Of a DNA stretch of 64,000 nt, positions 1 through 64,000 are shown one piece after another. The stretch covers positions 186,001 through 250,000 of the forward strand of contig JARKQJ010000091.1 of the NCBI GenBank assembly GCA_029973955.1, given 5' to 3'. A program made the position numbers and the translations under genes. This stretch comes from Paludibaculum sp. (lineage in GTDB: Bacteria > Acidobacteriota > Terriglobia > Bryobacterales > Bryobacteraceae). Position 1 is the first letter of the stretch; the number at the start of each line of letters is the position of its first letter. The notes under the pieces were generated by a model that was not told the DNA's origin, ran no database searches, and worked only from the letters and a program-made list of their open reading frames with translations.

Positions 1-17
1 GAGAAGACGAGGCATTA

Positions 18-1109
18 GTGAGTAGAGAGATGCTCGCGCTGCAAGATATTGTGGCGCGGCTTCTGAAGGAACGTCAGCCGCTGGAAGCTCTGCGCCTGTT
101 GGAAGACAGCGCCGGACGCCACCAATCCGACAAGCGTCACGCGGAACTTGTGAGGAAAGTCCGCGCCGCGACGGCCCAGCAGGTGGATCGTCAGATCGCC
201 GTGGCGGAGGTGCCATCCGCGCCTTGGCGCTGGAATATCCGCTGGGTTCTGGCAGGACTTGGCATTGCGGCCCTGGCGGCGGCGGTCTGGTTCGTGTCCG
301 GGCGGCCGGAGGCTCTCAAGCATGTGGCGGCGGTGTTGCCGGTGGCGCAGGAAGGCGTTTCTTATTCGGCCGCCCTGCACGCGCAGGCCGGCGCTCCGCC
401 CTATCGCTGGAGCCTGATCGGCGGGTCTGTGCCGGATGGAATCCAGTTCGATGCGGATCGGGGCACATTGGCGGGAACGCCTCACACCGCGGGGGTATTC
501 CAGTTCCGCGTGCGCGTGAGCGACACTTCAGGCAAAGCAGACGACGCCTCCTACCAGCTCATGGTCCAGACTGCCGCACGGAAGGAACGGACCATGCCTG
601 ACGAAATCGCTTCCGGCAAGGCGCCCCAGGGGGCCGGGACTGGCGTGCCGAAAGCAGAGGAAAAGGGAAAGGCCGTTGGCACCTTGGCGTCCGGTTCGAA
701 GCTGCAGAAATCCACCCAGAAGCCCGAGGGAGAGGCCGTGCCATCAACCGTCGGCTCTGAAACTGCGAAACCGCTCCCGCCACCTCCTCCACCGCCGCTG
801 CCATCCTGCCAGCCCGTAGGCCTGGTGGTGGTCAGCAGCATCCCTCCCAGCGGGAAGTTCAACTGGAGCGGATCTCTTCCTCCTGGCGCGGTACTGGCCG
901 TCTGTCACGCTTCGACAACACCTAGAGGCAGGCTCTCCGGATCCCTCCTCTATGCGGGCTGGCCCGTTGAGCTTTCCATTGAGGGAGCGCCTCCCGGAGT
1001 GACTCTGGTGCGCCCGCCCGATGATTCCAACAAGTACGTGGGTTTCATTGTCGAGAACCGGTCGGCGGAGACGGTGGAGACTCTGCGTTTTGCCTGGCGG
1101 CGAAAGTAG
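18..1109 (+). CDS. Membrane-anchored protein with a putative Ig (He_PIG-like) domain, possibly 5'-truncated
   Basis: Not a recognised named gene. Residues 1-70 are charged and helical and resemble a single TPR-like hairpin (LEALRLLEDSAGR). Residues about 72-95 form one transmembrane helix (WVLAGLGIAALAAAVWFVSG). Residues about 108-185 match the putative-Ig pattern (GVSYSAALHAQAGAPPYRWS ... GTLAGTPHTAGVFQFRVRV), followed by a Lys/Glu/Pro-rich linker with a polyproline run near residue 258 and a C-terminal domain of about 100 residues. The topology would be N-in, with the Ig part in the periplasm. The GTG start has a weak GAGG upstream, but the frame stays open to the window edge, so the real start may lie outside. 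The same Ig type recurs in the giant protein downstream, so the two may share an envelope role. Function unknown. Confidence 0.65.
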   Translation: MSREMLALQDIVARLLKERQPLEALRLLEDSAGRHQSDKRHAELVRKVRAATAQQVDRQIAVAEVPSAPWRWNIRWVLAGLGIAALAAAVWFVSGRPEALKHVAAVLPVAQEGVSYSAALHAQAGAPPYRWSLIGGSVPDGIQFDADRGTLAGTPHTAGVFQFRVRVSDTSGKADDASYQLMVQTAARKERTMPDEIASGKAPQGAGTGVPKAEEKGKAVGTLASGSKLQKSTQKPEGEAVPSTVGSETAKPLPPPPPPPLPSCQPVGLVVVSSIPPSGKFNWSGSLPPGAVLAVCHASTTPRGRLSGSLLYAGWPVELSIEGAPPGVTLVRPPDDSNKYVGFIVENRSAETVETLRFAWRRK

Positions 1110-1561
1110 GAATCCTCGCGGCTTCACCGGTGCTGTTTGCCTGCCTCCATCGCCTCTCCCGGCTGCGAATTAGGTTCTCCATAGTTGGGCCGGAAAGATA
1201 AGTCAGGATGTATTGGAACTGGTGTCAGAGTTGGTGTCAGAGTTATTGACGGCCAGGGGCTTTTCGGTTATGCTTGAAGCCGCTCGGAGCGGAGATCTAC
1301 TTGGATTTCCGAGGACATGCCCGAGACTGGGAAGCTGTTTTCATACGCACGCGCAGTCTAATAACAGAACGTTGGTTTGTATTGGCGTGAGGGTCGAAAA
1401 GGAAAGGCCCGTGAGTGCCCGGTTCTGCGATTGGAATGTTGGTTGTTGCCGCGACAGATGGGAATGACGGGGAACTGTTCTGGGGTGTGTGAGGCTCGAA
1501 GTTAACCTGCATTAGGGCGGTCCACTGAGTCGTGGCGTCTAGCCTTCGAAAGGAGACTGCC
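1110..1561. other. 452-nt intergenic stretch without a convincing gene
   Basis: No ORF here has a plausible ribosome binding site together with protein-like composition. An 84-codon frame from 1213 exists but looks random. The stretch contains a perfect 12-bp tandem duplication and probably the promoter and leader of the giant gene that follows, whose AAAGGAGA ribosome binding site lies at about 1549-1556. No clear terminator hairpin was seen. Confidence 0.5.
1221..1244. repeat. Perfect 12-bp tandem direct repeat
   Basis: GGTGTCAGAGTT occurs twice with no spacer (1221-1232 and 1233-1244). It could be a slippage product or a paired operator half-site. Nothing else supports a function. Confidence 0.75.
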
Positions 1562-4500
1562 ATGATTGCGCAGAAGGGTGCATCCGGGATGAGCCGCGGT
1601 GCCTGGGGTTGGGGGCTGAAGCGGGCGGTAGTGGAGCGGCGGTTTGGGAGCGCGGTGTTCGCGGGTAGGGCGGCAAGCGGCCGTGAGGGCCGGAGTCCGG
1701 CGGATGAGGCCAATCCGAAACTGGCAGTCACGTCTACGGATCGGCGCGCCGAATCGATTGCATCAAGGCGCACCGCCAGCTTTTCAATCATCTTCTGCTG
1801 GCTGTGGCTCATCGGCCTGTTCGTATGTGGTTCATCGCCGCTTCTGGCCACCGGCGGGAGTATCCAGGCGGTTAACCTTTCGTGTCAAGTGTACGGTCAG
1901 TCGGTTCAATGGGCCCTCAATGCGGGGGAAGTCAAATACTGCGATCCGGGAAGTTTTTCCGTCACGGTTTTGCGATCGTCGGCCGGGTCGGCCCCCTACA
2001 ACTTCTACCTCACTACTCCCACTGGTTCGACTCTCTCAGTTTTGGGGAGTTCGGCACTTTACGAGACATTTTCATCCTTGACGAATTACGGCTCTTATAC
2101 AGCGCGCGTGGATACGGGGGCTACCTTCACCTTTACTGTGGTTCGTCTGGTACTTTGCACCAGTTACAGTTTGTCCGGCGCAGGTCTTCCCGGGCCGATT
2201 CCAGGAGCGGGCAGCAGCGGAACATTGACTGTCACCCCGGTTCCCGCTGGCTGCAATGAGTACTGGAGCCCTTCGAGCAACCAGTCGTGGTTCACCTTCG
2301 CGGCTGGTTCCGGCGGCCGCGGGAATGGATCCGCCAACTGGACGGCAGCAGCTAACCCTGGTCCAGGCACAAGGAACGCAACGATAACGGTATCTGCAAG
2401 CACCAGCAGCACGATGGCGGTCACACAGTCTCCACCTTCCACCGCTTGTACCTATACCATCTCGAATCCCGGGACGATCAGCGCCGACGGAAATGGGGGG
2501 CCCGGGCAGGTCGGCACCATTACAGGAACTCCTGCCGGCTGCACGGGGAGCTGGACGGTTGCCAGCAATCAACCCTGGCTGACGGTTTCCGGTTCCGGGA
2601 GCGGGCCTGGACCCTCCAGCTTCTCCTGGAGCGCAGCGGTGAACCGAACGGCGCAGAGCAGGACGGCAACAGTCACGGCGGGAGGGGCTTCCAGTATTTG
2701 GACGCAGGTTGGTGCGCCTGCCTGCATTCCTGACAATTACCTCTTTTCGAATTTCACACCCGCAGGGCCAATTCCCGCCACAGGGGGCGCTGGAACCATC
2801 TTCGTGTCCGCCCAGCCGCATCCCTGTTCCACACAATGGACAGCCTCATCGAGTCAACCTTCCTGGCTGACTGTTTCGGGATCGGGTCTTGGCGATACGG
2901 GGACAACGGTGAGTTGGTCGGCTTCCGCCAACCCGACAGCTTCGACCCGCACTGCGAATATCATCGTTGGAACCACTTCCTACGCGGTGACACAGGCTCC
3001 AAACGCCGCTTGCACCAGCGTGACGTTGTCGGGCCCGTCCAGTATTCCCTACACCGCAGGTTCCGGGACAATTACCGTCACTGTTGCCCCATCCGGTTGT
3101 CTTTGGACGTCGTCGAGCAATCAGTCCTGGTTTCGCGCTGCCGGTTCCGGCAGCGGGAACGGATCCATCGCCTGGTCGGCCGACGCCAATCCCTCGGCTT
3201 CCACGCGCAGCGCCACGGTGACGGCAGGTCCTGGCTCGCTCACGATTACCCAACAGGCCGCCCCGGTTCCCAGTTGCAGTTCGCTCACCCTCAGCAACCC
3301 CAGCCCCATCGCATATGGCGGCGATTCGGGAACCATCACCGTGACGGCCTCTCCTTCTCCCTGCACGCTGAGTTGGGTGCCGCAGAGCAGTCAAAGCTGG
3401 TTGAGGGTTTCCGGCAGCGGGAATGGAAGCGGGTCATTTGGCTGGGTGGCCGATGCCAATCCTTCTGCCTCCCAGCGGACCGCCACCATCACCGTGGGCA
3501 GCACGACAATCACGGTCACGCAACAGGCTCTTCTGCCTCCTCCCGACTGTGTCTCCGTCACCCTGAGCAACCCCAGCCCCATTGCGTATGGCGGCGGATC
3601 TGGAACCATCACTGTCACCGCTTCGCCTTCCCCATGCGTCCTGCTGTGGACGCCGGAGAGCAGTCAGAGCTGGCTGGCGGTTTCAGGCAGCGGGAGCGCC
3701 AGCGGTTCCTTCACCTGGGCGGCCAGCGCCAATCCGGGCACGACGCAGAGGACGGCCACCGTGACGGTGGGCAGCACGACCATCACCGTCACGCAGCAGC
3801 CTGCCCCGCCCCGTGACTGCACATCCCTTGCCTTGAGTAACCCCAGCCCCATCTCAAAGGACGGCGGATCCGGGGTCATCTCGGTCAGCGGCGCGCCTGC
3901 CGGATGCACCCTGGCCTGGACACCGTCCAGCAACCAAGGCTGGTTCCGAGTCACCGGCAACGGCAACGGCAGCGGCTCCTTTACCTGGGTGGCCGATGCC
4001 AATCCCACCTCCTCATCACGCGTCGCAATCGTGACGGTGGGCACTGCAACAATTACGATCACTCAGGATTCCACCACCTTTGTGTGCACGTCCTTTATCC
4101 TCAGCAATCCCGGCACAATCGCGAAGGAAGGTGGTTCCGGCCTGATCACGGTGACTGGAACTCCCATTGGCTGCCTGTTGAGTTGGGTGCCGGCGAGCGA
4201 CGCCGCCCAGACCTGGTTTAGGGTTTCGGGCAGCGGCAACGGCAGCGGCTCCTTTACTTGGACGGCAGATCCAAATCCGGGGGCCAACAGCCGGAGTTCC
4301 ACGATTACGGTGGGCACTGCCACGCTGGTTGTGACGCAAGCGGGCACGCCAACGGCCACGTGCAATCAGTTTCTCTTCAGTGGTGGGACGCAGGCTGCTC
4401 CGGAGGGGCAGACGCTCACGATCGGCGTGACTCCGCAGCCCAGCGGGTGCACCACGGTGTGGTCCCCGCAGTTGAGTCCCAGCCTGTCATGGGCAACCAT

Positions 4501-7500
4501 CGTGTCGGGCGGCGGGACTGGAGCGGGCAGCGTGCGCGTCCAGTTCCAGCCGAATGCGACGGGATCGCAGCGCGGCACTCTGCTGATTGTGGGGTCGAGT
4601 TCGGTGTCGCTGTCGCAGGGTACGCAGCCCTGCGTGCTGACGCTGGGCGGACCGTCGCCGGCATCACTTCCGGCCGCGGGCGGACCCGGGACGATCAACG
4701 TGACGGTGACGCCCACAGGCTGCGCGCTGCCATATGCGGTTTCCGCGAACGATGCCTGGCTGCTGCTGCAAACCGCATCGGGCGTGGGGAGCGGAACCAT
4801 CACTTACAAGGCGCAGGCCAACAATACGACCGCGGCGCGCTCCACCGTGATTACCGCCGGTGGACGGACGGCTGCCATCCAGCAGGATGCGCCGAAGGCG
4901 GCGGATTGCGTGGATTACCAGTTGAGTGTGGGGGGGCCGGCCGGCCAGGCCGGCTTCGTACCGAATGCCGGCGGAACAGGCACCGTGACGGTGCGGGGCA
5001 CGCCCGGCGGCTGCCAGACCGCCTGGACGGCCACCTCAAATTCCGGGTGGCTGGAGATCTCCGGGAGTTCGACGGGGCAGGCTCTATCCAGGACGACCCA
5101 CCTGACGCTGCGCTCGGGCCGGTCAGTTGCGGCGGCCCAGGGCCAGGGGGACGGCAGCTTTGTCTACAGCGTGACGAGCGCCAATCCCGGACCGGGCAAG
5201 CGGGTGGCTTATGTGTCCGTCAACGGCCGGGCATTGGCGATCGAGCAGGATGCGCCGCCGCCGGCGCCTTTGTCGATGGTGACCAGTTCGCTCCCTTCGG
5301 GCATGGTGGGCCGGGCCTACTCGGCACAATTGCAGGTGACTGGCGGAACCGCGCCCTATGTCTTCAGCGCCACGAATCTGCCGGCCGGGTTGAGGCTGGG
5401 CAGCAATTCAGGGTTAGTGGAGGGCACGCCGGAGTTGGCGGGGATCAGCAGCGTGACCTTCCGCGTGACCGACAGCGGCGTGCCGGCGCAGTCGCTCAGC
5501 CGCGCGTTTGGGATTGAGATCAGCGAAGTGCCGTGCACGTTTGAACTGACGCCGGCGCAGGTCCGGGCCGGTTCCCTGGCGGAGACGGCGACCCTGCAAC
5601 TGACTGCATCCCAGCGTAACTGCGCCTGGGTGGGAGAGGGGCTGCCTGGATGGGTGAATCTGGACCCCGCCAGCGGATCCGGCAGCGCTTCGGTGAAGCT
5701 CGGGCTACAGCCGAACATGGCGCTGCAGGCCAGGCAGGCGTCGATCCGCATTGCAGGCCAGGCGGTGAGCGTCGAGCAGGCGGCAGCCAGTGTGGCGCCG
5801 CCGCTGGTGGTCTCTCCGCAGAGCCTCTACACCAAGTTGCGTCAGGGCGAGAAGCAGCAGTTGTCCCTCAGCGTTCTGAGCGGCACCGCGCAAGCCGAGA
5901 TCGCCTATGCGGCCTCTCTGCCGGCCGCGCCCCGCTGGCTGAGTCTGGCGTCCGCGGGTTCGCGGACACCGTCAGCGATCAACTTGAGTATTGACGCCGC
6001 GGGGCTCACTCCGGGACGCTACCAGGCGCGGGTGACAGTCTCGGCCCCAGGGGCCGATCCCGCGCTGCGGCAGGTGGACCTGACGATCGATGTCGATCCG
6101 CTGCAGCCGGCCAAGCTCTCGGCCCTGCCGGCGGCTGTGTTGCTGGGCGGCCGGGAGGGCACCGAACTGCAGCACCAGAATCTGGTTCTGGAGAATGTCG
6201 GCGAACAGGGCTTGTCATATTCCGCGCAGCCCTTGTCCGATTGGATCCAACTCGGTGATCAGGGCAGCGTGCAAGGCGACCTTCAGGCCAGGGGCCGTGT
6301 CACCGTCCCAATGATCGTGGATGTCAGCAAGCTGCCCGCCGGCGCCTACCGAAGCTCGATCCGGCTGACCAGCGCCACAACGCTTCAATCGATCGACATT
6401 CCCGTGGCGGTGGTCCTGGCCGCGGTGGAAAAGCCGCGTCTCGACCTCTCGCAGCAGGGGCTCACCATGCTGACCGGGACCGAGTTCACGAAAGACATGC
6501 TCACCGTGCCGGTGGGTGTGCTCAACACGGGGGCCGGCACGCTGACATGGACCGCCTCTACCGGCACGCCCTGGTTGCGGCTGGTGAACCCCTCGGGCGA
6601 GGCGGTGGCGAACTCGAACAACATCCGGCGGTTTGAGGTTGGGTTCAATACGTCGGAGGTGAACAAGTTGGGCGCCGGCCGCTATGAGGGAGCGGTCCGG
6701 GTGGATTCGCCGGAGGGCGGTAGCCGGGACTTGAAGGTGACTCTGGACAAGCGGGGCGCCTATCAACTGCCCTTTACCGTGGCTCCGACCGGCCTCGTGT
6801 TTGTGTCCGAGGAAGGGGGCGTTCCGCCGGCTAGTCAGGAGGTGAAAGTCTACAGCCGGTCTTTGACGCGCGACCTGCAGGTGAGCGTCACGCAGGCGGC
6901 CTGGATTGAGCCGGCGATGAAGTCGTTCACGCTGAAAAGTGGCGCAGAGGCCGCCGTTCGGTTTGACGTGAAGGGGAGTACTTCGAATCCCGGCACCTAC
7001 CGGGACGCCGTGCGGATTTCCGCGGACGGGCAGACGGTGGAAGTCCAGGTCGCCTGGATGATCGTGCCCCGCGGTACCCTGACTTCCTTGAGTTGTAGCA
7101 CTGCGCCCCCCGTGGCCGCCCTGACCAGTCTTCCATCGGATTTCGTCATCTCGGCCGGAGATCCAATCCAGCTTGTGGCCACCGCACTGGATGGCTGTGG
7201 CAGCCCGCTGACCGAAGGCTCCGTGGTGGCTTCGTTCTCCAATGGCGACAGTCCGTTGGGGCTGCGTCCCATCGGCGATGGAGCCTGGGAAGGAACATGG
7301 GTGCCGAAACGCGACGCCGCGGACCGCGTGGTGGTTCGCGTGATCGCCTCGGCCGCCGGGGCCGGTGACAAGCCGCCGGAGGCGGCGGAGGGCTTTAGCG
7401 TGGCCGGGATTCTGCAGCCCAACATCGCCACGCCGGCGATCGAGGATAACGGTGTCGTCAACCTTGCCTCGCCCGGAGAGAGTGGCGCTCCGCTGGCGCC

Positions 7501-8185
7501 GGGTACCTGGGTGACGATCAACGGTTTGAACCTGGCGAATGCGCCGACGAATGCGGACGGCAATCCGCTGCCGTCTCGGCTTGGCGAGACCTCCGTGAGC
7601 TTTGGCGGCCGCGAGTTGCCTCTGCTGCAGGTCAATTCCGCCCAGGTGCTAGCGCAGTTGCCCTACGATGCCGACTCAGGCCTGACCTCGCAACTCGTGG
7701 TCCGGCGCGGACAGAGCGCCAGCGCGCCGGAATCGGTGGCCATCGCCTCCAGCACGCCGCGCGTCTTCACCACGGACGGCTCAGGTCAGGGGCAGGGAGT
7801 GATCGTGGATGCTGCCACCGGCCTGCTGGCGGGCGACGACAGCCCGTTGTCGGCCGGGCAACGCGTCTACATCTATGCCGCTGGACTGGGCGCCGTCACA
7901 CCGCTGATCGAGGCGGGATCGGCAGCGCCTCCCGACGCCCTGCCCAGCGTCGTCAATCCGGTGCGTGTTCTCTTTGACGGGATTCCGGCGCAAGTGGAAT
8001 CCGCCGTCCTTGCCTCTTCCGACCTGCAAGGCGCGGAGAAGTGGCTGGAGCGGCTGAGACCCGCCTATGTCGGCATCTATCGCATCACTGCCATCGTGCC
8101 CGAGGGGCTGACGCCGGGCACGGTGCGCATGCTCGTAGTGTCGGGCGAGGCGAGAAGCCTGCCCATTTCCCTGAGACTCCAATGA
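1562..8185 (+). CDS. Giant secreted BACON-repeat / putative-Ig protein with TIGR03437 C-terminal domain
   Basis: A 2207-aa predicted surface or secreted protein. I chose the ATG at 1562 because AAAGGAGA sits 5-6 nt upstream; a GTG at 1532 in the same frame lacks this. About 75 basic residues precede a hydrophobic segment (SIIFCWLWLIGLFVCGSSPL), giving an unusually long pre-signal region. From about residue 199 eleven consecutive BACON-like beta repeats of about 90 residues follow, each of the pattern C..LS.P..I...GGSGTITV...P.GC...W...SNQSW...SGSG....W.A.ANP...R.ATITV....VTQ. Then come one He_PIG domain (about 1240-1325), a twelfth shorter Cys-paired repeat, several Ig-like segments, and a C-terminal TIGR03437-type domain (about 1955-2207, VNLASPGESG ... 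LGAVTPLIEAG). BACON domains are proposed to bind glycans or mucin. Its stop is followed at once by a small outer-membrane barrel gene. The glycan-binding role is inference. Confidence 0.85.
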   Translation: MIAQKGASGMSRGAWGWGLKRAVVERRFGSAVFAGRAASGREGRSPADEANPKLAVTSTDRRAESIASRRTASFSIIFCWLWLIGLFVCGSSPLLATGGSIQAVNLSCQVYGQSVQWALNAGEVKYCDPGSFSVTVLRSSAGSAPYNFYLTTPTGSTLSVLGSSALYETFSSLTNYGSYTARVDTGATFTFTVVRLVLCTSYSLSGAGLPGPIPGAGSSGTLTVTPVPAGCNEYWSPSSNQSWFTFAAGSGGRGNGSANWTAAANPGPGTRNATITVSASTSSTMAVTQSPPSTACTYTISNPGTISADGNGGPGQVGTITGTPAGCTGSWTVASNQPWLTVSGSGSGPGPSSFSWSAAVNRTAQSRTATVTAGGASSIWTQVGAPACIPDNYLFSNFTPAGPIPATGGAGTIFVSAQPHPCSTQWTASSSQPSWLTVSGSGLGDTGTTVSWSASANPTASTRTANIIVGTTSYAVTQAPNAACTSVTLSGPSSIPYTAGSGTITVTVAPSGCLWTSSSNQSWFRAAGSGSGNGSIAWSADANPSASTRSATVTAGPGSLTITQQAAPVPSCSSLTLSNPSPIAYGGDSGTITVTASPSPCTLSWVPQSSQSWLRVSGSGNGSGSFGWVADANPSASQRTATITVGSTTITVTQQALLPPPDCVSVTLSNPSPIAYGGGSGTITVTASPSPCVLLWTPESSQSWLAVSGSGSASGSFTWAASANPGTTQRTATVTVGSTTITVTQQPAPPRDCTSLALSNPSPISKDGGSGVISVSGAPAGCTLAWTPSSNQGWFRVTGNGNGSGSFTWVADANPTSSSRVAIVTVGTATITITQDSTTFVCTSFILSNPGTIAKEGGSGLITVTGTPIGCLLSWVPASDAAQTWFRVSGSGNGSGSFTWTADPNPGANSRSSTITVGTATLVVTQAGTPTATCNQFLFSGGTQAAPEGQTLTIGVTPQPSGCTTVWSPQLSPSLSWATIVSGGGTGAGSVRVQFQPNATGSQRGTLLIVGSSSVSLSQGTQPCVLTLGGPSPASLPAAGGPGTINVTVTPTGCALPYAVSANDAWLLLQTASGVGSGTITYKAQANNTTAARSTVITAGGRTAAIQQDAPKAADCVDYQLSVGGPAGQAGFVPNAGGTGTVTVRGTPGGCQTAWTATSNSGWLEISGSSTGQALSRTTHLTLRSGRSVAAAQGQGDGSFVYSVTSANPGPGKRVAYVSVNGRALAIEQDAPPPAPLSMVTSSLPSGMVGRAYSAQLQVTGGTAPYVFSATNLPAGLRLGSNSGLVEGTPELAGISSVTFRVTDSGVPAQSLSRAFGIEISEVPCTFELTPAQVRAGSLAETATLQLTASQRNCAWVGEGLPGWVNLDPASGSGSASVKLGLQPNMALQARQASIRIAGQAVSVEQAAASVAPPLVVSPQSLYTKLRQGEKQQLSLSVLSGTAQAEIAYAASLPAAPRWLSLASAGSRTPSAINLSIDAAGLTPGRYQARVTVSAPGADPALRQVDLTIDVDPLQPAKLSALPAAVLLGGREGTELQHQNLVLENVGEQGLSYSAQPLSDWIQLGDQGSVQGDLQARGRVTVPMIVDVSKLPAGAYRSSIRLTSATTLQSIDIPVAVVLAAVEKPRLDLSQQGLTMLTGTEFTKDMLTVPVGVLNTGAGTLTWTASTGTPWLRLVNPSGEAVANSNNIRRFEVGFNTSEVNKLGAGRYEGAVRVDSPEGGSRDLKVTLDKRGAYQLPFTVAPTGLVFVSEEGGVPPASQEVKVYSRSLTRDLQVSVTQAAWIEPAMKSFTLKSGAEAAVRFDVKGSTSNPGTYRDAVRISADGQTVEVQVAWMIVPRGTLTSLSCSTAPPVAALTSLPSDFVISAGDPIQLVATALDGCGSPLTEGSVVASFSNGDSPLGLRPIGDGAWEGTWVPKRDAADRVVVRVIASAAGAGDKPPEAAEGFSVAGILQPNIATPAIEDNGVVNLASPGESGAPLAPGTWVTINGLNLANAPTNADGNPLPSRLGETSVSFGGRELPLLQVNSAQVLAQLPYDADSGLTSQLVVRRGQSASAPESVAIASSTPRVFTTDGSGQGQGVIVDAATGLLAGDDSPLSAGQRVYIYAAGLGAVTPLIEAGSAAPPDALPSVVNPVRVLFDGIPAQVESAVLASSDLQGAEKWLERLRPAYVGIYRITAIVPEGLTPGTVRMLVVSGEARSLPISLRLQ
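2156..5270 (+). repeat. Array of eleven in-frame BACON-like coding repeats
   Basis: Each repeat unit is about 260-290 nt and opens with a Cys codon. A second Cys lies about 27-30 residues later, in the P-x-G-C or P-x-P-C context. Neighbouring units are also similar as DNA: the stretch around AGCAACCCCAGCCCCAT recurs near 3293, 3566 and 3837, and units 5-7 are the closest, which points to recent tandem duplication there. The outer units are more diverged. Confidence 0.85.
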
Positions 8186-8205
8186 ACCAAGGTGACATCA
8201 ACAAC

Positions 8206-8841
8206 ATGTTCCGCATCCTCCAACTCTCTCTGCTCGCTCTCACGCTCAGTGCGACATGCCCCTGTTTGTACGCCGCGGATGCCCCCAGCGTCCGCAAGGA
8301 TGTCTTTGAATTTGGCGCCTTCGTGGGCTCGAACTTCGCTCCCGGACAGAACGGCGCCAACTTCGACGGCTTCCGCGCGATGGGAGGCGGCAATGTAACC
8401 TACTCCATTCACAAGTGGGTGCTGCCGTACTTTGAGTACGGCTACTTTCCGGAAGTGGCCGGCAGCTTCCGGCCCGAAGGTGCCACTCGCCGCATCGACT
8501 ACACGAACACGATTCATGACTTCCACGGCGGTGTCCACCTGCGTACCGATCCGATTCCGGGCACCGGCCTAGTCCCCTATGCGGTGATCGGGTTCGGCGG
8601 GGTCCACACGAGCTTTACCGGCACAGAGTTCTACGACAACGGGAGCGAGGCTACTCTGCCGAAGGAATCGGCGATGCTGCCGTGTTTCAATGTGGGCGGA
8701 GGCCTTCGCTACTACTTCAACGAGAATTTCGGCATCCGCGGCGAGATGAAGTTCTATCGGCCTTTCAATGGAACAGACCGGCTCACGCAGGGCTTCGGGA
8801 AGGTCGAATTCGGCATCTTCTGGCAGAAGAAGGTGAAGTAG
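8206..8841 (+). CDS. Small outer-membrane beta-barrel protein (OmpA/OmpW-like size), coupled to the giant BACON gene
   Basis: A 211-aa protein with a Sec signal (MFRILQLSLLALTLSATCPC, then LYAADA) followed by alternating amphipathic beta strands rich in Gly and aromatic residues, as expected for an eight-stranded barrel. The family match is to generic outer-membrane beta-barrel proteins. I prefer the ATG at 8206, which puts the signal peptide first and has AAGGTGA at 8188-8194. An in-frame ATG at 8182 overlaps the preceding stop as ATGA and is an alternative. Either way the gene is tightly linked to the giant secreted protein. A similar barrel follows the second TIGR03437 protein at 51140, so it may anchor, secrete or fold that partner (inference). 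Confidence 0.8.
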   Translation: MFRILQLSLLALTLSATCPCLYAADAPSVRKDVFEFGAFVGSNFAPGQNGANFDGFRAMGGGNVTYSIHKWVLPYFEYGYFPEVAGSFRPEGATRRIDYTNTIHDFHGGVHLRTDPIPGTGLVPYAVIGFGGVHTSFTGTEFYDNGSEATLPKESAMLPCFNVGGGLRYYFNENFGIRGEMKFYRPFNGTDRLTQGFGKVEFGIFWQKKVK

Positions 8842-8982
8842 CCGCCTGGGCTGGCTGTCGGACGGGGCCGGCGTCGCCCGCACTCGGTAGCGCGTGCCGC
8901 GGAGGGAAGAGATCCGCCCCTCCACGCCGGGCCATCTACACGATAGGATGCGCAATGCGGCGCCGCACGGAAAGGGGCGCAA

Positions 8983-9429
8983 ATGGCTGGATTCCTGGTT
9001 GCATCCACACTCATCGAACTCCCGGCGGTGCGGGTGTTGCCTGAGTCTCCCACGCGGGACCCCGGCGCATGGCTGCTGGGCCGGTACATCACCGTGAAAC
9101 TCATCGGAGAAGTGGAGGGGGTTCGAGTTCACACCGACGGCAGGAACTTCCCCGGACGTCCGGCCTCAGCCCCTGGAGGGGCCTGGATCGCTTTGGAGGA
9201 CGTCGTGTTTTCGTCCACGGAATTCGCGTCAAACCGGTCGCTGCCCGGCCTATTTACGCATGTCGGGATCGCGGTGGCGCCGGCGTTCTGCACGGTCAAC
9301 ATCGGCGTCTGCAGCCCGAAGTTCGGCGGGGTCGGCCACGGCGTTCAGGCTGAGTACGTATGCGGGCCGGCGTTCCGATTTCAACAGCTTTACAGGAACG
9401 TGTGGCACAACTCCTACGGCAATGCCTGA
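8983..9429 (+). CDS. Hypothetical 148-aa protein
   Basis: No family recognised. The ORF has a good ribosome binding site (AAAGGGG, 5-6 nt before ATG) and a protein-like composition. It has no signal peptide. Its centre is Gly- and hydrophobic-rich with three Cys (FCTVNIGVCSPKFGGVGHG and EYVCGPAFRF), and the C-terminus is aromatic (LYRNVWHNSYGNA). The C-terminal half looks more conserved-like than the N-terminal half, so it may be a remnant or the tip domain of a larger protein. It stands alone between the barrel gene and the pseudo-caspase gene. Confidence 0.45.
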   Translation: MAGFLVASTLIELPAVRVLPESPTRDPGAWLLGRYITVKLIGEVEGVRVHTDGRNFPGRPASAPGGAWIALEDVVFSSTEFASNRSLPGLFTHVGIAVAPAFCTVNIGVCSPKFGGVGHGVQAEYVCGPAFRFQQLYRNVWHNSYGNA

Positions 9430-9498
9430 CCGGAGAAGGCCGTCCGGAAGGGGGCGCTTGGGGCGTGCCCGGCATCGCGCAAATCGAGCGACTGATGG

Positions 9499-9504
9499 TA
9501 CATT
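9499..9504 (+). promoter_or_regulatory. Putative -10 box of a leaderless transcript
   Basis: TACATT lies 9 nt before the ATG at 9514. No Shine-Dalgarno sequence is present, so transcription would begin at or next to the start codon. The same geometry is seen at several other genes in this window. Confidence 0.4.
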
Positions 9505-9513
9505 GTGGGTCTG

Positions 9514-11070
9514 ATGAGTCTGATGAGCCGCTGTGCGTTACCCTTGCTGCTCTTCTCCATAGTGACCTTGGGCCAACCGGCCCAAAGCCCTTCGAAGCCC
9601 CCGCGCTATGCGCTTGTAATTGGGCAGTCCGCCTACCGTAACCTCGAACCGCTGGGAGCCATCGGGGCGGAGGTGGCCGTCGTGGGCGAAGCACTGCGCG
9701 CAGCCGGATTCAAGGTGAGCGTCGCTGCGAATCTCGATTTGGAAGGCCTCCGGCTGGATAGCCCTACGAAGGGGCCGCTTCAGCAGTTCCTGGCGGACCT
9801 TCCCCCCGGCGCGGTCGTCTGCCTATACTACGCGGGCTACGCAGCCGTCGATTCCAACGAGGAGAGTTTCCTGCTGCCGGTTACCACAGCCGGGGTCAGC
9901 CGTGATGCGGCCGGCAGTGTTTACGCCACGGATGGCTTGAGCCTGTCGTATCTGCTGGCATCTTTGAGTGAGCGAAAGCCCGCCTTCGTGCTCATGTGGC
10001 TGGATGCTCCCTGGGCGAGCGCAAAGCTCGGGATCAGTGCCGGGCTCACTGCCATCCAGATGGCAGATCCGCTACCTATGTCCGTTTCGGTGCTGTTCTC
10101 GCATCGCTGGCATCAGTCTGTCGCCTGGGACCCCTCCTGGTCAGTCAGCCCGTTCGCCGAGTCGCTGGCGGCGGCGCTCCAACAGCCGGGACTCGAGGTC
10201 GGGCAGATTCAGGACCGGGTAAAGCAAAATACGATCCGCATCAGTAAGGACCGGCTGGCTCCATCAGAGGGATTCTCGCGGATCATGTCCACTCTCTACA
10301 TCCGCGAGCCGGAGGCTCCCAAGCCGGCGGGGCCAAAACCTGGTGATACCAAAGAAGTGCGCAAGATGGAGTACGTCCTGCTGCCGCCCGGCACTTTCCA
10401 CATGGGGTGTGTGGATGGTGACGCGGCCTGCAAAGCCGATGAGAAGCCGGCCGCCGAGGTCACCATTACAAAGCCATTCTGGATCGCCGTGACGGAAACC
10501 ACATTCCAGTCGTTCCGTGAATTCGAGCGAGCCACGGATTCGCGCCTGGCGAAGAGGACGGACACGAACGAAGGCGGCAAGCAGCATCAGAACCCTGTCA
10601 GCAAGGTCAGTTGGTCCGCTGCCCAGGACTACTGCCGGTGGGCCGGGGGACGCCTCCCCACTGAGGCCGAATGGGAGTACGCGGCGCGGGGCGGCAAACC
10701 GGCCGCCGCCTACCCATGGGGCAGCCAGATTACTCACGACAACGCCAATTACGCGAAAGCCGACTCGAAGACAAAGGACGTATACGGAACTGAAACCGCG
10801 CCGTTGCGGACGTTTGATGCCAACGGCTTCGGCCTCTTCGACATGGCGGGCAACGTGCAAGAGTGGGTTGCGGACTGGTACGGACCGCTCGATCCGGCGC
10901 GGAAGAACGACCCGCAGGGGCCGGCCGCCGGGGAGCGCCGCGTGGTGAAAGGCGGCAGTTTCAATTCGGACTCCGCCGCCTTGCGCGTCTCCGCCAGGGG
11001 CCAGCAAAAGCCGGATGATAAGGACAACCAAACCGGGTTCCGGTGCGTGCTGCCGGCAGAACTGCCGTAG
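9514..11070 (+). CDS. Exported pseudo-caspase (C14-like) fused to an FGE-sulfatase-like domain
   Basis: 518 aa. A Sec signal (CALPLLLFSIVTLGQ) is followed by a caspase-like fold at about residues 30-240: YALVIGQSAYRN, then CLYYAGYAAV, then FVLMWLDAPWAS, then SPFAESLAAALQQPGLEVGQ. The family catalytic pair is normally YAGH(G) and LDAC(R). Here the His position is Tyr109 and the Cys position is Pro166, so protease activity is not expected. Residues about 285-518 are an FGE-sulfatase (SUMF1-like) domain (LLPPGTFHMGC, GGRLPTEAEWEYAARGG, FDMAGNVQEWVADWYG, RVVKGGSF). It lacks the paired Cys of true formylglycine-generating enzyme after GGSF, so it is probably a binding or scaffold domain. Starts at 9505 (GTG), 9514 and 9523 are all possible; I used 9514 because of the -10 box 9 nt upstream. 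Confidence 0.82.
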   Translation: MSLMSRCALPLLLFSIVTLGQPAQSPSKPPRYALVIGQSAYRNLEPLGAIGAEVAVVGEALRAAGFKVSVAANLDLEGLRLDSPTKGPLQQFLADLPPGAVVCLYYAGYAAVDSNEESFLLPVTTAGVSRDAAGSVYATDGLSLSYLLASLSERKPAFVLMWLDAPWASAKLGISAGLTAIQMADPLPMSVSVLFSHRWHQSVAWDPSWSVSPFAESLAAALQQPGLEVGQIQDRVKQNTIRISKDRLAPSEGFSRIMSTLYIREPEAPKPAGPKPGDTKEVRKMEYVLLPPGTFHMGCVDGDAACKADEKPAAEVTITKPFWIAVTETTFQSFREFERATDSRLAKRTDTNEGGKQHQNPVSKVSWSAAQDYCRWAGGRLPTEAEWEYAARGGKPAAAYPWGSQITHDNANYAKADSKTKDVYGTETAPLRTFDANGFGLFDMAGNVQEWVADWYGPLDPARKNDPQGPAAGERRVVKGGSFNSDSAALRVSARGQQKPDDKDNQTGFRCVLPAELP

Positions 11071-11192
11071 GCGCATGGGAGCGATGCCTGTGCTGGGGAG
11101 AGGGGGCCGGTTGCGTCGGCAATTTACGCGGTGCGGTCCGCGGCCGGTACTCAACTCCAGGACTGTCAGTCCTCCTTTAAGTCAATTTCTGA

Positions 11193-11442
11193 CAGCTTCG
11201 GAAGGTCGGCAATGTGGTGTCCAATGCGATCAACTCGGGCAAGTTACCGAAAGATCCCAATGGTGTCCAGTTCGGGCTGACCTCTTCCGACGTTGCGGAA
11301 TCGACAGGCTTCTGCACGCGCTATTGCGGGTGGCACACTGACGCTGGCAACGAGTGCCGGTGGCTCGCGGTCGTACCTGATTCAGAAAGAGCTCGGCGCG
11401 AACAGCCTTTGTTACGTGGACTATCTCACGAAGACCCAGTGA
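11193..11442 (+). pseudogene. Decayed EXORDIUM / phosphate-induced protein 1 (PHI-1) gene
   Basis: Reading from 11193, QLRKVGNVVSNAINSGKLP is followed by KDPNGVQFGLTSSDV and GFCTRYCGWHT, the signature block of the PHI-1/EXORDIUM family as I recall it. The frame is closed by a stop at 11190, so the N-terminal half is lost. After WHT (about 11340) homology jumps into the +1 frame as GSRSYLIQKELGANSLCY, ending at TGA 11440-11442. This resembles the family C-terminus (G-R-x-Y-L-I-Q ... C), so the central part has been deleted. The gene is a non-functional relic. The family assignment is from memory of motifs. Confidence 0.7.
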
Positions 11443-11588
11443 CTCCTGCCGGCGTATCCCAGCGTGGGTAGCGCCTCGAACCGCACGCCACGCACGGCGC
11501 GAAAGCCCAAGGCCGGCCGTCATCGGGCAGTGCCGGCGTCAGCGAACTTGAGCCCATCCGGCGCCAAGCGCCCGAACTAAGAAACGAA

Positions 11589-11614
11589 GGGCTCCCGTGG
11601 AGGGAGCCCGTTTT
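11589..11614. terminator. Intrinsic terminator hairpin, bidirectional
   Basis: GGGCTCCC - GTGGA - GGGAGCCC forms a perfect 8-bp stem with a 5-nt loop. TTTT follows on the plus strand and a T-rich TTCGTTTC tract on the minus strand. It lies 43 nt downstream of the minus-strand 25-codon gene. Confidence 0.75.
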
Positions 11615-11656
11615 GATTCAAGGCCGCTTGCGCGGCGCGTCCAGGAAGGTACCCAG

Positions 11657-11734
11657 CTATTTCTTCTTCGCAGCGGCCTTCTTCGCGGTCGCTTTCTTGG
11701 CTGGCGCCGCCGGCGCCTTGGGCTTGCATGCCAT
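11657..11734 (-). CDS. 25-aa Lys/Ala/Pro-rich basic peptide (histone H1-tail-like)
   Basis: Minus-strand ATG at 11734, stop TAG at 11657. The product begins MACKPKAPAAPAKKATAKK and ends AAAKKK: 10 Lys, 10 Ala, 3 Pro and no acidic residue. A strong AAAGGAG lies at 11750-11744, 9 nt before the start, and an intrinsic terminator lies just downstream. A TTGACG (11788-11783) could be a -35 element. The composition matches the AKKA/PAKK tails of bacterial H1-like nucleoid proteins, suggesting DNA or RNA binding, but the peptide is only tail length. It could be a short standalone protein or the remnant of a longer H1-like gene. Confidence 0.6.
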   Translation of the reverse strand: MACKPKAPAAPAKKATAKKAAAKKK

Positions 11735-11949
11735 AGGGGGGGACTCCTTTCAGGGAGCATGATTTCAGGAAGAGAGAGCGGACGTCAAGGAGTTTCTTGA
11801 GAATCAGAGCTGATAGGGCGATATCGGAGTACAGCCACGCTGAACGAGTCGGAAAGCGCCCCGAGAGTCGGCTGACTTGACGAAACATCGGCCCCCGCGC
11901 ACACTCCTTACAATGGAAGTATTCATCTCAGAGAGAGGGGGAGTGCGCC

Positions 11950-12795
11950 ATGCGTTGGACTCCTGGAGGAAGCGAAGACGTTGAAGATCGCCGCGGACAG
12001 GGCGGCGGAGGCGGCGGACTGAAGATCGGGTTGGGCGGCATTCTGGTGCTGGGTGTTCTGAGCCTGATCTTTAAGACGGACTTGGTGAGCCCGTTTCTGG
12101 GCGGAGTGGGCGCGCCCGGGAGAGTTGCCTCCAGCGGGGCGCCGGATGAGGCGCGGAAGGCGAGGGAGGAGTCGATCAGCCAGTTTGCGACGGCGGTGTT
12201 CAAGGACGTGCAGGAGACGTGGACGCAGGTGCTGCCGGAAGAAGGGGTCAGGTACGAGCGTTCGAAGCTGGTGCTGTTTTGGGATGGGACAGAGTCGGCA
12301 TGCGGGTTCGCCGAGTCTGCGACAGGGCCATTCTACTGCCCCGGGGACAGGAAGGTTTACATCGACCTCGGCTTCTATGACGAACTGAAGCGGCGCTTCG
12401 CGGCGCCCGGGGACTTCGCGCAGGCCTACGTGCTGGCGCACGAGGTGGGCCACCATGTGCAGGATCTGCTGGGGACCGACCGGAAGGTGCGGCAACTGCA
12501 AAAGGCGCATCCGGATCAGGCGAATGACCTTTCTGTGCGCATGGAACTACAGGCCGATTGCTACGCTGGCGTGTGGGGTTTCCATGCCGGGAAGAAGGGA
12601 ACCCTGGATTCGGGGGATGTGGAAGAGGGATTGAACGCGGCCAGCGCCATCGGGGACGATCGGATTCAGAAGATGGCGGGACGGAGCGTGCAGCCGGAGA
12701 CGTTCACGCACGGGTCGTCGGCCCAGAGAGTGGGATGGTTTAAGCGCGGGCTGGCTGCGGGGAAGATGTCGGACTGCAACACGTTCGTGCGGTAG
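11950..12795 (+). CDS. ypfJ: Neutral zinc metallopeptidase, YpfJ family
   Basis: 281 aa, the usual length for this family (Pfam Zn_peptidase, PF04228). The N-terminus is MRWTPGGSEDVEDRRGQGGG, a family hallmark, followed by one membrane helix at about residues 25-45 (KIGLGGILVLGVLSLIF). The catalytic domain is periplasmic, with HEVGHH starting at His164 and the downstream MELQADCYAGVW (Glu199) supplying the likely third metal ligand. GAGAGGGGGAG precedes the start, with a possible TACAAT box at 11909. It stands alone. The physiological substrate of the family is not established. Confidence 0.93.
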   Translation: MRWTPGGSEDVEDRRGQGGGGGGLKIGLGGILVLGVLSLIFKTDLVSPFLGGVGAPGRVASSGAPDEARKAREESISQFATAVFKDVQETWTQVLPEEGVRYERSKLVLFWDGTESACGFAESATGPFYCPGDRKVYIDLGFYDELKRRFAAPGDFAQAYVLAHEVGHHVQDLLGTDRKVRQLQKAHPDQANDLSVRMELQADCYAGVWGFHAGKKGTLDSGDVEEGLNAASAIGDDRIQKMAGRSVQPETFTHGSSAQRVGWFKRGLAAGKMSDCNTFVR

Positions 12796-12874
12796 CGGGG
12801 AGGGGGATCGGGTTTGGCTGGACCATCACAGCGCATGGTCTGCGCCGCGCGTTGGAGAATGGGAAGAGAGCGTG

Positions 12875-13690
12875 ATGACGGCACTCCCTTCCAGATCGCT
12901 TGCCGATGCCGTGCGATATTACGTGGCGATGCGGCTGGACGGGGTGGAGAGCGCGATTCCGGCCACCGCGGCGCCGATTCTTGTGCTGTTTCATTCGGGC
13001 GGGACGCGCGTGCGGGACGAGCGGGGAGAGTGGCCGATGCCGCCAGCGTTTCTCGCCGGCCCCAGTCTGGCGGCGCAACGGTCCATGGCGCAGGCGGGCA
13101 CCTGCATGGTGTCCGTTCTGTTCCAGCCCGGACGGCTGCGGCGATTCTTCGATGTGGATGTGAACGAGATCATCCGGCATCCGGCGCCGTTGGAAGAAGT
13201 GGCGGGGCGGGCCGGGCGCGAGTTTCTGGAGGAGTTCCGGGAGGCCCGTGGAGAGCGCGCGATGATCGGGATGACGGAGCGATTTCTGCTGAGGCAGGCC
13301 GCGCATCGGGAGGGCAGGGAACTGTTGACCGTGCCGGGCGAACTGCTGTTCCAGCCAGTGGCGGGGTTGGCGCGTGAGTTGGGCGTGAGCGCGCGGCAGT
13401 TTCAGCGGCGGTTCGGCGAGCACTATGGAGTAACCCTGAGGGACTACCGCAGACTGGTGCGGTTTGAGCGTGGGCTGGCAGATCTGCTGCTGCGCGGAGC
13501 AGCGCCGATGAACTTCGCATCGCTCGCGCAGGCTGCCGGTTACTTCGATCAGGCGCATTTCAACCGCGATTTCCGGAAGTTTTCGGGTTATTCACCGGGG
13601 AGACTGGCCAGCGCGGCCGGCGGAGGCGAGCCCGGGGCCTGGGCGTTTCAACTGGACCGGGAGCTCCTGCGAGCGATGACGCGGGCGTAG
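12875..13690 (+). CDS. AraC-family transcriptional regulator
   Basis: 271 aa. The N-terminal half has the short beta-barrel-like sensor of the family (ILVLFHSGGTRVRDERGEWP, then AGTCMVSVLFQPGRLRRFF). The C-terminal about 100 residues hold two helix-turn-helix motifs: LARELGVSARQFQRRFGEHYG and FASLAQAAGYFDQAHFNRDF, ending FRKFSGYSPGRL, the AraC signature. GTG at 12872 immediately precedes the ATG at 12875. The gene lies 65 nt before a GT1 glycosyltransferase in the same direction, which is a plausible target. Ligand unknown. Confidence 0.9.
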   Translation: MTALPSRSLADAVRYYVAMRLDGVESAIPATAAPILVLFHSGGTRVRDERGEWPMPPAFLAGPSLAAQRSMAQAGTCMVSVLFQPGRLRRFFDVDVNEIIRHPAPLEEVAGRAGREFLEEFREARGERAMIGMTERFLLRQAAHREGRELLTVPGELLFQPVAGLARELGVSARQFQRRFGEHYGVTLRDYRRLVRFERGLADLLLRGAAPMNFASLAQAAGYFDQAHFNRDFRKFSGYSPGRLASAAGGGEPGAWAFQLDRELLRAMTRA

Positions 13691-13755
13691 CGGAAAGTCG
13701 CTTCGGTACAAGACGCACAGTTCAGCGGCAGCGTATCCTGCGGCCAGGACTGGCG

Positions 13756-14990
<1,235 letters not shown>

Positions 14991-14994
<4 letters not shown>

Positions 14995-15677
14995 CGGGTC
15001 TGCTGGAACCAGTTCAGCACCCACTGGGCGAACTCGGGGGAGTGGCGCGGCGTGGTGAGTGTGGCCAGTGCCTGGTCAGCGCGCTCGGCGCCGATGCGTT
15101 CGCGGCGGGCACCCAGTAGCGTCCGCGCGTACTCCGGCTCCCACTCGGGGTGGCCTTGAATGCCGAGCAGTCTGCCGCAACGGAAGATCGCCACCGGGCA
15201 ATGTTCGTCAGAGGCGAGGACCACGGCGCCCGCTGGAAGTTCTTCCACCTGGTCCTGGCAGCTCATCAACACGTTCACTTGCGGTAGCGGCGGTTGCATC
15301 CAGGGTTCAGGAGAGTGCACCGTAAACTCATGCACGCCGACGCCCCAGCCGCGCGGGCTCCTGGCGACGCGCCCGCCCAGGGCGTGGCCCATCATCTGGT
15401 GGCCGAAGCAGACGCCGAGATAGGGCCGCCGGGCCTCGTCGATTTCACGCACGAGGCCGGCGAAGCGGTGGATCCAAGGCACGTCATCGTAGACCGAGAA
15501 GCGCGAGCCGGTGGCCACCCATGCCTGGCACTCGCCGGGCGCGGGGAACTGGCCGGCGGTGAGGTCGTAGACGCGCCAATCGGCGGGCAGCCAGCGGCGG
15601 AACATGTCGTCGAGATCGCCGGCGATGCCGCGGAACTCGTCCATCACGTGATCGCACTGGAGCAGGCCGATTGTCAT
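14991..15677 (-). CDS. Class I glutamine amidotransferase-like gamma-glutamyl hydrolase
   Basis: 228 aa, a standalone class I GATase domain. The nucleophile is Cys90 in YLGVCFGHQ and the catalytic pair His176/Glu178 is in GIQGHPEWEPEY. No synthetase partner domain is present. It is the last gene of a minus-strand operon, 10 nt after the aldehyde dehydrogenase, with a gamma-glutamylamide synthetase and permease upstream. In comparable pathways (for example IpuF of isopropylamine catabolism, PuuD of putrescine catabolism) this position is held by the hydrolase that releases glutamate from a gamma-glutamyl product. That role is inferred from context. A general GMP-synthase-like amidotransferase remains possible. 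Confidence 0.8.
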
Positions 15678-15687
15678 GCGGAGATCC

Positions 15688-17082
15688 TCATGCCGTAACC
15701 GTTCGTAGGTGGAAGGACTTCGGGCGCGTCAGCTGATCGAAGCCGAGGATACTCAGGGCACAGCCGCGGCCGGAGTCCTTCACGCCGGTCCAGGCCAGCA
15801 TGGGGTCCAGGTAGTCGCAGCGGTTCATGAACCAGGTGCCGGTGTCGATCCGGTCGCCGATCCGGATGGCAGCTTCCACGTCGGCGGTCCAGATGGCGGC
15901 GGTGAGGCCGTACTCCGAATCGTTCATCAGGGCCACGGCTTCTTCATCGGAGCCGACCGCCATGATGGGCGCGACCGGGCCGAAGGTCTCTTCCGTCATC
16001 ACTCGCATGGAGTGCGTGACGCCGGTGAGGATCTGCGGCGCCAGATACGGTGAGCCCGGAAGATCGTTCGGAAACTCACTGGGGGAAAGATGCGCGGTGG
16101 CGCCCTGGCTGATGGCCTCGGCGATCTGCGCGCGGACGAACTCGGCGGCGGAGGCGCGCACCATGGGGCCGAGCGTGGTTGCTTCGTCGAGCGGGTTGGC
16201 CAGCGTGTAAGTTCGCGTGAGCGCGACGGCACGCTCGACGAATTCGTCGTAGAGGCTCCGGTGCACGTAGATGCGTTCAATACCGCAGCAGGACTGACCT
16301 GAATTGAACATGGCGCCGTCCACCAGATTCTCCACGGCGTGGGCCAGATCGGCGTCTGCTCGGACGTAGGCCGGATCCTTGCCGCCCAATTCGAGGCCCG
16401 CGGAGATGAAGCGCGCGCTGGCGGCGGACTGCACGGCGTGGCCGCCCGCGACCGATCCCGTGAAAGCCACGAAGCCGATGCGCGCATCGCCGATCACCTT
16501 CTCAACGTCGGCGTGACTCAAATGCAGGAACTGGAAGACGCCCGCCGGCAGGCCGGCCTCGGCGAGAGCTTCGGCGAAGCGTTCGGCGCAAAGCGGCGTC
16601 TGCGCGGAGTGCTTCAGGATGACGCTGTTGCCGGCCAGCAGCGCGGGCACGATGGAGTTGACCGACGTCAGGTAAGGATAGTTCCACGGCGCGATGGTGA
16701 ACACCACCCCAACGGGCTCGCGGCGGATGAAACGCGTGAAGTTGGCCACGGGTGCGATAGCGATGTCCGCCAGCGCCTGCGCCGCGGCCGAGATCATGAA
16801 TCGCGCGCGTTCGGCGAAGCCGCGGCGGATCTCGTTCGGCGCATAGCGGATGGGACGGCCCATCTGCCAGGCGATCTCGGCGCCGATCTCGCCGGCGCGC
16901 CGCTCCATCGCTTCGACGAAGCGCAGCAGGATCTGCTGCCGCGTTTCCAGCGGCGTCGCGCGCCAGGCGCGCTGGGCTGTGACGGCGGTTTGCAGGGCCG
17001 CTTCAATCTGCGGCCCGCCGGCTAGTTCGCGCTCTGCGTAGACGCTGCCGTCCACGGGCGAGATAGTGCGTTGAATGCTCAT
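15688..17082 (-). CDS. NAD(P)-dependent aldehyde dehydrogenase (gamma-glutamyl-aldehyde type by context)
   Basis: 464 aa, full length for the ALDH superfamily. Motifs in order: FTIAPWNYPYL (active-site entry Asn), ILKHSAQTPLCAERF, the FTGS Rossmann turn, LELGGKDP (general-base Glu) and NSGQSCCGIERIYV (nucleophile Cys), ending with the PFGPV-like MTEETFGPVAPIM. The enzyme would oxidise an aldehyde to an acid in the cytosol. Its ATG overlaps the upstream SDR stop (ATGA), so translation is probably coupled. In this operon the likely substrate is a gamma-glutamylated amino-aldehyde made by the SDR (inference). Confidence 0.9.
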   Translation of the reverse strand: MSIQRTISPVDGSVYAERELAGGPQIEAALQTAVTAQRAWRATPLETRQQILLRFVEAMERRAGEIGAEIAWQMGRPIRYAPNEIRRGFAERARFMISAAAQALADIAIAPVANFTRFIRREPVGVVFTIAPWNYPYLTSVNSIVPALLAGNSVILKHSAQTPLCAERFAEALAEAGLPAGVFQFLHLSHADVEKVIGDARIGFVAFTGSVAGGHAVQSAASARFISAGLELGGKDPAYVRADADLAHAVENLVDGAMFNSGQSCCGIERIYVHRSLYDEFVERAVALTRTYTLANPLDEATTLGPMVRASAAEFVRAQIAEAISQGATAHLSPSEFPNDLPGSPYLAPQILTGVTHSMRVMTEETFGPVAPIMAVGSDEEAVALMNDSEYGLTAAIWTADVEAAIRIGDRIDTGTWFMNRCDYLDPMLAWTGVKDSGRGCALSILGFDQLTRPKSFHLRTVTA

Positions 17083-17852
17083 AGGGGTGTGGTGTAGGCA
17101 GCCGTGATGCCGCCGTCGACGAGGAATTCAGAACCGGTAACAAAGGAGGAGTCGCTGGAGGCGAGATAGAGCGCTGCCTTGGCGATTTCAGCAGCTTCGC
17201 CGAAGCGGCCCATGGGCACGTGCACCAGGCGGCGCTGCTTCTTCTCCTCGGTATTGAGGTACTTCATCAGCAGCTCCGTGCGCAGCGGTCCGGGGCACAG
17301 CGCGTTCACGCGGATGTTCTCCCGGGCGTGAATACAGGCCAGTTCCCGCGTCATGGAGAGCACTGCGCCCTTGCTGGAAGTGTAGGCGAGCTGCGGAGTG
17401 GCGGCGCCGACCACGGCGACAAACGAAGCCGTGTTGATGATCGACCCGCCGCCGGCCCGGCGCAACGCGGGCACGCCGTACTTGCAGCCGAGGAAGACGC
17501 CCTTCACGTTGATGGCGAAGGTCAAGTCCCACACCTCTTCGCTGGTGGAGATCGAATCGTCGTCGTCGGCGTGCGAGATGCCGGCATTGTTGAACAGCAC
17601 GGTCAGCTTGCCATATTCCTTCTCGGCGGCGGCCACCATCGCTTCGCAGTCGGCGGCCTTCGAAACGTCGGCCTTTACGGCGATGGCTGCGCCACCGGCG
17701 GCGCGGATGGCTTCGGTGACGGCTTCCGCGGCGGCGAGATTGACGTCCACCGCTACTACCTTGGCGCCTTCGGCGGCGAACAGCAGCGCGGACTCCTTGC
17801 CGATGCCGCTGCCGGCGCCGGTAATGATGGCTACATCGTCCTTGAGTCGCAT
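17079..17852 (-). CDS. Short-chain dehydrogenase/reductase
   Basis: 257 aa, classical SDR length. The cofactor motif is TGAGSGIG at the N-terminus, followed by NNAGIS, a Ser in INTASF, YTSSKGA (catalytic Tyr and Lys) and PGPLRTELL. An Asp at the end of beta-2 (VVAVDVN) favours NAD over NADP. The frame extends far upstream over the synthetase gene, so I placed the start at the ATG at 17852, which begins MRLKDDVAIITGAG. It lies 10 nt after the synthetase stop, with AAAGGA in the end of that gene. The role proposed here is oxidation of the hydroxyl of a gamma-glutamyl amino alcohol, in place of the amine oxidase found in putrescine operons (inference). Confidence 0.88.
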   Translation of the reverse strand: MRLKDDVAIITGAGSGIGKESALLFAAEGAKVVAVDVNLAAAEAVTEAIRAAGGAAIAVKADVSKAADCEAMVAAAEKEYGKLTVLFNNAGISHADDDDSISTSEEVWDLTFAINVKGVFLGCKYGVPALRRAGGGSIINTASFVAVVGAATPQLAYTSSKGAVLSMTRELACIHARENIRVNALCPGPLRTELLMKYLNTEEKKQRRLVHVPMGRFGEAAEIAKAALYLASSDSSFVTGSEFLVDGGITAAYTTPL

Positions 17853-17862
17853 GATGAGATGA

Positions 17863-19224
17863 TCAGATCCTTTCAAAGTAACGTCGGCGTTCCCAGTCGG
17901 TGACGGCGCGTTCAAAGGCGCGCTGTTCGCTGCGGTAGAAGTGTGAGTAGTGTTCCACGACATCGGCGCCGAGAGCCTCGGCGGCAAAGGAGCTGGATTC
18001 GAAGCGGTCCACGGCTTCTGCCAGTGTATAAGGCACTCGGGGGAGCTGGCGGGCGGCGTAGACGTCGCCCTCGAAGACGGCCGGCGGCTCGATCTTGCGG
18101 ACGATGCCGTCGAGGCCCGACGCCAGAGCGGCGGCGAAGACCAGGTAGGGATTGATGTCGGCGCCAGGGATGCGGCACTCGATCCGCAGGCTCTGTCCGG
18201 AGCCCACCACGCGGAAGCCTGCCGTGCGGTTGTCGTGGCTCCAGGCCAGCCGTGTCGGCGCCCACGATTGGTCTTCAAATCGTTTGTATGAATTGACCGT
18301 GGGCGCGTAGAAGACCATGAAATCCGGCACATGTGCCAGCCAGCCGCCCAGGAACCAGCGGAAGGCGTCCGAGCCCTGCACCGGCCCCACCTGCTTGTTC
18401 CCGGCGAAGGCGTTCTTGCCGCCTTTGCGCAGGCTCAGGTGAATGTGGCAACCGGAGCCGGCCTGGCCGTTGGCCTGCTTGGCCATGAAAGTGACGGAGA
18501 CGCCGCACTGGTCGGCCACTTCTTTGAGGCACTGCTTGTAGAGTGCATGGTCGTCGGCCATCGACAGGGCGGGGCCGTACATGATGTTCACTTCGTGCTG
18601 GCCCAGGCCCCACTCGCCCTTGGAGTTTTCCACGGCGATGCCGGAGTCGCGCAGGTGGCGGCGCACGGCGCCGGTGTAGAACTCTTCCCTCGTGCCCTGG
18701 AGGATGTTGTAGTCCTCCAGATACCAGCCGAGCGGTTCTAGGTCGCGGTAGTCCTGTTTTGCTGCGTCGCGGAAGCTGGTCCTGAAGACGTAGTATTCGA
18801 GCTCCGAGGCGGCCATGGGCTCGTAGCCTGCACTGGCGGCGCGGGCGAGCTGGCGCTTCAGAATGCTCCGCGGAGCCACGGGGACATGATCGACGTCGCA
18901 GTGGACGAAGGCGGTGCGGTCCTGCCAGCTGAGACGGCGGATGGTGTTGAGATCGGGGATGAGGTGGAAGTCGCCGTAGCCGAGTTCCCAATTGGCGAAA
19001 GAATAGCCTGGGACGGGCTCCATCTCAGCGTCTGTGGTAAGGAGGTAGTTGCAGGCGTGGGTGCCTTCCTGGGCGGCGTGGCTGAGGAAGAACTCCGCGT
19101 CGAAGCGCTTCCCCATGAGGCGGCCGTAGTGATCGGTGAATGCGGCGATGACGGTGTCGATCGCACCCTGGCGCACCAGTTGGGCGAGATCATTCAGGCG
19201 CAAGCGCGCTGGTTTGGCTTTCAT
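17863..19224 (-). CDS. Glutamine synthetase-like gamma-glutamylamide synthetase (PuuA / GlnA4 / IpuC type)
   Basis: 453 aa with a GS fold, but closer to the gamma-glutamylation branch than to GlnA. It has an N-terminal beta-grasp segment, the metal/ATP motif ASELEYYVFR, then WGLGQHEVNI, then NGQAGSGCHIHLSLR in place of the GlnA NGSGMHxHxS, and SWAPTRLAWSHDNRTAGFRV. The reaction would be glutamate + amine + ATP to gamma-glutamylamide + ADP + Pi. The start overlaps the end of the upstream permease gene by 35 nt. The amine is not determined by the sequence. The permease and the absence of an amine oxidase favour ethanolamine or another amino alcohol. Confidence 0.88.
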   Translation of the reverse strand: MKAKPARLRLNDLAQLVRQGAIDTVIAAFTDHYGRLMGKRFDAEFFLSHAAQEGTHACNYLLTTDAEMEPVPGYSFANWELGYGDFHLIPDLNTIRRLSWQDRTAFVHCDVDHVPVAPRSILKRQLARAASAGYEPMAASELEYYVFRTSFRDAAKQDYRDLEPLGWYLEDYNILQGTREEFYTGAVRRHLRDSGIAVENSKGEWGLGQHEVNIMYGPALSMADDHALYKQCLKEVADQCGVSVTFMAKQANGQAGSGCHIHLSLRKGGKNAFAGNKQVGPVQGSDAFRWFLGGWLAHVPDFMVFYAPTVNSYKRFEDQSWAPTRLAWSHDNRTAGFRVVGSGQSLRIECRIPGADINPYLVFAAALASGLDGIVRKIEPPAVFEGDVYAARQLPRVPYTLAEAVDRFESSSFAAEALGADVVEHYSHFYRSEQRAFERAVTDWERRRYFERI

Positions 19225-20575
19225 AATCCTCCATTCGCGGCCGCCGGTAGAGCCAGTAGTAGCAGAGCATCACGGCGATGAAAGCGGCGGTGCCGAACAC
19301 GCCCGGCCGGAAGGCGGGCACGGCAAAAGTCGCGGCCAGGCAGGTGAGACCGAGCACGATGCCCAGGATGGCGCCCCAAACGCCGAGGGGACTGCGGTAC
19401 GGCCGGCGCATGTTGGGCCGGTCAATCCGCAGCCGCAGGAATGAGGCCAGTACCAGGATGTAGCTCAGCAATGCCCCGAAAACGGCCATGTTGAGCAGCG
19501 CCGCGCCGACGCTGCCGGAATAGTGCGCGGCCAGGAAACAGAGACCCAGGCCCAGCGCGCCGCCGAAGATCAGTGAGGTGTCCGGCGTGCGCCAGCGCCC
19601 CACGTGGCCAAGGAAGGCGGGCAGGTAGCCGGAGCGGCTCAGCGCGTACAGCAGGCGGCCGTAGGCGTAGATGATCGAGTGGAAACTGGCGATGAGGCCG
19701 GTGAGTGAAATGAGCGAGAGGACGGCGGAAGTGGCGCCGCTGCGGAAGACGGCGCGGAAGCCTACCTCGAGCGGAGAGTTCGATGCGCCCACGCCGGCTG
19801 CGCCAGGGCCCACGCCGGAGTTCAGAACGAGTGTGCAGAGCGAAAGAGCCAGCAGGGAGACGATGCCCCACTTGAGGGCTTTGGGCATGTCGCGCTCGGC
19901 GTCGTAGCTCTCTTCGGCGGAGAGGGGCAGTTGCTCGATCGCGAGATAGAACCAGACGGCGTAGGGCAGAGCGGCGAAGACGCCGTGCCAGCCGCGGGGT
20001 AAGAATGCCGTGCCCCCGGGTTCCGGCGTGATGTTTAGCGCGAGCGTCCACTGGAAGGCACCCGTGGCCAGCGCGCTGCCATAGAAGAAGACGAGCACCG
20101 CCGCCGCCAGGATCGTGATGCCCATGGAGACCCGGAAGGAGAGCGCCGCGCCCTTCACGTTGATAAAGACGAAGATGCAGTAGAACACCACCCACCATGT
20201 CCATTCAGGCGTAACTGGGGCGAGCGCGCGCATGTAGCCGGCGATTCCGGCCACGATCACGGCCGGAGTGGTCACGTACTCGATCGCGTCGGTCAGCCCG
20301 TTCAGAAAGGCGCGATCCGTGCCGAAGGCCGCCCGGGTGAAGTTGTAGAATCCTCCCGCCAGCGGCATCGCCGCGGACAGTTCCGCGATGGAGAAGACCA
20401 GACAGACGTACATCGCCGCGATCACCAGCGTGGCCAGGAAGAGGCCGCCGAAACCGCCGGCGATGAGGCCGGTCTGCCAGCCGAAGTAGTTGCCGGAGAT
20501 CACGCCGCCGACGCCCATGGCCCACAAGTGAACCCAGCCGGCTGTCTTTTGAAGACCCTGATTTGTCCCGCTCAA
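19190..20575 (-). CDS. APC-superfamily amine permease, ethanolamine permease-like
   Basis: 461 aa, about 12 transmembrane helices. The first helix region VGGVISGNYFGWQTGLIAGG closely resembles the ethanolamine permease family (TIGR00908-like), and SIAELSAAMPLAGGFYNFTR is the APC consensus that follows. The start is a TTG at 20575 (MSGTNQG...). No upstream in-frame ATG is better, and the next internal ATG would cut the first helix. It heads the gamma-glutamylation operon and overlaps its synthetase. A TAAGAT box at 20630-20625 on the minus strand may be its -10. It would import the amine substrate into the cytoplasm. Confidence 0.85.
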   Translation of the reverse strand: MSGTNQGLQKTAGWVHLWAMGVGGVISGNYFGWQTGLIAGGFGGLFLATLVIAAMYVCLVFSIAELSAAMPLAGGFYNFTRAAFGTDRAFLNGLTDAIEYVTTPAVIVAGIAGYMRALAPVTPEWTWWVVFYCIFVFINVKGAALSFRVSMGITILAAAVLVFFYGSALATGAFQWTLALNITPEPGGTAFLPRGWHGVFAALPYAVWFYLAIEQLPLSAEESYDAERDMPKALKWGIVSLLALSLCTLVLNSGVGPGAAGVGASNSPLEVGFRAVFRSGATSAVLSLISLTGLIASFHSIIYAYGRLLYALSRSGYLPAFLGHVGRWRTPDTSLIFGGALGLGLCFLAAHYSGSVGAALLNMAVFGALLSYILVLASFLRLRIDRPNMRRPYRSPLGVWGAILGIVLGLTCLAATFAVPAFRPGVFGTAAFIAVMLCYYWLYRRPRMEDYESQTSALAPE

Positions 20576-20675
20576 TTCGATTGCATCCCGATCCGTCTGC
20601 TTCGATCACGAAGCTGTTTGCGCTATCTTAGCACGCCCGATGCGGGATTCTCCGGACCGGGCATCGAGATTTTCA

Positions 20676-20703
20676 TTGAAGTGAAACGCCGCGTGAGTAT
20701 ACT
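20676..20703 (+). promoter_or_regulatory. Sigma-70-like promoter of the first TonB-dependent receptor gene
   Basis: TTGAAG (20676-20681) and TATACT (20698-20703) are separated by 16 nt. Downstream, GGGGATCA occurs twice (near 20716 and 20737), which could be an operator pair in the leader before the GGGAG site at 20766-20770. Confidence 0.6.
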
Positions 20704-20781
20704 AGATTAAATCCGGGGATCAGCCTCTGTTCAGCAGGGGATCAACCGCAACTCTGGGAAATATAGGGAGCAAACTAAGTG

Positions 20782-23700
20782 ATGCGAAGACGGTTATTGC
20801 TGTCGCTGGCAGCAGCCCTGATGGGGTTGTGCCTGCCCAGCGCGGCGCAATCGACCTACGGGACGATACTGGGAAATGTGAAGGACGCGAGCGGCGCGGC
20901 GATCAAAGGCGCCAAGGTCCGGCTCACGCAGACGGCGGAGAACGCCAATCGCGACACCGAGACCAATGCTGAGGGGGGCTACGAGTTCCAGAACGCCGAA
21001 GCCGGCCCATATTCTGTGACGGTCACGGCCCCGGGCTTCCGGACCTTCACCGCGGTGGGTCTGAGCCTGGCCGCCAGAACGAGGCTGCGTGTCGACGCCT
21101 CGATGGAAGTGGGCGAGGTGACCCAGAGGATCGAAGTGACCTCCTCTGCCGGCGTCATCGCCACGGATACCCCCGCGATTTCCTCCAACCTCTCGGTGGA
21201 GAAAGTCCTGAACCTGCCTTCGAACGTGCGCGGCGCAGGCAGCACCAGCCCTTACGCCATGCTGCAGACGCTGCCCGGCGTACAGGCCGACAACGGCCTC
21301 GGCCTCTCGATTCAGGGCGGCTTGCCGTCGCAGTCCGAATCCACCGTGGACGGCATCTCCATCACCGCCTCCACCGGCAACAGCCCGAACCGCAACATGT
21401 TCCTCTCCGTTGAATCCATCTCGGAAATCAAAGTGCAGGGCGTCGGCAACACGGCCGAGTTCGGCCAGCCCGGCGACGTCACCGTCATCTCCAAGAGCGG
21501 CACCAACGACTACCACGGCGCGCTCTTCTGGTACCACCAGAACAAGGCGTTCGACGCCCGCTCCTACGGCCAGAACACGCTGCCCGCCAAGATCGGTAAC
21601 ACCTTCGGCGGCACCATCGGCGGCCCCCTCGTGCTGCCCAAGGTTTACAACGGAAAAGACAAGACCTTCTTCTATTTCACGTGGGAATCGCTGCGCTATC
21701 CGCGCCAGAGCACCATCCAGAATACGGTGCCAACCAGCTACGTGAGAAGCGGCGATTTCAGTCGTGAAGGTGTGAATATCCGAGATCCTTATTCGTTTGC
21801 GCCGTTCCCGGGCAACGTAATCCCATCGGCGCGGATCTCCGATATCGCCAAAAAAATCCTGCCTTACTACCCGCTGCCGAATACCGGCTCCACCCTGGTG
21901 CGCTCCGCCTCCAACTTCCGCGAGAACCGCTCCAACAGCATCAACTCTGACCAATACGAAACCCGCGTCGACCAGAACTTCAGCGAGAAGCACCACGTAT
22001 ACGGCCGCTTCTCCTATAAGAACAACCCCGCCGAAGGCCCCAACAATCTGTTGCTGCCCTCCGACACGCAGAGCGCCAAGTTCTGGCAGACCAACGCCTC
22101 CTGGACCTACACCATCACCCCCACGCTGCTGAACGAATTCCGCTTCGGCTATGTGAAGTCCGATTCGGCGGGGATCTTCAACTTCGACGGCCGCGCCTTT
22201 ACCAACAGCCTCGGCCTCAACGACATCTCGAAGGACATCTTCTTCAACGGCCTGCCGAACTTCGCGCCGGACCTCTACACCGCCTTCAACAAGGGCCGCC
22301 CCGGCTACAGCATCTCCGACAACCTCCAGTACATCGACAACCTCACCTGGGTGAAGGGCAAGCACACCTTCAAGTTCGGCGGCGACATCCGCAACCTGCG
22401 CGCGCGCTCCGACCTCGGCTTCACCACGGGCAACAACTACGGCGACTTCAGCTTCGGCCCCACCTTCTCCGGCTACGGCTTCGCGGACTTCCTGCTCGGC
22501 GTGCCGGCCGCTTCGGCCATCGCCGTCGTCTCCCGCGATAACGACGGACAGGCCACGCACTACAAGATGTATGCGCAGGACACCATCCGGCTCACCAACA
22601 AGCTGACGGTCGACCTCGGCCTGCGCTACGAGCTGCACCCCGGCTACCGCGACAACGGCCTCAACATCGGCAATTTCGATCGCAACGTGGCCCGGACCGG
22701 CCGCGTGATCATCATGTCCGATCCCGAGGCGCGCAAGCTGGTGGCGCCGGGCGCCATCCTCTCTTTCAACGGCTGTCCGGCGGCGCCCATCAACGGCGTC
22801 GGCTGCACGCCCATTGTCACCGCCGCGGATGCCGGCATCCCGGAATCCCTGCGCCTCACCTATAAGACGCAGTTCCTGCCGCGCGTCGGCCTGGCCTACC
22901 GCCTCAATAACAAGACCACCGTGCGCGCCAGCGGCGGCCTCTACAACATGATCCTCATGGGCTCCGTCTTCTACTCGCTCACCGGCACCGTGCAGAGCGA
23001 CGTGCGCAACTTCAACAACGTCGGCTCCGACGGCAAGCCCATCTTCGCCCTGCCCGACACCCGCACCCCCGGCAGCGGCGTGCGCGGCGGCTCCATCGGC
23101 ACCTTCGAGTTCCGCACCGCCAACGCCATCGACTTCAAGCCTCCGCAGATGCTCCAGTGGGGCCTCTCGGTGGATCGCGAACTCTCCAGCAACACCGGCC
23201 TGCGGCTCTCCTACATCGGCAACCGCAGCTACCAGTTGCCCTGGGCGCCCGATGTCAACCAGATGGCCCCCAGCACCACCTTCTACTCGCAGCGCACCAG
23301 CCTCGACCGGCCCTTCCCCAACTGGGGCCTCATCTTCAGCCGCGACGCCGGCGCCAACGCGATCTACAACTCTCTCCAGGCCGAGCTGAACCGCCGCTTC
23401 ACCAAGGGCCTCAGCTACACAGCCGCCTACACCTTCGCCAAGAACCTGGCCGACAACGCCGGCCCCGCGCCTTCCGGCTTCGCCGGTGAAACCGGCGGCG
23501 GCCGCGTCACCAACTCGCTCGACCGGCGCGCCGATCGCGGCGACGTCTATGCCACCCGCCGCCAGCGCCTGGTCAACACCGTCGTCTACGAACTGCCCTT
23601 CGGCAAAGGCCGCCAGTTCCTCAGCGACACCAACAAGGCCGTGGACCTGCTCCTCGGCGGCTGGCAGCTCTCCGGCATTCTCACGCTGCAGACCGGCCCG

Positions 23701-24189
23701 TTCCTCACCCCCACCTTCTCCGGCGGTGATCCTTCCGGTACAAACGCGCCCAGCCGCGGTTCTCAGCGCCCTGACCGTCTCGGCGCCGCCAACGGCTCCG
23801 CCGCCAGCCCCAACCGCGACGCCTGGCTCGACCGCTCGGCGTTCATCTGCCCCGGCCGCACCCCCGGCTCGCTCCAGTACTCCTGCAGCGTCGGTGTCAC
23901 CCCGGGCCGCGACCCCAATCCCATCGGCCGCTTCGGCAACGCCGGCGTCGGCATTGTCACCGGCCCCGGTACCTTCGGCCTCAACATGGGCCTCGGCAAG
24001 CGCTTCATGCTCGCCGAACGAGTCAGCCTCCGCATGGAGGGCAGCTTCACCAATCTGCCCAACTGGACCAACCTCGCCGACCCGAACATGAATATCGCCG
24101 ACAACAACTTCGGCCGCATCACCAGCGCGCGTGGCGTCGATTTCGGCGGCGGCAGAACCGGCCAGGTTTCGCTGCGGCTGGAATTCTAG
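20782..24189 (+). CDS. Oar-type TonB-dependent receptor with carboxypeptidase-regulatory domain
   Basis: 1135 aa. A Sec signal (RRRLLLSLAAALMGLCLPSA) is followed by a CarboxypepD_reg domain at about 22-115 (STYGTILGNVKDASGAAIKG ... PYSVTVTAPGFRTF), a plug (LPGVQADNG, STVDGISI, SISEIKVQ, TVISKSGTNDYHGALFWYH), and a large outer-membrane barrel ending QVSLRLEF with a terminal Phe. No clear TonB box is visible. It would import a large carbohydrate or other substrate across the outer membrane. ATG 20782 and GTG 20779 are both possible starts. Coding is very C-rich at third positions from about 21.2 kb on. A hairpin terminator follows. Its divergent neighbour is the amine operon. Confidence 0.92.
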   Translation: MRRRLLLSLAAALMGLCLPSAAQSTYGTILGNVKDASGAAIKGAKVRLTQTAENANRDTETNAEGGYEFQNAEAGPYSVTVTAPGFRTFTAVGLSLAARTRLRVDASMEVGEVTQRIEVTSSAGVIATDTPAISSNLSVEKVLNLPSNVRGAGSTSPYAMLQTLPGVQADNGLGLSIQGGLPSQSESTVDGISITASTGNSPNRNMFLSVESISEIKVQGVGNTAEFGQPGDVTVISKSGTNDYHGALFWYHQNKAFDARSYGQNTLPAKIGNTFGGTIGGPLVLPKVYNGKDKTFFYFTWESLRYPRQSTIQNTVPTSYVRSGDFSREGVNIRDPYSFAPFPGNVIPSARISDIAKKILPYYPLPNTGSTLVRSASNFRENRSNSINSDQYETRVDQNFSEKHHVYGRFSYKNNPAEGPNNLLLPSDTQSAKFWQTNASWTYTITPTLLNEFRFGYVKSDSAGIFNFDGRAFTNSLGLNDISKDIFFNGLPNFAPDLYTAFNKGRPGYSISDNLQYIDNLTWVKGKHTFKFGGDIRNLRARSDLGFTTGNNYGDFSFGPTFSGYGFADFLLGVPAASAIAVVSRDNDGQATHYKMYAQDTIRLTNKLTVDLGLRYELHPGYRDNGLNIGNFDRNVARTGRVIIMSDPEARKLVAPGAILSFNGCPAAPINGVGCTPIVTAADAGIPESLRLTYKTQFLPRVGLAYRLNNKTTVRASGGLYNMILMGSVFYSLTGTVQSDVRNFNNVGSDGKPIFALPDTRTPGSGVRGGSIGTFEFRTANAIDFKPPQMLQWGLSVDRELSSNTGLRLSYIGNRSYQLPWAPDVNQMAPSTTFYSQRTSLDRPFPNWGLIFSRDAGANAIYNSLQAELNRRFTKGLSYTAAYTFAKNLADNAGPAPSGFAGETGGGRVTNSLDRRADRGDVYATRRQRLVNTVVYELPFGKGRQFLSDTNKAVDLLLGGWQLSGILTLQTGPFLTPTFSGGDPSGTNAPSRGSQRPDRLGAANGSAASPNRDAWLDRSAFICPGRTPGSLQYSCSVGVTPGRDPNPIGRFGNAGVGIVTGPGTFGLNMGLGKRFMLAERVSLRMEGSFTNLPNWTNLADPNMNIADNNFGRITSARGVDFGGGRTGQVSLRLEF

Positions 24190-24214
24190 CCCGTTCGCAA
24201 CCAATCCTCATCAA

Positions 24215-24250
24215 GGGCCGGCCTCCGCCACCGCGGAGTCCGGCCCTCTT
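24215..24250 (+). terminator. Intrinsic terminator after the TonB-dependent receptor gene
   Basis: GGGCCGG-CCTCCGC and GCGGAG-T-CCGGCCC form a long near-perfect stem with a CACC-type loop, followed by TCTT. Confidence 0.75.
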
Positions 24251-24292
24251 CCGTTGGCGCTCCGGGGCAGCCGATGTGTATCCTCGGAGGAC

Positions 24293-25684
24293 ATGAGCGG
24301 CTTGACGCGCAGGACTCTTTTCAGCGGCACGGTGGCCGCGCTGGCCCAAACACAACGGCGGCCGAATGTTCTATTGTTGCTGGCCGACAACTGGGCCAGC
24401 CCGCATGCGGGTGTGTTGGGCGATCCGATTGTGAAGACGCCCGTCTTCGACCGCCTCGCCAACGAGGGCGTGGTCTTCACGCATGCCTTCGCGCCCAATC
24501 CTTCGTGCTCGCCGTCGCGCTCCAGCCTGCTCTCCGGACAGGAGACGCACCGCCTCGGCGAGGCTGCCAGCCTCTACGGGCCGCTGGGCTCCGGCGTGCC
24601 GATCTATACGGATCTGCTCACGCAGGCCGGCTACTTCACGGGCTTTTCAGGCAAGGGTTTCGGTCCTGGAACTTCGCCGCGGCCCGGCAAGACCCCGAAT
24701 CCCTCCGGCGCGCAGCATCAGAGCTTCGATGCGTTCCTGCACGCCCGCCCCGCGGGTTCGCCGTTCTGCTTCTGGTTCGGCAGCCACGATCCGCACGTTC
24801 CCTGGGATCGCGGCCGGCAGCGGCTGGCGGCCATGGACCCGGCCAAGGTGCGCGTGCCGGCGCATCTGCCGGACAACGAGGTGGTGCGGCGCGAGATCCT
24901 CCAATATTACTGCGAGGTGGAAGAGTTCGACTCCGAATGCGGCCGCCTGCTGGACACGCTGAGGAAGACCGGCGAACTCGACAACACTCTCGTCATCATG
25001 ACCAGCGACAACGGCTGGCAGATGCCGCGCGGCCTGGCCAACTGTTACGACCTGGGCGTGCGCATCCCGCTAGCCTTGCGTCTGCCCGGGCGTAGCGCGA
25101 AGGCCACGCGGCGCGACGATTTCGTCGCGATCGGCGACCTGGCGCCGACCATCCTCGATGCCGCCGGACTGGCCCGGCCCGCGGCCATGACGGCCCACAG
25201 CCTGTTCGGCACGCATCGCCGCGATGCGATGATGCTCGAACGCGAACGCCACGCCAACGTGCGGCGCGGAGATCTCAGTTATCCGGTGCGCGGCATCCGC
25301 ACCCGCGATTATCTCTATCTGCGCAACATCGCGCCCGAGCGCTGGCCGGCGGGCGATCCGGAGTTCTACTGGGCCGTGGGACCATACGGCGACATCGACG
25401 ATTCCATGACGAAGCAGTTGCTGATGCGTGAGAAGCCGCAGCCCTATTTCGATCTCTGCCTCGGCCGGCGACCGGCCGAAGAGCTTTATGACCTGAAGAA
25501 GGATCCGGATCAGGTGCGCAACGTGGCGGCCGATGCTGCCTATGCGAAGACTCGCGCCGCGTTGTCCGCGCGAGTCAGTAATTGGATGAAGGCCACGGCC
25601 GATCCACGCGCCAACGGACCCACCGAACTCTGGGACAAGGCGCCCTACTCCGGGCCGAAGTTCAAAGGCGCGCCGCCGCCTTAG
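24293..25684 (+). CDS. Cys-type sulfatase
   Basis: 463 aa of the alkaline-phosphatase superfamily. Cys72 lies in PSCSPSRSSLLSGQ, the C-x-P-S-R motif that becomes formylglycine. Metal and substrate residues appear in LLLLADNWASP, FGSHDPHVPW and MTSDNGWQMPRG. The N-terminus SGLTRRTLFSGTVAALAQ resembles a Tat-type leader, so the protein is probably exported. The GGAGG lies only 2 nt before the ATG, too close for normal use. A TATCCT box 8 nt upstream instead suggests a leaderless message, or the TTG at 24302 could be used. It would remove sulfate esters from glycans. A dedicated FGE must be encoded elsewhere, since the FGE-like domain at 9514 lacks the active-site Cys pair. Confidence 0.88.
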   Translation: MSGLTRRTLFSGTVAALAQTQRRPNVLLLLADNWASPHAGVLGDPIVKTPVFDRLANEGVVFTHAFAPNPSCSPSRSSLLSGQETHRLGEAASLYGPLGSGVPIYTDLLTQAGYFTGFSGKGFGPGTSPRPGKTPNPSGAQHQSFDAFLHARPAGSPFCFWFGSHDPHVPWDRGRQRLAAMDPAKVRVPAHLPDNEVVRREILQYYCEVEEFDSECGRLLDTLRKTGELDNTLVIMTSDNGWQMPRGLANCYDLGVRIPLALRLPGRSAKATRRDDFVAIGDLAPTILDAAGLARPAAMTAHSLFGTHRRDAMMLERERHANVRRGDLSYPVRGIRTRDYLYLRNIAPERWPAGDPEFYWAVGPYGDIDDSMTKQLLMREKPQPYFDLCLGRRPAEELYDLKKDPDQVRNVAADAAYAKTRAALSARVSNWMKATADPRANGPTELWDKAPYSGPKFKGAPPP

Positions 25685-25716
25685 CCCAGGCCGCCCAGGC
25701 CGTCATTCGAAGGCGC

Positions 25717-26229
25717 CTAAGGCCGTAGAATCGGCTGCACGTCATCCCGATCCACCTCCACCACCACTGAGCGCTGCAGCAGGTTCACGCTCAGCACCAG
25801 CCGGAACTGCGTCTTCATCTTGAGCAGGATGCCGCGCACTCCCTTCAGCACGCCGCGCGCTACCTCCACTTGCTGCCCCTCTCGCAGATAGGGCCACGGG
25901 CCTACCGGCAGGCCGGCCTGCAGCAGCCGGCGGATGCCCTCGATCTCCGGCGTTTCAATGGGCGTGGGCTCCGGGCCGAGGCTCACGAACGACACCACGC
26001 CGGGCGTCTTCAGCACAGGCAGGCGGCGCGTGATGTCGAGGCGCAGAAAGACATAGCCGGCGAAGAGCGGAGCCTGGATCGTCTTCACCCGGTCTGACCA
26101 TTCCCGCCGCGACGCGTAGAGCGGCAGGAACGAATCATAGCCCTTGCGCAGCAGCGTCTCCGCCACCGCCTTCTCGGCGCGTGGCTTCACGCTGACTGCG
26201 TACCAGGCGAGTGTGCGGTCTTCCTCCAA
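25717..26229 (-). CDS. Specialised NusG paralogue (RfaH / UpxY-like antiterminator)
   Basis: 170 aa with a TTG start at 26229, chosen because AGAGGAAGA (26244-26236) lies 6 nt upstream and the product then starts MEEDRTLAWYAVSVKPRAEK, the NGN-domain opening. The longer frame runs into the neighbouring fucosidase promoter. The NGN domain covers residues 8-100 (LLRKGYDSFLPLYASRREWS, PLFAGYVFLRLD, FVSLGPEPTPIE). A KOW domain follows (LREGQQVEVARGVLKGVRGI). Such paralogues bind RNA polymerase and promote read-through of long surface-polysaccharide or secondary-metabolite operons. None lies next to this gene, so its target is elsewhere or has been lost. Confidence 0.85.
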   Translation of the reverse strand: MEEDRTLAWYAVSVKPRAEKAVAETLLRKGYDSFLPLYASRREWSDRVKTIQAPLFAGYVFLRLDITRRLPVLKTPGVVSFVSLGPEPTPIETPEIEGIRRLLQAGLPVGPWPYLREGQQVEVARGVLKGVRGILLKMKTQFRLVLSVNLLQRSVVVEVDRDDVQPILRP

Positions 26230-26308
26230 TGGGCGTCTTCCTCTGCTCAGCCCATTGTAGCCAGCCACTGTCCGAAGCGCCTGTTTGGTGTTTGGAGTTA
26301 ACGATAAA

Positions 26309-26314
26309 TATAAT
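26309..26314 (+). promoter_or_regulatory. Consensus -10 box (TATAAT) of a probably leaderless fucosidase transcript
   Basis: A perfect TATAAT ends 9 nt before the ATG at 26324. No Shine-Dalgarno sequence is present, so the transcript should start at or 1-3 nt before the start codon. Confidence 0.55.
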
Positions 26315-26323
26315 GGCTGGGAC

Positions 26324-27949
26324 ATGAAACGGGCACTGTTCTTGATGGTTTTGGCCGCCTCCCTGCTCCAGGCGCAGAAGTCGGAGAATCCGGAGATCGG
26401 GTCGCTGAACAAGCCGGAGCGGCTCGAGTGGTTTCGCGATCTCGGCTTCGGCCTGTTTATCCATTGGTCCGTGGATTCGCAGCTCGGCGTGGTGATCTCG
26501 CATTCCATGGCCGGCGCCTCGGACGACTACAACCGCCGCTTCATCGAGGAACTGCCGAAGACCTTCAATCCGCGCAAGTTCGACCCGCGGGACTGGGCGG
26601 CGCTCGCCAAACTCGCTGGCATCAAGTACGTCGTCTTCACCACCAAGCACCATTCGGGCTTCACCATGTGGGACTCGAAAACCACGCAATTCGGCGTCAT
26701 GAACACGCCCCTCCGGCGCGACATCACGCGCGAAGTGCTGGATGCCTTTCGCGCGCAGGGCATCCGGCCCGGCATTTACTTCTCGCCCGACGATTTCTGG
26801 TGGCTGGTGAACAACGGCAAGGACGTGCAGCGCAACGTGCCCGAAGTGGCGCCCGCCAACAACCCCGGCCTCATGAAGCTGGACCTCGCGCAGGTGCGCG
26901 AACTGATGACGAACTACGGCCCCATCGACGTCGTCTTCTTCGACGGGCCGGCCGAGCAACTCCGCGAACTCGCCTGGAAACTGCAGCCGGATACCGTCGT
27001 CACGCGCGGCGCCATTCAAACCCCGGAGCTCTACGTCCCGGGCGTGCCGCTGCCCGGAGCCTGGGAGACCTGCTTCACCATGGGCACCGCCTGGCAGTAT
27101 CAGCCCCAAAATGAGAACTACAAGAGCGGGGGGCAGGTGATCGACCTGCTGGTGGAGACACGCGCCAAGGGCGGCAACCTGCTTCTGAATGTCGGCCCGA
27201 AGCCCGACGGCGAGCTGCCCATCGAGCAGGAGGAGCGGCTGCGCGAGGTGGCGCTCTGGATGTTCGTCAACCAGGAGGCGATCTACGCCACACGGCCCTG
27301 GGTGATCACCAATGAGGGCAATGTCTGGTTCACGAAGAAGAAGGACGAAGACACCCTCTATGCCATCGTCAAGCAGCAGCCGCGCTGGGTCCGCAGCGAG
27401 TGGCGCGACTTCGTGCTGAAGAGCGTCCAGGCCACGCCGCAAACGGAGGTGAGCGTGGTGGGGCAGAACGGGCGCGTTCTCGAATACCGGCCAGGCGTGA
27501 ATCCGAAACCCACCTTCGAGCAGAAGCCCGACGGGCTGCACGTGCGGGCCATGTTCACGCACCGTTTGCAGGACAACAGCCGCTGGCCGAACCCCATCGT
27601 GCTCAAGCTCACGCATGTGAAGCCCGCCTTCACCCCGCCCAAGGTGGAAACCGGCCGCGCCGTGTGGAACCGCGCGGAATCCTCGGCGGAGTTGTCGGGT
27701 GTCCTCACCGACCTGGGCGGGAACGCCAGCCTGGAAGTCGGATTCCAGATCCGCAGCATCGTCGGCCTCGACGCCAGTGACCGCTCCATTCCCTGGCAGG
27801 AGGCCGGCTCCATCACCGTCACTCAAACCGGGCCTTTCCAGCTCAAAGCGCCGAACCTGAAGAGCGATGGAATCTACGAGTATCGTGCCTATGTGAAGCA
27901 CCCACTACTCACCCTCTACGGCGCGGATCACCGGCTGGCGCCCAAGTGA
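26324..27949 (+). CDS. Secreted alpha-L-fucosidase, GH29
   Basis: 541 aa. Sec signal MKRALFLMVLAASLLQAQ. The catalytic (beta/alpha)8 domain covers about residues 25-340: RLEWFRDLGFGLFIHWS, KYVVFTTKHHSGFTMWDS, GIYFSPDDFWW, and DVVFFDGP, which carries the likely Asp nucleophile. WETCFTMGTAWQY and GGNLLLNVGPKPDG are GH29 signatures. The C-terminal 200 residues are beta-rich accessory domains. It hydrolyses terminal alpha-L-fucose from oligosaccharides in the periplasm or outside the cell. The stop overlaps the GTG of a LysE-type transporter gene (GTGA), which is followed by a sulfatase, making a three-gene operon. Confidence 0.93.
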   Translation: MKRALFLMVLAASLLQAQKSENPEIGSLNKPERLEWFRDLGFGLFIHWSVDSQLGVVISHSMAGASDDYNRRFIEELPKTFNPRKFDPRDWAALAKLAGIKYVVFTTKHHSGFTMWDSKTTQFGVMNTPLRRDITREVLDAFRAQGIRPGIYFSPDDFWWLVNNGKDVQRNVPEVAPANNPGLMKLDLAQVRELMTNYGPIDVVFFDGPAEQLRELAWKLQPDTVVTRGAIQTPELYVPGVPLPGAWETCFTMGTAWQYQPQNENYKSGGQVIDLLVETRAKGGNLLLNVGPKPDGELPIEQEERLREVALWMFVNQEAIYATRPWVITNEGNVWFTKKKDEDTLYAIVKQQPRWVRSEWRDFVLKSVQATPQTEVSVVGQNGRVLEYRPGVNPKPTFEQKPDGLHVRAMFTHRLQDNSRWPNPIVLKLTHVKPAFTPPKVETGRAVWNRAESSAELSGVLTDLGGNASLEVGFQIRSIVGLDASDRSIPWQEAGSITVTQTGPFQLKAPNLKSDGIYEYRAYVKHPLLTLYGADHRLAPK

Positions 27950-28557
27950 GATATCTGCTGCTGGGACTTGGCCTGGGCCTGGCCGCTGGCCTGTCCCCGG
28001 GGCCCATGCTGGCGCTGGTCACCATGCAGACGCTGCGGCATGGCACGCGCGAAGGCATGAAGACCGCCTTGGCGCCGCTGCTGACAGACCTGCCCATCGT
28101 CGCGGCCTCCATCCTGCTGCTCTCGCGGCTGGCCGGCGCGGAGCGCCCGTTGGGCGGTGTCGCCCTCGTCGGGGCGCTCTATTTGGTCTGGCTGGCCTGG
28201 GAGTCGTTCCGCACCCGTCCGCCCGAGTGGGCGGAGAGCCGCGTGGCGCCGGCCACCCTCGGCAAGGCGTTTCTCACGAACCTGCTGAATCCGCACGTTT
28301 ACCTCTTCTGGATGGCGGTGGGCGCGCCCACGGTGGTGGCGGCGTGGAAGGGGAATCCGGTTTGGGCGTTGCTCTTCCTGGCCGGGTTCTATCTCTGCCT
28401 GGTCGGCTCCAAGCTGGTGCTGGCAGCCCTCATCGGCAAGTCGCGCCACGTGCTGCGCGGCGCCGGTTACCTGACGGCCATGCGCGTCCTCGGCGCCGTG
28501 CTGCTGCTCATGGCGGCGCTGCTGGCGCGCGACGGGGTAAGATTTCTCCATCAGTGA
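27946..28557 (+). CDS. LysE/RhtB-family exporter
   Basis: 203 aa, six predicted transmembrane helices. The family opening is seen in LGLAAGLSPGPMLALVTMQTL, followed by LLTDLPIVAASILLLSRLAG and FLTNLLNPHVYLFWM (the N-P in helix 4). The GTG start overlaps the fucosidase stop. Members export amino acids or small metabolites. Why one sits between fucosidase and sulfatase genes is unclear, and coupling to sugar metabolism is only inferred from the operon. Confidence 0.88.
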   Translation: MRYLLLGLGLGLAAGLSPGPMLALVTMQTLRHGTREGMKTALAPLLTDLPIVAASILLLSRLAGAERPLGGVALVGALYLVWLAWESFRTRPPEWAESRVAPATLGKAFLTNLLNPHVYLFWMAVGAPTVVAAWKGNPVWALLFLAGFYLCLVGSKLVLAALIGKSRHVLRGAGYLTAMRVLGAVLLLMAALLARDGVRFLHQ

Positions 28558-28586
28558 ACCGGGCCGTGTGCCGGAAAGGGCTTTCC

Positions 28587-29993
28587 ATGATGCTTCCTCG
28601 CGTGGTGTCCCGGCGGGATCTCCTGGCCGGGGCCGCCGGCTGGCTGGCCGGCCCCGAGAGACCGAACATCCTCTTTGTGCTCGCCGACGATCTCGGCTGG
28701 AAAGACACCGGCTTCAACGGCTCCGATTTCTATGAGACCCCCAACCTCGACCGCCTCACCGGCGAGGGCATGACCTTCTCGCAGGCCTACGCCTGTGGCG
28801 CCAACTGCGCACCCAGTCGCGCCTGCCTGCTCTCCGGCCAGTACACGCCGCGGCACGGAGTCTACGCCGTCGGCAATACCAAACGCGGCCCCGTGCCGAA
28901 GATGCGGCTGGAGCCCGTGCCCAACAAGGAGTACCTGGAGCCTTCCGCCGTGACCCTGGCCGAGGCGCTGCGCACTGCCGGTTATGCCACGGGACTCTTC
29001 GGCAAATGGCACCTGGGCGATGCCAACGGCAGCGAACCCAGGGCCCAGGGCTTTGACGAGTACTTCGATCCGCGCTTCCCAGACCCGAACCGAAAGCGCG
29101 ACCTGCCCGCCGACCCCAAAGGCATCTACTCCCTCACCAACGCCGCCGGCGACTTCATCGCGAAGCACCGCGACCGGCCGTTCTTCGCCTATGTCGCGCA
29201 CCACGCCATCCACAGCGCCCTGGAGGCGCGGCCCGCCACGCTCGAAAAGTTCCGGGCCAAGGCCAAAGGCGCGCAACACAACAACGCGCTCTATGCCGCC
29301 TGCGTCTATGACCTCGACGACGGCGTGGGCCGCCTGCTGCGGCGGGTCTCTGACCTGGGGCTGGAACGCCGCACACTGCTGGTGTTCACCTCCGACAACG
29401 GCGGGACTCAGCAGTCCCTGCAGGAGCCGCTGCGCGGTTCCAAGGGCTGCTATTACGAAGGCGGCATCCGCGAGCCCATGATTGTCCGCTGGCCCGGGCG
29501 TGTGGCGCCCGGCTCGAACTGCGCCGTGCCGGTGGCCAACGTGGACTTCTACCCCACGTTCCTCGAAGTCGCGGGCGGGCCGAGGCCTGCCGGACACGCG
29601 CTGGATGGAGAAAGCCTGCTGCCGCTGTTCGCCGGCAGAGGAAAGCTGAAGCGCGAGGCGATCTACTGGCACTTCCCCGGCTACCTGGACCTGCCCGTGC
29701 CCCGCGGCCGCGATGCCGATTTCCGCACGCGCCCGGTCAGCGCCATTCGCAAAGGCGATTGGAAACTGTTGCTCTATCACGAAGAATGGCAGCTCGACGG
29801 CGGCCACGCGCGCATCGGCTCCAACAATGCCGTGGAGTTGTACAACATCGCCGCGGACGGCGGCGAAAGAACGAACCTGGCCGGGGAAAACACCGCCAAA
29901 CGCGAGGAACTGCTGCGGGACCTCCTGCGTTGGTTCAAAGAAATCCGGGCGCCACTACCGGATCGGAGAAATCCGCAGTATGCGCCCGGGTAG
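28587..29993 (+). CDS. Cys-type sulfatase (arylsulfatase A-like)
   Basis: 468 aa. The start at the ATG at 28587 follows GAAAGGG by 6 nt; the frame upstream overlaps LysE and is not used. The N-terminus LPRVVSRRDLLAGAAGWLAG is Tat-like. Sulfatase motifs: ILFVLADDLGWKDTGFNGSD (metal Asp pair), Cys74 in GANCAPSRACLLSGQYTPRH (C-x-P-S-R, matured to formylglycine), ATGLFGKWHLGD, VFTSDNGG and GSKGCYYEGGIREPM. The conserved core is complete. It shares an operon with GH29 fucosidase, which suggests sulfated fucose-containing glycans as substrate (inference). Confidence 0.92.
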   Translation: MMLPRVVSRRDLLAGAAGWLAGPERPNILFVLADDLGWKDTGFNGSDFYETPNLDRLTGEGMTFSQAYACGANCAPSRACLLSGQYTPRHGVYAVGNTKRGPVPKMRLEPVPNKEYLEPSAVTLAEALRTAGYATGLFGKWHLGDANGSEPRAQGFDEYFDPRFPDPNRKRDLPADPKGIYSLTNAAGDFIAKHRDRPFFAYVAHHAIHSALEARPATLEKFRAKAKGAQHNNALYAACVYDLDDGVGRLLRRVSDLGLERRTLLVFTSDNGGTQQSLQEPLRGSKGCYYEGGIREPMIVRWPGRVAPGSNCAVPVANVDFYPTFLEVAGGPRPAGHALDGESLLPLFAGRGKLKREAIYWHFPGYLDLPVPRGRDADFRTRPVSAIRKGDWKLLLYHEEWQLDGGHARIGSNNAVELYNIAADGGERTNLAGENTAKREELLRDLLRWFKEIRAPLPDRRNPQYAPG

Positions 29994-30011
29994 GTAAGTT
30001 CAGGCTGGAAA

Positions 30012-31001
30012 CTAGCTGGCGAGTTGCGCGCGGTCCTTGGCCAGGAGGTGATCCTCGAAGGCGTAGTCCATGGGCCGCTTGTGGTTGCGCACATACCACT
30101 TGTAGGTCTCCTTCAGCCCGTCGATGAACGGCGTGGGCTTGAAGGTGAGCACGCGCTGCGCCTTGCTGATCACCATGGTGATCGGCGGCAGGTCGAAGTA
30201 CATGCCGAAATAGAGGTTCGGCCCCATCGGATGTCCGCCGCAGCGCAGAATCCGCTCCCGGGGGATTCGGACCACCGGCGCATTCCTGCCGCTGGAGGCG
30301 AAGAAGGAGTCGATCAACTCGGCCTGCGTCAGCGGGCGGGCGTTCGAGATGTTGAAAGCGTGTCCCAGCGCGTTCGGTGCCTCCACCGCGCGCAGGCAGG
30401 CCGATACCAGATCCTTCACATAAACGAACTGCATCAGCCGGCGGCCGTCTCCGGGCAGGATGATGGCGCGCTTGTCACGAATACGGTCCCAGAAAAACTG
30501 TTCGCGATAGATCGGATTGCCGGGGCCGTAAACGAAGGGCGGACGGATGGTCACCACCGGTGTGCCATGCCGCTGGTGCAGGCGGAAGAGTGCACGCTCC
30601 GCCTGGGCCTTGTTCCGGGTGTAGGAGTCGGGATGGTCGTCGGCTGCCAGCGCGTCGCCTTCGTGGTGATTCAGCCCGTCGCCGTACGCGGCCACGGATG
30701 ACATATAGATGTAGCGGCCGACATTGCCCGTCAGGTAATGGGCCAGCGAAGAGACGGCCTTGGCCGGAGTGCCGCGCTCCCAGTCATAGGCAAGGTCGAA
30801 AACGGCATCGAAGCTCTTGCCGTTGACCGCCGTTTGCACGGCAGCGGGATCGTTGCGGTCCGCTTGAAGATTGACCACTTTCTTCCCGAGGTCGTGCGTA
30901 TTCTTGCGATGGAGGATCGTCACGTCATGGCCGCCCTTCAGGAGGCTGGCCACCAGGTGACGGCCGATAAACTGAGTTCCGCCGATTATGAGAGTCTTCA
31001 T
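30012..31001 (-). CDS. NAD-dependent epimerase/dehydratase (extended SDR)
   Basis: 329 aa. The start MKTLIIGGTQFIGRHLVAS at 31001 gives the GxxGxxG cofactor site (GGTQFIG). The catalytic region has YIYMSSVAAYGDG and a serine-tyrosine arrangement at SYTRNKAQAERAL (Y-x-x-x-K). VTIRPPFVYGPGNP and FVYVKDLVSACL are typical of nucleotide-sugar epimerases. There is no signal, so it is cytosolic. It is convergent with the sulfatase and probably acts on a nucleotide sugar or similar metabolite. The exact substrate cannot be read from the sequence. Confidence 0.88.
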   Translation of the reverse strand: MKTLIIGGTQFIGRHLVASLLKGGHDVTILHRKNTHDLGKKVVNLQADRNDPAAVQTAVNGKSFDAVFDLAYDWERGTPAKAVSSLAHYLTGNVGRYIYMSSVAAYGDGLNHHEGDALAADDHPDSYTRNKAQAERALFRLHQRHGTPVVTIRPPFVYGPGNPIYREQFFWDRIRDKRAIILPGDGRRLMQFVYVKDLVSACLRAVEAPNALGHAFNISNARPLTQAELIDSFFASSGRNAPVVRIPRERILRCGGHPMGPNLYFGMYFDLPPITMVISKAQRVLTFKPTPFIDGLKETYKWYVRNHKRPMDYAFEDHLLAKDRAQLAS

Positions 31002-31597
31002 CGTTTGGTTAGTAGGACCTAATTCCAATCGTGTCGTTGCCGTCGAGGTTCCATCCGCGATCGTTTTCCCGAGCCCGGGCCGGGAGGGGAGGAAAAGGAA
31101 GAGCCCGGTGGGAGGGCAGAGCTGCCTACAGGGGAGGAACCGGGAGCGGGGGAGAACTGCATCCGGCTGTGCCGGAGTCCGAACACTATAGCCGCGAGTC
31201 CAGGGTTGAGCGCTAGAGAGTGGCCGCTGGAACTGGCTATCTTTCGGCTAGTCTCGCAGTACAAAAAACCGCACTCCTTCGGTACGACCGCCTACTGGGG
31301 ATGGAAGATGATTCCTCTCTTATCTTAGCAGTTTTTGGGCACTTTTCGCGCTGGGCCCCTCCCGCGGCCCGCCTTGGGGCATCCCGCCAGCCATCGCCGT
31401 CAGGCGAACTCCCGCTCATCCGGTGAAAGCCTCCGTCACCTGGCTCTACCCGCCCCCTTGAACCGTTCCACGCCGGATGGCTGACACTCTCCGGAATCCA
31501 CCAGATCCCGTTCGAGCAGGCTGGCGGCCGAGGCCGATGAGATTGCCGGGTAGGGCAGGGAAGCGGCGGCCTGCCCCGGTGGCGTACGATATCGCTC
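31002..31597. other. 596-nt region without a supported gene
   Basis: Short frames here (for example plus 31220-31426) have no ribosome binding site and no recognisable motif. The region must hold the divergent promoters of the epimerase gene and the GlcG-like gene. The latter has TACGAT at 31585-31590, 7 nt before its ATG. The purine-rich stretch at about 31076-31150 has no clear structure. Confidence 0.5.
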
Positions 31598-32068
31598 ATG
31601 CGCATCCTCGCATCCCTCCTGCTGGTCTGCTCATTCACTGCTATGGCCGAAGAACTCCCAACCAAGAAATTTCTGAGCCTGTCCGCCATGAAGACCATGG
31701 TGGCGGCCGCCGAGGGCGAAGCCCAGAAGCGCAACGTGCAGGTGACCATCTGCATCGTCGACGAGAGCGGCAATCTGCTGTTCCTGCAGAAGGCCGACGG
31801 CGCCACGATGAACACCATCGAGTTCGCGCAGAAGAAAGCGCGCCATGCGTCGAAGTTCCGCAGCCCGTCGAAAAACGCCGCCGATAACCTGGCCAAGGGC
31901 AACCTGCAGGTGCTGGCCTTCCCGGACGGCTTCCCCAACCAGGGCGGGCTGCCCATCAAGGTGGGCGGCCAGATCCTGGGCGGTATCGGCGTGAGCGGCG
32001 CGCCCTCCGAGGTGGATGAAGCCATCGGCCAGGTGGCCATCGACGCGCTGCTGGAGAAATACAAATAG
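31598..32068 (+). CDS. Exported GlcG/HbpS-family (DUF336) heme-binding-like protein
   Basis: 156 aa. Sec signal RILASLLLVCSFTAMA. The remaining about 135 residues match the GlcG/HbpS fold: LSAMKTMVAAAEGEAQKRN, VTICIVDESGNLLFLQKADG, TIEFAQKKARHASKF, FPNQGGLPIKVGGQILGGIG and VSGAPSEVDEAIGQVAIDA. Family members bind heme or degradation products and act as sensors or scavengers. The gene is convergent with a TonB-dependent receptor, and its stop codon lies inside a shared terminator stem. Confidence 0.88.
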   Translation: MRILASLLLVCSFTAMAEELPTKKFLSLSAMKTMVAAAEGEAQKRNVQVTICIVDESGNLLFLQKADGATMNTIEFAQKKARHASKFRSPSKNAADNLAKGNLQVLAFPDGFPNQGGLPIKVGGQILGGIGVSGAPSEVDEAIGQVAIDALLEKYK

Positions 32069-32100
32069 GGCCCGGACGCCGCCGCGGCGCCGGGCCCTAT
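32065..32100. terminator. Bidirectional terminator between convergent genes
   Basis: ATAGGGCCCGG (32065-32075) pairs perfectly with CCGGGCCCTAT (32090-32100), and the inner CGCCG/CGGCG can extend the structure. The TAG stop of the GlcG-like gene is inside the left arm. It serves both the plus gene and the receptor gene ending at 32118. Confidence 0.75.
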
Positions 32101-32117
32101 CGGGGTACCTCTGCGAA

Positions 32118-35100
32118 CTAGAAGGCGAAGCGCAGGGCCAACTGGATCATCCGCGCCGGAAACGCGCTGCGGATGGTTCCGAACGCGGTGCTGCTGCGGG
32201 TGGAGTTCGGGCCCTGGAAGTTCGTCTTGTTGAACAGGTTGAAGAACTCGGAGCGGAACTCGATCTTCTTGCCTTCGGCCCACAGCGGAAACTCCTTGTG
32301 CATGCCGAAGTCGGCCTGATACAGGGCGTAGCTGCGGGCCACGTTGCGGCCCGCGCTGCCGAAGGGATAGGGGTGCAGCGGGTCGACGGGGATCACGACG
32401 TTGTCGGGATTGAAATACTTGTCGATGCTGCGCTCGCTCTCGGGCGCCATGAAGTCGCCGATGAGATTCGGGCGGTACGTCGGATAACCGCTCACAGAGT
32501 AGCGGGACGCCGGTGAATACGTGAGGTTCACAGGCAGGCCGCTGGACATCGTGTTGATCAGAGTGGTGCGCCAGCCGCCGGCAATGGCCTGCACCACGGC
32601 GTGGGCGTTGGAGCCGAACTTGCGGCCCTTGCCGTACGGCAAGTCGTAGACCAGCGTGGTCGTGTTGGCAATGGGCTGGTTGTAACTGCCAAGACCCTTC
32701 TCGGTCTTCTGGTCCAGGTAATTCATGCGCGAGTTGTCGCCGTTGGCCGTTTCCAGGTGCCCGGCGGCATTGTCGATCACCTTCGACCAGGTGAAGGAGT
32801 TCAGGAAATACAGGCCGCCGGCAAAGCGGCGCTCCAGCTTTGTCTGCAGCGCATGGTAGGTAGCGAATCCGCCACCCCAGCTGATCTCCATCTCGCCGAA
32901 GGCCTGCATCGGCCGCCGCGAGTTCAGTGAGCTGTTCTCGTTCGGGTTCTGCGCACGCGCCTGGTTGACGTCGCCCAGCGTTACCAGCTTCACGCTGCGG
33001 TTGCCGACGTAAGCCGTATCGAGCACCCAGCCCTTGCCGAGTTCATGCTGCAGCGTGAGGTGCCAGCTCATCACGTAACCAGTGCGCATGTCCGACGGCG
33101 TATAGCGGAGCGAGACGTTCTGGAGAACGACGCGCGAGGGGTCCACCATGTTGGACGTGTAGCCCAACATCGTGGGACGGAAACAGTTGGTGAGCGCCAC
33201 GTCGGGCGCGCAGGTGGGGGCGTTCAGCGGGTCGGGGTTCGTGATGCCCGTGTTGATCACCGACGGCGGATTGTAGGCCAGCAGGTTTTCTCCACCCAGG
33301 CGGTTGAAGTGGATGAAGCTCACGCCGTAGCCGCTGCGCAGCACCGTCTTGGGCGATAGCTTGTAGGCGAGGCCGATGCGCGGCGCCCAGTTGTTCCGGT
33401 CGGGATGGACCAGCGCGCGGTTGTAAATGTCGCCGTCGCTGGCGTACAGGGGCTTCTGTGTGGAGAGGTCGTAGTTGGCCAGGTGATTGTTCGCCTCCCA
33501 TTGCGGGGTGGAGTATTCGTAGCGCACCCCTAAGTTCAGCGTCAGGGCATTGTTCACCTTCCAGTCGTCCTGCACATAGAAGAAGTTCATGCGCTGGCGG
33601 TACTGGGCCACGAAGGTGTTGGTGAGCGAATAGCTGCTGCGGGCGCCGAACAGGAAATCAGCGATGTTGTAGGCGGTGTTGCTGGAAGCGCCGTTGGGCG
33701 CGCTGAACTGGCCGCTGTAGCTATCCTGGCCATACTGCGGGCTGAAATCGAGCACCTCCGTGTGGATGGTCTGGAGCTCCCAGCCCAGCTTGAGAGTGTG
33801 CCGCGCGAAGATCTTCGAGTAGTTCACCTTCGGGTTGAAGACCGTGGGGTTCTGGAACTGCGGCGTGCTGTTGCGGCGGCCCAGTCCGGCATAGCCGTTG
33901 ATGCTCTGCGTGTTCAGGCCGCCGGCCAGAGCGGGATCGGTGGGCAGTCCCGGGATGCCGTATGCCTCCTGCATGTTCGGCATGCCGATCTGCAGCGGCC
34001 ACTTGCCGCCGACGCTCTTCGTCCAGCCGACGCGGACCTCGATGAGCGAGGAGGGGCTGATCGTGTAGGTTGCCGCGCCCGCCACCTGCTTGTTCACAAT
34101 GTGGACATTCCCGTTGCTGCCGTCGTTGCCCAGCGGCAGCGGGATCACCGGCGTGTCGGTCTGGTTGAATTCGCGGTGGCTGTATCGGGCAAAAGTCGTG
34201 AGCTTGCTGCTGAAGTAGTGATCCACGCGGACGTCCCCTTTGTCGTCCACCGTCGGGATGCGCGGCAGTGCCTGGTAGTTGTTCGAAAAGCCCGAAGTGG
34301 TGGGGGCGGGCAGATCGGCAAATACCTTGGACGCGAAGCTCGTGATCAGCGCCTTGGGGATCACCCCATCGGGATAGAGCTGCCCCGTGTAGGGGTTCTC
34401 GATGGGCAGGGGCGCGCCGCTGGCCGTCTTGAAGATCCCATTCCGCTGATCCATCGTCGGGATGGTCTGGTAGGAGAGGGTCTTCGTGGTCCTGCGCAGG
34501 CCCTCATAGTCGGCGAAGAAGAACGTCTTGTTGCGGATGATCCGGCCGCCAAAGGCGCCGCCGAACTGGTTCTGCTGAAAGACGGGCTTCCCCAGCGCGG
34601 GCTTGAAGAAGCCCACCGCGTTCAACGAGGTGTTGCGCAGGTAATCCCACGCGGCGCCGTGAAAGTCATTGGCGCCGCTCTTCACCGAAACGTTGACGAT
34701 GGCTCCGCCGGCGCGGCCGTACTCGGCGCTGAAGTTGTTGGTCTGGACTTTGAACTCGGAGACAGCGTCCGGGCTGAGCTGGATGGCCTGGTTCGAGTAA
34801 CCCTGGTTCGAGGTGGCGTAAGTGTTGTTGTCCACGCCGTCCACCTGGAAGTTGTTCAGGGCGCTGCGGAGGCCGTTCACATTGAAGGAGGAATCGCGGT
34901 AGTTGCTGCTGCTCTGGTCCATGGCGAGGAACGACTTGCGCACGCCGGGCGCCAGCAGGGCCAGGTCGGCATAGGAGCGGCCGTTCAATGGCAGGTTGAC
35001 GATGGTGACGTTCTTCACCACCTGGCCGCGGTCGCTCGTTTCGGTCTCCAGCGCCGCGGCCGCATCGGTGACTATCACGCTCTCCGTCACCGAGCCGACC

Positions 35101-35426
35101 TGCAGCGCCAGGTCCACGCGCTGTCTGGCGCTCACCATTACCTCGAACTGCTCGGCCACCGCCGTCTTGAAGCCGGACTGCTCCGCCTTCACCGTGTAAT
35201 TGCCGATCGGGACGTTCAGGAACTGGTAGTTCCCCGATTCGTCCGTCTGGGCCTTCATCACGATGCCGGTTCTGACGTTGGTGAGTGAGATTTTGGCGCC
35301 GCTGACCACCGCGCCGGAGGGATCTTTGATGGTGCCAAGGACGGTAGCGCTGTCAAACTGAGCGCTAGCTATAAAGGTGAACAGGACAATCGCGGCGAAC
35401 GCGAGCCTGGCAGAGAACTTGGTCAT
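32118..35426 (-). CDS. Oar-type TonB-dependent receptor with carboxypeptidase-regulatory domain
   Basis: 1102 aa. The start is placed at the ATG at 35426 (TKFSARLAFAAIVLFTFIASA signal), with GAAGGAG 11 nt upstream. A CarboxypepD_reg domain covers about 25-110 (SATVLGTIKDPSGAVVSGAK ... IGNYTVKAEQSGFKTA). The plug contains GRSYADLALLAPGVRKS, FQVDGVDNNTYATSNQGYSN, SEFKVQTNNFSAEYGRAGGA and SVKSGANDFHGAAWDYLR. The barrel ends MIQLALRFAF with a terminal Phe. It is of the same architecture as the receptor at 20782 but diverged. It would bring a glycan or oligosaccharide fragment into the periplasm. The gene lies divergent to the GH28 enzyme. Confidence 0.92.
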   Translation of the reverse strand: MTKFSARLAFAAIVLFTFIASAQFDSATVLGTIKDPSGAVVSGAKISLTNVRTGIVMKAQTDESGNYQFLNVPIGNYTVKAEQSGFKTAVAEQFEVMVSARQRVDLALQVGSVTESVIVTDAAAALETETSDRGQVVKNVTIVNLPLNGRSYADLALLAPGVRKSFLAMDQSSSNYRDSSFNVNGLRSALNNFQVDGVDNNTYATSNQGYSNQAIQLSPDAVSEFKVQTNNFSAEYGRAGGAIVNVSVKSGANDFHGAAWDYLRNTSLNAVGFFKPALGKPVFQQNQFGGAFGGRIIRNKTFFFADYEGLRRTTKTLSYQTIPTMDQRNGIFKTASGAPLPIENPYTGQLYPDGVIPKALITSFASKVFADLPAPTTSGFSNNYQALPRIPTVDDKGDVRVDHYFSSKLTTFARYSHREFNQTDTPVIPLPLGNDGSNGNVHIVNKQVAGAATYTISPSSLIEVRVGWTKSVGGKWPLQIGMPNMQEAYGIPGLPTDPALAGGLNTQSINGYAGLGRRNSTPQFQNPTVFNPKVNYSKIFARHTLKLGWELQTIHTEVLDFSPQYGQDSYSGQFSAPNGASSNTAYNIADFLFGARSSYSLTNTFVAQYRQRMNFFYVQDDWKVNNALTLNLGVRYEYSTPQWEANNHLANYDLSTQKPLYASDGDIYNRALVHPDRNNWAPRIGLAYKLSPKTVLRSGYGVSFIHFNRLGGENLLAYNPPSVINTGITNPDPLNAPTCAPDVALTNCFRPTMLGYTSNMVDPSRVVLQNVSLRYTPSDMRTGYVMSWHLTLQHELGKGWVLDTAYVGNRSVKLVTLGDVNQARAQNPNENSSLNSRRPMQAFGEMEISWGGGFATYHALQTKLERRFAGGLYFLNSFTWSKVIDNAAGHLETANGDNSRMNYLDQKTEKGLGSYNQPIANTTTLVYDLPYGKGRKFGSNAHAVVQAIAGGWRTTLINTMSSGLPVNLTYSPASRYSVSGYPTYRPNLIGDFMAPESERSIDKYFNPDNVVIPVDPLHPYPFGSAGRNVARSYALYQADFGMHKEFPLWAEGKKIEFRSEFFNLFNKTNFQGPNSTRSSTAFGTIRSAFPARMIQLALRFAF

Positions 35427-35865
35427 AGTTTGTTCGGCTCCTTCCATCGGAAGCGGAATCAGCAGAGATTCTTAACAGTTACTCAGCGAAACAGACCGTT
35501 GCACACGTTTTCATGACCGGGGGTGATTCTTTTCCAGAAACCTGCATCCCCTGCAGCCGCGTGTACGAAGGAATTATTGGTGATGCTCTACTGGTCTGTC
35601 AAATTCCATTCGTCACAAATCCGGCGGCGGCCGGATTCATCAAACTGTAATCCTCGCGGTTTATGGGCCTTAGAAGTACGGCTCCGTTTATCTAACTATC
35701 AAAAGATTGGTGCCCGGCGATGCGTTTTCAGGCGGATCCCCTGTCTTTGTAAAGACTGCAGCCATCCTTGGGCTGCCCCCAGCCGGCCAATGCAGCACCT
35801 CTCCGGCTCTTCTCCGCAGGTTTCTCCTCGCATCGGAGTCATAAGTCTGATATACCAGTGTGGTC
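35427..35865. other. 439-nt divergent promoter region
   Basis: No supported gene; the 131-codon plus frame here lacks a ribosome binding site and motifs. The local base composition is clearly more AT-rich than the flanking genes, as expected for a regulatory region. On the plus side TATACC (35851-35856) lies 9 nt before the GH28 start. Confidence 0.5.
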
Positions 35866-37233
35866 ATGCTTACGCGCCGTCACTGGTTGTGCTCTCTAGC
35901 GGCCTTCGCCGCTCCTGAACTGGGCGATCCGTGGAAACAGGCGGACGCGATTCTGAAGCGGATTGTGGCGCCCAAATTCCCCGCCCGCGACTTCGTCATC
36001 ACCCGGTTCGGGGCCAAGGCCGGCGCCGCCGTGGATGCGAGCGATGCCTTGAAGCAGGCGGTCGCCGCCTGCAGTGCGGCCGGCGGCGGACGCGTCGTGG
36101 TGCCGGAAGGCCGGTTCCTCACCGGTCCAGTGCACTTGGAAAGCGGCGTGAACTTGCACCTCTCTCCGGGCAGCGTGCTGCTCTTCAAGACGGATCCGAA
36201 TGCCTATCTGCCGGCCGTTTACACGCGCTGGGAAGGGATGGAGATGATGGGCTACTCGCCGCTGGTGTACGCCTTCGGCCAGAAGAACATCGCCGTGACG
36301 GGGCAGGGCACTCTCGACGGGCAGGCCGACGCCTCTCACTGGTGGCCCTGGAAGGGCCGCACGGAGTATGGCTGGAAAAAGGGCGATCCGCACCAGGCCG
36401 CCGCTCGCAACAAACTGAGCGACTTGAGCGAGAGAGATGTGCCGGTGGCGGAGCGCCTCTTCGCGGAAGGCTCCTACCTGCGGCCGCAGTTCGTCCAGAC
36501 CTACAAATGCGACAACGTCCTCATCGAAGGCGTGACCATCGTGAACTCTCCGATGTGGGAGATCCACCCGGCGCTGTGCCGGAACGTAACCGTTCGCGGC
36601 GTCACCGTGCGCTCTCACGGGCCGAATAACGATGGTTGCGATCCTGAATCGTGCGTCGATGTGCTGATCGAGAACTGCAATTTCGATACCGGCGATGACT
36701 GCATCGCCATCAAGAGCGGGCGGAACCGCGACGGCCGGCGCGTGAACGTGCCGACGGAGAATGTGATCATCCGCGGATGCGAAATGAAGGACGGCCACGG
36801 CGGCGTGACCATCGGCAGCGAAGTCTCCGGCGGCGTACGCAACGTCTTCGCCGAAAACTGCCGCATGGACAGCCCGAACCTCGACCGTGTGCTGCGCCTC
36901 AAGACCAATGCCGTGCGCGGCGGCTTCATCGAAAACGTCTACATGAGGAAGGTGACCGTGGGGCAGGTGGCGGACGCCGTGCTCCACGCCGATTTCTACT
37001 ACGAGGAAGGAGCCAAGGGCGACTTCCTGCCGCGCGTGAAGAATATCGTCATGGAAGACGTCACCTGCGGCAAAAGCCCTCGCGCCATCTACATCCGCGC
37101 CTTTGAAAAGGCCCCCGTGGAGAATGTCCGGCTGGTACGCTGCAACTTCAATCAGGTCAAGAGCGAAGATGTGCTGGAAAACGTCAAAGGGCTGGAACAG
37201 GTGGATGTGCTCGTGAATGGCGTGAAACGCTGA
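35866..37233 (+). CDS. Exported polygalacturonase-like glycoside hydrolase, GH28
   Basis: 455 aa. The N-terminus MLTRRHWLCSLAAFAAPE has a Tat-like twin Arg. The right-handed beta-helix follows. GH28 motifs in order: SHGPNNDGCDPESC, GDDCIAIKSG (catalytic Asp pair), GHGGVTIGSE (His) and RVLRLKTNAVRGG (substrate Arg/Lys). It hydrolyses alpha-galacturonide or related linkages in pectin-like polymers outside the cytoplasm. The start at 35866 is preferred over the GTG at 35860. No Shine-Dalgarno is present, only a -10-like box, so the message may be leaderless. It is divergent from a TonB-dependent receptor, a common pairing for uptake of the products. Confidence 0.93.
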   Translation: MLTRRHWLCSLAAFAAPELGDPWKQADAILKRIVAPKFPARDFVITRFGAKAGAAVDASDALKQAVAACSAAGGGRVVVPEGRFLTGPVHLESGVNLHLSPGSVLLFKTDPNAYLPAVYTRWEGMEMMGYSPLVYAFGQKNIAVTGQGTLDGQADASHWWPWKGRTEYGWKKGDPHQAAARNKLSDLSERDVPVAERLFAEGSYLRPQFVQTYKCDNVLIEGVTIVNSPMWEIHPALCRNVTVRGVTVRSHGPNNDGCDPESCVDVLIENCNFDTGDDCIAIKSGRNRDGRRVNVPTENVIIRGCEMKDGHGGVTIGSEVSGGVRNVFAENCRMDSPNLDRVLRLKTNAVRGGFIENVYMRKVTVGQVADAVLHADFYYEEGAKGDFLPRVKNIVMEDVTCGKSPRAIYIRAFEKAPVENVRLVRCNFNQVKSEDVLENVKGLEQVDVLVNGVKR

Positions 37234-37446
37234 ACCGCGGGTTGCCTGCCTGGCGCTTGTCCGCCGCCGCTCTGCGAGCGGGGCTTGGGGGCCGTTCGCT
37301 CCGCCGTAGTACTGCCGGTACATCAAATATGCACGAAGACGTGTGGTTTTCCCGTTCGTAACCTTGTACTTCGGCCCAGATGGCTTATTCTGATTCGACC
37401 TGGGACATCAGACCGACCCCGGCGCGGGGGCACGGAGGCGCCAATT

Positions 37447-37472
37447 CCGGGCATCTCCTCCGGGCATCTCCT
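37447..37472. repeat. Perfect 13-bp tandem duplication with a third partial copy
   Basis: CCGGGCATCTCCT occurs at 37447-37459 and 37460-37472, followed by the related TCGGGCACTCG. It lies in the leader region of the ABM-like gene starting at 37518 and could be a tandem operator or slippage product. Confidence 0.7.
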
Positions 37473-37517
37473 TCGGGCACTCGGCCGGGGCTTTCCCAAG
37501 CAGAAAAGGAGCCGAGG

Positions 37518-38276
37518 ATGAAAATTATGAGCAGTCAGAGAGGACTTGTGTGCGCCCTGGCGCTGCCGCTGTTGTTAGGGGTGTCGGCGCCGGCAATGGC
37601 GCAGGACGCCAACATCCGGACGATCTCCCGCTACCGCGTGAAGCCGGACCGCGACGGCGACTTCCGGGCCGCGGTGAAAGAGTATGTCGCGATTCTGAAG
37701 AAAGCGAATCCGGATCGGAGCTTCACGATGTGGGCGGCGCTGACAGGGCCGCGCGAGTACATCCTGGCCGCCTACTTCGGAAAGTACGCCGAATTTGACG
37801 TGATGGAGGACCCCAAGCTCAAGGAGGTCCAGGCTGAACTCACCGGGATCGCCGCCCGTCTCAACGCCTGCGTCGAATCCTCCGAGCGGTATATCGATGA
37901 GATCCTGCCCGACCTCAGCCTGCCGCGCTCGGCCGAGATCCCCAAGATGGTTCGCGTGATGCGCTCGCAGGTGAAACCTGACAAGGTGGATGCCTACACC
38001 AGCCTTCTGAAGAGCGAACTGTTTCCGGCGGTGCAGAAATCCGGCATGAAAGTGTATCTCACTGCGCGCGTGAGACTTGGCCGGCCATCCCAGGAGTTCT
38101 CCTCCATCGTCGGACTGGACGGATGGGCGAGCCTGGATGGCCAGCCGCCCGTGGTTCTGGCCATGGGCGCCGACAACTACCGCCAGTTCGTGGCCCGGAT
38201 CACGCCCCTGGTGGAGTTCTCGGAAGTGAACGTCTACCGCTATCTGCCGGACCTCAGCTACCTGGTGGCAAAGTAG
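37518..38276 (+). CDS. Exported protein with two ABM-like ferredoxin-fold halves
   Basis: 252 aa. The ATG at 37518 has AAAGGAG 6 nt upstream and begins a signal peptide (GLVCALALPLLLGVSAPAMA). The mature part shows two similar halves: ISRYRVKPDRDGDFRAAVKE at about residue 35 and VMRSQVKPDKVDAYTSLLKS at about residue 150, each followed by a beta-rich segment. This suggests an internal duplication of a dimeric alpha-beta barrel unit. ABM-type folds include monooxygenases and heme-degrading enzymes, but no catalytic residues can be assigned here. It stands alone between GH28 and the membrane protein. Function unknown. Confidence 0.7.
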   Translation: MKIMSSQRGLVCALALPLLLGVSAPAMAQDANIRTISRYRVKPDRDGDFRAAVKEYVAILKKANPDRSFTMWAALTGPREYILAAYFGKYAEFDVMEDPKLKEVQAELTGIAARLNACVESSERYIDEILPDLSLPRSAEIPKMVRVMRSQVKPDKVDAYTSLLKSELFPAVQKSGMKVYLTARVRLGRPSQEFSSIVGLDGWASLDGQPPVVLAMGADNYRQFVARITPLVEFSEVNVYRYLPDLSYLVAK

Positions 38277-38368
38277 GATCGGCGGCGATTCTCGCATGGT
38301 GACCCTCAGGGGCTAAATGTTTCGGCTGAAGTTGCCGATCAGCACCTTAGTCCCCGAGGCGAACCTGC

Positions 38369-39967
38369 ATGGCAACTTCGACAAATCCTGATTTGCGGCT
38401 GGAGGATGGCGCGGCCTCAGGCGGGTTGGCCGCGGTGGGGGCTCCCAAGGGGCTCGCCCGTTGGCTGTGGCCCTCGTTGTTTGATGTCATCCTGGTCTCA
38501 CTGCCGCTTTGGTTCTTCGGGCTGGCCGACGGCGGCACCGGCCTGCTGTTGAGTGATGGGGATACCGGATGGCACATTCGGACCGGGCAGTGGATCCTGC
38601 AGAATCAATCGTTTGTGCACCAGGACCTGTTCTCGTTCAGCCGGCCCGGCGGGGAGTGGTTTGCCTGGGAGTGGCTGAGCGACGTGATCCTGGCGCTGGC
38701 GCACCAGGCGGCAGGCCTGCGTGGCGTGGCCCTCGGCGGCATCGTTCTTTCGGCGCTGTTCTGTGGCATTCTCTTCCGGCACATGGTGTGGCGCGGAGCG
38801 AACATCTTCATCGCCCTGCCGCTGGCTCTGATGGGCTTCGGTTCGGCCACCGTGCACCTGCTGGCGCGCCCGCATCTGGTCACCATGGTGGCGGTGGCAG
38901 GTACGGCCTGGATGATCCAGGCTGATCTGCGGCGGCCCGGCCGCTGGATCTGGTTGCTGGTGCCGGTCACGGCGTTGTGGACGAATCTGCACGGCGGATG
39001 GCTTGCTCTGATCGCGATGCTTGGATTGACCGCCGCCGGCACGGCTTTGGAAGTGCTCTTCGGCGTGGCTGAGTGGCGCACCGTCAAACGCTATCTGGCG
39101 CTCGCGGCAGCCTGTTTCAGCGCGTCGCTGGTCAATCCCTACGGCTGGAAGCTGCACGCGCACACGGCCAACTATCTCACCGCCGGCTGGATCAAGGAAG
39201 TCGTGAGCGAGTTCCAGTCGCCGTCGTTTCGCAGCGAGAACATGGCTCAGTTCGAGATCCTGCTGCTGCTTGGCTGCGCCGCGGCCGGCCTGGCCATGAT
39301 TCGCAAGGAGTTTGCGGGCCCCCTGGTGCTCCTGTTTTGGGCGCACTCTTCGCTCGAATCCGCGCGGCATATTCCCATCTATGTGGCTGTCGGCGCGCCC
39401 TTGCTCGCCGATCAGGTGCAGTGGATCTGGAAGCGCTGGACCGAGGGCGCCAAGAAGACCTCAGTCGCCGCTATTCTGGACGGCCTGGGCCGCGAAGCCG
39501 CCCCAAGCCTGCAACGGACCTCCCTGTGGCCCCTCGCCGTGCTGGTCCTGGTGGCGATGCAGGTGATCCCGATGCCTTGGCGCTCTGACTTTCCGTCCAC
39601 GCGGTTTCCCGTGGAGATGGTGAACCGCCACAACGCCCTGCTGGCCGGATCGCGCGTGCTCACCGAGGATCAGTGGGGAGACTACCTCATCTACCGGTTC
39701 TACCCGAAGACGCGCGTCTTCTTCGACGGCCGCACCGACTTCTACGGCGAAACCCTGACCAAGGAGTATCAGCGGCTGATTACGGCGGACCACGACTACC
39801 GCCAACTCCTCGACAAGTACCGCTTTGATGTAATCCTGGCCCGGCCGGGCTGGGCGCTGGCCGCTGTCCTGAAGGAGTCGCGAGGCTGGCGTGTGGTCGA
39901 CGACGACGGCAAAGCCATTCTGCTGGCGCGCGTTTCCACGCCGGCGGCCGGCAGGAAATCCGACTAA
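38369..39967 (+). CDS. Polytopic membrane protein, possible GT-C-type glycosyltransferase
   Basis: 532 aa with about 10 transmembrane helices. The first periplasmic loop contains GDTGWHIRTGQWILQNQ, with the acidic-His pattern seen in GT-C enzymes and related uncharacterised membrane proteins. The helices are followed by a soluble C-terminal domain of about 130 residues (VLTEDQWGDYLIYRFYPKTR, VFFDGRTDFYG). GT-C members use polyprenyl-linked sugars outside the cytoplasm. It lies 50 nt before the Tad pilus genes in the same direction, so glycosylation of a pilin or surface protein is possible but unproven. Confidence 0.65.
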   Translation: MATSTNPDLRLEDGAASGGLAAVGAPKGLARWLWPSLFDVILVSLPLWFFGLADGGTGLLLSDGDTGWHIRTGQWILQNQSFVHQDLFSFSRPGGEWFAWEWLSDVILALAHQAAGLRGVALGGIVLSALFCGILFRHMVWRGANIFIALPLALMGFGSATVHLLARPHLVTMVAVAGTAWMIQADLRRPGRWIWLLVPVTALWTNLHGGWLALIAMLGLTAAGTALEVLFGVAEWRTVKRYLALAAACFSASLVNPYGWKLHAHTANYLTAGWIKEVVSEFQSPSFRSENMAQFEILLLLGCAAAGLAMIRKEFAGPLVLLFWAHSSLESARHIPIYVAVGAPLLADQVQWIWKRWTEGAKKTSVAAILDGLGREAAPSLQRTSLWPLAVLVLVAMQVIPMPWRSDFPSTRFPVEMVNRHNALLAGSRVLTEDQWGDYLIYRFYPKTRVFFDGRTDFYGETLTKEYQRLITADHDYRQLLDKYRFDVILARPGWALAAVLKESRGWRVVDDDGKAILLARVSTPAAGRKSD

Positions 39968-40017
39968 GGGGCTAATGGAAAAGCGGAATGCGGCCGAAAG
40001 ATCCAGTGGAGACCAAG

Positions 40018-40254
40018 ATGACGGCGAAAGGCGCAAATGCGGCGGTCGAAGTGCCAGTCTCGTTGGCGCACGGGCATCCGCGTCCTGCCACGCAGGAAAG
40101 CGAGTGGCGCCTGCCGTCGGGCGAGGATCTGATCAGTTTTGCCCTGGCCGCGGGCGTGGCTGTGAGTCCTCTGCTGCCGGCGGCCGTCTCCTGGCCTTCC
40201 GGACAGGAATCGATCCCGGCCGGCGCCCCAACTGCGCGCAGGAGGCGAGGATGA
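40018..40254 (+). CDS. Small hypothetical protein at the head of the Tad locus
   Basis: 78 aa. The ATG at 40018 follows GGAG by 6-7 nt, and the stop overlaps the prepilin peptidase start (ATGA), so the gene is translated in this operon. It has a hydrophilic N-terminus, one hydrophobic stretch (LISFALAAGVAVSPLLPAAV) and a basic tail (TARRRRG). It does not look like a Flp pilin, lacking the GATAIEY-type cleavage motif. No family recognised. Confidence 0.55.
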   Translation: MTAKGANAAVEVPVSLAHGHPRPATQESEWRLPSGEDLISFALAAGVAVSPLLPAAVSWPSGQESIPAGAPTARRRRG

Positions 40255-40712
40255 GCGCCTTTCTGATCTCTGCCGCACTTCTGGTCGGCATCGCGGCCTG
40301 TGTCACCGACCTCCGCAACCGGACTGTCCCCAACTGGATCTCCGGGCTAGCTCTGGTGGCCGGAGTGGGTTATCACCTCGCCACCGCCGGATGGCGCGGA
40401 ATGGTCTTTTCGGCCAGCGCCGCGGCCTGTGGTTTCGCTGTGTTTCTTCCGTTCTATCTGCTGGGGGGCATCGGTGCAGGAGACGTGAAATTGACGGCTG
40501 GTTTCGGAGCGCTGCTGGGACTGCCCGGCTTGTGGCAGGCCGTCCTCTGGACGTGCCTGATGGGAGGGCTGGCGGCCGCGATGCTGGTTTACTGGCGGCG
40601 GCTGAAGCGGCTCCCCGCGGAACAGACCGCTGAAGTGTTCAAGAGTGACGCCATTCCCTATGCTCCGGCCATTGCCGCAGGCGCCTGGATGGCGATGTGG
40701 GTGAGGTCATGA
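40251..40712 (+). CDS. cpaA: Flp-type prepilin peptidase (CpaA / TadV)
   Basis: 153 aa, the usual size for the short A24 peptidases of Tad systems. It has about five transmembrane helices. The two catalytic Asp are in ACVTDLRNRTVPNW and in GGIGAGDVKLTAG (GxGD motif). AGGAGGCGAGG precedes the ATG. It cleaves the leader of Flp pilins and pseudopilins at the inner membrane. Its substrates are not visible in the window. Confidence 0.9.
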   Translation: MSAFLISAALLVGIAACVTDLRNRTVPNWISGLALVAGVGYHLATAGWRGMVFSASAAACGFAVFLPFYLLGGIGAGDVKLTAGFGALLGLPGLWQAVLWTCLMGGLAAAMLVYWRRLKRLPAEQTAEVFKSDAIPYAPAIAAGAWMAMWVRS

Positions 40713-40764
40713 GTAACGGATTGGCCTCCCGCCCAGGGCGGGAGAGTTCGTCAGGAGGCGATGA

Positions 40765-41688
40765 ATGGACCGCAGGTTTTTGACAGTTCTCGGGGTAAGC
40801 CTGGTGTTTGCGCTGGTCGTCAGCGCCGTGTTCTACCAGATGTCCTCGAAGGCCGGCTCGACGCCCAAACAGGCCGAGTCCACCGATCTCAAGGATCTGG
40901 TCATAGCCGTGCGGCCGCTGCCCGTGGGCCTGACCGTCAAGGCGGCGGATGTGAAGGTTGTGAAGGTCCCGGGCCAGGCGTTCCCCAAGGGCGCCTTCAG
41001 CAAGCCGGAAGACGTCCTGGACCGGCCGGTGATCTCGACGATTCTGGCTGAGGAGCCTATGACGGACGGCCGCCTGGCGCAGCGCGGCAGCGGCGTCGGT
41101 CTGGCTCCCGTCATTCCTGTCGGGATGCGCGCCGTTACGGTGCGCGTCAATGACGTAGTCGGCGTCGCCGGCTTCGTCCTGCCCGGGATGCGAGTCGACG
41201 TCCTTATCACGGGCAATCCTCCCGGCAACCCCACCATGGTCACCAAGACCGTGCTCCAGAATATCCTCGTTCTCTCCGCCGGACAGACGCTGCAGACCGA
41301 CGGCGCCGGCAAGCCGGTGAACGCTCCCAATGTGACCGTGCTGGTCACTCCGCAGCAGGCGGAACTGCTTACTTTGGCCGGCAACGAGGGCCGCATTCAG
41401 TTGGTGCTGAGAAATGGCGGAGATCAGGGCATCGAGAAGACGGAAGGCTTGAGCCTGGCCGCCCTGTACGGTTCGCACTCCAAGCGGGACGTCAACCCCG
41501 GCTCAAACGCCGAGCCCCGTCCCGTTCGCCGCCGCGAGCCGGTGGCCGTGGCGCCCGTGGCGTTGGCGGCCCCCACACCGCCGCCCGCTCCCGTGCCCGA
41601 TCAGATCATCACGATCCGCGGGATCGACAAGAAAGTGGAGACCGTCGCCTCCAAAAAGAACTCTGAGGACACCGGGAGGAACCCGTGA
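40765..41688 (+). CDS. cpaB: Flp pilus assembly protein CpaB / RcpC
   Basis: 307 aa. One N-terminal membrane helix (FLTVLGVSLVFALVVSAVFY) precedes a SAF-like domain (DLVIAVRPLPVGLTVKAADV ... PVISTILAEEPMTDGRL) and the RcpC/CpaB core (GMRAVTVRVNDVVGVAGFVL, PGMRVDVLI, VTVLVTPQQAELLTLA). The C-terminus is a Pro/Ala-rich tail. The start at 40765 has AGGAGG with a 6-nt spacing; an overlapping ATG at 40761 is in the wrong frame. It is a periplasmic stabiliser of the pilus secretin. The stop overlaps the GTG of cpaC. Confidence 0.92.
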   Translation: MDRRFLTVLGVSLVFALVVSAVFYQMSSKAGSTPKQAESTDLKDLVIAVRPLPVGLTVKAADVKVVKVPGQAFPKGAFSKPEDVLDRPVISTILAEEPMTDGRLAQRGSGVGLAPVIPVGMRAVTVRVNDVVGVAGFVLPGMRVDVLITGNPPGNPTMVTKTVLQNILVLSAGQTLQTDGAGKPVNAPNVTVLVTPQQAELLTLAGNEGRIQLVLRNGGDQGIEKTEGLSLAALYGSHSKRDVNPGSNAEPRPVRRREPVAVAPVALAAPTPPPAPVPDQIITIRGIDKKVETVASKKNSEDTGRNP

Positions 41689-43103
41689 ACTTAAGCAAAT
41701 CATCACTGCTAGCTTGCGCGATTCTGATCCTGGCTCCCCTGGTGCAAGCCCAAACCGGAGCCACGGATGAGATCAAAGTCACGCTGGGAAAGAGTGTGGT
41801 GATCGACTATCCGGAAGATGTCAGCCGCATCTCGACATCAAATCCTGAAATCGTCGATTACGTGCCCGTCTCTACCCGCGAGATCCTGCTGCATGCCAAA
41901 GGCGTAGGCTCAGCGACACTTGTCGTGTGGGCCAAGTCCGGCCAGCGGAATTTCTACACGGTCAACGTCGAGCTGAACCTCGAGCCCGTCCGCAAGATGC
42001 TGAGAGAAACCTTTCCCAGCGAGCAGATCCAGTTGCTGGCGGCCAGGGACTCTCTGTCTCTGACGGGCGTGGTGTCCAGCCAGGTGGTGGCAGACCGGGT
42101 CATGACTCTGCTGCAACCCGTCAGCAAGAGCATCGTCTCCAATCTGAAGGTCAAGGCGCCGCCGGCCGACAAACAGATCCTGCTGCGTGTGAAGTTCGCC
42201 GAGTTGAACCGCAATTTCTCCAACCAGTTCGGTGTCAACCTGATCTCCACCGGCGCTTTGAACACGCCAGGCCTTGTTTCCACCCAGCAGTTCGGAGCCG
42301 CCAGGCCCTCCAACGTGAGTGGCACGATTCCCGGTGGCGCCGCCGGAACCACCTCCAATTTCAACCTCACTGATGCCCTCAACATTTTTGCGTTCCGTCC
42401 CGACCTGAACCTGGCCGCTGTCGTCAAGTTGATGCAGCAGGAGGGCTTCCTCCAGATCCTGGCGGAGCCCAACCTCGTCACCAGCAACGGCAAGGAAGCC
42501 AGCTTCCTGGTGGGCGGTGAGTTCCCCGTCCCAGTTCTGCAGGGCGGCGGTAACGCCGGCTCGGTGACGGTCCAGTTCCGCGAGTTCGGTATCCGGCTCA
42601 CGTTCCTGCCGGCTCTCACCGAGAACAACACCCTCAAAATGTACGTTAAGCCCGAGGTCTCCACCATCGATCTCGCCAACGCCGTCTCCATCAGCGGCTT
42701 TACCATTCCCGCCTTGGCGACGCGCCGTGTCGAATCCAACATCGAACTCGGAGCAGGGCAGAGCTTCCTCATCGGCGGCCTGATCGATGACCGCACCAAC
42801 GAGACCTTTGCCAAGATCCCTGGGCTCTCGAGCATCCCGCTGTTGGGCCAGCTCTTCAAGAGCCGCAACGAAACCCGGGCCAAGACGGAGCTGATCGTCA
42901 TGGTGACTCCCGAAATCGTCGAACCGCTGGCCGCGGGCGATCCCAAGCTCAATCCGCACCTTCCAGGTGAGTTCCTCCGGCCGATGATGCTGCCGGAGGG
43001 CGTGCCGGGCTCATCCAACGTGGGTGCTGGTACTCCGCGCACCAAAGGACAGGCCGCGACCTCCAAGAAGGATGCTTTCCAGCGCATACCGGCAGTCAAG
43101 TAA
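41685..43103 (+). CDS. cpaC: Tad/Flp outer-membrane secretin CpaC / RcpA
   Basis: 472 aa. The GTG start overlaps the cpaB stop (GTGA). Signal SSLLACAILILAPLVQAQ. The N-terminal T2SS/T3SS-secretin pilus domain is EIKVTLGKSVVIDYPEDVSRI. A BON-like segment follows (LSLTGVVSSQVVADRVMTLL). The secretin core shows QILAEPNLVTSNGKEASFLVGG, then VQFREFGIRLTFLP, and ends with KTELIVMVTPEIV. It would form the outer-membrane pore for the pilus. Confidence 0.94.
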   Translation: MNLSKSSLLACAILILAPLVQAQTGATDEIKVTLGKSVVIDYPEDVSRISTSNPEIVDYVPVSTREILLHAKGVGSATLVVWAKSGQRNFYTVNVELNLEPVRKMLRETFPSEQIQLLAARDSLSLTGVVSSQVVADRVMTLLQPVSKSIVSNLKVKAPPADKQILLRVKFAELNRNFSNQFGVNLISTGALNTPGLVSTQQFGAARPSNVSGTIPGGAAGTTSNFNLTDALNIFAFRPDLNLAAVVKLMQQEGFLQILAEPNLVTSNGKEASFLVGGEFPVPVLQGGGNAGSVTVQFREFGIRLTFLPALTENNTLKMYVKPEVSTIDLANAVSISGFTIPALATRRVESNIELGAGQSFLIGGLIDDRTNETFAKIPGLSSIPLLGQLFKSRNETRAKTELIVMVTPEIVEPLAAGDPKLNPHLPGEFLRPMMLPEGVPGSSNVGAGTPRTKGQAATSKKDAFQRIPAVK

Positions 43104-43153
43104 GGCAGAGAGAGCCGTAGTTTGGCACTCCCCAGCGAGGTGCTTCTCCCAGG

Positions 43154-44362
43154 ATGAATTCGAAGAGCCCAAAACGTGAACCCGCTCTGATTGCTCTGCT
43201 CGTGGCGGAAGACCGGGAGTTGGCTCAACAGGTAACCCAGGCCATGGCCGCCACCCGGGAGTTCGAGATCCTCTCCGATCTCCGGACTTATCCTTCCGAA
43301 CAGACTCTCGAGATCCGCCTCCGGCAGATCCAGCCAGATGTTGTTCTGGTTGACTTCGTGAGCAATCTGCAGGCGGCCGAGAGCCTCACCAGGCTGGTGA
43401 CCACGCTATACCCCAAGGCGCGCGTCATCGGCCTGCACCGCGAGAGCGATCCGGAGGCGCTCATCCGCATCCTGAGATCGGGCGCCAGTGAGTTTCTATG
43501 CGCGCCGTTCGAGCCGATGGCCCAGAGCGAGGCCGCTTTGAGGATCAGGCGCCTGCGCGAACCCGATTCCAAGGATCCGCAGGATCTGGGACGGCTGGTC
43601 GTGTGGGCCAGCACAAAACCCGGATCCGGCTCCACCACGCTCGCCACCCAGTGTGCCTTCGCCTTGAAGCGGCTTACCGGACAGCGCGTCCTGCTCATCG
43701 ATCTCGACCTGTTCAGCGGTTCCATCGCCTTCTCGTTGAAGCTCAGCCCGACCAGTAATGTGCTGGACGCGCTGGCCCAGTCCGACCAGATGGATGCCAC
43801 CACCTGGTCGTCGTTGGTTGCGAGCGCGTATGGCATCGACGTCCTCCCAGCCCCGGATCATGCCGGTGGCGACGACGTCGAGTTCAGCCGGGTCCGCGAG
43901 GTCGTGGAGTATGCCCGCACCCGGTACGACTGGATCGTGATCGATCTGCCGACCGTCTTCCATCGCCTGAGCCTGTTTGCCCTCTCCGAATCAGACCAGG
44001 CTTACCTGGTCTCGACGGCGGAACTGCCCAGCCTCCACCTGGCTCGCCGGGCCGTGGCCATGCTGCGGCAGCTCGGCTACGACAAGGACCGGTTCCAGAT
44101 GATCGTCAACCGGCTCAACAAGCGGACGGAAATTACCATGGCCGACATGCAGCGCATCTTCGCCTGCCCGGTCTATGCCACTTTGCCAAACGACTATCAG
44201 TCGCTGCACAAAGTGGTGACCAGCGCGGAAGCCCTTTCGCCGGAAGGCGAACTGGGACGCGCCATCGGCCAGATCGCGAGCAAGCTGGGGGGGGTCGTGC
44301 ACACCGAGAAGAACGGAAACCCTAGGGTGCTGGAAACCAACGCGGTGCTCTCTGAGGGCTGA
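43154..44362 (+). CDS. cpaE: Tad pilus localisation ATPase-like protein CpaE / TadZ
   Basis: 402 aa. The N-terminal about 130 residues are receiver-like (ALIALLVAEDRELAQQVTQA ... QPDVVLVDFV ... LRSGASEFLCAPFEP). The ParA/MinD-like domain starts near residue 150. Its P-loop reads STKPGSGSTTLATQ: the signature Lys before the loop is kept, but the usual GK[ST] Lys is Ser, so ATP hydrolysis may be impaired, as reported for some TadZ proteins. VLLIDLDLFSGSIAFSLKL and WIVIDLPTVFH are the A' and B motifs. It places the pilus apparatus at its cellular site. Confidence 0.9.
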   Translation: MNSKSPKREPALIALLVAEDRELAQQVTQAMAATREFEILSDLRTYPSEQTLEIRLRQIQPDVVLVDFVSNLQAAESLTRLVTTLYPKARVIGLHRESDPEALIRILRSGASEFLCAPFEPMAQSEAALRIRRLREPDSKDPQDLGRLVVWASTKPGSGSTTLATQCAFALKRLTGQRVLLIDLDLFSGSIAFSLKLSPTSNVLDALAQSDQMDATTWSSLVASAYGIDVLPAPDHAGGDDVEFSRVREVVEYARTRYDWIVIDLPTVFHRLSLFALSESDQAYLVSTAELPSLHLARRAVAMLRQLGYDKDRFQMIVNRLNKRTEITMADMQRIFACPVYATLPNDYQSLHKVVTSAEALSPEGELGRAIGQIASKLGGVVHTEKNGNPRVLETNAVLSEG

Positions 44363-44451
44363 TGGGGTCTCAAGTTTTTCACTGAGGACGCCGATGAATA
44401 TGCAGCGGGCAACAGGCACCGCATGAATTTGAGGTCAGGACGAGAAGCGCA

Positions 44452-45813
44452 ATGATTCCGACGATGGATCAGAAACCGGTGCAACAGCTCAGTTGGGAGC
44501 AAAGGCTGCTGAAAAATGCGGGGCGGCCCAAGTCTTCCCTGAAGCCTGAGTACCAGGAGCTGAAATTCACGCTCCACCGGAAACTGCTCGACAAGATCAA
44601 CCTGGAAGCGCTGGCCACAATCGACAACCAGCGCGTGCGCGGCGAAGTCCGACAGGCCCTGATCTCGCTCATCGACAGCGAGCCGACGCTGCTCAGCGCG
44701 CTGGAAAAACAGCAGATCTGCGACGAGGTCCTCGACGAAGTCTTCGGTCTCGGCCCGCTGGAGCCGCTCCTGCAGGACCCCACCATCTCCGATATCCTCG
44801 TCAACGGCAGCAAACAGGTCTACGTCGAACGCAAGGGCCTGCTGGAGTTGACCAGCGTCACGTTCCGGGATGACGCCCACCTGCTGCGCATCATCGACAA
44901 GATCGTGAGCCAGGTGGGACGCCGCGTCGACGAGTCGAACCCCATGGTCGACGCCCGCCTGCTCGACGGCAGCCGCGTCAACGCCATCATCCCGCCGCTC
45001 GCCCTCGATGGGCCGCTGATGTCGATCCGCCGTTTCTCTCAGGACAAGCTGATGCCGGCCGATCTGGTGGAACGCAAGGCGATGACCCGCGGCATGATGG
45101 AGCTGCTCGAGGCGGCCGTCAAGGCCCACTTGAACATCATCATCATCGGCGGCACCGGCGCCGGTAAAACCACGCTGTTGAACGGCCTGTCCTTCTTCAT
45201 TAACCCCAAAGAACGCATCATCACCATCGAGGACGCCGCCGAATTGCAATTGAAGCAGCCGCACGTGGCGCGTCTCGAAACCCGCCCCCCCAACCTGGAG
45301 GGGCATGGCGCCATCCGCCAGCGCGAACTCCTGATCAATAGCCTGCGTATGCGTCCTGACCGCATCGTGGTCGGCGAAGTCCGCGGCCCCGAGGCCCTCG
45401 ACATGCTTCAGGCGATGAATACCGGCCACGACGGCTCGTTGACCACCATCCACGCCAACACCCCCCGTGACGGCGTCAGCCGCCTCGAAGTCATGGTCTC
45501 CCTGGCCAACGCCAGCATGCAGCTCATCTCCATCCGCCAGCAGATCGCCAGCGCCGTCCATGTCCTGGTCCAGGCCGCCCGATTGAGCGATGGCTCCCGC
45601 CGCGTCACCAACATCACCGAAGTGACGGGCATGGAAGGCGAGATGATCACCCTCCAGGACATCTTCGTCTTCGAAAAGCGGGGGCTTTCGCCGGAAGGCC
45701 GCGTCCTCGGACGCTTCGCCGCCACCGGCATCCGCCCCAAGTTCTACGAAAAACTCCTTGCCGCCGGCATCCGCCTGCGCCCGGACCTGTTCGACGAAGT
45801 GATGGAGGTCTGA
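44452..45813 (+). CDS. cpaF: Tad pilus secretion ATPase CpaF / TadA
   Basis: 453 aa. T2SSE/VirB11-type ATPase: an N-terminal domain with [20 protein letters not shown] and [20 protein letters not shown], the Walker [21 protein letters not shown] at about residue 235, the Asp box [11 protein letters not shown], the Walker [21 protein letters not shown] and the His box [13 protein letters not shown]. It is the cytosolic hexameric motor powering pilin assembly. It lies 4 nt from tadB. Confidence 0.95.
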
Positions 45814-45817
45814 GGCG

Positions 45818-46795
45818 ATGAACTTTCTACTGGTAGCAATCGGAATCTGGGTCTGCATCCTCGGCGCCTGGTGGGTGCTGACGAATGTGTTCAAGACCGC
45901 GGACTCGGGTAAACTGCGTGACCGGCTGATGGGTACCAGCCGCCCCTCGCGCCCCAAGAAGGGCGCGAAGCGGCCCGCGGCCTTGCTCGCCGAAGAAGAC
46001 AAGACCACCGGCCGGTTGGTTCTTCAACTGATGCACCGCTTTCAGTTGCAGGACAGGCTGGCCACTCTGCTCGAACAGGCCGGCCTGAAGTGGAAACCGG
46101 CGCGGCTCATCCATATGTGTCTCGCGCTGTTTCTGTGCGGCTTCGCCCTCGGCTGGCTCATGATGCCGGCGCGCTATCAGGCGCTCGCCATCCTGCCCGG
46201 GCTCTTCACCGGGAGCCTCCCGCTGCTCTTCGTCGTGCGGAAACGCGGCTCCCGCCTGCACAAGTTCGAGGAACAGTTCCCCGAAAGCCTCGAGTTCGTC
46301 GCCCGCTCCATGCGCGCCGGCCACGCCTTCTCGGTCTCTCTTGAAATGCTCAGCCGCGAGTTTCAGGAGCCTCTTGCCGGCGAATTCCGCCGCGCCTTTG
46401 AAGAGCATAACCTGGGCCTGCCGCTCGATACTGCCCTGCAGAAGCTGGCGCAAAGGGTGCCTTCTCTGGATGTCCACTTCTTTGTCTCCGCCGTCCTGCT
46501 TCAGAAGCGGACTGGCGGCAACCTGGCCGAGATTCTCGACAAACTCGCCTACGTCATCCGCGAACGGTTCAAGCTGCGCGGCAAGATCCGGGCCATCAGC
46601 GCCCACGGCCGTATGTCCGGCATCGCGCTCTCTTCCATCCCCGTCGCCGTGGCCGCCATCATGTTTGTCGTCAACCCGGACTATGTGACTTTCTTCGTCC
46701 GTGAGGAGGTCGGCAATTACATGGCTCTGGCCGGGATTGCCCTCCAGCTCATCGGCTACGGAATTATCAAAAAGATCGTGACGATCGAGGTATAG
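45818..46795 (+). CDS. tadB: Tad pilus inner-membrane platform protein TadB
   Basis: 325 aa. An N-terminal helix, a cytosolic segment, then the T2SSF domain (FEEQFPESLEFVARSMRAGH, AQRVPSLDVHFFVSAVLLQK, TGGNLAEILDKLAYVIRERF), and two C-terminal helices (IPVAVAAIMFVVNPDYVTFF, LAGIALQLIGYGIIKKIV). With TadC it forms the inner-membrane platform acted on by CpaF. It sits directly behind cpaF in the operon. Confidence 0.94.
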   Translation: MNFLLVAIGIWVCILGAWWVLTNVFKTADSGKLRDRLMGTSRPSRPKKGAKRPAALLAEEDKTTGRLVLQLMHRFQLQDRLATLLEQAGLKWKPARLIHMCLALFLCGFALGWLMMPARYQALAILPGLFTGSLPLLFVVRKRGSRLHKFEEQFPESLEFVARSMRAGHAFSVSLEMLSREFQEPLAGEFRRAFEEHNLGLPLDTALQKLAQRVPSLDVHFFVSAVLLQKRTGGNLAEILDKLAYVIRERFKLRGKIRAISAHGRMSGIALSSIPVAVAAIMFVVNPDYVTFFVREEVGNYMALAGIALQLIGYGIIKKIVTIEV

Positions 46796-46812
46796 GCGCA
46801 CAGGAACCCACA

Positions 46813-47730
46813 ATGACACTTCTTTTCAGTGTTCTGATCTTCCTGGGCATCGCATTGGGCGGCGCAATGCTGGGGCTCAAGCTCTGGGTTCGCCCCAAAG
46901 AGGCGATGGAGCGCGTCACCGGCGTCAATCTGGAACAGGAAGAAACTCCAGCCCATCCGAGCCTGGTCTTCCGGGACATGTTGAACCGGCTGGGGACGAT
47001 GGTCCCCGCCTCCCCGAAAGACATGACCGTGATGCAGAAGCGCCTGATGCGCGCCGGCATCCGCGGACCCAATGCACTGAAGGTCCTCTATGGCGCCAAG
47101 GTCGTGCTCGCCGTCCTCCTTCCCTTGGTCATGCTGATCGCCGTCTGGGGCTCGGCCACCGAGTTCTTCAACAAGATGACCGCCGTCCTGGCGGCCGCCG
47201 GGCTGGGCTTCTTCGGGCCGAACGAATATGTCTCCCTGGCGAGCAAGAAGCGCCAGAAGGAGATTCGGCGCGGGTTGCCAAACTCCCTGGACCTGATGGT
47301 GGTTTGCGTGGAGTCCGGACTCGGGCTCGACCAGGCGATCCTGCAGGTGGCCAAGGAACTGGAGCACGCGCACCCGGAGATCAGCGAGGAGTTCGCCATG
47401 GTGAACCTCGAGCTGAAGGCCGGGAAACGCCGCGCCGAAGCGCTGAGGAACCTCGCCGAGCGCAGCGCCGTGGACGACCTCAAGAAACTGGTCGCCGTCC
47501 TCATCCAGGCAGACCGTTTCGGTACCGGTGTCGCGCAGAGTCTCCGCGCCCACGCCGACTTTATGCGCGTGCAGGCCCGCCAGGTGGCCGAGGAGAAGGC
47601 CGCCAAACTGGGCGTCAAGCTCGTGTTTCCGATTTTCTTTTGTATTTTGCCGTCACTCTTCGTGGTGACGGTTGGTCCTGTGGCTGTCAAGATCGTCCGG
47701 GAACTTATCCCGATGATGACTGGCGTGTGA
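46813..47730 (+). CDS. tadC: Tad pilus inner-membrane platform protein TadC
   Basis: 305 aa. A second T2SSF protein: KEIRRGLPNSLDLMVVCVES, GLGLDQAILQVAKELEHAHP, KLVAVLIQADRFGTGVAQSL and RVQARQVAEEKAAKLGVKLV, with C-terminal helices IFFCILPSLFVVTVGPVAV. It partners TadB. It is the last recognised Tad gene here. TadD, TadE/F/G and a Flp pilin are not found in the window. Confidence 0.94.
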   Translation: MTLLFSVLIFLGIALGGAMLGLKLWVRPKEAMERVTGVNLEQEETPAHPSLVFRDMLNRLGTMVPASPKDMTVMQKRLMRAGIRGPNALKVLYGAKVVLAVLLPLVMLIAVWGSATEFFNKMTAVLAAAGLGFFGPNEYVSLASKKRQKEIRRGLPNSLDLMVVCVESGLGLDQAILQVAKELEHAHPEISEEFAMVNLELKAGKRRAEALRNLAERSAVDDLKKLVAVLIQADRFGTGVAQSLRAHADFMRVQARQVAEEKAAKLGVKLVFPIFFCILPSLFVVTVGPVAVKIVRELIPMMTGV

Positions 47731-47798
47731 GTGGTTCCGTCATCGGAACGCCTCACGAAATTGAATATTCGCGGGAATAGGAAAGAGGAGAAATAGAA

Positions 47799-47900
47799 AT
47801 GGAATCCACTACGATCGTTCGAATCGTCTGCTCGGTGCTGGCTGTCGTCCTGCTGGGCGCCATCATCCTGCGCCGGAAGAGCCGCAACGCTGAGGAATAG
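47799..47900 (+). CDS. 33-aa single-pass membrane peptide at the end of the Tad operon
   Basis: ATG 47799, stop TAG 47898-47900. A very strong GAAAGAGGAG (47781-47790) lies 8 nt upstream. The peptide starts MESTTIVRIVCSVLAVVLL, continues GAIIL, and ends RRKSRNAEE: one transmembrane helix with a positive cytoplasmic-type tail, so probably N-out, C-in. Too short for a pilin, and it lacks a prepilin motif. It may be a small assembly or regulatory subunit of the Tad machine (inference). No family recognised. Confidence 0.65.
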   Translation: MESTTIVRIVCSVLAVVLLGAIILRRKSRNAEE

Positions 47901-48000
47901 TCGCAACCGCGGCCACGCGCCGCAATCAGATTCGGGTTTGGCGGCGGCCCGGCCGGTGCCCGCGCCGGTCCGCCGTCCAGCCTAAGAGATTTTGTAAGAG

Positions 48001-48015
48001 TTCACTACTTGTGAA
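48001..48015. promoter_or_regulatory. Inverted repeat upstream of the beta-propeller gene
   Basis: TTCAC-TACTT-GTGAA is a perfect 5-bp dyad located 16 nt before the start codon at 48031, next to the GGGAGA ribosome binding site. It could be an operator or a leader hairpin. Confidence 0.4.
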
Positions 48016-48030
48016 GTAAGGGAGACTACG

Positions 48031-51000
48031 ATGCCAACGTCTCGTTTGTGGATCGCAGCAATTTGGCTGGCGCTGTCGGCCGGCGCTTGGGGACAGACCT
48101 TCGGACGTGTGGTCGCTTTGGGCGGCCATGCCGCGGACCTCGCCCTGGATGAGCCACGCCACGCCCTGTACGTCGCGAACTTCACTGCGAACCGGGTGGA
48201 CGTGGTCTCGATCCCCGATGGGACGCTGGACCGTTCGATCAATGTGTCGTCGCAGCCCAGCGCCCTCGCGCTGTCTCCGGACGGACGGTACCTCGTGATC
48301 GGCCACTACGGGAACTTCCAGTCCCCCAATACGCCGTCCAATGCGCTGAGCGTCATCGAACTGGACGGCTCGTCGCGCCGTACGTTCTCGCTCGCCGATC
48401 CCCCCTTCGGCGTCGCTTTCGGCATCGACGGCCGGGCGCTGGTTGTCACCGCGAAACAATTCATCCTGTTCGACCCTGAATTCGGAACCATGGAAGTGCT
48501 GGATACCATCGCCGGCGTCAGCGCCAAAGCGTTGCCCCAGCCTCCGGCCCAGCTTCCGGCTCAGATCATCGGCGCCTCGGTGCAGGCCTCCGCCGATGGC
48601 CTCTGGATCTACGGCGTCACTGACAGTATTCTATTCAGCTACGGGGTCGCCGGCCGCTCCGTGAAGGCCGCCGCCTATGTCGCCGATCCCCCCCTCGGGC
48701 CCCGGGCCATGAGCGTTGCCAGGGACGGCTCCAACTACCTCGCCGGATGGGTCCAGTTTGACCGCTACGGCGCGTTGAACCAGTTCCCCAATCCGCTCGG
48801 CAAAGTCGAGGTCGGCTCGCACGCCATAGACTCGGACCGCGGCATCATCTACGCCGAAGTCCCCGAAGGATCCACCACCTCCGGCAGTTCATCCGGCAGC
48901 GGTTCCGGCTCCACCGGGAGCGGTTCCTCCGCGCTGCCGCCGCCTGTCCTGATGGTGGCGGACGCCGACAACCTTACGGTCCGCGAGCGCCTGAAGCTCT
49001 CTGAGCATCTGTCCGGGAAGAGCGTTCTCTCTGCCGATGGCACCGTCATGTACTCGCTCTCGGAGAGCGGCGTGACCATTCTCCCCGTCGGCTCCCTCAA
49101 TTCCAGCCCCAGGGTGGTCTCCCTCCAGGAGAGCCTCATGTTCCGGAGTTCGTTCTGCAACCCCGGCCTGGTGACCCAGGAGCTGACTATTGTCGATCCC
49201 AGCGGCGCCGCCACTGAGTTCACTCTCTCCGTGGCGACCGCGGGCGTCCGCGTCTCCCCGACCCGCGGCGTCACTCCCATGACCGTCAAGGTCTCGATCG
49301 ATCCCAGCTCCTTCCTCAATCAAAGAGGGACCAGCACCGCCGCCATCACTCTCAGTTCCGCCACCGCCGTCAACTACCCCAAGCCGGTGCAGGTGCTGAT
49401 CAACCTCCAGGATCCCGACCAGCGCGGGACCATTGTGAACGTGCCCGGAAAACTGGTCGACGTTCTCTCTGACCCCTTCCGGAACCGCTTCTTCCTCCTG
49501 CGGCAGGACACCAACGAGGTCCTGGTCTTCGACGGCTCCAACTACCGCCAGATCGCCACTCTGCGTACCGGCAACACCCCCTACTCCATGGCCCTGACCT
49601 TCGACCGCAAGTACCTCATGGTCGGTCATGACAATTCGCAGTTCGCCAGTGTCTTCGACCTCGATACGCTCGAACAGTTGGCGCCCATCCGCTTCCCCTT
49701 CGGCCACTATCCGCGCTACCTGGCCGCGTCGGCCAAGGCGATCCTCGCCGCCAGCCGCGTGCTCGGCTCCACGCACAAGATCGACCGCGTAGACTTCCTC
49801 AGCCGCACCGCCGTGGTATTGCCCACCTTGGGGATCTACGAGAACACCATCAGTCTCAATACCGCGCTGGCCGCTTCCTCCAACGGCGGAACCATCCTCG
49901 CCGCGGAGGCCGACGGCAACATGCTGCTGTACAACGCGAACGTCGATAGCTTCACCATTGCGCGGAAGGAATCCACGGCCCTGGCCGGAGCCTTCGCCGC
50001 CTCCAGCTTCGACCAGTACGTCATCGGCAACACCCTCTATAACGCCTCATTGGTCGCCGTGAAACGCTTCGACGACTCCATCGGGCTCAGCTCCGGGTTC
50101 GCTTTCGTCGACGATGCCGGCTACCGCACCGGTGCAACCACCGCCTCCAGCCCCGGCACGATTCAAAAGGTCCCGCTGACCGGCAACACCACTACCGCCC
50201 CCACCCGCATCGTGGAAGCGCCCGTGCTCGGCACCACCGCCAACGTCTTCACCAGAACCATCGCCGCCCTGCCGAACCGCAGCGCCTTCGTCAACCTCAC
50301 CACCTCCGGCTTCACCGTCATGAGCTGGAACTACGACGCGGCCACCGCCATCCCCCGCATCACCAAAGTGACCAACGCGGCCGACCGCAGCCGCGCCGTC
50401 GCTCCCGGCGGTTTGATCGTCGTCGAAGGGACCGACCTCAGCCCCGTCAATGTCGCTACCTCGGAGCTCCCGCTGCCCACGGCCCTCGGCGAAAGCTGTC
50501 TCACCGTCAACGGCATGGCCGTGCCCATGCTGATGTCGTCCTCCAGCCGGATCAATGCACAGCTTCCCTTCCAGGCGGAAGGAAACGTCACCATGATCCT
50601 GCGCACGCCCGGAGGCGTGAGCGACAACTACAACCTCACCATCCTGCCCACCGCGCCCAGCGTCTTCCGCACGCCCCTTGCCGCCGACTATGAAGTGCCC
50701 ACCGTCGTGCGCGCTTCCAACGGTCAGGTGGTCACCCCGTCCAACCCCGTCCGCAGCAACGACGAACTCTTCATCTACCTCACCGGTATGGGCAAGACCG
50801 ATCCCGAGATTCCCGCCGGCGTCCCGGCGCCCTCGGAAGCGCCTGCCGTCCTCACCCAGCCCGAGGTCTCCATCAACGGCTTCAAACTGCCCGTCTCCTC
50901 GGCCGCTCTCGTCTCCGGCCAGGTCGGCGTGTACGAGATCAAAGTCGCCGTCCCCTGGTCCGTGCCCAAGGGCATGAACCAAACCCTGCAGGTCAAGCAG

Positions 51001-51042
51001 GGCAGCTACTCGAGCAGCGTCTCTGTGCGCGTCATCGACTAG
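48031..51042 (+). CDS. Secreted beta-propeller protein with TIGR03437 C-terminal domain
   Basis: 1003 aa. Sec signal (RLWIAAIWLALSAGAWGQ). The N-terminal part has YVTN/NHL-like propeller repeats (ADLALDEPRHALYVANFTAN, PSALALSPDGRYLVIGHYGN). A Ser/Gly-rich linker lies near residue 287-305 (SGSSSGSGSGSTGSGSS). A second propeller-like region covers about 470-690 (YSMALTFDRKYLMVGHDNSQ). The C-terminal about 220 residues form the TIGR03437 domain (RITKVTNAADRSRAVAPGGL ... LFIYLTGMGKTDPEIPAGVP). The RBS is GGGAGA. It lies directly after the Tad genes and directly before a small outer-membrane barrel. A surface adhesion role is inferred from this context. Confidence 0.85.
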   Translation: MPTSRLWIAAIWLALSAGAWGQTFGRVVALGGHAADLALDEPRHALYVANFTANRVDVVSIPDGTLDRSINVSSQPSALALSPDGRYLVIGHYGNFQSPNTPSNALSVIELDGSSRRTFSLADPPFGVAFGIDGRALVVTAKQFILFDPEFGTMEVLDTIAGVSAKALPQPPAQLPAQIIGASVQASADGLWIYGVTDSILFSYGVAGRSVKAAAYVADPPLGPRAMSVARDGSNYLAGWVQFDRYGALNQFPNPLGKVEVGSHAIDSDRGIIYAEVPEGSTTSGSSSGSGSGSTGSGSSALPPPVLMVADADNLTVRERLKLSEHLSGKSVLSADGTVMYSLSESGVTILPVGSLNSSPRVVSLQESLMFRSSFCNPGLVTQELTIVDPSGAATEFTLSVATAGVRVSPTRGVTPMTVKVSIDPSSFLNQRGTSTAAITLSSATAVNYPKPVQVLINLQDPDQRGTIVNVPGKLVDVLSDPFRNRFFLLRQDTNEVLVFDGSNYRQIATLRTGNTPYSMALTFDRKYLMVGHDNSQFASVFDLDTLEQLAPIRFPFGHYPRYLAASAKAILAASRVLGSTHKIDRVDFLSRTAVVLPTLGIYENTISLNTALAASSNGGTILAAEADGNMLLYNANVDSFTIARKESTALAGAFAASSFDQYVIGNTLYNASLVAVKRFDDSIGLSSGFAFVDDAGYRTGATTASSPGTIQKVPLTGNTTTAPTRIVEAPVLGTTANVFTRTIAALPNRSAFVNLTTSGFTVMSWNYDAATAIPRITKVTNAADRSRAVAPGGLIVVEGTDLSPVNVATSELPLPTALGESCLTVNGMAVPMLMSSSSRINAQLPFQAEGNVTMILRTPGGVSDNYNLTILPTAPSVFRTPLAADYEVPTVVRASNGQVVTPSNPVRSNDELFIYLTGMGKTDPEIPAGVPAPSEAPAVLTQPEVSINGFKLPVSSAALVSGQVGVYEIKVAVPWSVPKGMNQTLQVKQGSYSSSVSVRVID

Positions 51043-51139
51043 ACATTCCCGGGCCGGACCCGGTGCAGCCGGCCCGGCCCTCCAGCCACCACCATGACGG
51101 AGGCCCTGCCTCCATGCCATCCTGAAAGTCAGGTAGAAC

Positions 51140-51796
51140 ATGAAAGCCATGCCCTGTTTCAAACAATTCACGTTGATCGTGGGAGTCGGCATCCTGATCT
51201 CCACCGCGCCGGCCGCCCTCGGGCAGAAGTGGGAAGTCGGAGCCGGTGCCGGCGCTTCCCTCTACAACGCCCAGACCATCACCTCCGGTTCCACCTCCGT
51301 GGAGGCGAAGTTTAAGCCCGGCTACGGCTTCAGCGCCTTCGTCGGCCAGGTCGGTGACCGCTTGGGTGGTGAAGTCCGCTATACCTGGCTCTCCAATGAG
51401 ATGGAACTCTCCGGCGCTGGAAAGAACTTCACCATGGGCGGCCACACCCAGGCCATCCATTACGACGTCAATTTCTACTTCAACTCCCGCAAGTCGAAAA
51501 CACGGCCCTACCTGTTCGCCGGCGGCGGCATGAAGCAATACTCCGGCAAGGGACCCGCAACGGCCGTCCAGCCTCTCGGCAACATCGTCGTGCTCACCGA
51601 TACCAGTGAATGGAAACCTCTCATCTCCGGCGGCGGCGGCGTCCGTATCGCTGTCGGTGAAAAGGCCAGCCTCCGCGCCGAATTCCGCATGTACTTCACC
51701 CAGACCCCCACCAACGTCATCACGCCGGTCTCCGGCTCGCTCAGCGGCTGGTATTACAACTTCGTCCCCATGGTCAATCTCAGCTACGTCTGGTAG
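51140..51796 (+). CDS. Small outer-membrane beta-barrel protein paired with the TIGR03437 propeller protein
   Basis: 218 aa. Signal FKQFTLIVGVGILISTAPAA. The mature chain has amphipathic strands (WEVGAGAGASLYNAQTI, PGYGFSAFVGQVGDRLGGEV, AIHYDVNFYFN, RPYLFAGGGMKQYSG) and a terminal Trp (VNLSYVW), an outer-membrane sorting signal for BAM. This is generic OMP_b-brl architecture, eight strands likely. It follows the propeller gene by 97 nt, the same order as 1562/8206. A perfect 11-bp terminator follows. Confidence 0.82.
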   Translation: MKAMPCFKQFTLIVGVGILISTAPAALGQKWEVGAGAGASLYNAQTITSGSTSVEAKFKPGYGFSAFVGQVGDRLGGEVRYTWLSNEMELSGAGKNFTMGGHTQAIHYDVNFYFNSRKSKTRPYLFAGGGMKQYSGKGPATAVQPLGNIVVLTDTSEWKPLISGGGGVRIAVGEKASLRAEFRMYFTQTPTNVITPVSGSLSGWYYNFVPMVNLSYVW

Positions 51797-51822
51797 CCGA
51801 AGATCCACCCTGCCACACCTTC

Positions 51823-51856
51823 CACGGGCCGCGCCCTGCCGCGGCCCGTGTTTCTT
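51823..51856 (+). terminator. Strong intrinsic terminator after the barrel gene
   Basis: CACGGGCCGCG (51823-51833) pairs perfectly with CGCGGCCCGTG (51840-51850) around a CCCTGC loop and is followed by TTTCTT. Confidence 0.85.
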
Positions 51857-51952
51857 CTGCGCGGACCCCGCGCCCCCTGAGCCCCCAGGAACTGGCTTGA
51901 ATCCATCTCTTCTCCGCCATCATCCAAGGGTGCAGGATACCTGGAACCCCAC

Positions 51953-52630
51953 ATGACTCGCAGAGAAGCTATCGTTCTGAGCGCTGCGTCGCTCACCCTG
52001 AAAGCGCAGTCCCCCGCCACGCCTTTCACGCTCCCCAAGCTGCCCTACGCCCTGGACGCTCTCGAGCCGTTCATTGATGCCCGCACGATGGAGATCCATC
52101 ACACCAAGCATCACCAGGCTTACGTCGATAACCTCAACAAGGCCCTGGCTACCCAACCCGACCTCGCCAGGCAGCCTCTCGACCAGCTCCTGAAGAACCT
52201 CCCACAGGTGCCCGATTCCATCCGCACCGCGGTCCGCAACCACGGCGGAGGCCACGCCAATCACTCGCTCTTCTGGGAGATCCTCGGCAAGCCCAAGGGC
52301 GGCCCCAAGGGCCAGCTCGCCAAGGCCATCGCGAAGTCCTTCGGCAGCCAGACCGCCATGGAAGAGAAACTCCGCGCCTCCGGTCTCTCCGTCTTCGGCA
52401 GCGGCTGGGTCTGGCTCTCTCCGCAAGGCCCCGACGGTCTCCAGATCGAGACTTCTCCCAATCAGGACAGCCCTTGGATGGCCGGCCGCACGCCGCTTCT
52501 GGGCCTCGACGTCTGGGAACACGCCTACTACCTCAAATATCAGAACCGCCGCGCGGACTACCTCGCCGCCGTCCTCCAGGTGATCAACTGGGACCTCGTC
52601 TCCGAGCGCTACGAGAAGCTCGCCCGCTAA
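51953..52630 (+). CDS. sodA: Exported superoxide dismutase, Mn type
   Basis: 225 aa. The first about 19 residues (MTRREAIVLSAASLTLKAQ) form a Tat-like leader, so the enzyme is probably periplasmic, unlike typical cytosolic SodA. Metal ligands are His in MEIHHTKHHQAYV, His in GGGHANHSLFWEIL, and Asp/His in LLGLDVWEHAYYLKYQ. GGHANHSLFW and PNQDSP are the second-shell pattern of Mn rather than Fe enzymes. The enzyme dismutates superoxide. A promoter-terminator overlap lies just downstream, before the cytochrome gene. Confidence 0.93.
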   Translation: MTRREAIVLSAASLTLKAQSPATPFTLPKLPYALDALEPFIDARTMEIHHTKHHQAYVDNLNKALATQPDLARQPLDQLLKNLPQVPDSIRTAVRNHGGGHANHSLFWEILGKPKGGPKGQLAKAIAKSFGSQTAMEEKLRASGLSVFGSGWVWLSPQGPDGLQIETSPNQDSPWMAGRTPLLGLDVWEHAYYLKYQNRRADYLAAVLQVINWDLVSERYEKLAR

Positions 52631-52682
52631 GCGCCGGCCCAAGCCGCCGTTCGAATTCACAAACAATTCACACCCTGCGTAC

Positions 52683-52706
52683 GCCCCGGCAATGACTTGC
52701 CGGGGC
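52683..52706 (+). terminator. Terminator hairpin after sodA
   Basis: GCCCCGGC - AATGACTT - GCCGGGGC: a perfect 8-bp stem with an 8-nt loop, without a long T tract. The loop also contains the best -35 candidate of the next gene. Confidence 0.6.
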
Positions 52707-52715
52707 GCCTCACTT

Positions 52716-52721
52716 TATAGT
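52716..52721 (+). promoter_or_regulatory. -10 box of the decaheme cytochrome gene, probably leaderless
   Basis: TATAGT ends 6 nt before the ATG at 52728. ATGACT (52692-52697), spaced 18 nt upstream, resembles TTGACA. No Shine-Dalgarno is present. Confidence 0.45.
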
Positions 52722-52727
52722 GAGCCT

Positions 52728-53660
52728 ATGATGCAACGCCAGGGGCGAAACCGGGTTCTGCTGTTCTGCCTGGTTGCTGGGCTCCCCGCTCTGCGCGTCG
52801 AGGCGGCGCCGCAGTTCGTAGGTCCCACGGCCTGCCGCACCTGCCACCCCGCCATCGTCGCCGACTTCTACCGCAACCCCCACCACAAAACCACGCTCGA
52901 CGCCGCCGCTCCTCCCGAGCGCTCCGGTTGCGAGGGCTGCCACGGTCCCGCCAGCGACCACGTCGCCGCCAAAGGCGACAAATCCAAGATTCAGGCCTTC
53001 TCTCAAATGGCCCCCAGGCAGGTGCTCGACAATTGCCTCCGCTGCCACTCCGAAAGCCTCGGCCGCGCCAATATCCGCCGCTCCCAGCACACTCTCGCCG
53101 GCATCGCCTGCAACAAGTGCCACTCCATTCACAAAGCCAAAACTCAGAAGGCGCTACTCGCCAAAGAGCAGCGCGACGTCTGCTACGGCTGCCATGAGGA
53201 CATCCGCGCCCAGTTCATGCTGCCCGTCAAACACCGCGTCAACGAGGGCTTCATGACCTGCTCGGACTGCCACAACCCCCATGGCGCTCCTGCCTACGTT
53301 CGCGGCATGGGCGCCCGCCCGCGCATGATGCAGACCGCCCTCAACGACGAAGAGCCCTGCCTCAAGTGCCACATCGACAAGCGCGGCCCCTTCGCCTTTG
53401 AGCACGCCGCCATCCGCGTCGACGGCTGCGGCGCCTGCCACCTCCCTCACGGCACCGCCAACGCCCGCCTCCTCAAGCGCCCCGTCGTCTTCACCCTCTG
53501 CCTCGAATGTCACAACGGCGCCGGCGAATTCGGGCGCCAGGCCGATGGCGTCGCCCTCACCCCCTCCACGCACAACCTGGCCGACCCCCGCTTCCGCAAC
53601 TGCACCACCTGCCATCTCCGAATCCACGGCTCGAACGCCATCAGGAGCCTGACGCGATGA
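52728..53660 (+). CDS. Periplasmic decaheme c-type cytochrome (DmsE / MtrA-like)
   Basis: 310 aa. A signal (NRVLLFCLVAGLPALRVEAA) is followed by ten CxxCH heme sites: CRTCH, CEGCH, CLRCH, CNKCH, CYGCH, CSDCH, CLKCH, CGACH, CLECH and CTTCH. Length and heme number match the DmsE/MtrA family, which spans a barrel in the outer membrane and carries electrons outward. The stop overlaps the start of a large barrel gene (ATGA), the expected MtrB/PioB-type partner. No extracellular cytochrome such as MtrC/OmcA lies adjacent. The electron acceptor is unknown. Confidence 0.92.
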   Translation: MMQRQGRNRVLLFCLVAGLPALRVEAAPQFVGPTACRTCHPAIVADFYRNPHHKTTLDAAAPPERSGCEGCHGPASDHVAAKGDKSKIQAFSQMAPRQVLDNCLRCHSESLGRANIRRSQHTLAGIACNKCHSIHKAKTQKALLAKEQRDVCYGCHEDIRAQFMLPVKHRVNEGFMTCSDCHNPHGAPAYVRGMGARPRMMQTALNDEEPCLKCHIDKRGPFAFEHAAIRVDGCGACHLPHGTANARLLKRPVVFTLCLECHNGAGEFGRQADGVALTPSTHNLADPRFRNCTTCHLRIHGSNAIRSLTR

Positions 53661-55630
53661 GAACCGCCTGCTTCGCTCTCCTCCTCTCCTCCGCGCTCCT
53701 GCCCGCCCAGGAGGTGGTCGCGCCCACTCCCGAACGCACCGGCGAACCTCGCGGCGCCAATTCCGGTGACTACAACATCGTCCAGGACTGGGAACTCGGC
53801 TACCGCTTCCGCTCCGTCGACGGCAACCTCGGCAAATACCGCAGCGACGTCAACTTCGGCAACGGCGTCCGCCTCCTCTCCAGCCGTCTCCTCCTCCGTT
53901 CCCGCGACGGTAAGGGCCATTGGTTCGACGAGTTCAGCCTCTTTACACAGGGCCTCGGCAACGATCCCTATGAGTCCGCCACCCTCCGCCTCTCCAGGAA
54001 CCGGCTCTACCGCTACGACGCCGCCTGGCGCTCCAGCCAATACTACAACCCCGCTCTCGCCATCTCCGGCGGCCAGCACGCCCTCGATACCACTCGCCGT
54101 CTTCAGGACCACGACTTCACCCTCTTCCCCCAATCCAAAATCAAGTTCTTCGCCGGCTTCAGCCGCGCCTCTCAGGATGGTCCCGCTCTCGCCACCGTCA
54201 ACCTCTTCGATGGCGCCCGCGGCGACGAGTTCCCCCTCTTCGCCAACGTCCATCGCTGGCAGAACGAGCTCCGCGTCGGCAACGAACTCGTCCTTCTCGG
54301 CATGAAGATCAACTGGATGCAGGCCTGGGAGTTCTACCGCGAAGACTCCCCGCTCGCCCTCGCCGCCCCTTCCGCTGGCGCTAACCCGTCTGACCGCACC
54401 ACCCTCGCCTCCTACTCCGCCAAGGACCCCATCCAGGGCCTCACCCCCTCTTTCCGCCTCAACCTCTTCCGCGAACGCGGCGAGCACTGGGCCTTCAACG
54501 GCCGCTTCACCTATTCCGCCGGCCGCCGCGACTACGCCTTCGACGAGTCCGCCGTCGGCGTCGACCGCTTCGGTGGCGCCCGCAACCTCCAGACTCTCGT
54601 CTCCGGCAACGCCCGCCGCCCCGTCACCACCGGCGCCGCAACGCTCAGCCTCTTCCCCCACCCTCGCTTCACCCTCACCAATCACACCGCCTTCCACTCC
54701 ACGCGGATGGAAGGCGACTCCCTCTATCAGCAGCTCATCAACGGCAGCCTCGATTCCGCCGTCATCCATTTCCAGTACCTCGGCATCCGCCTCATCACCA
54801 ACTCCACCGACGGAGCCTTCCAGTGGACCCCCTGGCTCCTCCTCCGCGGCGGCTACCAGTTCTCCCAGCGCGAGGTCCAAAGCGTGCAGCAGACTGAGAT
54901 CGACGGTTACCCCGCCGGCCAGCGCAGCAGCCAGGAAAATCGCCTCCACACCGGCGTCCTCGGCTTCCGCCTGCAGCCCGTCAAGACTCTCACCCTCGCC
55001 GCCGACGGCGAAGTCGGCCGCCAGGACCGCCCCTTCTATCCCACCTCCAGCAAGGACTACCAGGGCTTCTCCGCCCGCGCCCGCTGGAAGTCCGGACCCT
55101 GGCAGCTCTCTGCCATGACCCGCACCTCGGCCAATTTCAATACCGCCAGTCTCTTCACCCACAGCGCCCGCATCCGCCAGGTCACCACCGACGGCAGTTG
55201 GAATCCCCGCTCCTGGACCTCGCTCGACGCCGGCTACGCCATGCTCCACTCCGCCTCCGCCACCGGCATCGCTTACTTCATGCCCGCCTTCGTCCAGGGA
55301 GATCAGTCCGTCTTTGTCTCCAATCTCCACACCGCCCACCTCGGCTGGCGCGTCACCCTGCGCGAACGCGTGGACCTCTACGCCGGCTTCATCACCTCGC
55401 GCGACACCGGCGCCGGCGGCGGCGCCCGCCCCACCGTCCTCCCCGCCCTCGCCCCCGTTCAGGGCTTTCCCATGGATTACGACGCCCCACTGGCGCGAAT
55501 CTCAGTCAAACTCCACACCCGGCTGAGGTGGAACGCCGGATACCAGTTCTACCGCTACCGCGAAGATCTCCTGCCCACCCAAAATTACCGCGCACACACG
55601 GGCTACACCAGCGTATTATGGACTTTCTAG
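53657..55630 (+). CDS. Outer-membrane barrel partner of the decaheme cytochrome (MtrB/PioB/DmsF-like)
   Basis: 657 aa. The start ATG overlaps the cytochrome stop. Signal TACFALLLSSALLPAQ. The mature protein is almost entirely amphipathic beta strands, with alternating aromatic and polar residues (ELGYRFRSVDGNLGKYRSDV, RLSRNRLYRYDAAWRSSQYY) and a terminal Phe (YTSVLWTF). The size is close to MtrB (about 680-700 aa), consistent with a 26-strand porin. The CxxC motif of some Shewanella MtrB proteins is absent. With the cytochrome it forms a candidate porin-cytochrome conduit. The family call relies on size, topology and linkage. Confidence 0.8.
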   Translation: MRTACFALLLSSALLPAQEVVAPTPERTGEPRGANSGDYNIVQDWELGYRFRSVDGNLGKYRSDVNFGNGVRLLSSRLLLRSRDGKGHWFDEFSLFTQGLGNDPYESATLRLSRNRLYRYDAAWRSSQYYNPALAISGGQHALDTTRRLQDHDFTLFPQSKIKFFAGFSRASQDGPALATVNLFDGARGDEFPLFANVHRWQNELRVGNELVLLGMKINWMQAWEFYREDSPLALAAPSAGANPSDRTTLASYSAKDPIQGLTPSFRLNLFRERGEHWAFNGRFTYSAGRRDYAFDESAVGVDRFGGARNLQTLVSGNARRPVTTGAATLSLFPHPRFTLTNHTAFHSTRMEGDSLYQQLINGSLDSAVIHFQYLGIRLITNSTDGAFQWTPWLLLRGGYQFSQREVQSVQQTEIDGYPAGQRSSQENRLHTGVLGFRLQPVKTLTLAADGEVGRQDRPFYPTSSKDYQGFSARARWKSGPWQLSAMTRTSANFNTASLFTHSARIRQVTTDGSWNPRSWTSLDAGYAMLHSASATGIAYFMPAFVQGDQSVFVSNLHTAHLGWRVTLRERVDLYAGFITSRDTGAGGGARPTVLPALAPVQGFPMDYDAPLARISVKLHTRLRWNAGYQFYRYREDLLPTQNYRAHTGYTSVLWTF

Positions 55631-55652
55631 GGGCTCCCGCCCGGGTGTTCGA

Positions 55653-55964
55653 ATGGGTAATATTCCACTGCTTGCGACCTTCGTCCTCGCTGTCGCCACC
55701 GTTTGGCTGGCTGTCATGCGTCCCAGTATGCGCCTGGACAATAACTGGCCGCTGCTTCTCTATCTCTGCATCGTCGTCTATCTGAACAGCCTCGAACTCG
55801 TCCTGAACCCCTACGTCGTCTATGTGGCGGTTGTCTGCGCACTCCTGTTGCGGTTCGAGTTCCTGAACGCACGCGTCGTGCTGCTCGTTCGAACGCTGGA
55901 GCAGTTGGGGCTCATCCACATCGCCTGGCGCCTCGCCAAAGCGGTCTTGAAAGAAGTCAGCTAG
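55653..55964 (+). CDS. Small three-helix membrane protein
   Basis: 103 aa. Hydrophobic segments at about residues 3-20 (IPLLATFVLAVATVWLAV), 33-50 (PLLLYLCIVVYLNSLELV) and 54-70 (YVVYVAVVCALLLRF), then an amphipathic C-terminus (VRTLEQLGLIHIAWRLAKAV). No family recognised. It begins 22 nt after the barrel gene, probably in the same operon as the cytochrome-barrel pair, so it may assist that system. Confidence 0.65.
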   Translation: MGNIPLLATFVLAVATVWLAVMRPSMRLDNNWPLLLYLCIVVYLNSLELVLNPYVVYVAVVCALLLRFEFLNARVVLLVRTLEQLGLIHIAWRLAKAVLKEVS

Positions 55965-55971
55965 GCTCCCG

Positions 55972-56340
55972 CTACTTTTCTACCGCCAGGCCCTTTTCGG
56001 TCCATGCGCGCCATCCGCCGTCCAGCGAAATGCAGTTCGTGTAGCCCATCTTCTGCAGATTGTCCGCTACCAGCGCGCTTCGAAAACCGCCGCCGCAGTA
56101 CAGCACCAGAGCCGCATGGTGGTCCGGCACCTTCGCCTCGATGTCCCGCTCGATGATCCCCTTCGAAAGGTGCACCGCCCCGGCAGCATGTCCGGCCGCG
56201 AACTCGCTCTCTTCCCGCGTGTCGATCAGGATATGCGGCGTGCCCGCCGCCTGGAATGCGGCGTACTCCTCGATGTTCATCTGCCGGATTCGCGTCTTGG
56301 CGTCATTCACGATGGCCAGAAACCCAGGTGCGTGCATCAT
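55972..56340 (-). CDS. Single-domain rhodanese-like protein
   Basis: 122 aa. The single rhodanese domain has the active-site loop LVLYCGGGFRSALVADNL (nucleophile Cys82) and the conserved ILIDTREESEFAAGHAAGAV and GGWRAWTEKG. No signal, so cytosolic. It is a possible sulfurtransferase. It starts 9 nt after the murQ stop and is probably co-transcribed. Substrate unknown. Confidence 0.9.
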   Translation of the reverse strand: MMHAPGFLAIVNDAKTRIRQMNIEEYAAFQAAGTPHILIDTREESEFAAGHAAGAVHLSKGIIERDIEAKVPDHHAALVLYCGGGFRSALVADNLQKMGYTNCISLDGGWRAWTEKGLAVEK

Positions 56341-56349
56341 CCCTAGAGT

Positions 56350-57255
56350 CTACCCTATCGCCCCTCGAATCCGGCCTCCGCACGCCGCCAGCCGGCTCAC
56401 CGCTTCGGCCTTCTCCACGCCCAGCTTCGCCATCACCGCCGCCGTCCGCACATCCATTCCGGACTTCTCCAGCGCCCGCGCCGCCGCCGCCCGGTCCACC
56501 CCCGCAATCGCCATGATGATCCTCTGCGCGCGGTCGATCAGCTTTTCGTTCTTCGGCTGCACGTTCACCATCAGGTTCGAGTACACATAGCCCAGCCGCA
56601 CCATCACGCCCGTCGAAATCATGTTCAGCACCAGCTTCGTGGCCGTGCCCGCCTTCAATCTCGTCGAGCCCGTCACCACCTCAGGACCCGGTACCACCTC
56701 AATCGGATACCGTACCTTCGAGCTCAGCACCGAACCCCGCGCACAGGCGATGCCGGCCGTCGCCGCGCCCATCCGCTCCGCTTCCTCCACCGCGCCCAGC
56801 ACATACGGCGTCCGGCCGCTCGCGGCGATCCCCACCAGCATGTCCGCGCCCGTGAAGCCGTGTTCCCGCAGGTCTGCCGCGCCGGCCGCCGGTTGGTCCT
56901 CCACGCCCTCTACGGCGTTGCGCAGCGCATAGTCGCCGCCCGCCACCAGCCCTACCACCAGCCCCGGCGGCACGTTGAACGTCGGCGGACACTCGGAGGC
57001 GTCCAGCACCCCCAGCCGTCCGCTCGTGCCCGCGCCCGCGTAGAACAACCGCCCTCCCCCCTGCAGGCACGCCGCCGCCGCGTCAACCACCGCTGCAATC
57101 CGGGGCAGTTCCGCCTCCACCGCTTCCGCTACTTTGCGGTCTTCTCGCTGGAATACGGTGAGCATCTCCAGCGTCGGCAAGGCATCCAGATCCTTCGATG
57201 CCGGGTTGATCTCCTCCGTCGTCAGCCGGCTCAGATCCAGTTCGTTCGGTTCCAT
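56350..57255 (-). CDS. murQ: N-acetylmuramic acid 6-phosphate etherase
   Basis: 301 aa, full length for MurQ. It has a SIS-domain core with RLFYAGAGTSGRLGVLDASE and CPPTFNVPPGLVVGLVAGGD, the catalytic Glu in AVEGVEDQPAAGAADL, IAASGRTPYVLGA, and the family C-terminus with GTATKLVLNMISTGVMVRLG. It cleaves MurNAc-6-P to GlcNAc-6-P and lactate during peptidoglycan recycling. An intrinsic terminator separates it from the upstream erpA, so it needs its own promoter in 57256-57304. No murP or anhydro-MurNAc kinase is adjacent. Confidence 0.96.
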   Translation of the reverse strand: MEPNELDLSRLTTEEINPASKDLDALPTLEMLTVFQREDRKVAEAVEAELPRIAAVVDAAAACLQGGGRLFYAGAGTSGRLGVLDASECPPTFNVPPGLVVGLVAGGDYALRNAVEGVEDQPAAGAADLREHGFTGADMLVGIAASGRTPYVLGAVEEAERMGAATAGIACARGSVLSSKVRYPIEVVPGPEVVTGSTRLKAGTATKLVLNMISTGVMVRLGYVYSNLMVNVQPKNEKLIDRAQRIIMAIAGVDRAAAARALEKSGMDVRTAAVMAKLGVEKAEAVSRLAACGGRIRGAIG

Positions 57256-57308
57256 CGGTTCGTGTCTCTCCTCGTTCGCTCCCTTCTATCATCGCCCTCT
57301 TTCCAAAG

Positions 57309-57340
57309 AAAAAAGGCCGCGCGGTTCGCCGCGCGGCCTT
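57309..57340 (-). terminator. Intrinsic terminator of the erpA/iscA gene
   Basis: A perfect 12-bp stem, AAGGCCGCGCGG (57313-57324) with CCGCGCGGCCTT (57329-57340), closes a 4-nt loop that reads TTCG on the plus and CGAA on the minus strand. On the minus strand the stem runs into a six-T tract (57314-57309). Confidence 0.9.
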
Positions 57341-57375
57341 CTGAGAAGTTTGTAAGGAGAAAGATGGAGCGATAG

Positions 57376-57699
57376 CTACGCGCTAAAGCTGGAACCACAT
57401 CCGCACGTCGACTTCACGTTCGGGTTGCTAAACTTGAATCCGGAGCCTTCCAAGCTCTCAACATAGTCCACCTCGGCGCCGTCCAGATACAGCAGGCTGG
57501 CCTGGTCGATGAACACCTTCAGTCCTTCGAAACTGTAGGTCTTGTCCAGCATCCCGGGCGCATTCTCGAATGCCATCGAGTAGCTGAAGCCCGAGCAGCC
57601 GCCGCCAACCACGGAAATCCGCAGCCCTTCGGGCTTGGGCTCCTGGGAGTCCAGAATCTCTTTTACCTTGCCGATCGCCGTATTGGTGAGCGTAACCAT
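57376..57699 (-). CDS. erpA: A-type Fe-S cluster carrier (ErpA / IscA / HesB family)
   Basis: 107 aa, the canonical length. The three cluster ligands are at the usual positions: Cys35 in VVGGGCSGFSYSMAF, and Cys99 and Cys101 in STCGCGSSFSA. It transfers Fe-S clusters to apoproteins in the cytosol. AGGAGG lies 11 nt before the ATG, inside a short dyad (TAGGAG-G-CTCCTA). The promoter has an extended -10. No isc/suf genes are adjacent. The choice between the erpA and iscA names is uncertain. Confidence 0.92.
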   Translation of the reverse strand: MVTLTNTAIGKVKEILDSQEPKPEGLRISVVGGGCSGFSYSMAFENAPGMLDKTYSFEGLKVFIDQASLLYLDGAEVDYVESLEGSGFKFSNPNVKSTCGCGSSFSA

Positions 57700-57735
57700 G
57701 AGCTTAGGAGCCTCCTACTGAAAAGTCCTGATTGA

Positions 57736-57744
57736 ATTATACCA
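57736..57744 (-). promoter_or_regulatory. Extended -10 promoter of erpA
   Basis: On the minus strand TGG-TATAAT (57744-57736) is a consensus extended -10 element. A good -35 is missing, as is common for extended -10 promoters. It lies about 37 nt before the start codon. Confidence 0.6.
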
Positions 57745-57911
57745 CGCCGGTCCCAGCCGGCTCACCCCTTTGGATGCTCTCACATCCCGGAAAGTTGCCT
57801 GGATCTGGTATCGTGAATCAGACTGAGGACGATGGGAGGAGACATCCTCTTTCCCCTCAATAAGCTGTCGCCGCTGAAACCGTCCGCTGACGGGGCGCGT
57901 CGGTAGGGCGT

Positions 57912-58598
57912 ATGAATGGCTACACCGGCGTACTCCCAGTTCCGGCCGGCGGTACAGACACGCTGGCGTTCCGGCAGGGCAGAAGCAGAGTGGATTACCG
58001 CAAGACTGAAGAAGCGGAACTGGTCCGAAGGGTCCAGGCCCGCGACGAACTGGCGTTCCGCGAAATCGTGGACCGCTACCAGTCCAAGGTCTTTTCCATC
58101 ATCTTCGGCATCCTCCGCAACCGCAACGACGCCGAGGATATCGCCCAGCAGGTCTTCACCAAGATCTACTTCTCCATCGGTAACTTTGACTTCCGCAGCT
58201 CCCTGCTCACCTGGGTCTACAAGATCACCGTCAACGAGTGCTACGACTATCTGCGGAAAAAGAAAGTGCGCAAACTCGTCTACGAGAGCGATTTCACCGA
58301 AGAAGACTCCGTCGGCATGGAACGCAGTGAGCCGGACCGCGCCGCCCCCATCGACACCGCCCTCGCGCGCCGCGACCTCGTCATCAAACTCCTCTCCAAG
58401 GTCTCCGAAGAAGACCGCAATCTGATGATGCTCAAGGAAGTGGAAGGCCACTCCGTCGAAGAGCTCGCCCAGATGACGGGCATGAACGAAAACACGGTGA
58501 AGGTGAAGCTGTTCCGCGCACGCCAGAAACTCTTGAAGGCCGCCCAGCGCCTGATGAAGGGCGGCGCCACCCCCTTCTTTGACAAAGGGGAGAAATGA
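57912..58598 (+). CDS. ECF-type RNA polymerase sigma factor
   Basis: 228 aa. Sigma region 2 at about residues 40-110 (AFREIVDRYQSKVFSIIFGI, RNDAEDIAQQVFTKIYF, LTWVYKITVNECYDYLRKKK) and region 4 at about 160-215 (EEDRNLMMLKEVEGHSVEEL, then GMNENTVKVKLFRARQKLL). Regions 1 and 3 are absent, as in ECF sigmas. The N-terminal about 30 residues are extra. The next gene encodes a membrane zinc-finger protein, the expected anti-sigma factor. It directs transcription of an envelope-type regulon (inference). Confidence 0.93.
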   Translation: MNGYTGVLPVPAGGTDTLAFRQGRSRVDYRKTEEAELVRRVQARDELAFREIVDRYQSKVFSIIFGILRNRNDAEDIAQQVFTKIYFSIGNFDFRSSLLTWVYKITVNECYDYLRKKKVRKLVYESDFTEEDSVGMERSEPDRAAPIDTALARRDLVIKLLSKVSEEDRNLMMLKEVEGHSVEELAQMTGMNENTVKVKLFRARQKLLKAAQRLMKGGATPFFDKGEK

Positions 58599-58649
58599 AA
58601 GGACTTGCCATCACTGGCAGGAACGGTATGATAGGCAAGGAAGGGCCCA

Positions 58650-59168
58650 ATGCACGAGCCAATTAGGCAAGGATTGGAAGAGTTCCTCGCCGGCCGCCAC
58701 GCGCCGGCGCCGGCTCCTGCGGATCAGGAGAATTTTCAGCGTCACCTCGCGTCCTGCCCCGAGTGCCGGGATCAGGTCGAAGCCATGCGTCTCCACCAGT
58801 CCATGCTGCGGGAACTCAGCGCGCCTGAATCCCTCGACCCTGCCCCCGGTTTCTATGCCCGGGTGCTGGAACGCATCGAAGCCCAGGCGGCTGCTTCATC
58901 GTTCTGGTCCATCTTCCTCGAGCCTTCCTTCGGCCGCCGCCTCCTCTACGCCTCCCTCGTGCTCCTCATGGTCCTCGGCACCGCGGTGTGGAATACCCCC
59001 AGTGGTCCCTCGATGGACGCCACGAACCCCGTGCATATTATGGCCAGTGCAGACCTGCCCGCCGCCACCGGCGAAGACCCCGGCCGCGACCGCGCCGTCG
59101 TCCTCACCAACCTCGTCAGCCATAGCGAAGACGGCGGCGTTCAGAGCCTCCCCGTCTCCTCCGACTAG
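58650..59168 (+). CDS. Putative zinc-finger anti-sigma factor, membrane anchored
   Basis: 172 aa. The N-terminus carries the H-x3-C-x2-C motif of ZAS anti-sigma factors (RHLASCPECRDQVEAM: His32, Cys36, Cys39). One transmembrane helix lies near residues 94-112 (RRLLYASLVLLMVLGTAVW), followed by a short periplasmic tail. It follows the ECF sigma gene by 51 nt. It would hold the sigma factor at the membrane until a signal arrives. Confidence 0.82.
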   Translation: MHEPIRQGLEEFLAGRHAPAPAPADQENFQRHLASCPECRDQVEAMRLHQSMLRELSAPESLDPAPGFYARVLERIEAQAAASSFWSIFLEPSFGRRLLYASLVLLMVLGTAVWNTPSGPSMDATNPVHIMASADLPAATGEDPGRDRAVVLTNLVSHSEDGGVQSLPVSSD

Positions 59169-59189
59169 TATGCTGGAGCCAACCCACCT

Positions 59190-59585
59190 TTGAGTGTAAG
59201 AAGCGCATTGACGGACAACCGCCCCTCCTGGCATAACCCCCGCATCCTGCTCCTTTTGCTGGCCATTTTTCTCAGCGGCGCCGCCGCCGGGGCGCTCATC
59301 GTGCGCCTGGCCGCTCCGCCCGCCGCCTCCGGAGGAGCCGCCTGGAACGCCGGCGGCCGCGCCATGACCCTCGACATGATGCGCTCCGAACTCAAGCTCT
59401 CCCCCGATCAGGCCGCCCAGATCGAAACCATTCTCGATGAGTTCGTTCTCTACTATCAGAACCTCCAGGGGCAGATGGACGACTTCCGCTCGGAAGGCAA
59501 GCAGCGCATTCTCCGCATCCTCACTCCCGAACAACGCGCCCAGTTCGAGAAGATGATGTCCAAAACCAGCGCCCGCCTCCGCTGA
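59190..59585 (+). CDS. Small membrane-anchored Spy/CpxP-like or heavy-metal-sensor-like protein
   Basis: 131 aa from a TTG start. A second TTG at 59208 is an alternative, and neither has a strong ribosome binding site. One N-terminal helix (ILLLLLAIFLSGAAAGALIV) is followed by a periplasmic helical domain with SELKLSPDQAAQIETILDEF and QRILRILTPEQRAQFEKMMS. The paired L-[ST]-x-[ED]-Q-x-x-[QK] motifs are typical of Spy/CpxP-like periplasmic helical proteins. It comes right after the sigma/anti-sigma pair and may act as periplasmic sensor or chaperone. Confidence 0.72.
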   Translation: MSVRSALTDNRPSWHNPRILLLLLAIFLSGAAAGALIVRLAAPPAASGGAAWNAGGRAMTLDMMRSELKLSPDQAAQIETILDEFVLYYQNLQGQMDDFRSEGKQRILRILTPEQRAQFEKMMSKTSARLR

Positions 59586-59638
59586 CGCCCTCTTTCCCGC
59601 CGCCGCAATCCACCCGGCAACGGGCCCCGCAAAAACGA

Positions 59639-59644
59639 TATCTT
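59639..59644 (+). promoter_or_regulatory. -10-like box before the acylating aldehyde dehydrogenase gene
   Basis: TATCTT ends 9 nt before the ATG at 59654, the same spacing as at 9514 and 26324. An AGAAGAA stretch between box and start could alternatively act as a weak ribosome binding site. Confidence 0.35.
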
Positions 59645-59653
59645 AGAAGAACC

Positions 59654-61084
59654 ATGGCATTGAATGCGGATCAACTCGTAGCCGAGATTGCGCGCGAGGT
59701 CCTGGCCCGCCTGCAGGCCCAGACGGCGCCCGCTCCGGCGCCCGCCGGCACGGGCCACGGCGTCTTCGCTACGGTCGATCAGGCGGTAAAAGCCGCCGCG
59801 GAAGCCCAGGTCAAAGTGGCCGCCATGACTCTGGAAGAGCGCGGCCGGATCGTCTCCATCATCCGCCGCCTCTGCGAGGAAAACGCCTCCGAATGGGCCC
59901 GCCTCGAACTCGAGGAAACCAAGCTCGGACGCCTCGATCATAAGATCGAAAAACTCAAACTCGTCAAAAACGTTCTCGGCGTCGAAGCCATGCAGACCGA
60001 AGCCCGCAGCGACTCCACCGGCCTCTGCATCATCGAGCACGCCCCCTGGGGCGTCATCGGCATGGTCCTGCCCGCCACGCACTCCGTGCCTACCATGGCC
60101 TCCAACGCCATCAACGTCATCGCCTCCGGCAACACCGCCGTCTTCAGCCCTCACCCCGCCGGCGCCAAAATCGCCTGCCAGGCCCTCAAAGTCATCAACT
60201 CTGAGATCGAGCGCGCCACCGGCGTACCCAACGCCATCACCACCATCGCCGAGCCCAGCATCAAGTCCGCCGAAGAGGTCTTCAAGCACCCCGGCATCTC
60301 TCTGCTCTGCGTCACCGGCGGCCCCGCCGTCGTGCGCGTCGCCATGAAGCACGGCAAGCGTGTCATCGCCGCCGGACCCGGTAACCCGCCCGTCGTCGTC
60401 GACGAAACCGCCGACCTCGATAACGCCGCCGTCTCCATCGTCGCCGGCGGTTCCTTCGATAACAACCTCCTCTGCATCGGCGAAAAGGAAGTCTTCGTCG
60501 TCGCCAGCGTCTTCGACGCCTTCATGGCCGCCATGCGCCGCGCCGGCGCTGTCGAACTCAAGCCCGACGCCATCGAACGCCTCACCCAGGCCGCCTTCAC
60601 CTTCGACTCCGATGGCAAGGGCTGCGGCCAGGCGCACCTCAAACGCGATCTCATCGGCAAGGACGCCGCCGTCCTCGCCGCCGCCGCCGGCGTCCAGGTC
60701 CCCGCCGGCACGCCGCTCCTGTTCGGCGAGACCCACGAGGACCACGCCTTCGTGCAGGAAGAGCAGATGATGCCCTTCATCCCCATCGTGCGCGTCCCCA
60801 ACGTCGATGCCGGCATCGCCGCCTCCGTCAAGGCCGAACACGGCTACCGCCACACCGCCCTCATCCACTCCCGCAACGTGGCCAACGTCACCAAAATGGC
60901 CCGCGCCATGAACACCACCCTGTTCGTGCACAACGCCGCCTGCTCCGCTGCCCTCGGCGCCGGCAGCCCCGGCTATCTCTCCTTCTCCATCGCCACCCCC
61001 ACCGGAGAAGGAGTCACCACCCCCATGACTTTCACCCGCCAGCGCCAGCTCGCCATCGGCGGCGGCTCTCTCAGGATCATCTAA
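59654..61084 (+). CDS. CoA-acylating aldehyde dehydrogenase, PduP/EutE-like, with encapsulation helix
   Basis: 476 aa. The active-site Cys274 lies in GGSFDNNLLCIGEKEVFVV, the PduP/EutE signature (DNN-x-x-C-x-x-EKEV), and other family motifs are IEHAPWGVIGMVLPATHSVP and VTGGPAVVRVAMKHGKRVIA. Residues 1-25 (ALNADQLVAEIAREVLARLQ) are an amphipathic helix joined by a Pro/Ala linker, the form of bacterial-microcompartment encapsulation peptides. It converts propionaldehyde or lactaldehyde to acyl-CoA with NAD. The TAATG overlap with the next gene implies co-translation. Confidence 0.9.
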   Translation: MALNADQLVAEIAREVLARLQAQTAPAPAPAGTGHGVFATVDQAVKAAAEAQVKVAAMTLEERGRIVSIIRRLCEENASEWARLELEETKLGRLDHKIEKLKLVKNVLGVEAMQTEARSDSTGLCIIEHAPWGVIGMVLPATHSVPTMASNAINVIASGNTAVFSPHPAGAKIACQALKVINSEIERATGVPNAITTIAEPSIKSAEEVFKHPGISLLCVTGGPAVVRVAMKHGKRVIAAGPGNPPVVVDETADLDNAAVSIVAGGSFDNNLLCIGEKEVFVVASVFDAFMAAMRRAGAVELKPDAIERLTQAAFTFDSDGKGCGQAHLKRDLIGKDAAVLAAAAGVQVPAGTPLLFGETHEDHAFVQEEQMMPFIPIVRVPNVDAGIAASVKAEHGYRHTALIHSRNVANVTKMARAMNTTLFVHNAACSAALGAGSPGYLSFSIATPTGEGVTTPMTFTRQRQLAIGGGSLRII

Positions 61085-62169
61085 TGTACGACAGCGGCAA
61101 CCCTAACAAGACCGAGGCAAGCAACATGAGCAGCATCGACCTCCGCCAGCACAAAATCATCACCCTGGCCGACGTAGAACAGGCCGCCCGCGCCGGAGCC
61201 AAGGAACTCCTTCTCCGCGCCGACGCCGTCCTCACCCAGGACGCCGCCGACGCCGCCGCCCGCTACGGCATGGCCCTCGGCGGCCGCACCGCTTCCTCCA
61301 CCGCCGCCTCCGCCCCCTCCGGCGACGGCAAGTGGGATGCCCTCTTCCGCACCCCCGAAGCCGAAGCCGTCAAGGCCGAAATCTGCGCCATCGGCAAGAA
61401 ACTCTGGATGCGCTCCTACGTCGACGGCAACGGTGGCAACATCAGCTACCGCCTCACCCCCGAAGCCGTCATCTGTACCCCCACTCTCTGCAGCAAGTAC
61501 GATCTCACGCCCGCTGACCTCTGCCTCGTCGACCTCCAGGGCAATCAGCTCGCCGGCCTGCGCGCCCGCACCAGCGAGATCCTTATGCACCTCGAAATCT
61601 ACAAGGCCGTGCCCGAGGCCAAGGCCGTCGTCCACTGCCATCCCCCGCACGCCACCGCTTACGCCATTACGGCCCGCGTCCCACCCACCTGCGTCATCCC
61701 CGAGTACGAGGTCTTCATCGGACGCACCGCTCTGTCCCCCTACGAAACTCCCGGCACCCAGAAGTTCGCCGAGACCGTCATCCCCTTCGTCAAGAGTCAC
61801 AACTCCGTCCTCCTCGCCAATCACGGCATCGTCTGCTGGGCCGACACCGTCACCCACGCCGAATGGTACGCCGAGGTTCTCGATACCTACTGCTGGACTC
61901 TCATGAACGCCAACCAGCTCGGCGTTCCGCTCTCTCACATCCCCTCCGACAAGGCGACGGACCTCCTTGCCATCAAGAAGAAGCTCGGCCTGCCCGATTC
62001 CCGCCTCGACGATCCCTCCTGCGCGGTCTGCGAAGTCCAGGATCGCCCCGGTTCCATCAGCCTCCCCCCGTCGCAGTGCGCCGTGGATGTCAGCGAGAAG
62101 TTCTCCCCCGAGGCCGAAGCCATCATCGAGGCCGTCACCCGCGCCGTCCTGCAAAAGCTCGGCCGCTGA
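61084..62169 (+). CDS. Class II aldolase (fuculose/rhamnulose-phosphate type) with terminal extensions
   Basis: 361 aa, longer than plain FucA (about 215). The class II aldolase core covers about 95-300: MRSYVDGNGGNISYRLTPE, VVHCHPPHATAYAI (zinc His residues), VIPEYEVFIG (Glu) and LLANHGIVCWAD. An N-terminal extension (IITLADVEQAARAGAKELLL) and a C-terminal amphipathic helix (SPEAEAIIEAVTRAVLQKLG) resemble encapsulation peptides. It would split a 6-deoxy-ketose-1-phosphate to lactaldehyde + DHAP, feeding the aldehyde dehydrogenase. The TAATG start overlaps the preceding stop; an in-frame ATG at 61126 with GAGG 8 nt upstream is an alternative. Confidence 0.87.
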   Translation: MYDSGNPNKTEASNMSSIDLRQHKIITLADVEQAARAGAKELLLRADAVLTQDAADAAARYGMALGGRTASSTAASAPSGDGKWDALFRTPEAEAVKAEICAIGKKLWMRSYVDGNGGNISYRLTPEAVICTPTLCSKYDLTPADLCLVDLQGNQLAGLRARTSEILMHLEIYKAVPEAKAVVHCHPPHATAYAITARVPPTCVIPEYEVFIGRTALSPYETPGTQKFAETVIPFVKSHNSVLLANHGIVCWADTVTHAEWYAEVLDTYCWTLMNANQLGVPLSHIPSDKATDLLAIKKKLGLPDSRLDDPSCAVCEVQDRPGSISLPPSQCAVDVSEKFSPEAEAIIEAVTRAVLQKLGR

Positions 62170-62248
62170 CCCCGGCCGTCAGGCGGGGGCTGTGCTCCGG
62201 CGGCCCCCCCGCCCCAAACGCGCTACAATCCTCTCCCATAGGCTCCCC

Positions 62249-63247
62249 ATGCGCCGCTACCTCCTCGCCCTTGCCCTCACCCTCCTCCCCTGCGCCGCCC
62301 AAACCCGCCGCATCCTGGTCCAGGGTTACCCCGCCGCCGAAGTGGCCCGCCTGCAGTCGAGCGCCCCGGCCGGCGTCACCATCGTCTCCGTCTCCCAATC
62401 GAATCTCAAGGCCGAATTGGCCAACGCCGACGCCCTCATCGGCGCCTTGAACGCCGATCTCCTCGCCTCCGCGCCCCGCCTCAAGTGGCTCCAGACCATC
62501 AGCGCCGGAGTCGACAACCTGCCTTTGGCGGAACTGCGCGCCAAGGGGGTCACTCTCACGAACTCCAAAATCATCATGGGGCCCGAGATCGCCGACCACG
62601 CCTTCGCCCTTCTGCTCTCCCTTACCCGCCAGATCAATCGCGCCCTCTCCGGGCAAGCCAGCCGCAGTTGGGCCCGCGGCGGCTATGAGCCCGTCGAACT
62701 CCACGGCAAGACCGCCCTCATCATCGGCGCCGGCGGCATCGGCATGCAGATCGCCCAGCGCGCCAAGGGCTTCGGCATGAAAGTCATCGCCGTCGATCCC
62801 AAGGAACTCTCCATGACTCCTCTCATCGACCAGGCCGTCACCCCGGACCGCCTCGACGAGGTCCTCCCCCGCGCCGACGTCATCTTCGTCTCCGCGCCGC
62901 TCACTCGCCAGAGCGAGCGCATGATCGCTGCCCGCCAGTTCGAACTCATGAAGAAGGGCGCCTACTTCATCGCCGTCTCCCGCGGCCGCCTCTACGACAC
63001 GGGCGCCCTCGTCAAAGCCCTCGACAGCAACCACCTTGCCGGCGCCGGCCTCGACGTCACGGACCCTGAGCCCCTGCCCCCCGGCCACCCCCTCTGGCAA
63101 TTCCAGAACGCCGTCATCACCCCCCATATCGCCGGCCAATCAGACCAGGTAGGAGCCCGCTCCATGGATCTGTTCCGCGAAAACATCCGCCGCTTCGCCG
63201 CCGGCCTCCCCCTCCTGAACGTCGTCGATCTCGAAAAACAGTACTAA
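62249..63247 (+). CDS. Exported D-isomer-specific 2-hydroxyacid dehydrogenase
   Basis: 332 aa. The N-terminus MRRYLLALALTLLPCAAQ is a clear Sec signal, unusual for this NAD-dependent family. The substrate domain is followed by the Rossmann motif ALIIGAGGIGMQIAQRAKGF. Catalytic residues: Arg in FIAVSRGRLYDTGAL, Glu in GLDVTDPEPLPPG, His in VITPHIAGQSD. TACAAT at 62224-62229 may be the -10. It would oxidise or reduce a 2-hydroxy/2-keto acid, but cofactor supply outside the cytoplasm is a puzzle. The ATG at 62249 is used because the longer frame overlaps the aldolase gene. Confidence 0.88.
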   Translation: MRRYLLALALTLLPCAAQTRRILVQGYPAAEVARLQSSAPAGVTIVSVSQSNLKAELANADALIGALNADLLASAPRLKWLQTISAGVDNLPLAELRAKGVTLTNSKIIMGPEIADHAFALLLSLTRQINRALSGQASRSWARGGYEPVELHGKTALIIGAGGIGMQIAQRAKGFGMKVIAVDPKELSMTPLIDQAVTPDRLDEVLPRADVIFVSAPLTRQSERMIAARQFELMKKGAYFIAVSRGRLYDTGALVKALDSNHLAGAGLDVTDPEPLPPGHPLWQFQNAVITPHIAGQSDQVGARSMDLFRENIRRFAAGLPLLNVVDLEKQY

Positions 63248-63374
63248 TCCCCCAACCACCCCTCTCAGCCTGGCTGCCCCGCTGAGGCGTCCTCTCCTGC
63301 CGCTACCTTCCGCAAATCAACCGTCCCCCCCACCCGCCTGCACCGCCCCCCTCCCCTAAGCGACAATAGAATCA

Positions 63375-64000
63375 ATGGGCTTAAGTACTTCTGGGATGCC
63401 ACATGTAGTCATTGTGGGCGGTGGGTTTGGTGGTTTGGCGGCGGCGCGGGCACTCAGGTCGCTCCCCGTCCGCATCACCCTGATCGACAAAACGAACCAC
63501 CACCTCTTCCAGCCTCTCCTCTACCAGGTGGCCACCGCCATGCTGATGCCGGGCCAGATCGCCGCTCCCATCCGCCAGGTCCTGCGCCACCACCGCCGCA
63601 CCACCGTCCTCCTCGGTGAGGTCACCGGCGTGGACACGCGGAACCATGCCGTGGAAATCCGCACCGGCGAGGGCAGGGAAGAACGCGTCTCCTATGATTT
63701 TCTGGTGTTGGCTACCGGAGTCCAGCACTCCTACTTCGGCAAGGACGAATACGCCCGCCACGCGCCCGGCATGAAGACCATGGCCGACGCCACCATGGTG
63801 CGCAACCGCATCCTTTCGGCCTTTGAAGAGGCCGAAGGCGAGACCGACGAAGCCCGCCGCCGCGCCGGGCTCACCTTCGTGCTGGTCGGCGGCGGACCCA
63901 CCGGCGTCGAAATGGCCGGCGCCATCGCCGAACTCTCGCGCCTCTCCATGCGCGAGGACTTCCGTCGCATCAACCCCCAGGAAACCCGCATCGTCCTCGT
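63375..64000 (+). CDS. NAD(P)/FAD-dependent oxidoreductase, NDH-2-like (partial, runs off the window)
   Basis: At least 208 aa, no stop before the window end. The FAD-binding start is PHVVIVGGGFGGLAAARAL, then ITLIDKTNHHLFQPLLYQVA (a type II NADH dehydrogenase signature), LVLATGVQHSYFG, and the second Rossmann motif FVLVGGGPTGVEMAGAIAEL. The likely role is single-subunit, membrane-associated NADH:quinone oxidoreductase. GACAAT (63362-63367) 7 nt upstream suggests a leaderless start at 63375; the ATG at 63396 is an alternative. Confidence 0.88.
   Translation, partial: MGLSTSGMPHVVIVGGGFGGLAAARALRSLPVRITLIDKTNHHLFQPLLYQVATAMLMPGQIAAPIRQVLRHHRRTTVLLGEVTGVDTRNHAVEIRTGEGREERVSYDFLVLATGVQHSYFGKDEYARHAPGMKTMADATMVRNRILSAFEEAEGETDEARRRAGLTFVLVGGGPTGVEMAGAIAELSRLSMREDFRRINPQETRIVL

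Follow-up and report, generated by a model that had tools for sequence, protein, structure and literature searches.

A TIGR03437-tailed propeller protein and a small outer-membrane barrel conserved beside a Tad/Flp pilus operon of soil Acidobacteria

Here we have characterized two gene pairs, each composed of a large protein with a C-terminal TIGR03437 domain and a small barrel, in a 64,000-nucleotide stretch of Paludibaculum sp. DNA (the window). We show that the second of these pairs (P0002 and P0004) is an old and conserved addition to a Tad/Flp pilus operon of soil Acidobacteria, and we describe its genes, their predicted folds, the operon and its conservation, and how genomes keep both genes even when these are not adjacent. 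An earlier note on this DNA had treated both pairs as instances of one arrangement. Both pairs are real, yet they are parts of different systems.

All four genes were confirmed at their positions, with a small barrel directly behind each TIGR03437 gene. Beyond these genes, the window contains a Tad operon (38369-47730), a microprotein gene (47799-47900) and a caspase/FGE gene (9514-11070). The features are as follows.

1562-8185, + strand: P0001, a BACON/Ig-repeat protein with a TIGR03437 tail (start codon uncertain)
8206-8841, + strand: P0003, a small barrel of another subfamily (start may be 8182)
9514-11070, + strand: a caspase (Peptidase_C14, 34.7 bits, cut-off 21.4) fused to an FGE-sulfatase domain (FGE, 191 bits), with a signal peptide by eye; the third gene of the P0001/P0003 neighbourhood
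38369-39967, + strand: a 532-aa membrane protein (hydrophobic by eye) in the upstream part of the Tad operon, without a family match in Pfam or NCBIfam
40251-40712, + strand: prepilin peptidase (Peptidase_A24, 65.4 bits, cut-off 26.5)
40765-41688, + strand: CpaB/RcpC (RcpC, 100.6 bits, cut-off 28.8; TIGR03177, 204 bits, cut-off 71)
41685-43103, + strand: CpaC/RcpA-type secretin (Secretin, 154 bits; pilus N-terminal region, 60 bits)
43154-44362, + strand: CpaE/TadZ-like ATPase (AAA_31, 37.1 bits, cut-off 27)
44452-45813, + strand: CpaF/TadA ATPase (T2SSE, 195 bits; best model TIGR03819, 326 bits, under its cut-off of 373)
45818-46795, + strand: TadB (T2SSF, 58 bits)
46813-47730, + strand: TadC (T2SSF, 72 bits)
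47799-47900, + strand: a microprotein of 33 aa with a single membrane span, encoded in the gap from tadC to the propeller gene
48031-51042, + strand: P0002, with a signal peptide (by eye), two beta-propellers, an Ig-like domain and a TIGR03437 tail
51140-51796, + strand: P0004, a small outer-membrane beta-barrel of 218 aa with eight long strands (model, pLDDT 94)

The gap between P0002 and P0004 is 97 bp. Between P0001 and P0003 it is 20 bp; a P0003 start at 8182 would instead make the two genes overlap by 4 bp. Profile matches (Pfam and TIGR03437) bore out the earlier statement that the N-terminal parts are unrelated, being a BACON array in P0001 and a propeller in P0002, and placed TIGR03437 well above its cut-off of 29.05 in both proteins (129 bits at residues 1966-2201 of P0001; 148 bits at residues 780-997 of P0002). 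P0004 passes the OMP_b-brl cut-off of 28.7 with 37.1 bits; P0003, at 17.6 bits, falls under it and matches a P0004-family barrel profile made without P0003 (E 9.6e-8). The genome itself has 32 TIGR03437 matches in about 30 tail genes and six OMP_b-brl hits, five of them above the cut-off, among which P0004 alone adjoins a tail gene. If the genome is taken to have 5,923 genes, about 30 of them tail genes, then for two of the seven barrels (these six hits plus P0003) to stand directly behind a tail gene by chance has p ~5e-4, a rough and post hoc estimate.

The operon upstream of P0002 is of the Tad/Flp type in that it encodes a CpaF/TadA ATPase with TadB and TadC, together with CpaB/RcpC, a secretin, a CpaE/TadZ-like ATPase and a prepilin peptidase. 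Tad/Flp (type IVc) loci likewise carry prepilin peptidase, CpaB, a CpaC-type secretin, CpaE, CpaF, TadB and TadC in one operon; compared with these, the operon of pair 2 adds a double-propeller TIGR03437 protein, an outer-membrane barrel and a 33-aa microprotein. No Flp pilin or TadE/F/G gene was recognized beside the window operon with motif searches and home-made profiles, and its building a pilus by itself is therefore putative; TadE matches are present elsewhere in the genome (L413, L442).

Conservation of this arrangement was examined in 80 loci, the best 80 of 145 matches to the propeller part of P0002. The tadC gene lies directly upstream of the P0002 ortholog in 64/78 loci and an intact barrel directly downstream in 67/76, with both neighbours together in 52, and the 532-aa protein was labelled in 51/80. 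Of eight listed Tad components, one or more turned up within the fetched stretch in 69/80 loci; the other 11, some of which are short contigs, had none of them, and 10 of the 11 keep the barrel next to P0002. Fourteen loci have another gene upstream in place of tadC, and in 10 of these a TIGR03437 gene coding for 631 to 771 aa stands there in divergent orientation. TIGR03437 proteins some 770 aa long were seen divergent to pair 2 copies away from tadC (L381:6417-8723 on the - strand, L370, L374, L377 and others), and both such proteins tested, that of L381 and one downstream of a pair in L363, contain InlB-type repeats.

Structure models divide P0002 into a propeller (~22-358), an Ig-like domain (~368-460), a second propeller (~463-770) and the tail (~776-1003). 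Both propellers are complete in the model, and the tail probably consists of two TIG-like Ig domains. Two cysteines, C376 in the Ig domain and C823 in the tail, are conserved in 54/54 orthologs and form the only cysteine columns found at a threshold of at least 10 of the 54. In fold comparison P0004 came closest to a small barrel from a type IV secretion machine (9nh2, 14% identity), and a profile search against solved structures gave no hit up to E 1.

The two proteins are retained together. Relatives of P0004 occur in 34/61 genomes, the present one included, and 29 of the 30 listed loci have a TIGR03437 gene within 1.5 kb that also matches the P0002 propeller part. Across the 61 genomes, 33 carry both P0002 (E 1e-150 or better) and the barrel, one only P0002, one only the barrel and 26 neither; memberships were compiled by hand, with G039 added from a contig-end fragment. 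The exceptions are G024 (62% complete), with P0002 alone, and G004, with divergent barrels alone. Eight Tad-linked P0002 genes were counted as having no barrel behind them. One of these, L364 (genome G068), has a barrel directly behind P0002 that is split into two pieces lying in different frames, through either gene breakage or faulty assembly; it was missed by the gene caller, counted as barrel-less in the 67/76 figure and kept as broken, and G068 carries another P0002-barrel pair elsewhere. In the other seven loci, searching up to 2.5 kb behind P0002 in translation (734 bases in L332) gave no trace of a barrel. Six of these seven belong to genomes with a strong barrel elsewhere: in five it lies apart from P0002 (E 4e-75 to 6e-83), four times in one common context and once beside a gene that often follows the barrel, and G066 has another P0002-barrel pair, leaving G067 with just a weak barrel match (E 5e-16). 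The P0002 tail is kept in loci that have no barrel, and P0004-family barrels are also found beside unrelated genes.

The third addition to the operon is so small that annotation may overlook it. A similar single-span ORF, mostly of 29-34 aa (three with a longer upstream start), is present in 64/64 gaps between tadC and the propeller gene, which measure 198 to 510 bp with one of 1640, and a ribosome-binding motif precedes it in 61 of the 64. Differences by codon position (0.32/0.10/0.56; 67 sequences) follow the pattern expected for a coding sequence, and R8, C11, R25 and R26 are invariant among 16 aligned sequences. A Pfam search with the microprotein gave nothing better than E 0.08. Among 22 other loci it was found in five (L344, L354, L106, L108, L367) and was absent from 17, and none was found in L413-L441, which include a second type of Tad cluster. 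The microprotein accompanies tadC, not the barrel.

The link to Tad extends wider than the P0002-barrel pair. In 14 of 20 regions around P0002-like genes, a divergent P0002-like propeller-tail gene stands alongside this second Tad type, which also has relatives of the 532-aa protein; the remaining six regions hold no second-type cluster, and all 20 regions were free of labelled barrels. Two loci read to the end, L413 from the present genome and L418, contain a TPR lipoprotein-like gene, Flp pilin, TadG-like and TadE/F-like genes, and the set from CpaB to TadC. TadE was detected in 16/17 scanned genomes with P0002 versus 5/14 without it. Tad loci that lack a propeller gene do exist: four TadE regions chosen regardless of P0002 contain none, and one of the four, L445, is a Tad locus that has the ATPase, TadB/C and a secretin.

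The earlier note had suggested, as a general principle, that the TIGR03437 tail serves to sort or anchor proteins and that small barrels are its receptors, a reading suggested by the barrel next door to each window tail. The part of this proposal that stood is that a TIGR03437 protein and a small barrel form an old, co-inherited pair, namely pair 2, which most often accompanies the Tad operon; the general rule failed. We sampled 167 unique TIGR03437 genes: 30 from the present genome, 77 from loci L121-L191 (drawn from the best-scoring 75 TIGR03437 rows among the matches listed, of which 71 were taken and one lay inside a region already taken), 31 from G006 and G007 and 29 from four f3 genomes (the last two groups from 30 listed loci each). 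The next gene was in hand for 152 and on the same strand for 88, and the search for barrels combined a home-made gene caller with the P0004-family profile and Pfam. A small barrel was next in only 4/152 cases, namely the two genes of the window and, in G006 and G007, the orthologs of P0002; excluding P0002 orthologs leaves 1/149. Forty-seven of the 88 same-strand neighbours, all complete and 100-330 aa long, were run against Pfam, which detected OMP_b-brl in four, and among the 30 listed tail loci of the present genome only the two window genes have a small barrel behind them. Enrichment of barrels behind TIGR03437 genes is rejected on these counts, which give no support to a general tail-barrel system. 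TIGR03437 matches occur in 59/61 genomes, and nine genomes with 7 to 49 such matches each (G038, G040-G043, G045-G048) have no P0004 relative at E<=1e-5.

Phylogeny and co-variation likewise spoke against a general receptor. In a tree of the 103 chosen tails that passed a length filter, the others being removed (the bootstrap had not settled), barrel-adjacent tails do not form one clade: 20 P0002 tails form a single clade (support 100/100), and three P0001-type tails cluster with a tail that has no adjoining barrel (99/98). The co-variation of tail and barrel was not specific. With the shared Tad signal removed, mirror-tree runs (48, 48 and 44 loci; 2000 permutations) gave the highest correlation between the barrel and the latter half of the tail of P0002 (r 0.46), followed by the Ig part (0.38), with 0.05 for the second-propeller block. 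The secretin CpaC (0.36) and CpaE (0.32), which is cytoplasmic, also co-vary with the barrel, and for tail half, CpaC and CpaE alike 0/2000 permutations reached the observed r; the co-variation therefore shows no tail-barrel contact. Barrels lying apart from P0002 in five genomes would allow one barrel to serve several proteins, as the general reading supposes, yet with the sampled tails and the tree against it we regard that reading as very improbable.

We lean towards the view that P0002 is a Tad-linked surface protein, docked by P0004, and that the two form an accessory surface module of a Bryobacterales Tad/Flp pilus. P0002 would leave the cytoplasm by its signal peptide and work extracellularly as the large surface protein dedicated to this Tad machine, its two propellers serving as binding heads and its Ig domain and TIGR03437 tail as a stalk, while P0004 in the outer membrane would hold or position it near the CpaC secretin. 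We infer the surface location and adhesive role of P0002, and its physical contact with P0004 or with the pilus. Several observations count against this view: the four TadE regions lacking a propeller gene, the 11/80 loci with no listed Tad component, the failure to recognize Flp pilin or TadE/F/G genes beside the window operon, the second-type propeller-tail genes without an adjoining barrel, and a co-variation signal that did not single out the pair. A rather unlikely alternative is that P0004 is a structural part of the Tad outer-membrane pore, bound to CpaC, with P0002 as a separate Tad product. This would fit the co-variation of barrel and secretin, the type IV secretion barrel as best fold match and the five genomes in which the barrel lies apart from P0002, but P0002-barrel pairs also persist where Tad genes were not found, as in the 10 of 11 loci above. 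There is little chance, in our judgement, that the two are envelope proteins sharing regulation and a conserved order of genes but no physical partnership. P0004-family barrels do adjoin unrelated genes, and contact between P0002 and P0004 is itself a prediction; however, co-retention in 33/61 genomes with one exception each way exceeds what gene order predicts, as does retention of the barrel in 6/7 genomes after adjacency was lost.

Returning to the proposed surface module, its components may be compared with known systems. In type IX secretion, the C-terminal sorting domains of large secreted proteins are Ig-like, and P0002 similarly carries a C-terminal Ig-like domain; in contrast to that system, P0002 retains its tail at loci without a barrel. 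As a candidate PorG-type barrel of type IX secretion, P0004 scored 20.9 bits against a cut-off of 130. Autotransporter and two-partner exporter barrels have 12-16 strands and are able to pass a large protein; P0004 was rejected as such an exporter given its eight long strands, its 218 aa and best fold matches that are small barrels, with autotransporter barrels ranking lower (TM-scores <=0.35). PilY1 of type IVa pili promotes pilus assembly from a place at or near the tip. It is a soluble protein, tied to the pilus machine, in which a type I signal peptide is combined with a modified beta-propeller (PMC7541494). P0002 is likewise a signal-peptide propeller protein tied to a pilus machine, but it has two propellers, an Ig domain and a TIGR03437 tail and is linked to Tad instead of type IVa pili. 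At E<=0.1 Pfam lists five families for P0002, and no PilY1 family is among them, a test of sequence only. The Tad tips described for Myxococcus are minor pilins (PMC12075869), and a word search found no "propeller" in two Tad papers (PMC12075869 and PMC10499894).

P0001 and P0002 are clear members of the TIGR03437 (Soli_cterm) paralogous domain, whose model itself carries no function. A literature search found no paper on, or assigned role for, TIGR03437 or Soli_cterm, and no paper on Solibacter with a Tad pilus. What distinguishes the present case from TIGR03437 in general is one member group tied to Tad loci, and linking this old group to Tad pili provides a testable function for proteins that are abundant in these Acidobacteria. 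The propeller protein, the barrel and the microprotein were not found described as parts of a Tad operon; if our reading is true, a widespread pilus machine gains three parts, including the 33-aa protein, with a similar ORF in every one of the 64 gaps examined. A bolder version, in which P0004 docks the TIGR03437/Ig module of P0002 at the outer membrane beside the secretin as a new Tad-linked display system of Bryobacterales, the microprotein tunes the platform of TadB/TadC and tailed proteins encoded elsewhere in the genome borrow the dock, seems to us improbable.

Pair 1 differs in neighbourhood and has its own barrel subfamily, since FGE/caspase genes adjoin P0003-type barrels; its caspase/FGE, barrel and Ig-repeat genes form a neighbourhood of their own that probably belongs to the cell envelope. 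These barrels are rare, occurring in 12/399 genomes of the class, the present one included (E<=1e-15). Among the ten strongest loci an FGE gene is nearby in seven and a TIGR03437 gene in four (the window, L072, L433 and L437); L074 sits at a contig edge. The caspase part is detectable in the window, L072, L435 and L436, and the FGE part alone was matched in L434, L437 and L438. L072, from another family, has the caspase/FGE gene, barrel and TIGR03437 protein adjoining as in the window, in a different order; its caspase-FGE-sulfatase fusion lies beside the P0003-type barrel at L072:10152-13847 (- strand).

Downstream of pair 2 in the window, 52731-55630 (+ strand) encodes a multi-haem cytochrome with paired CXXCH motifs, followed by a 657-aa protein that has no Pfam family. 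The cytochrome was labelled in 12/80 pair 2 loci, a count in which the gene caller sometimes missed it, and the 657-aa protein in 28/80; the two could form an electron-transfer pair.
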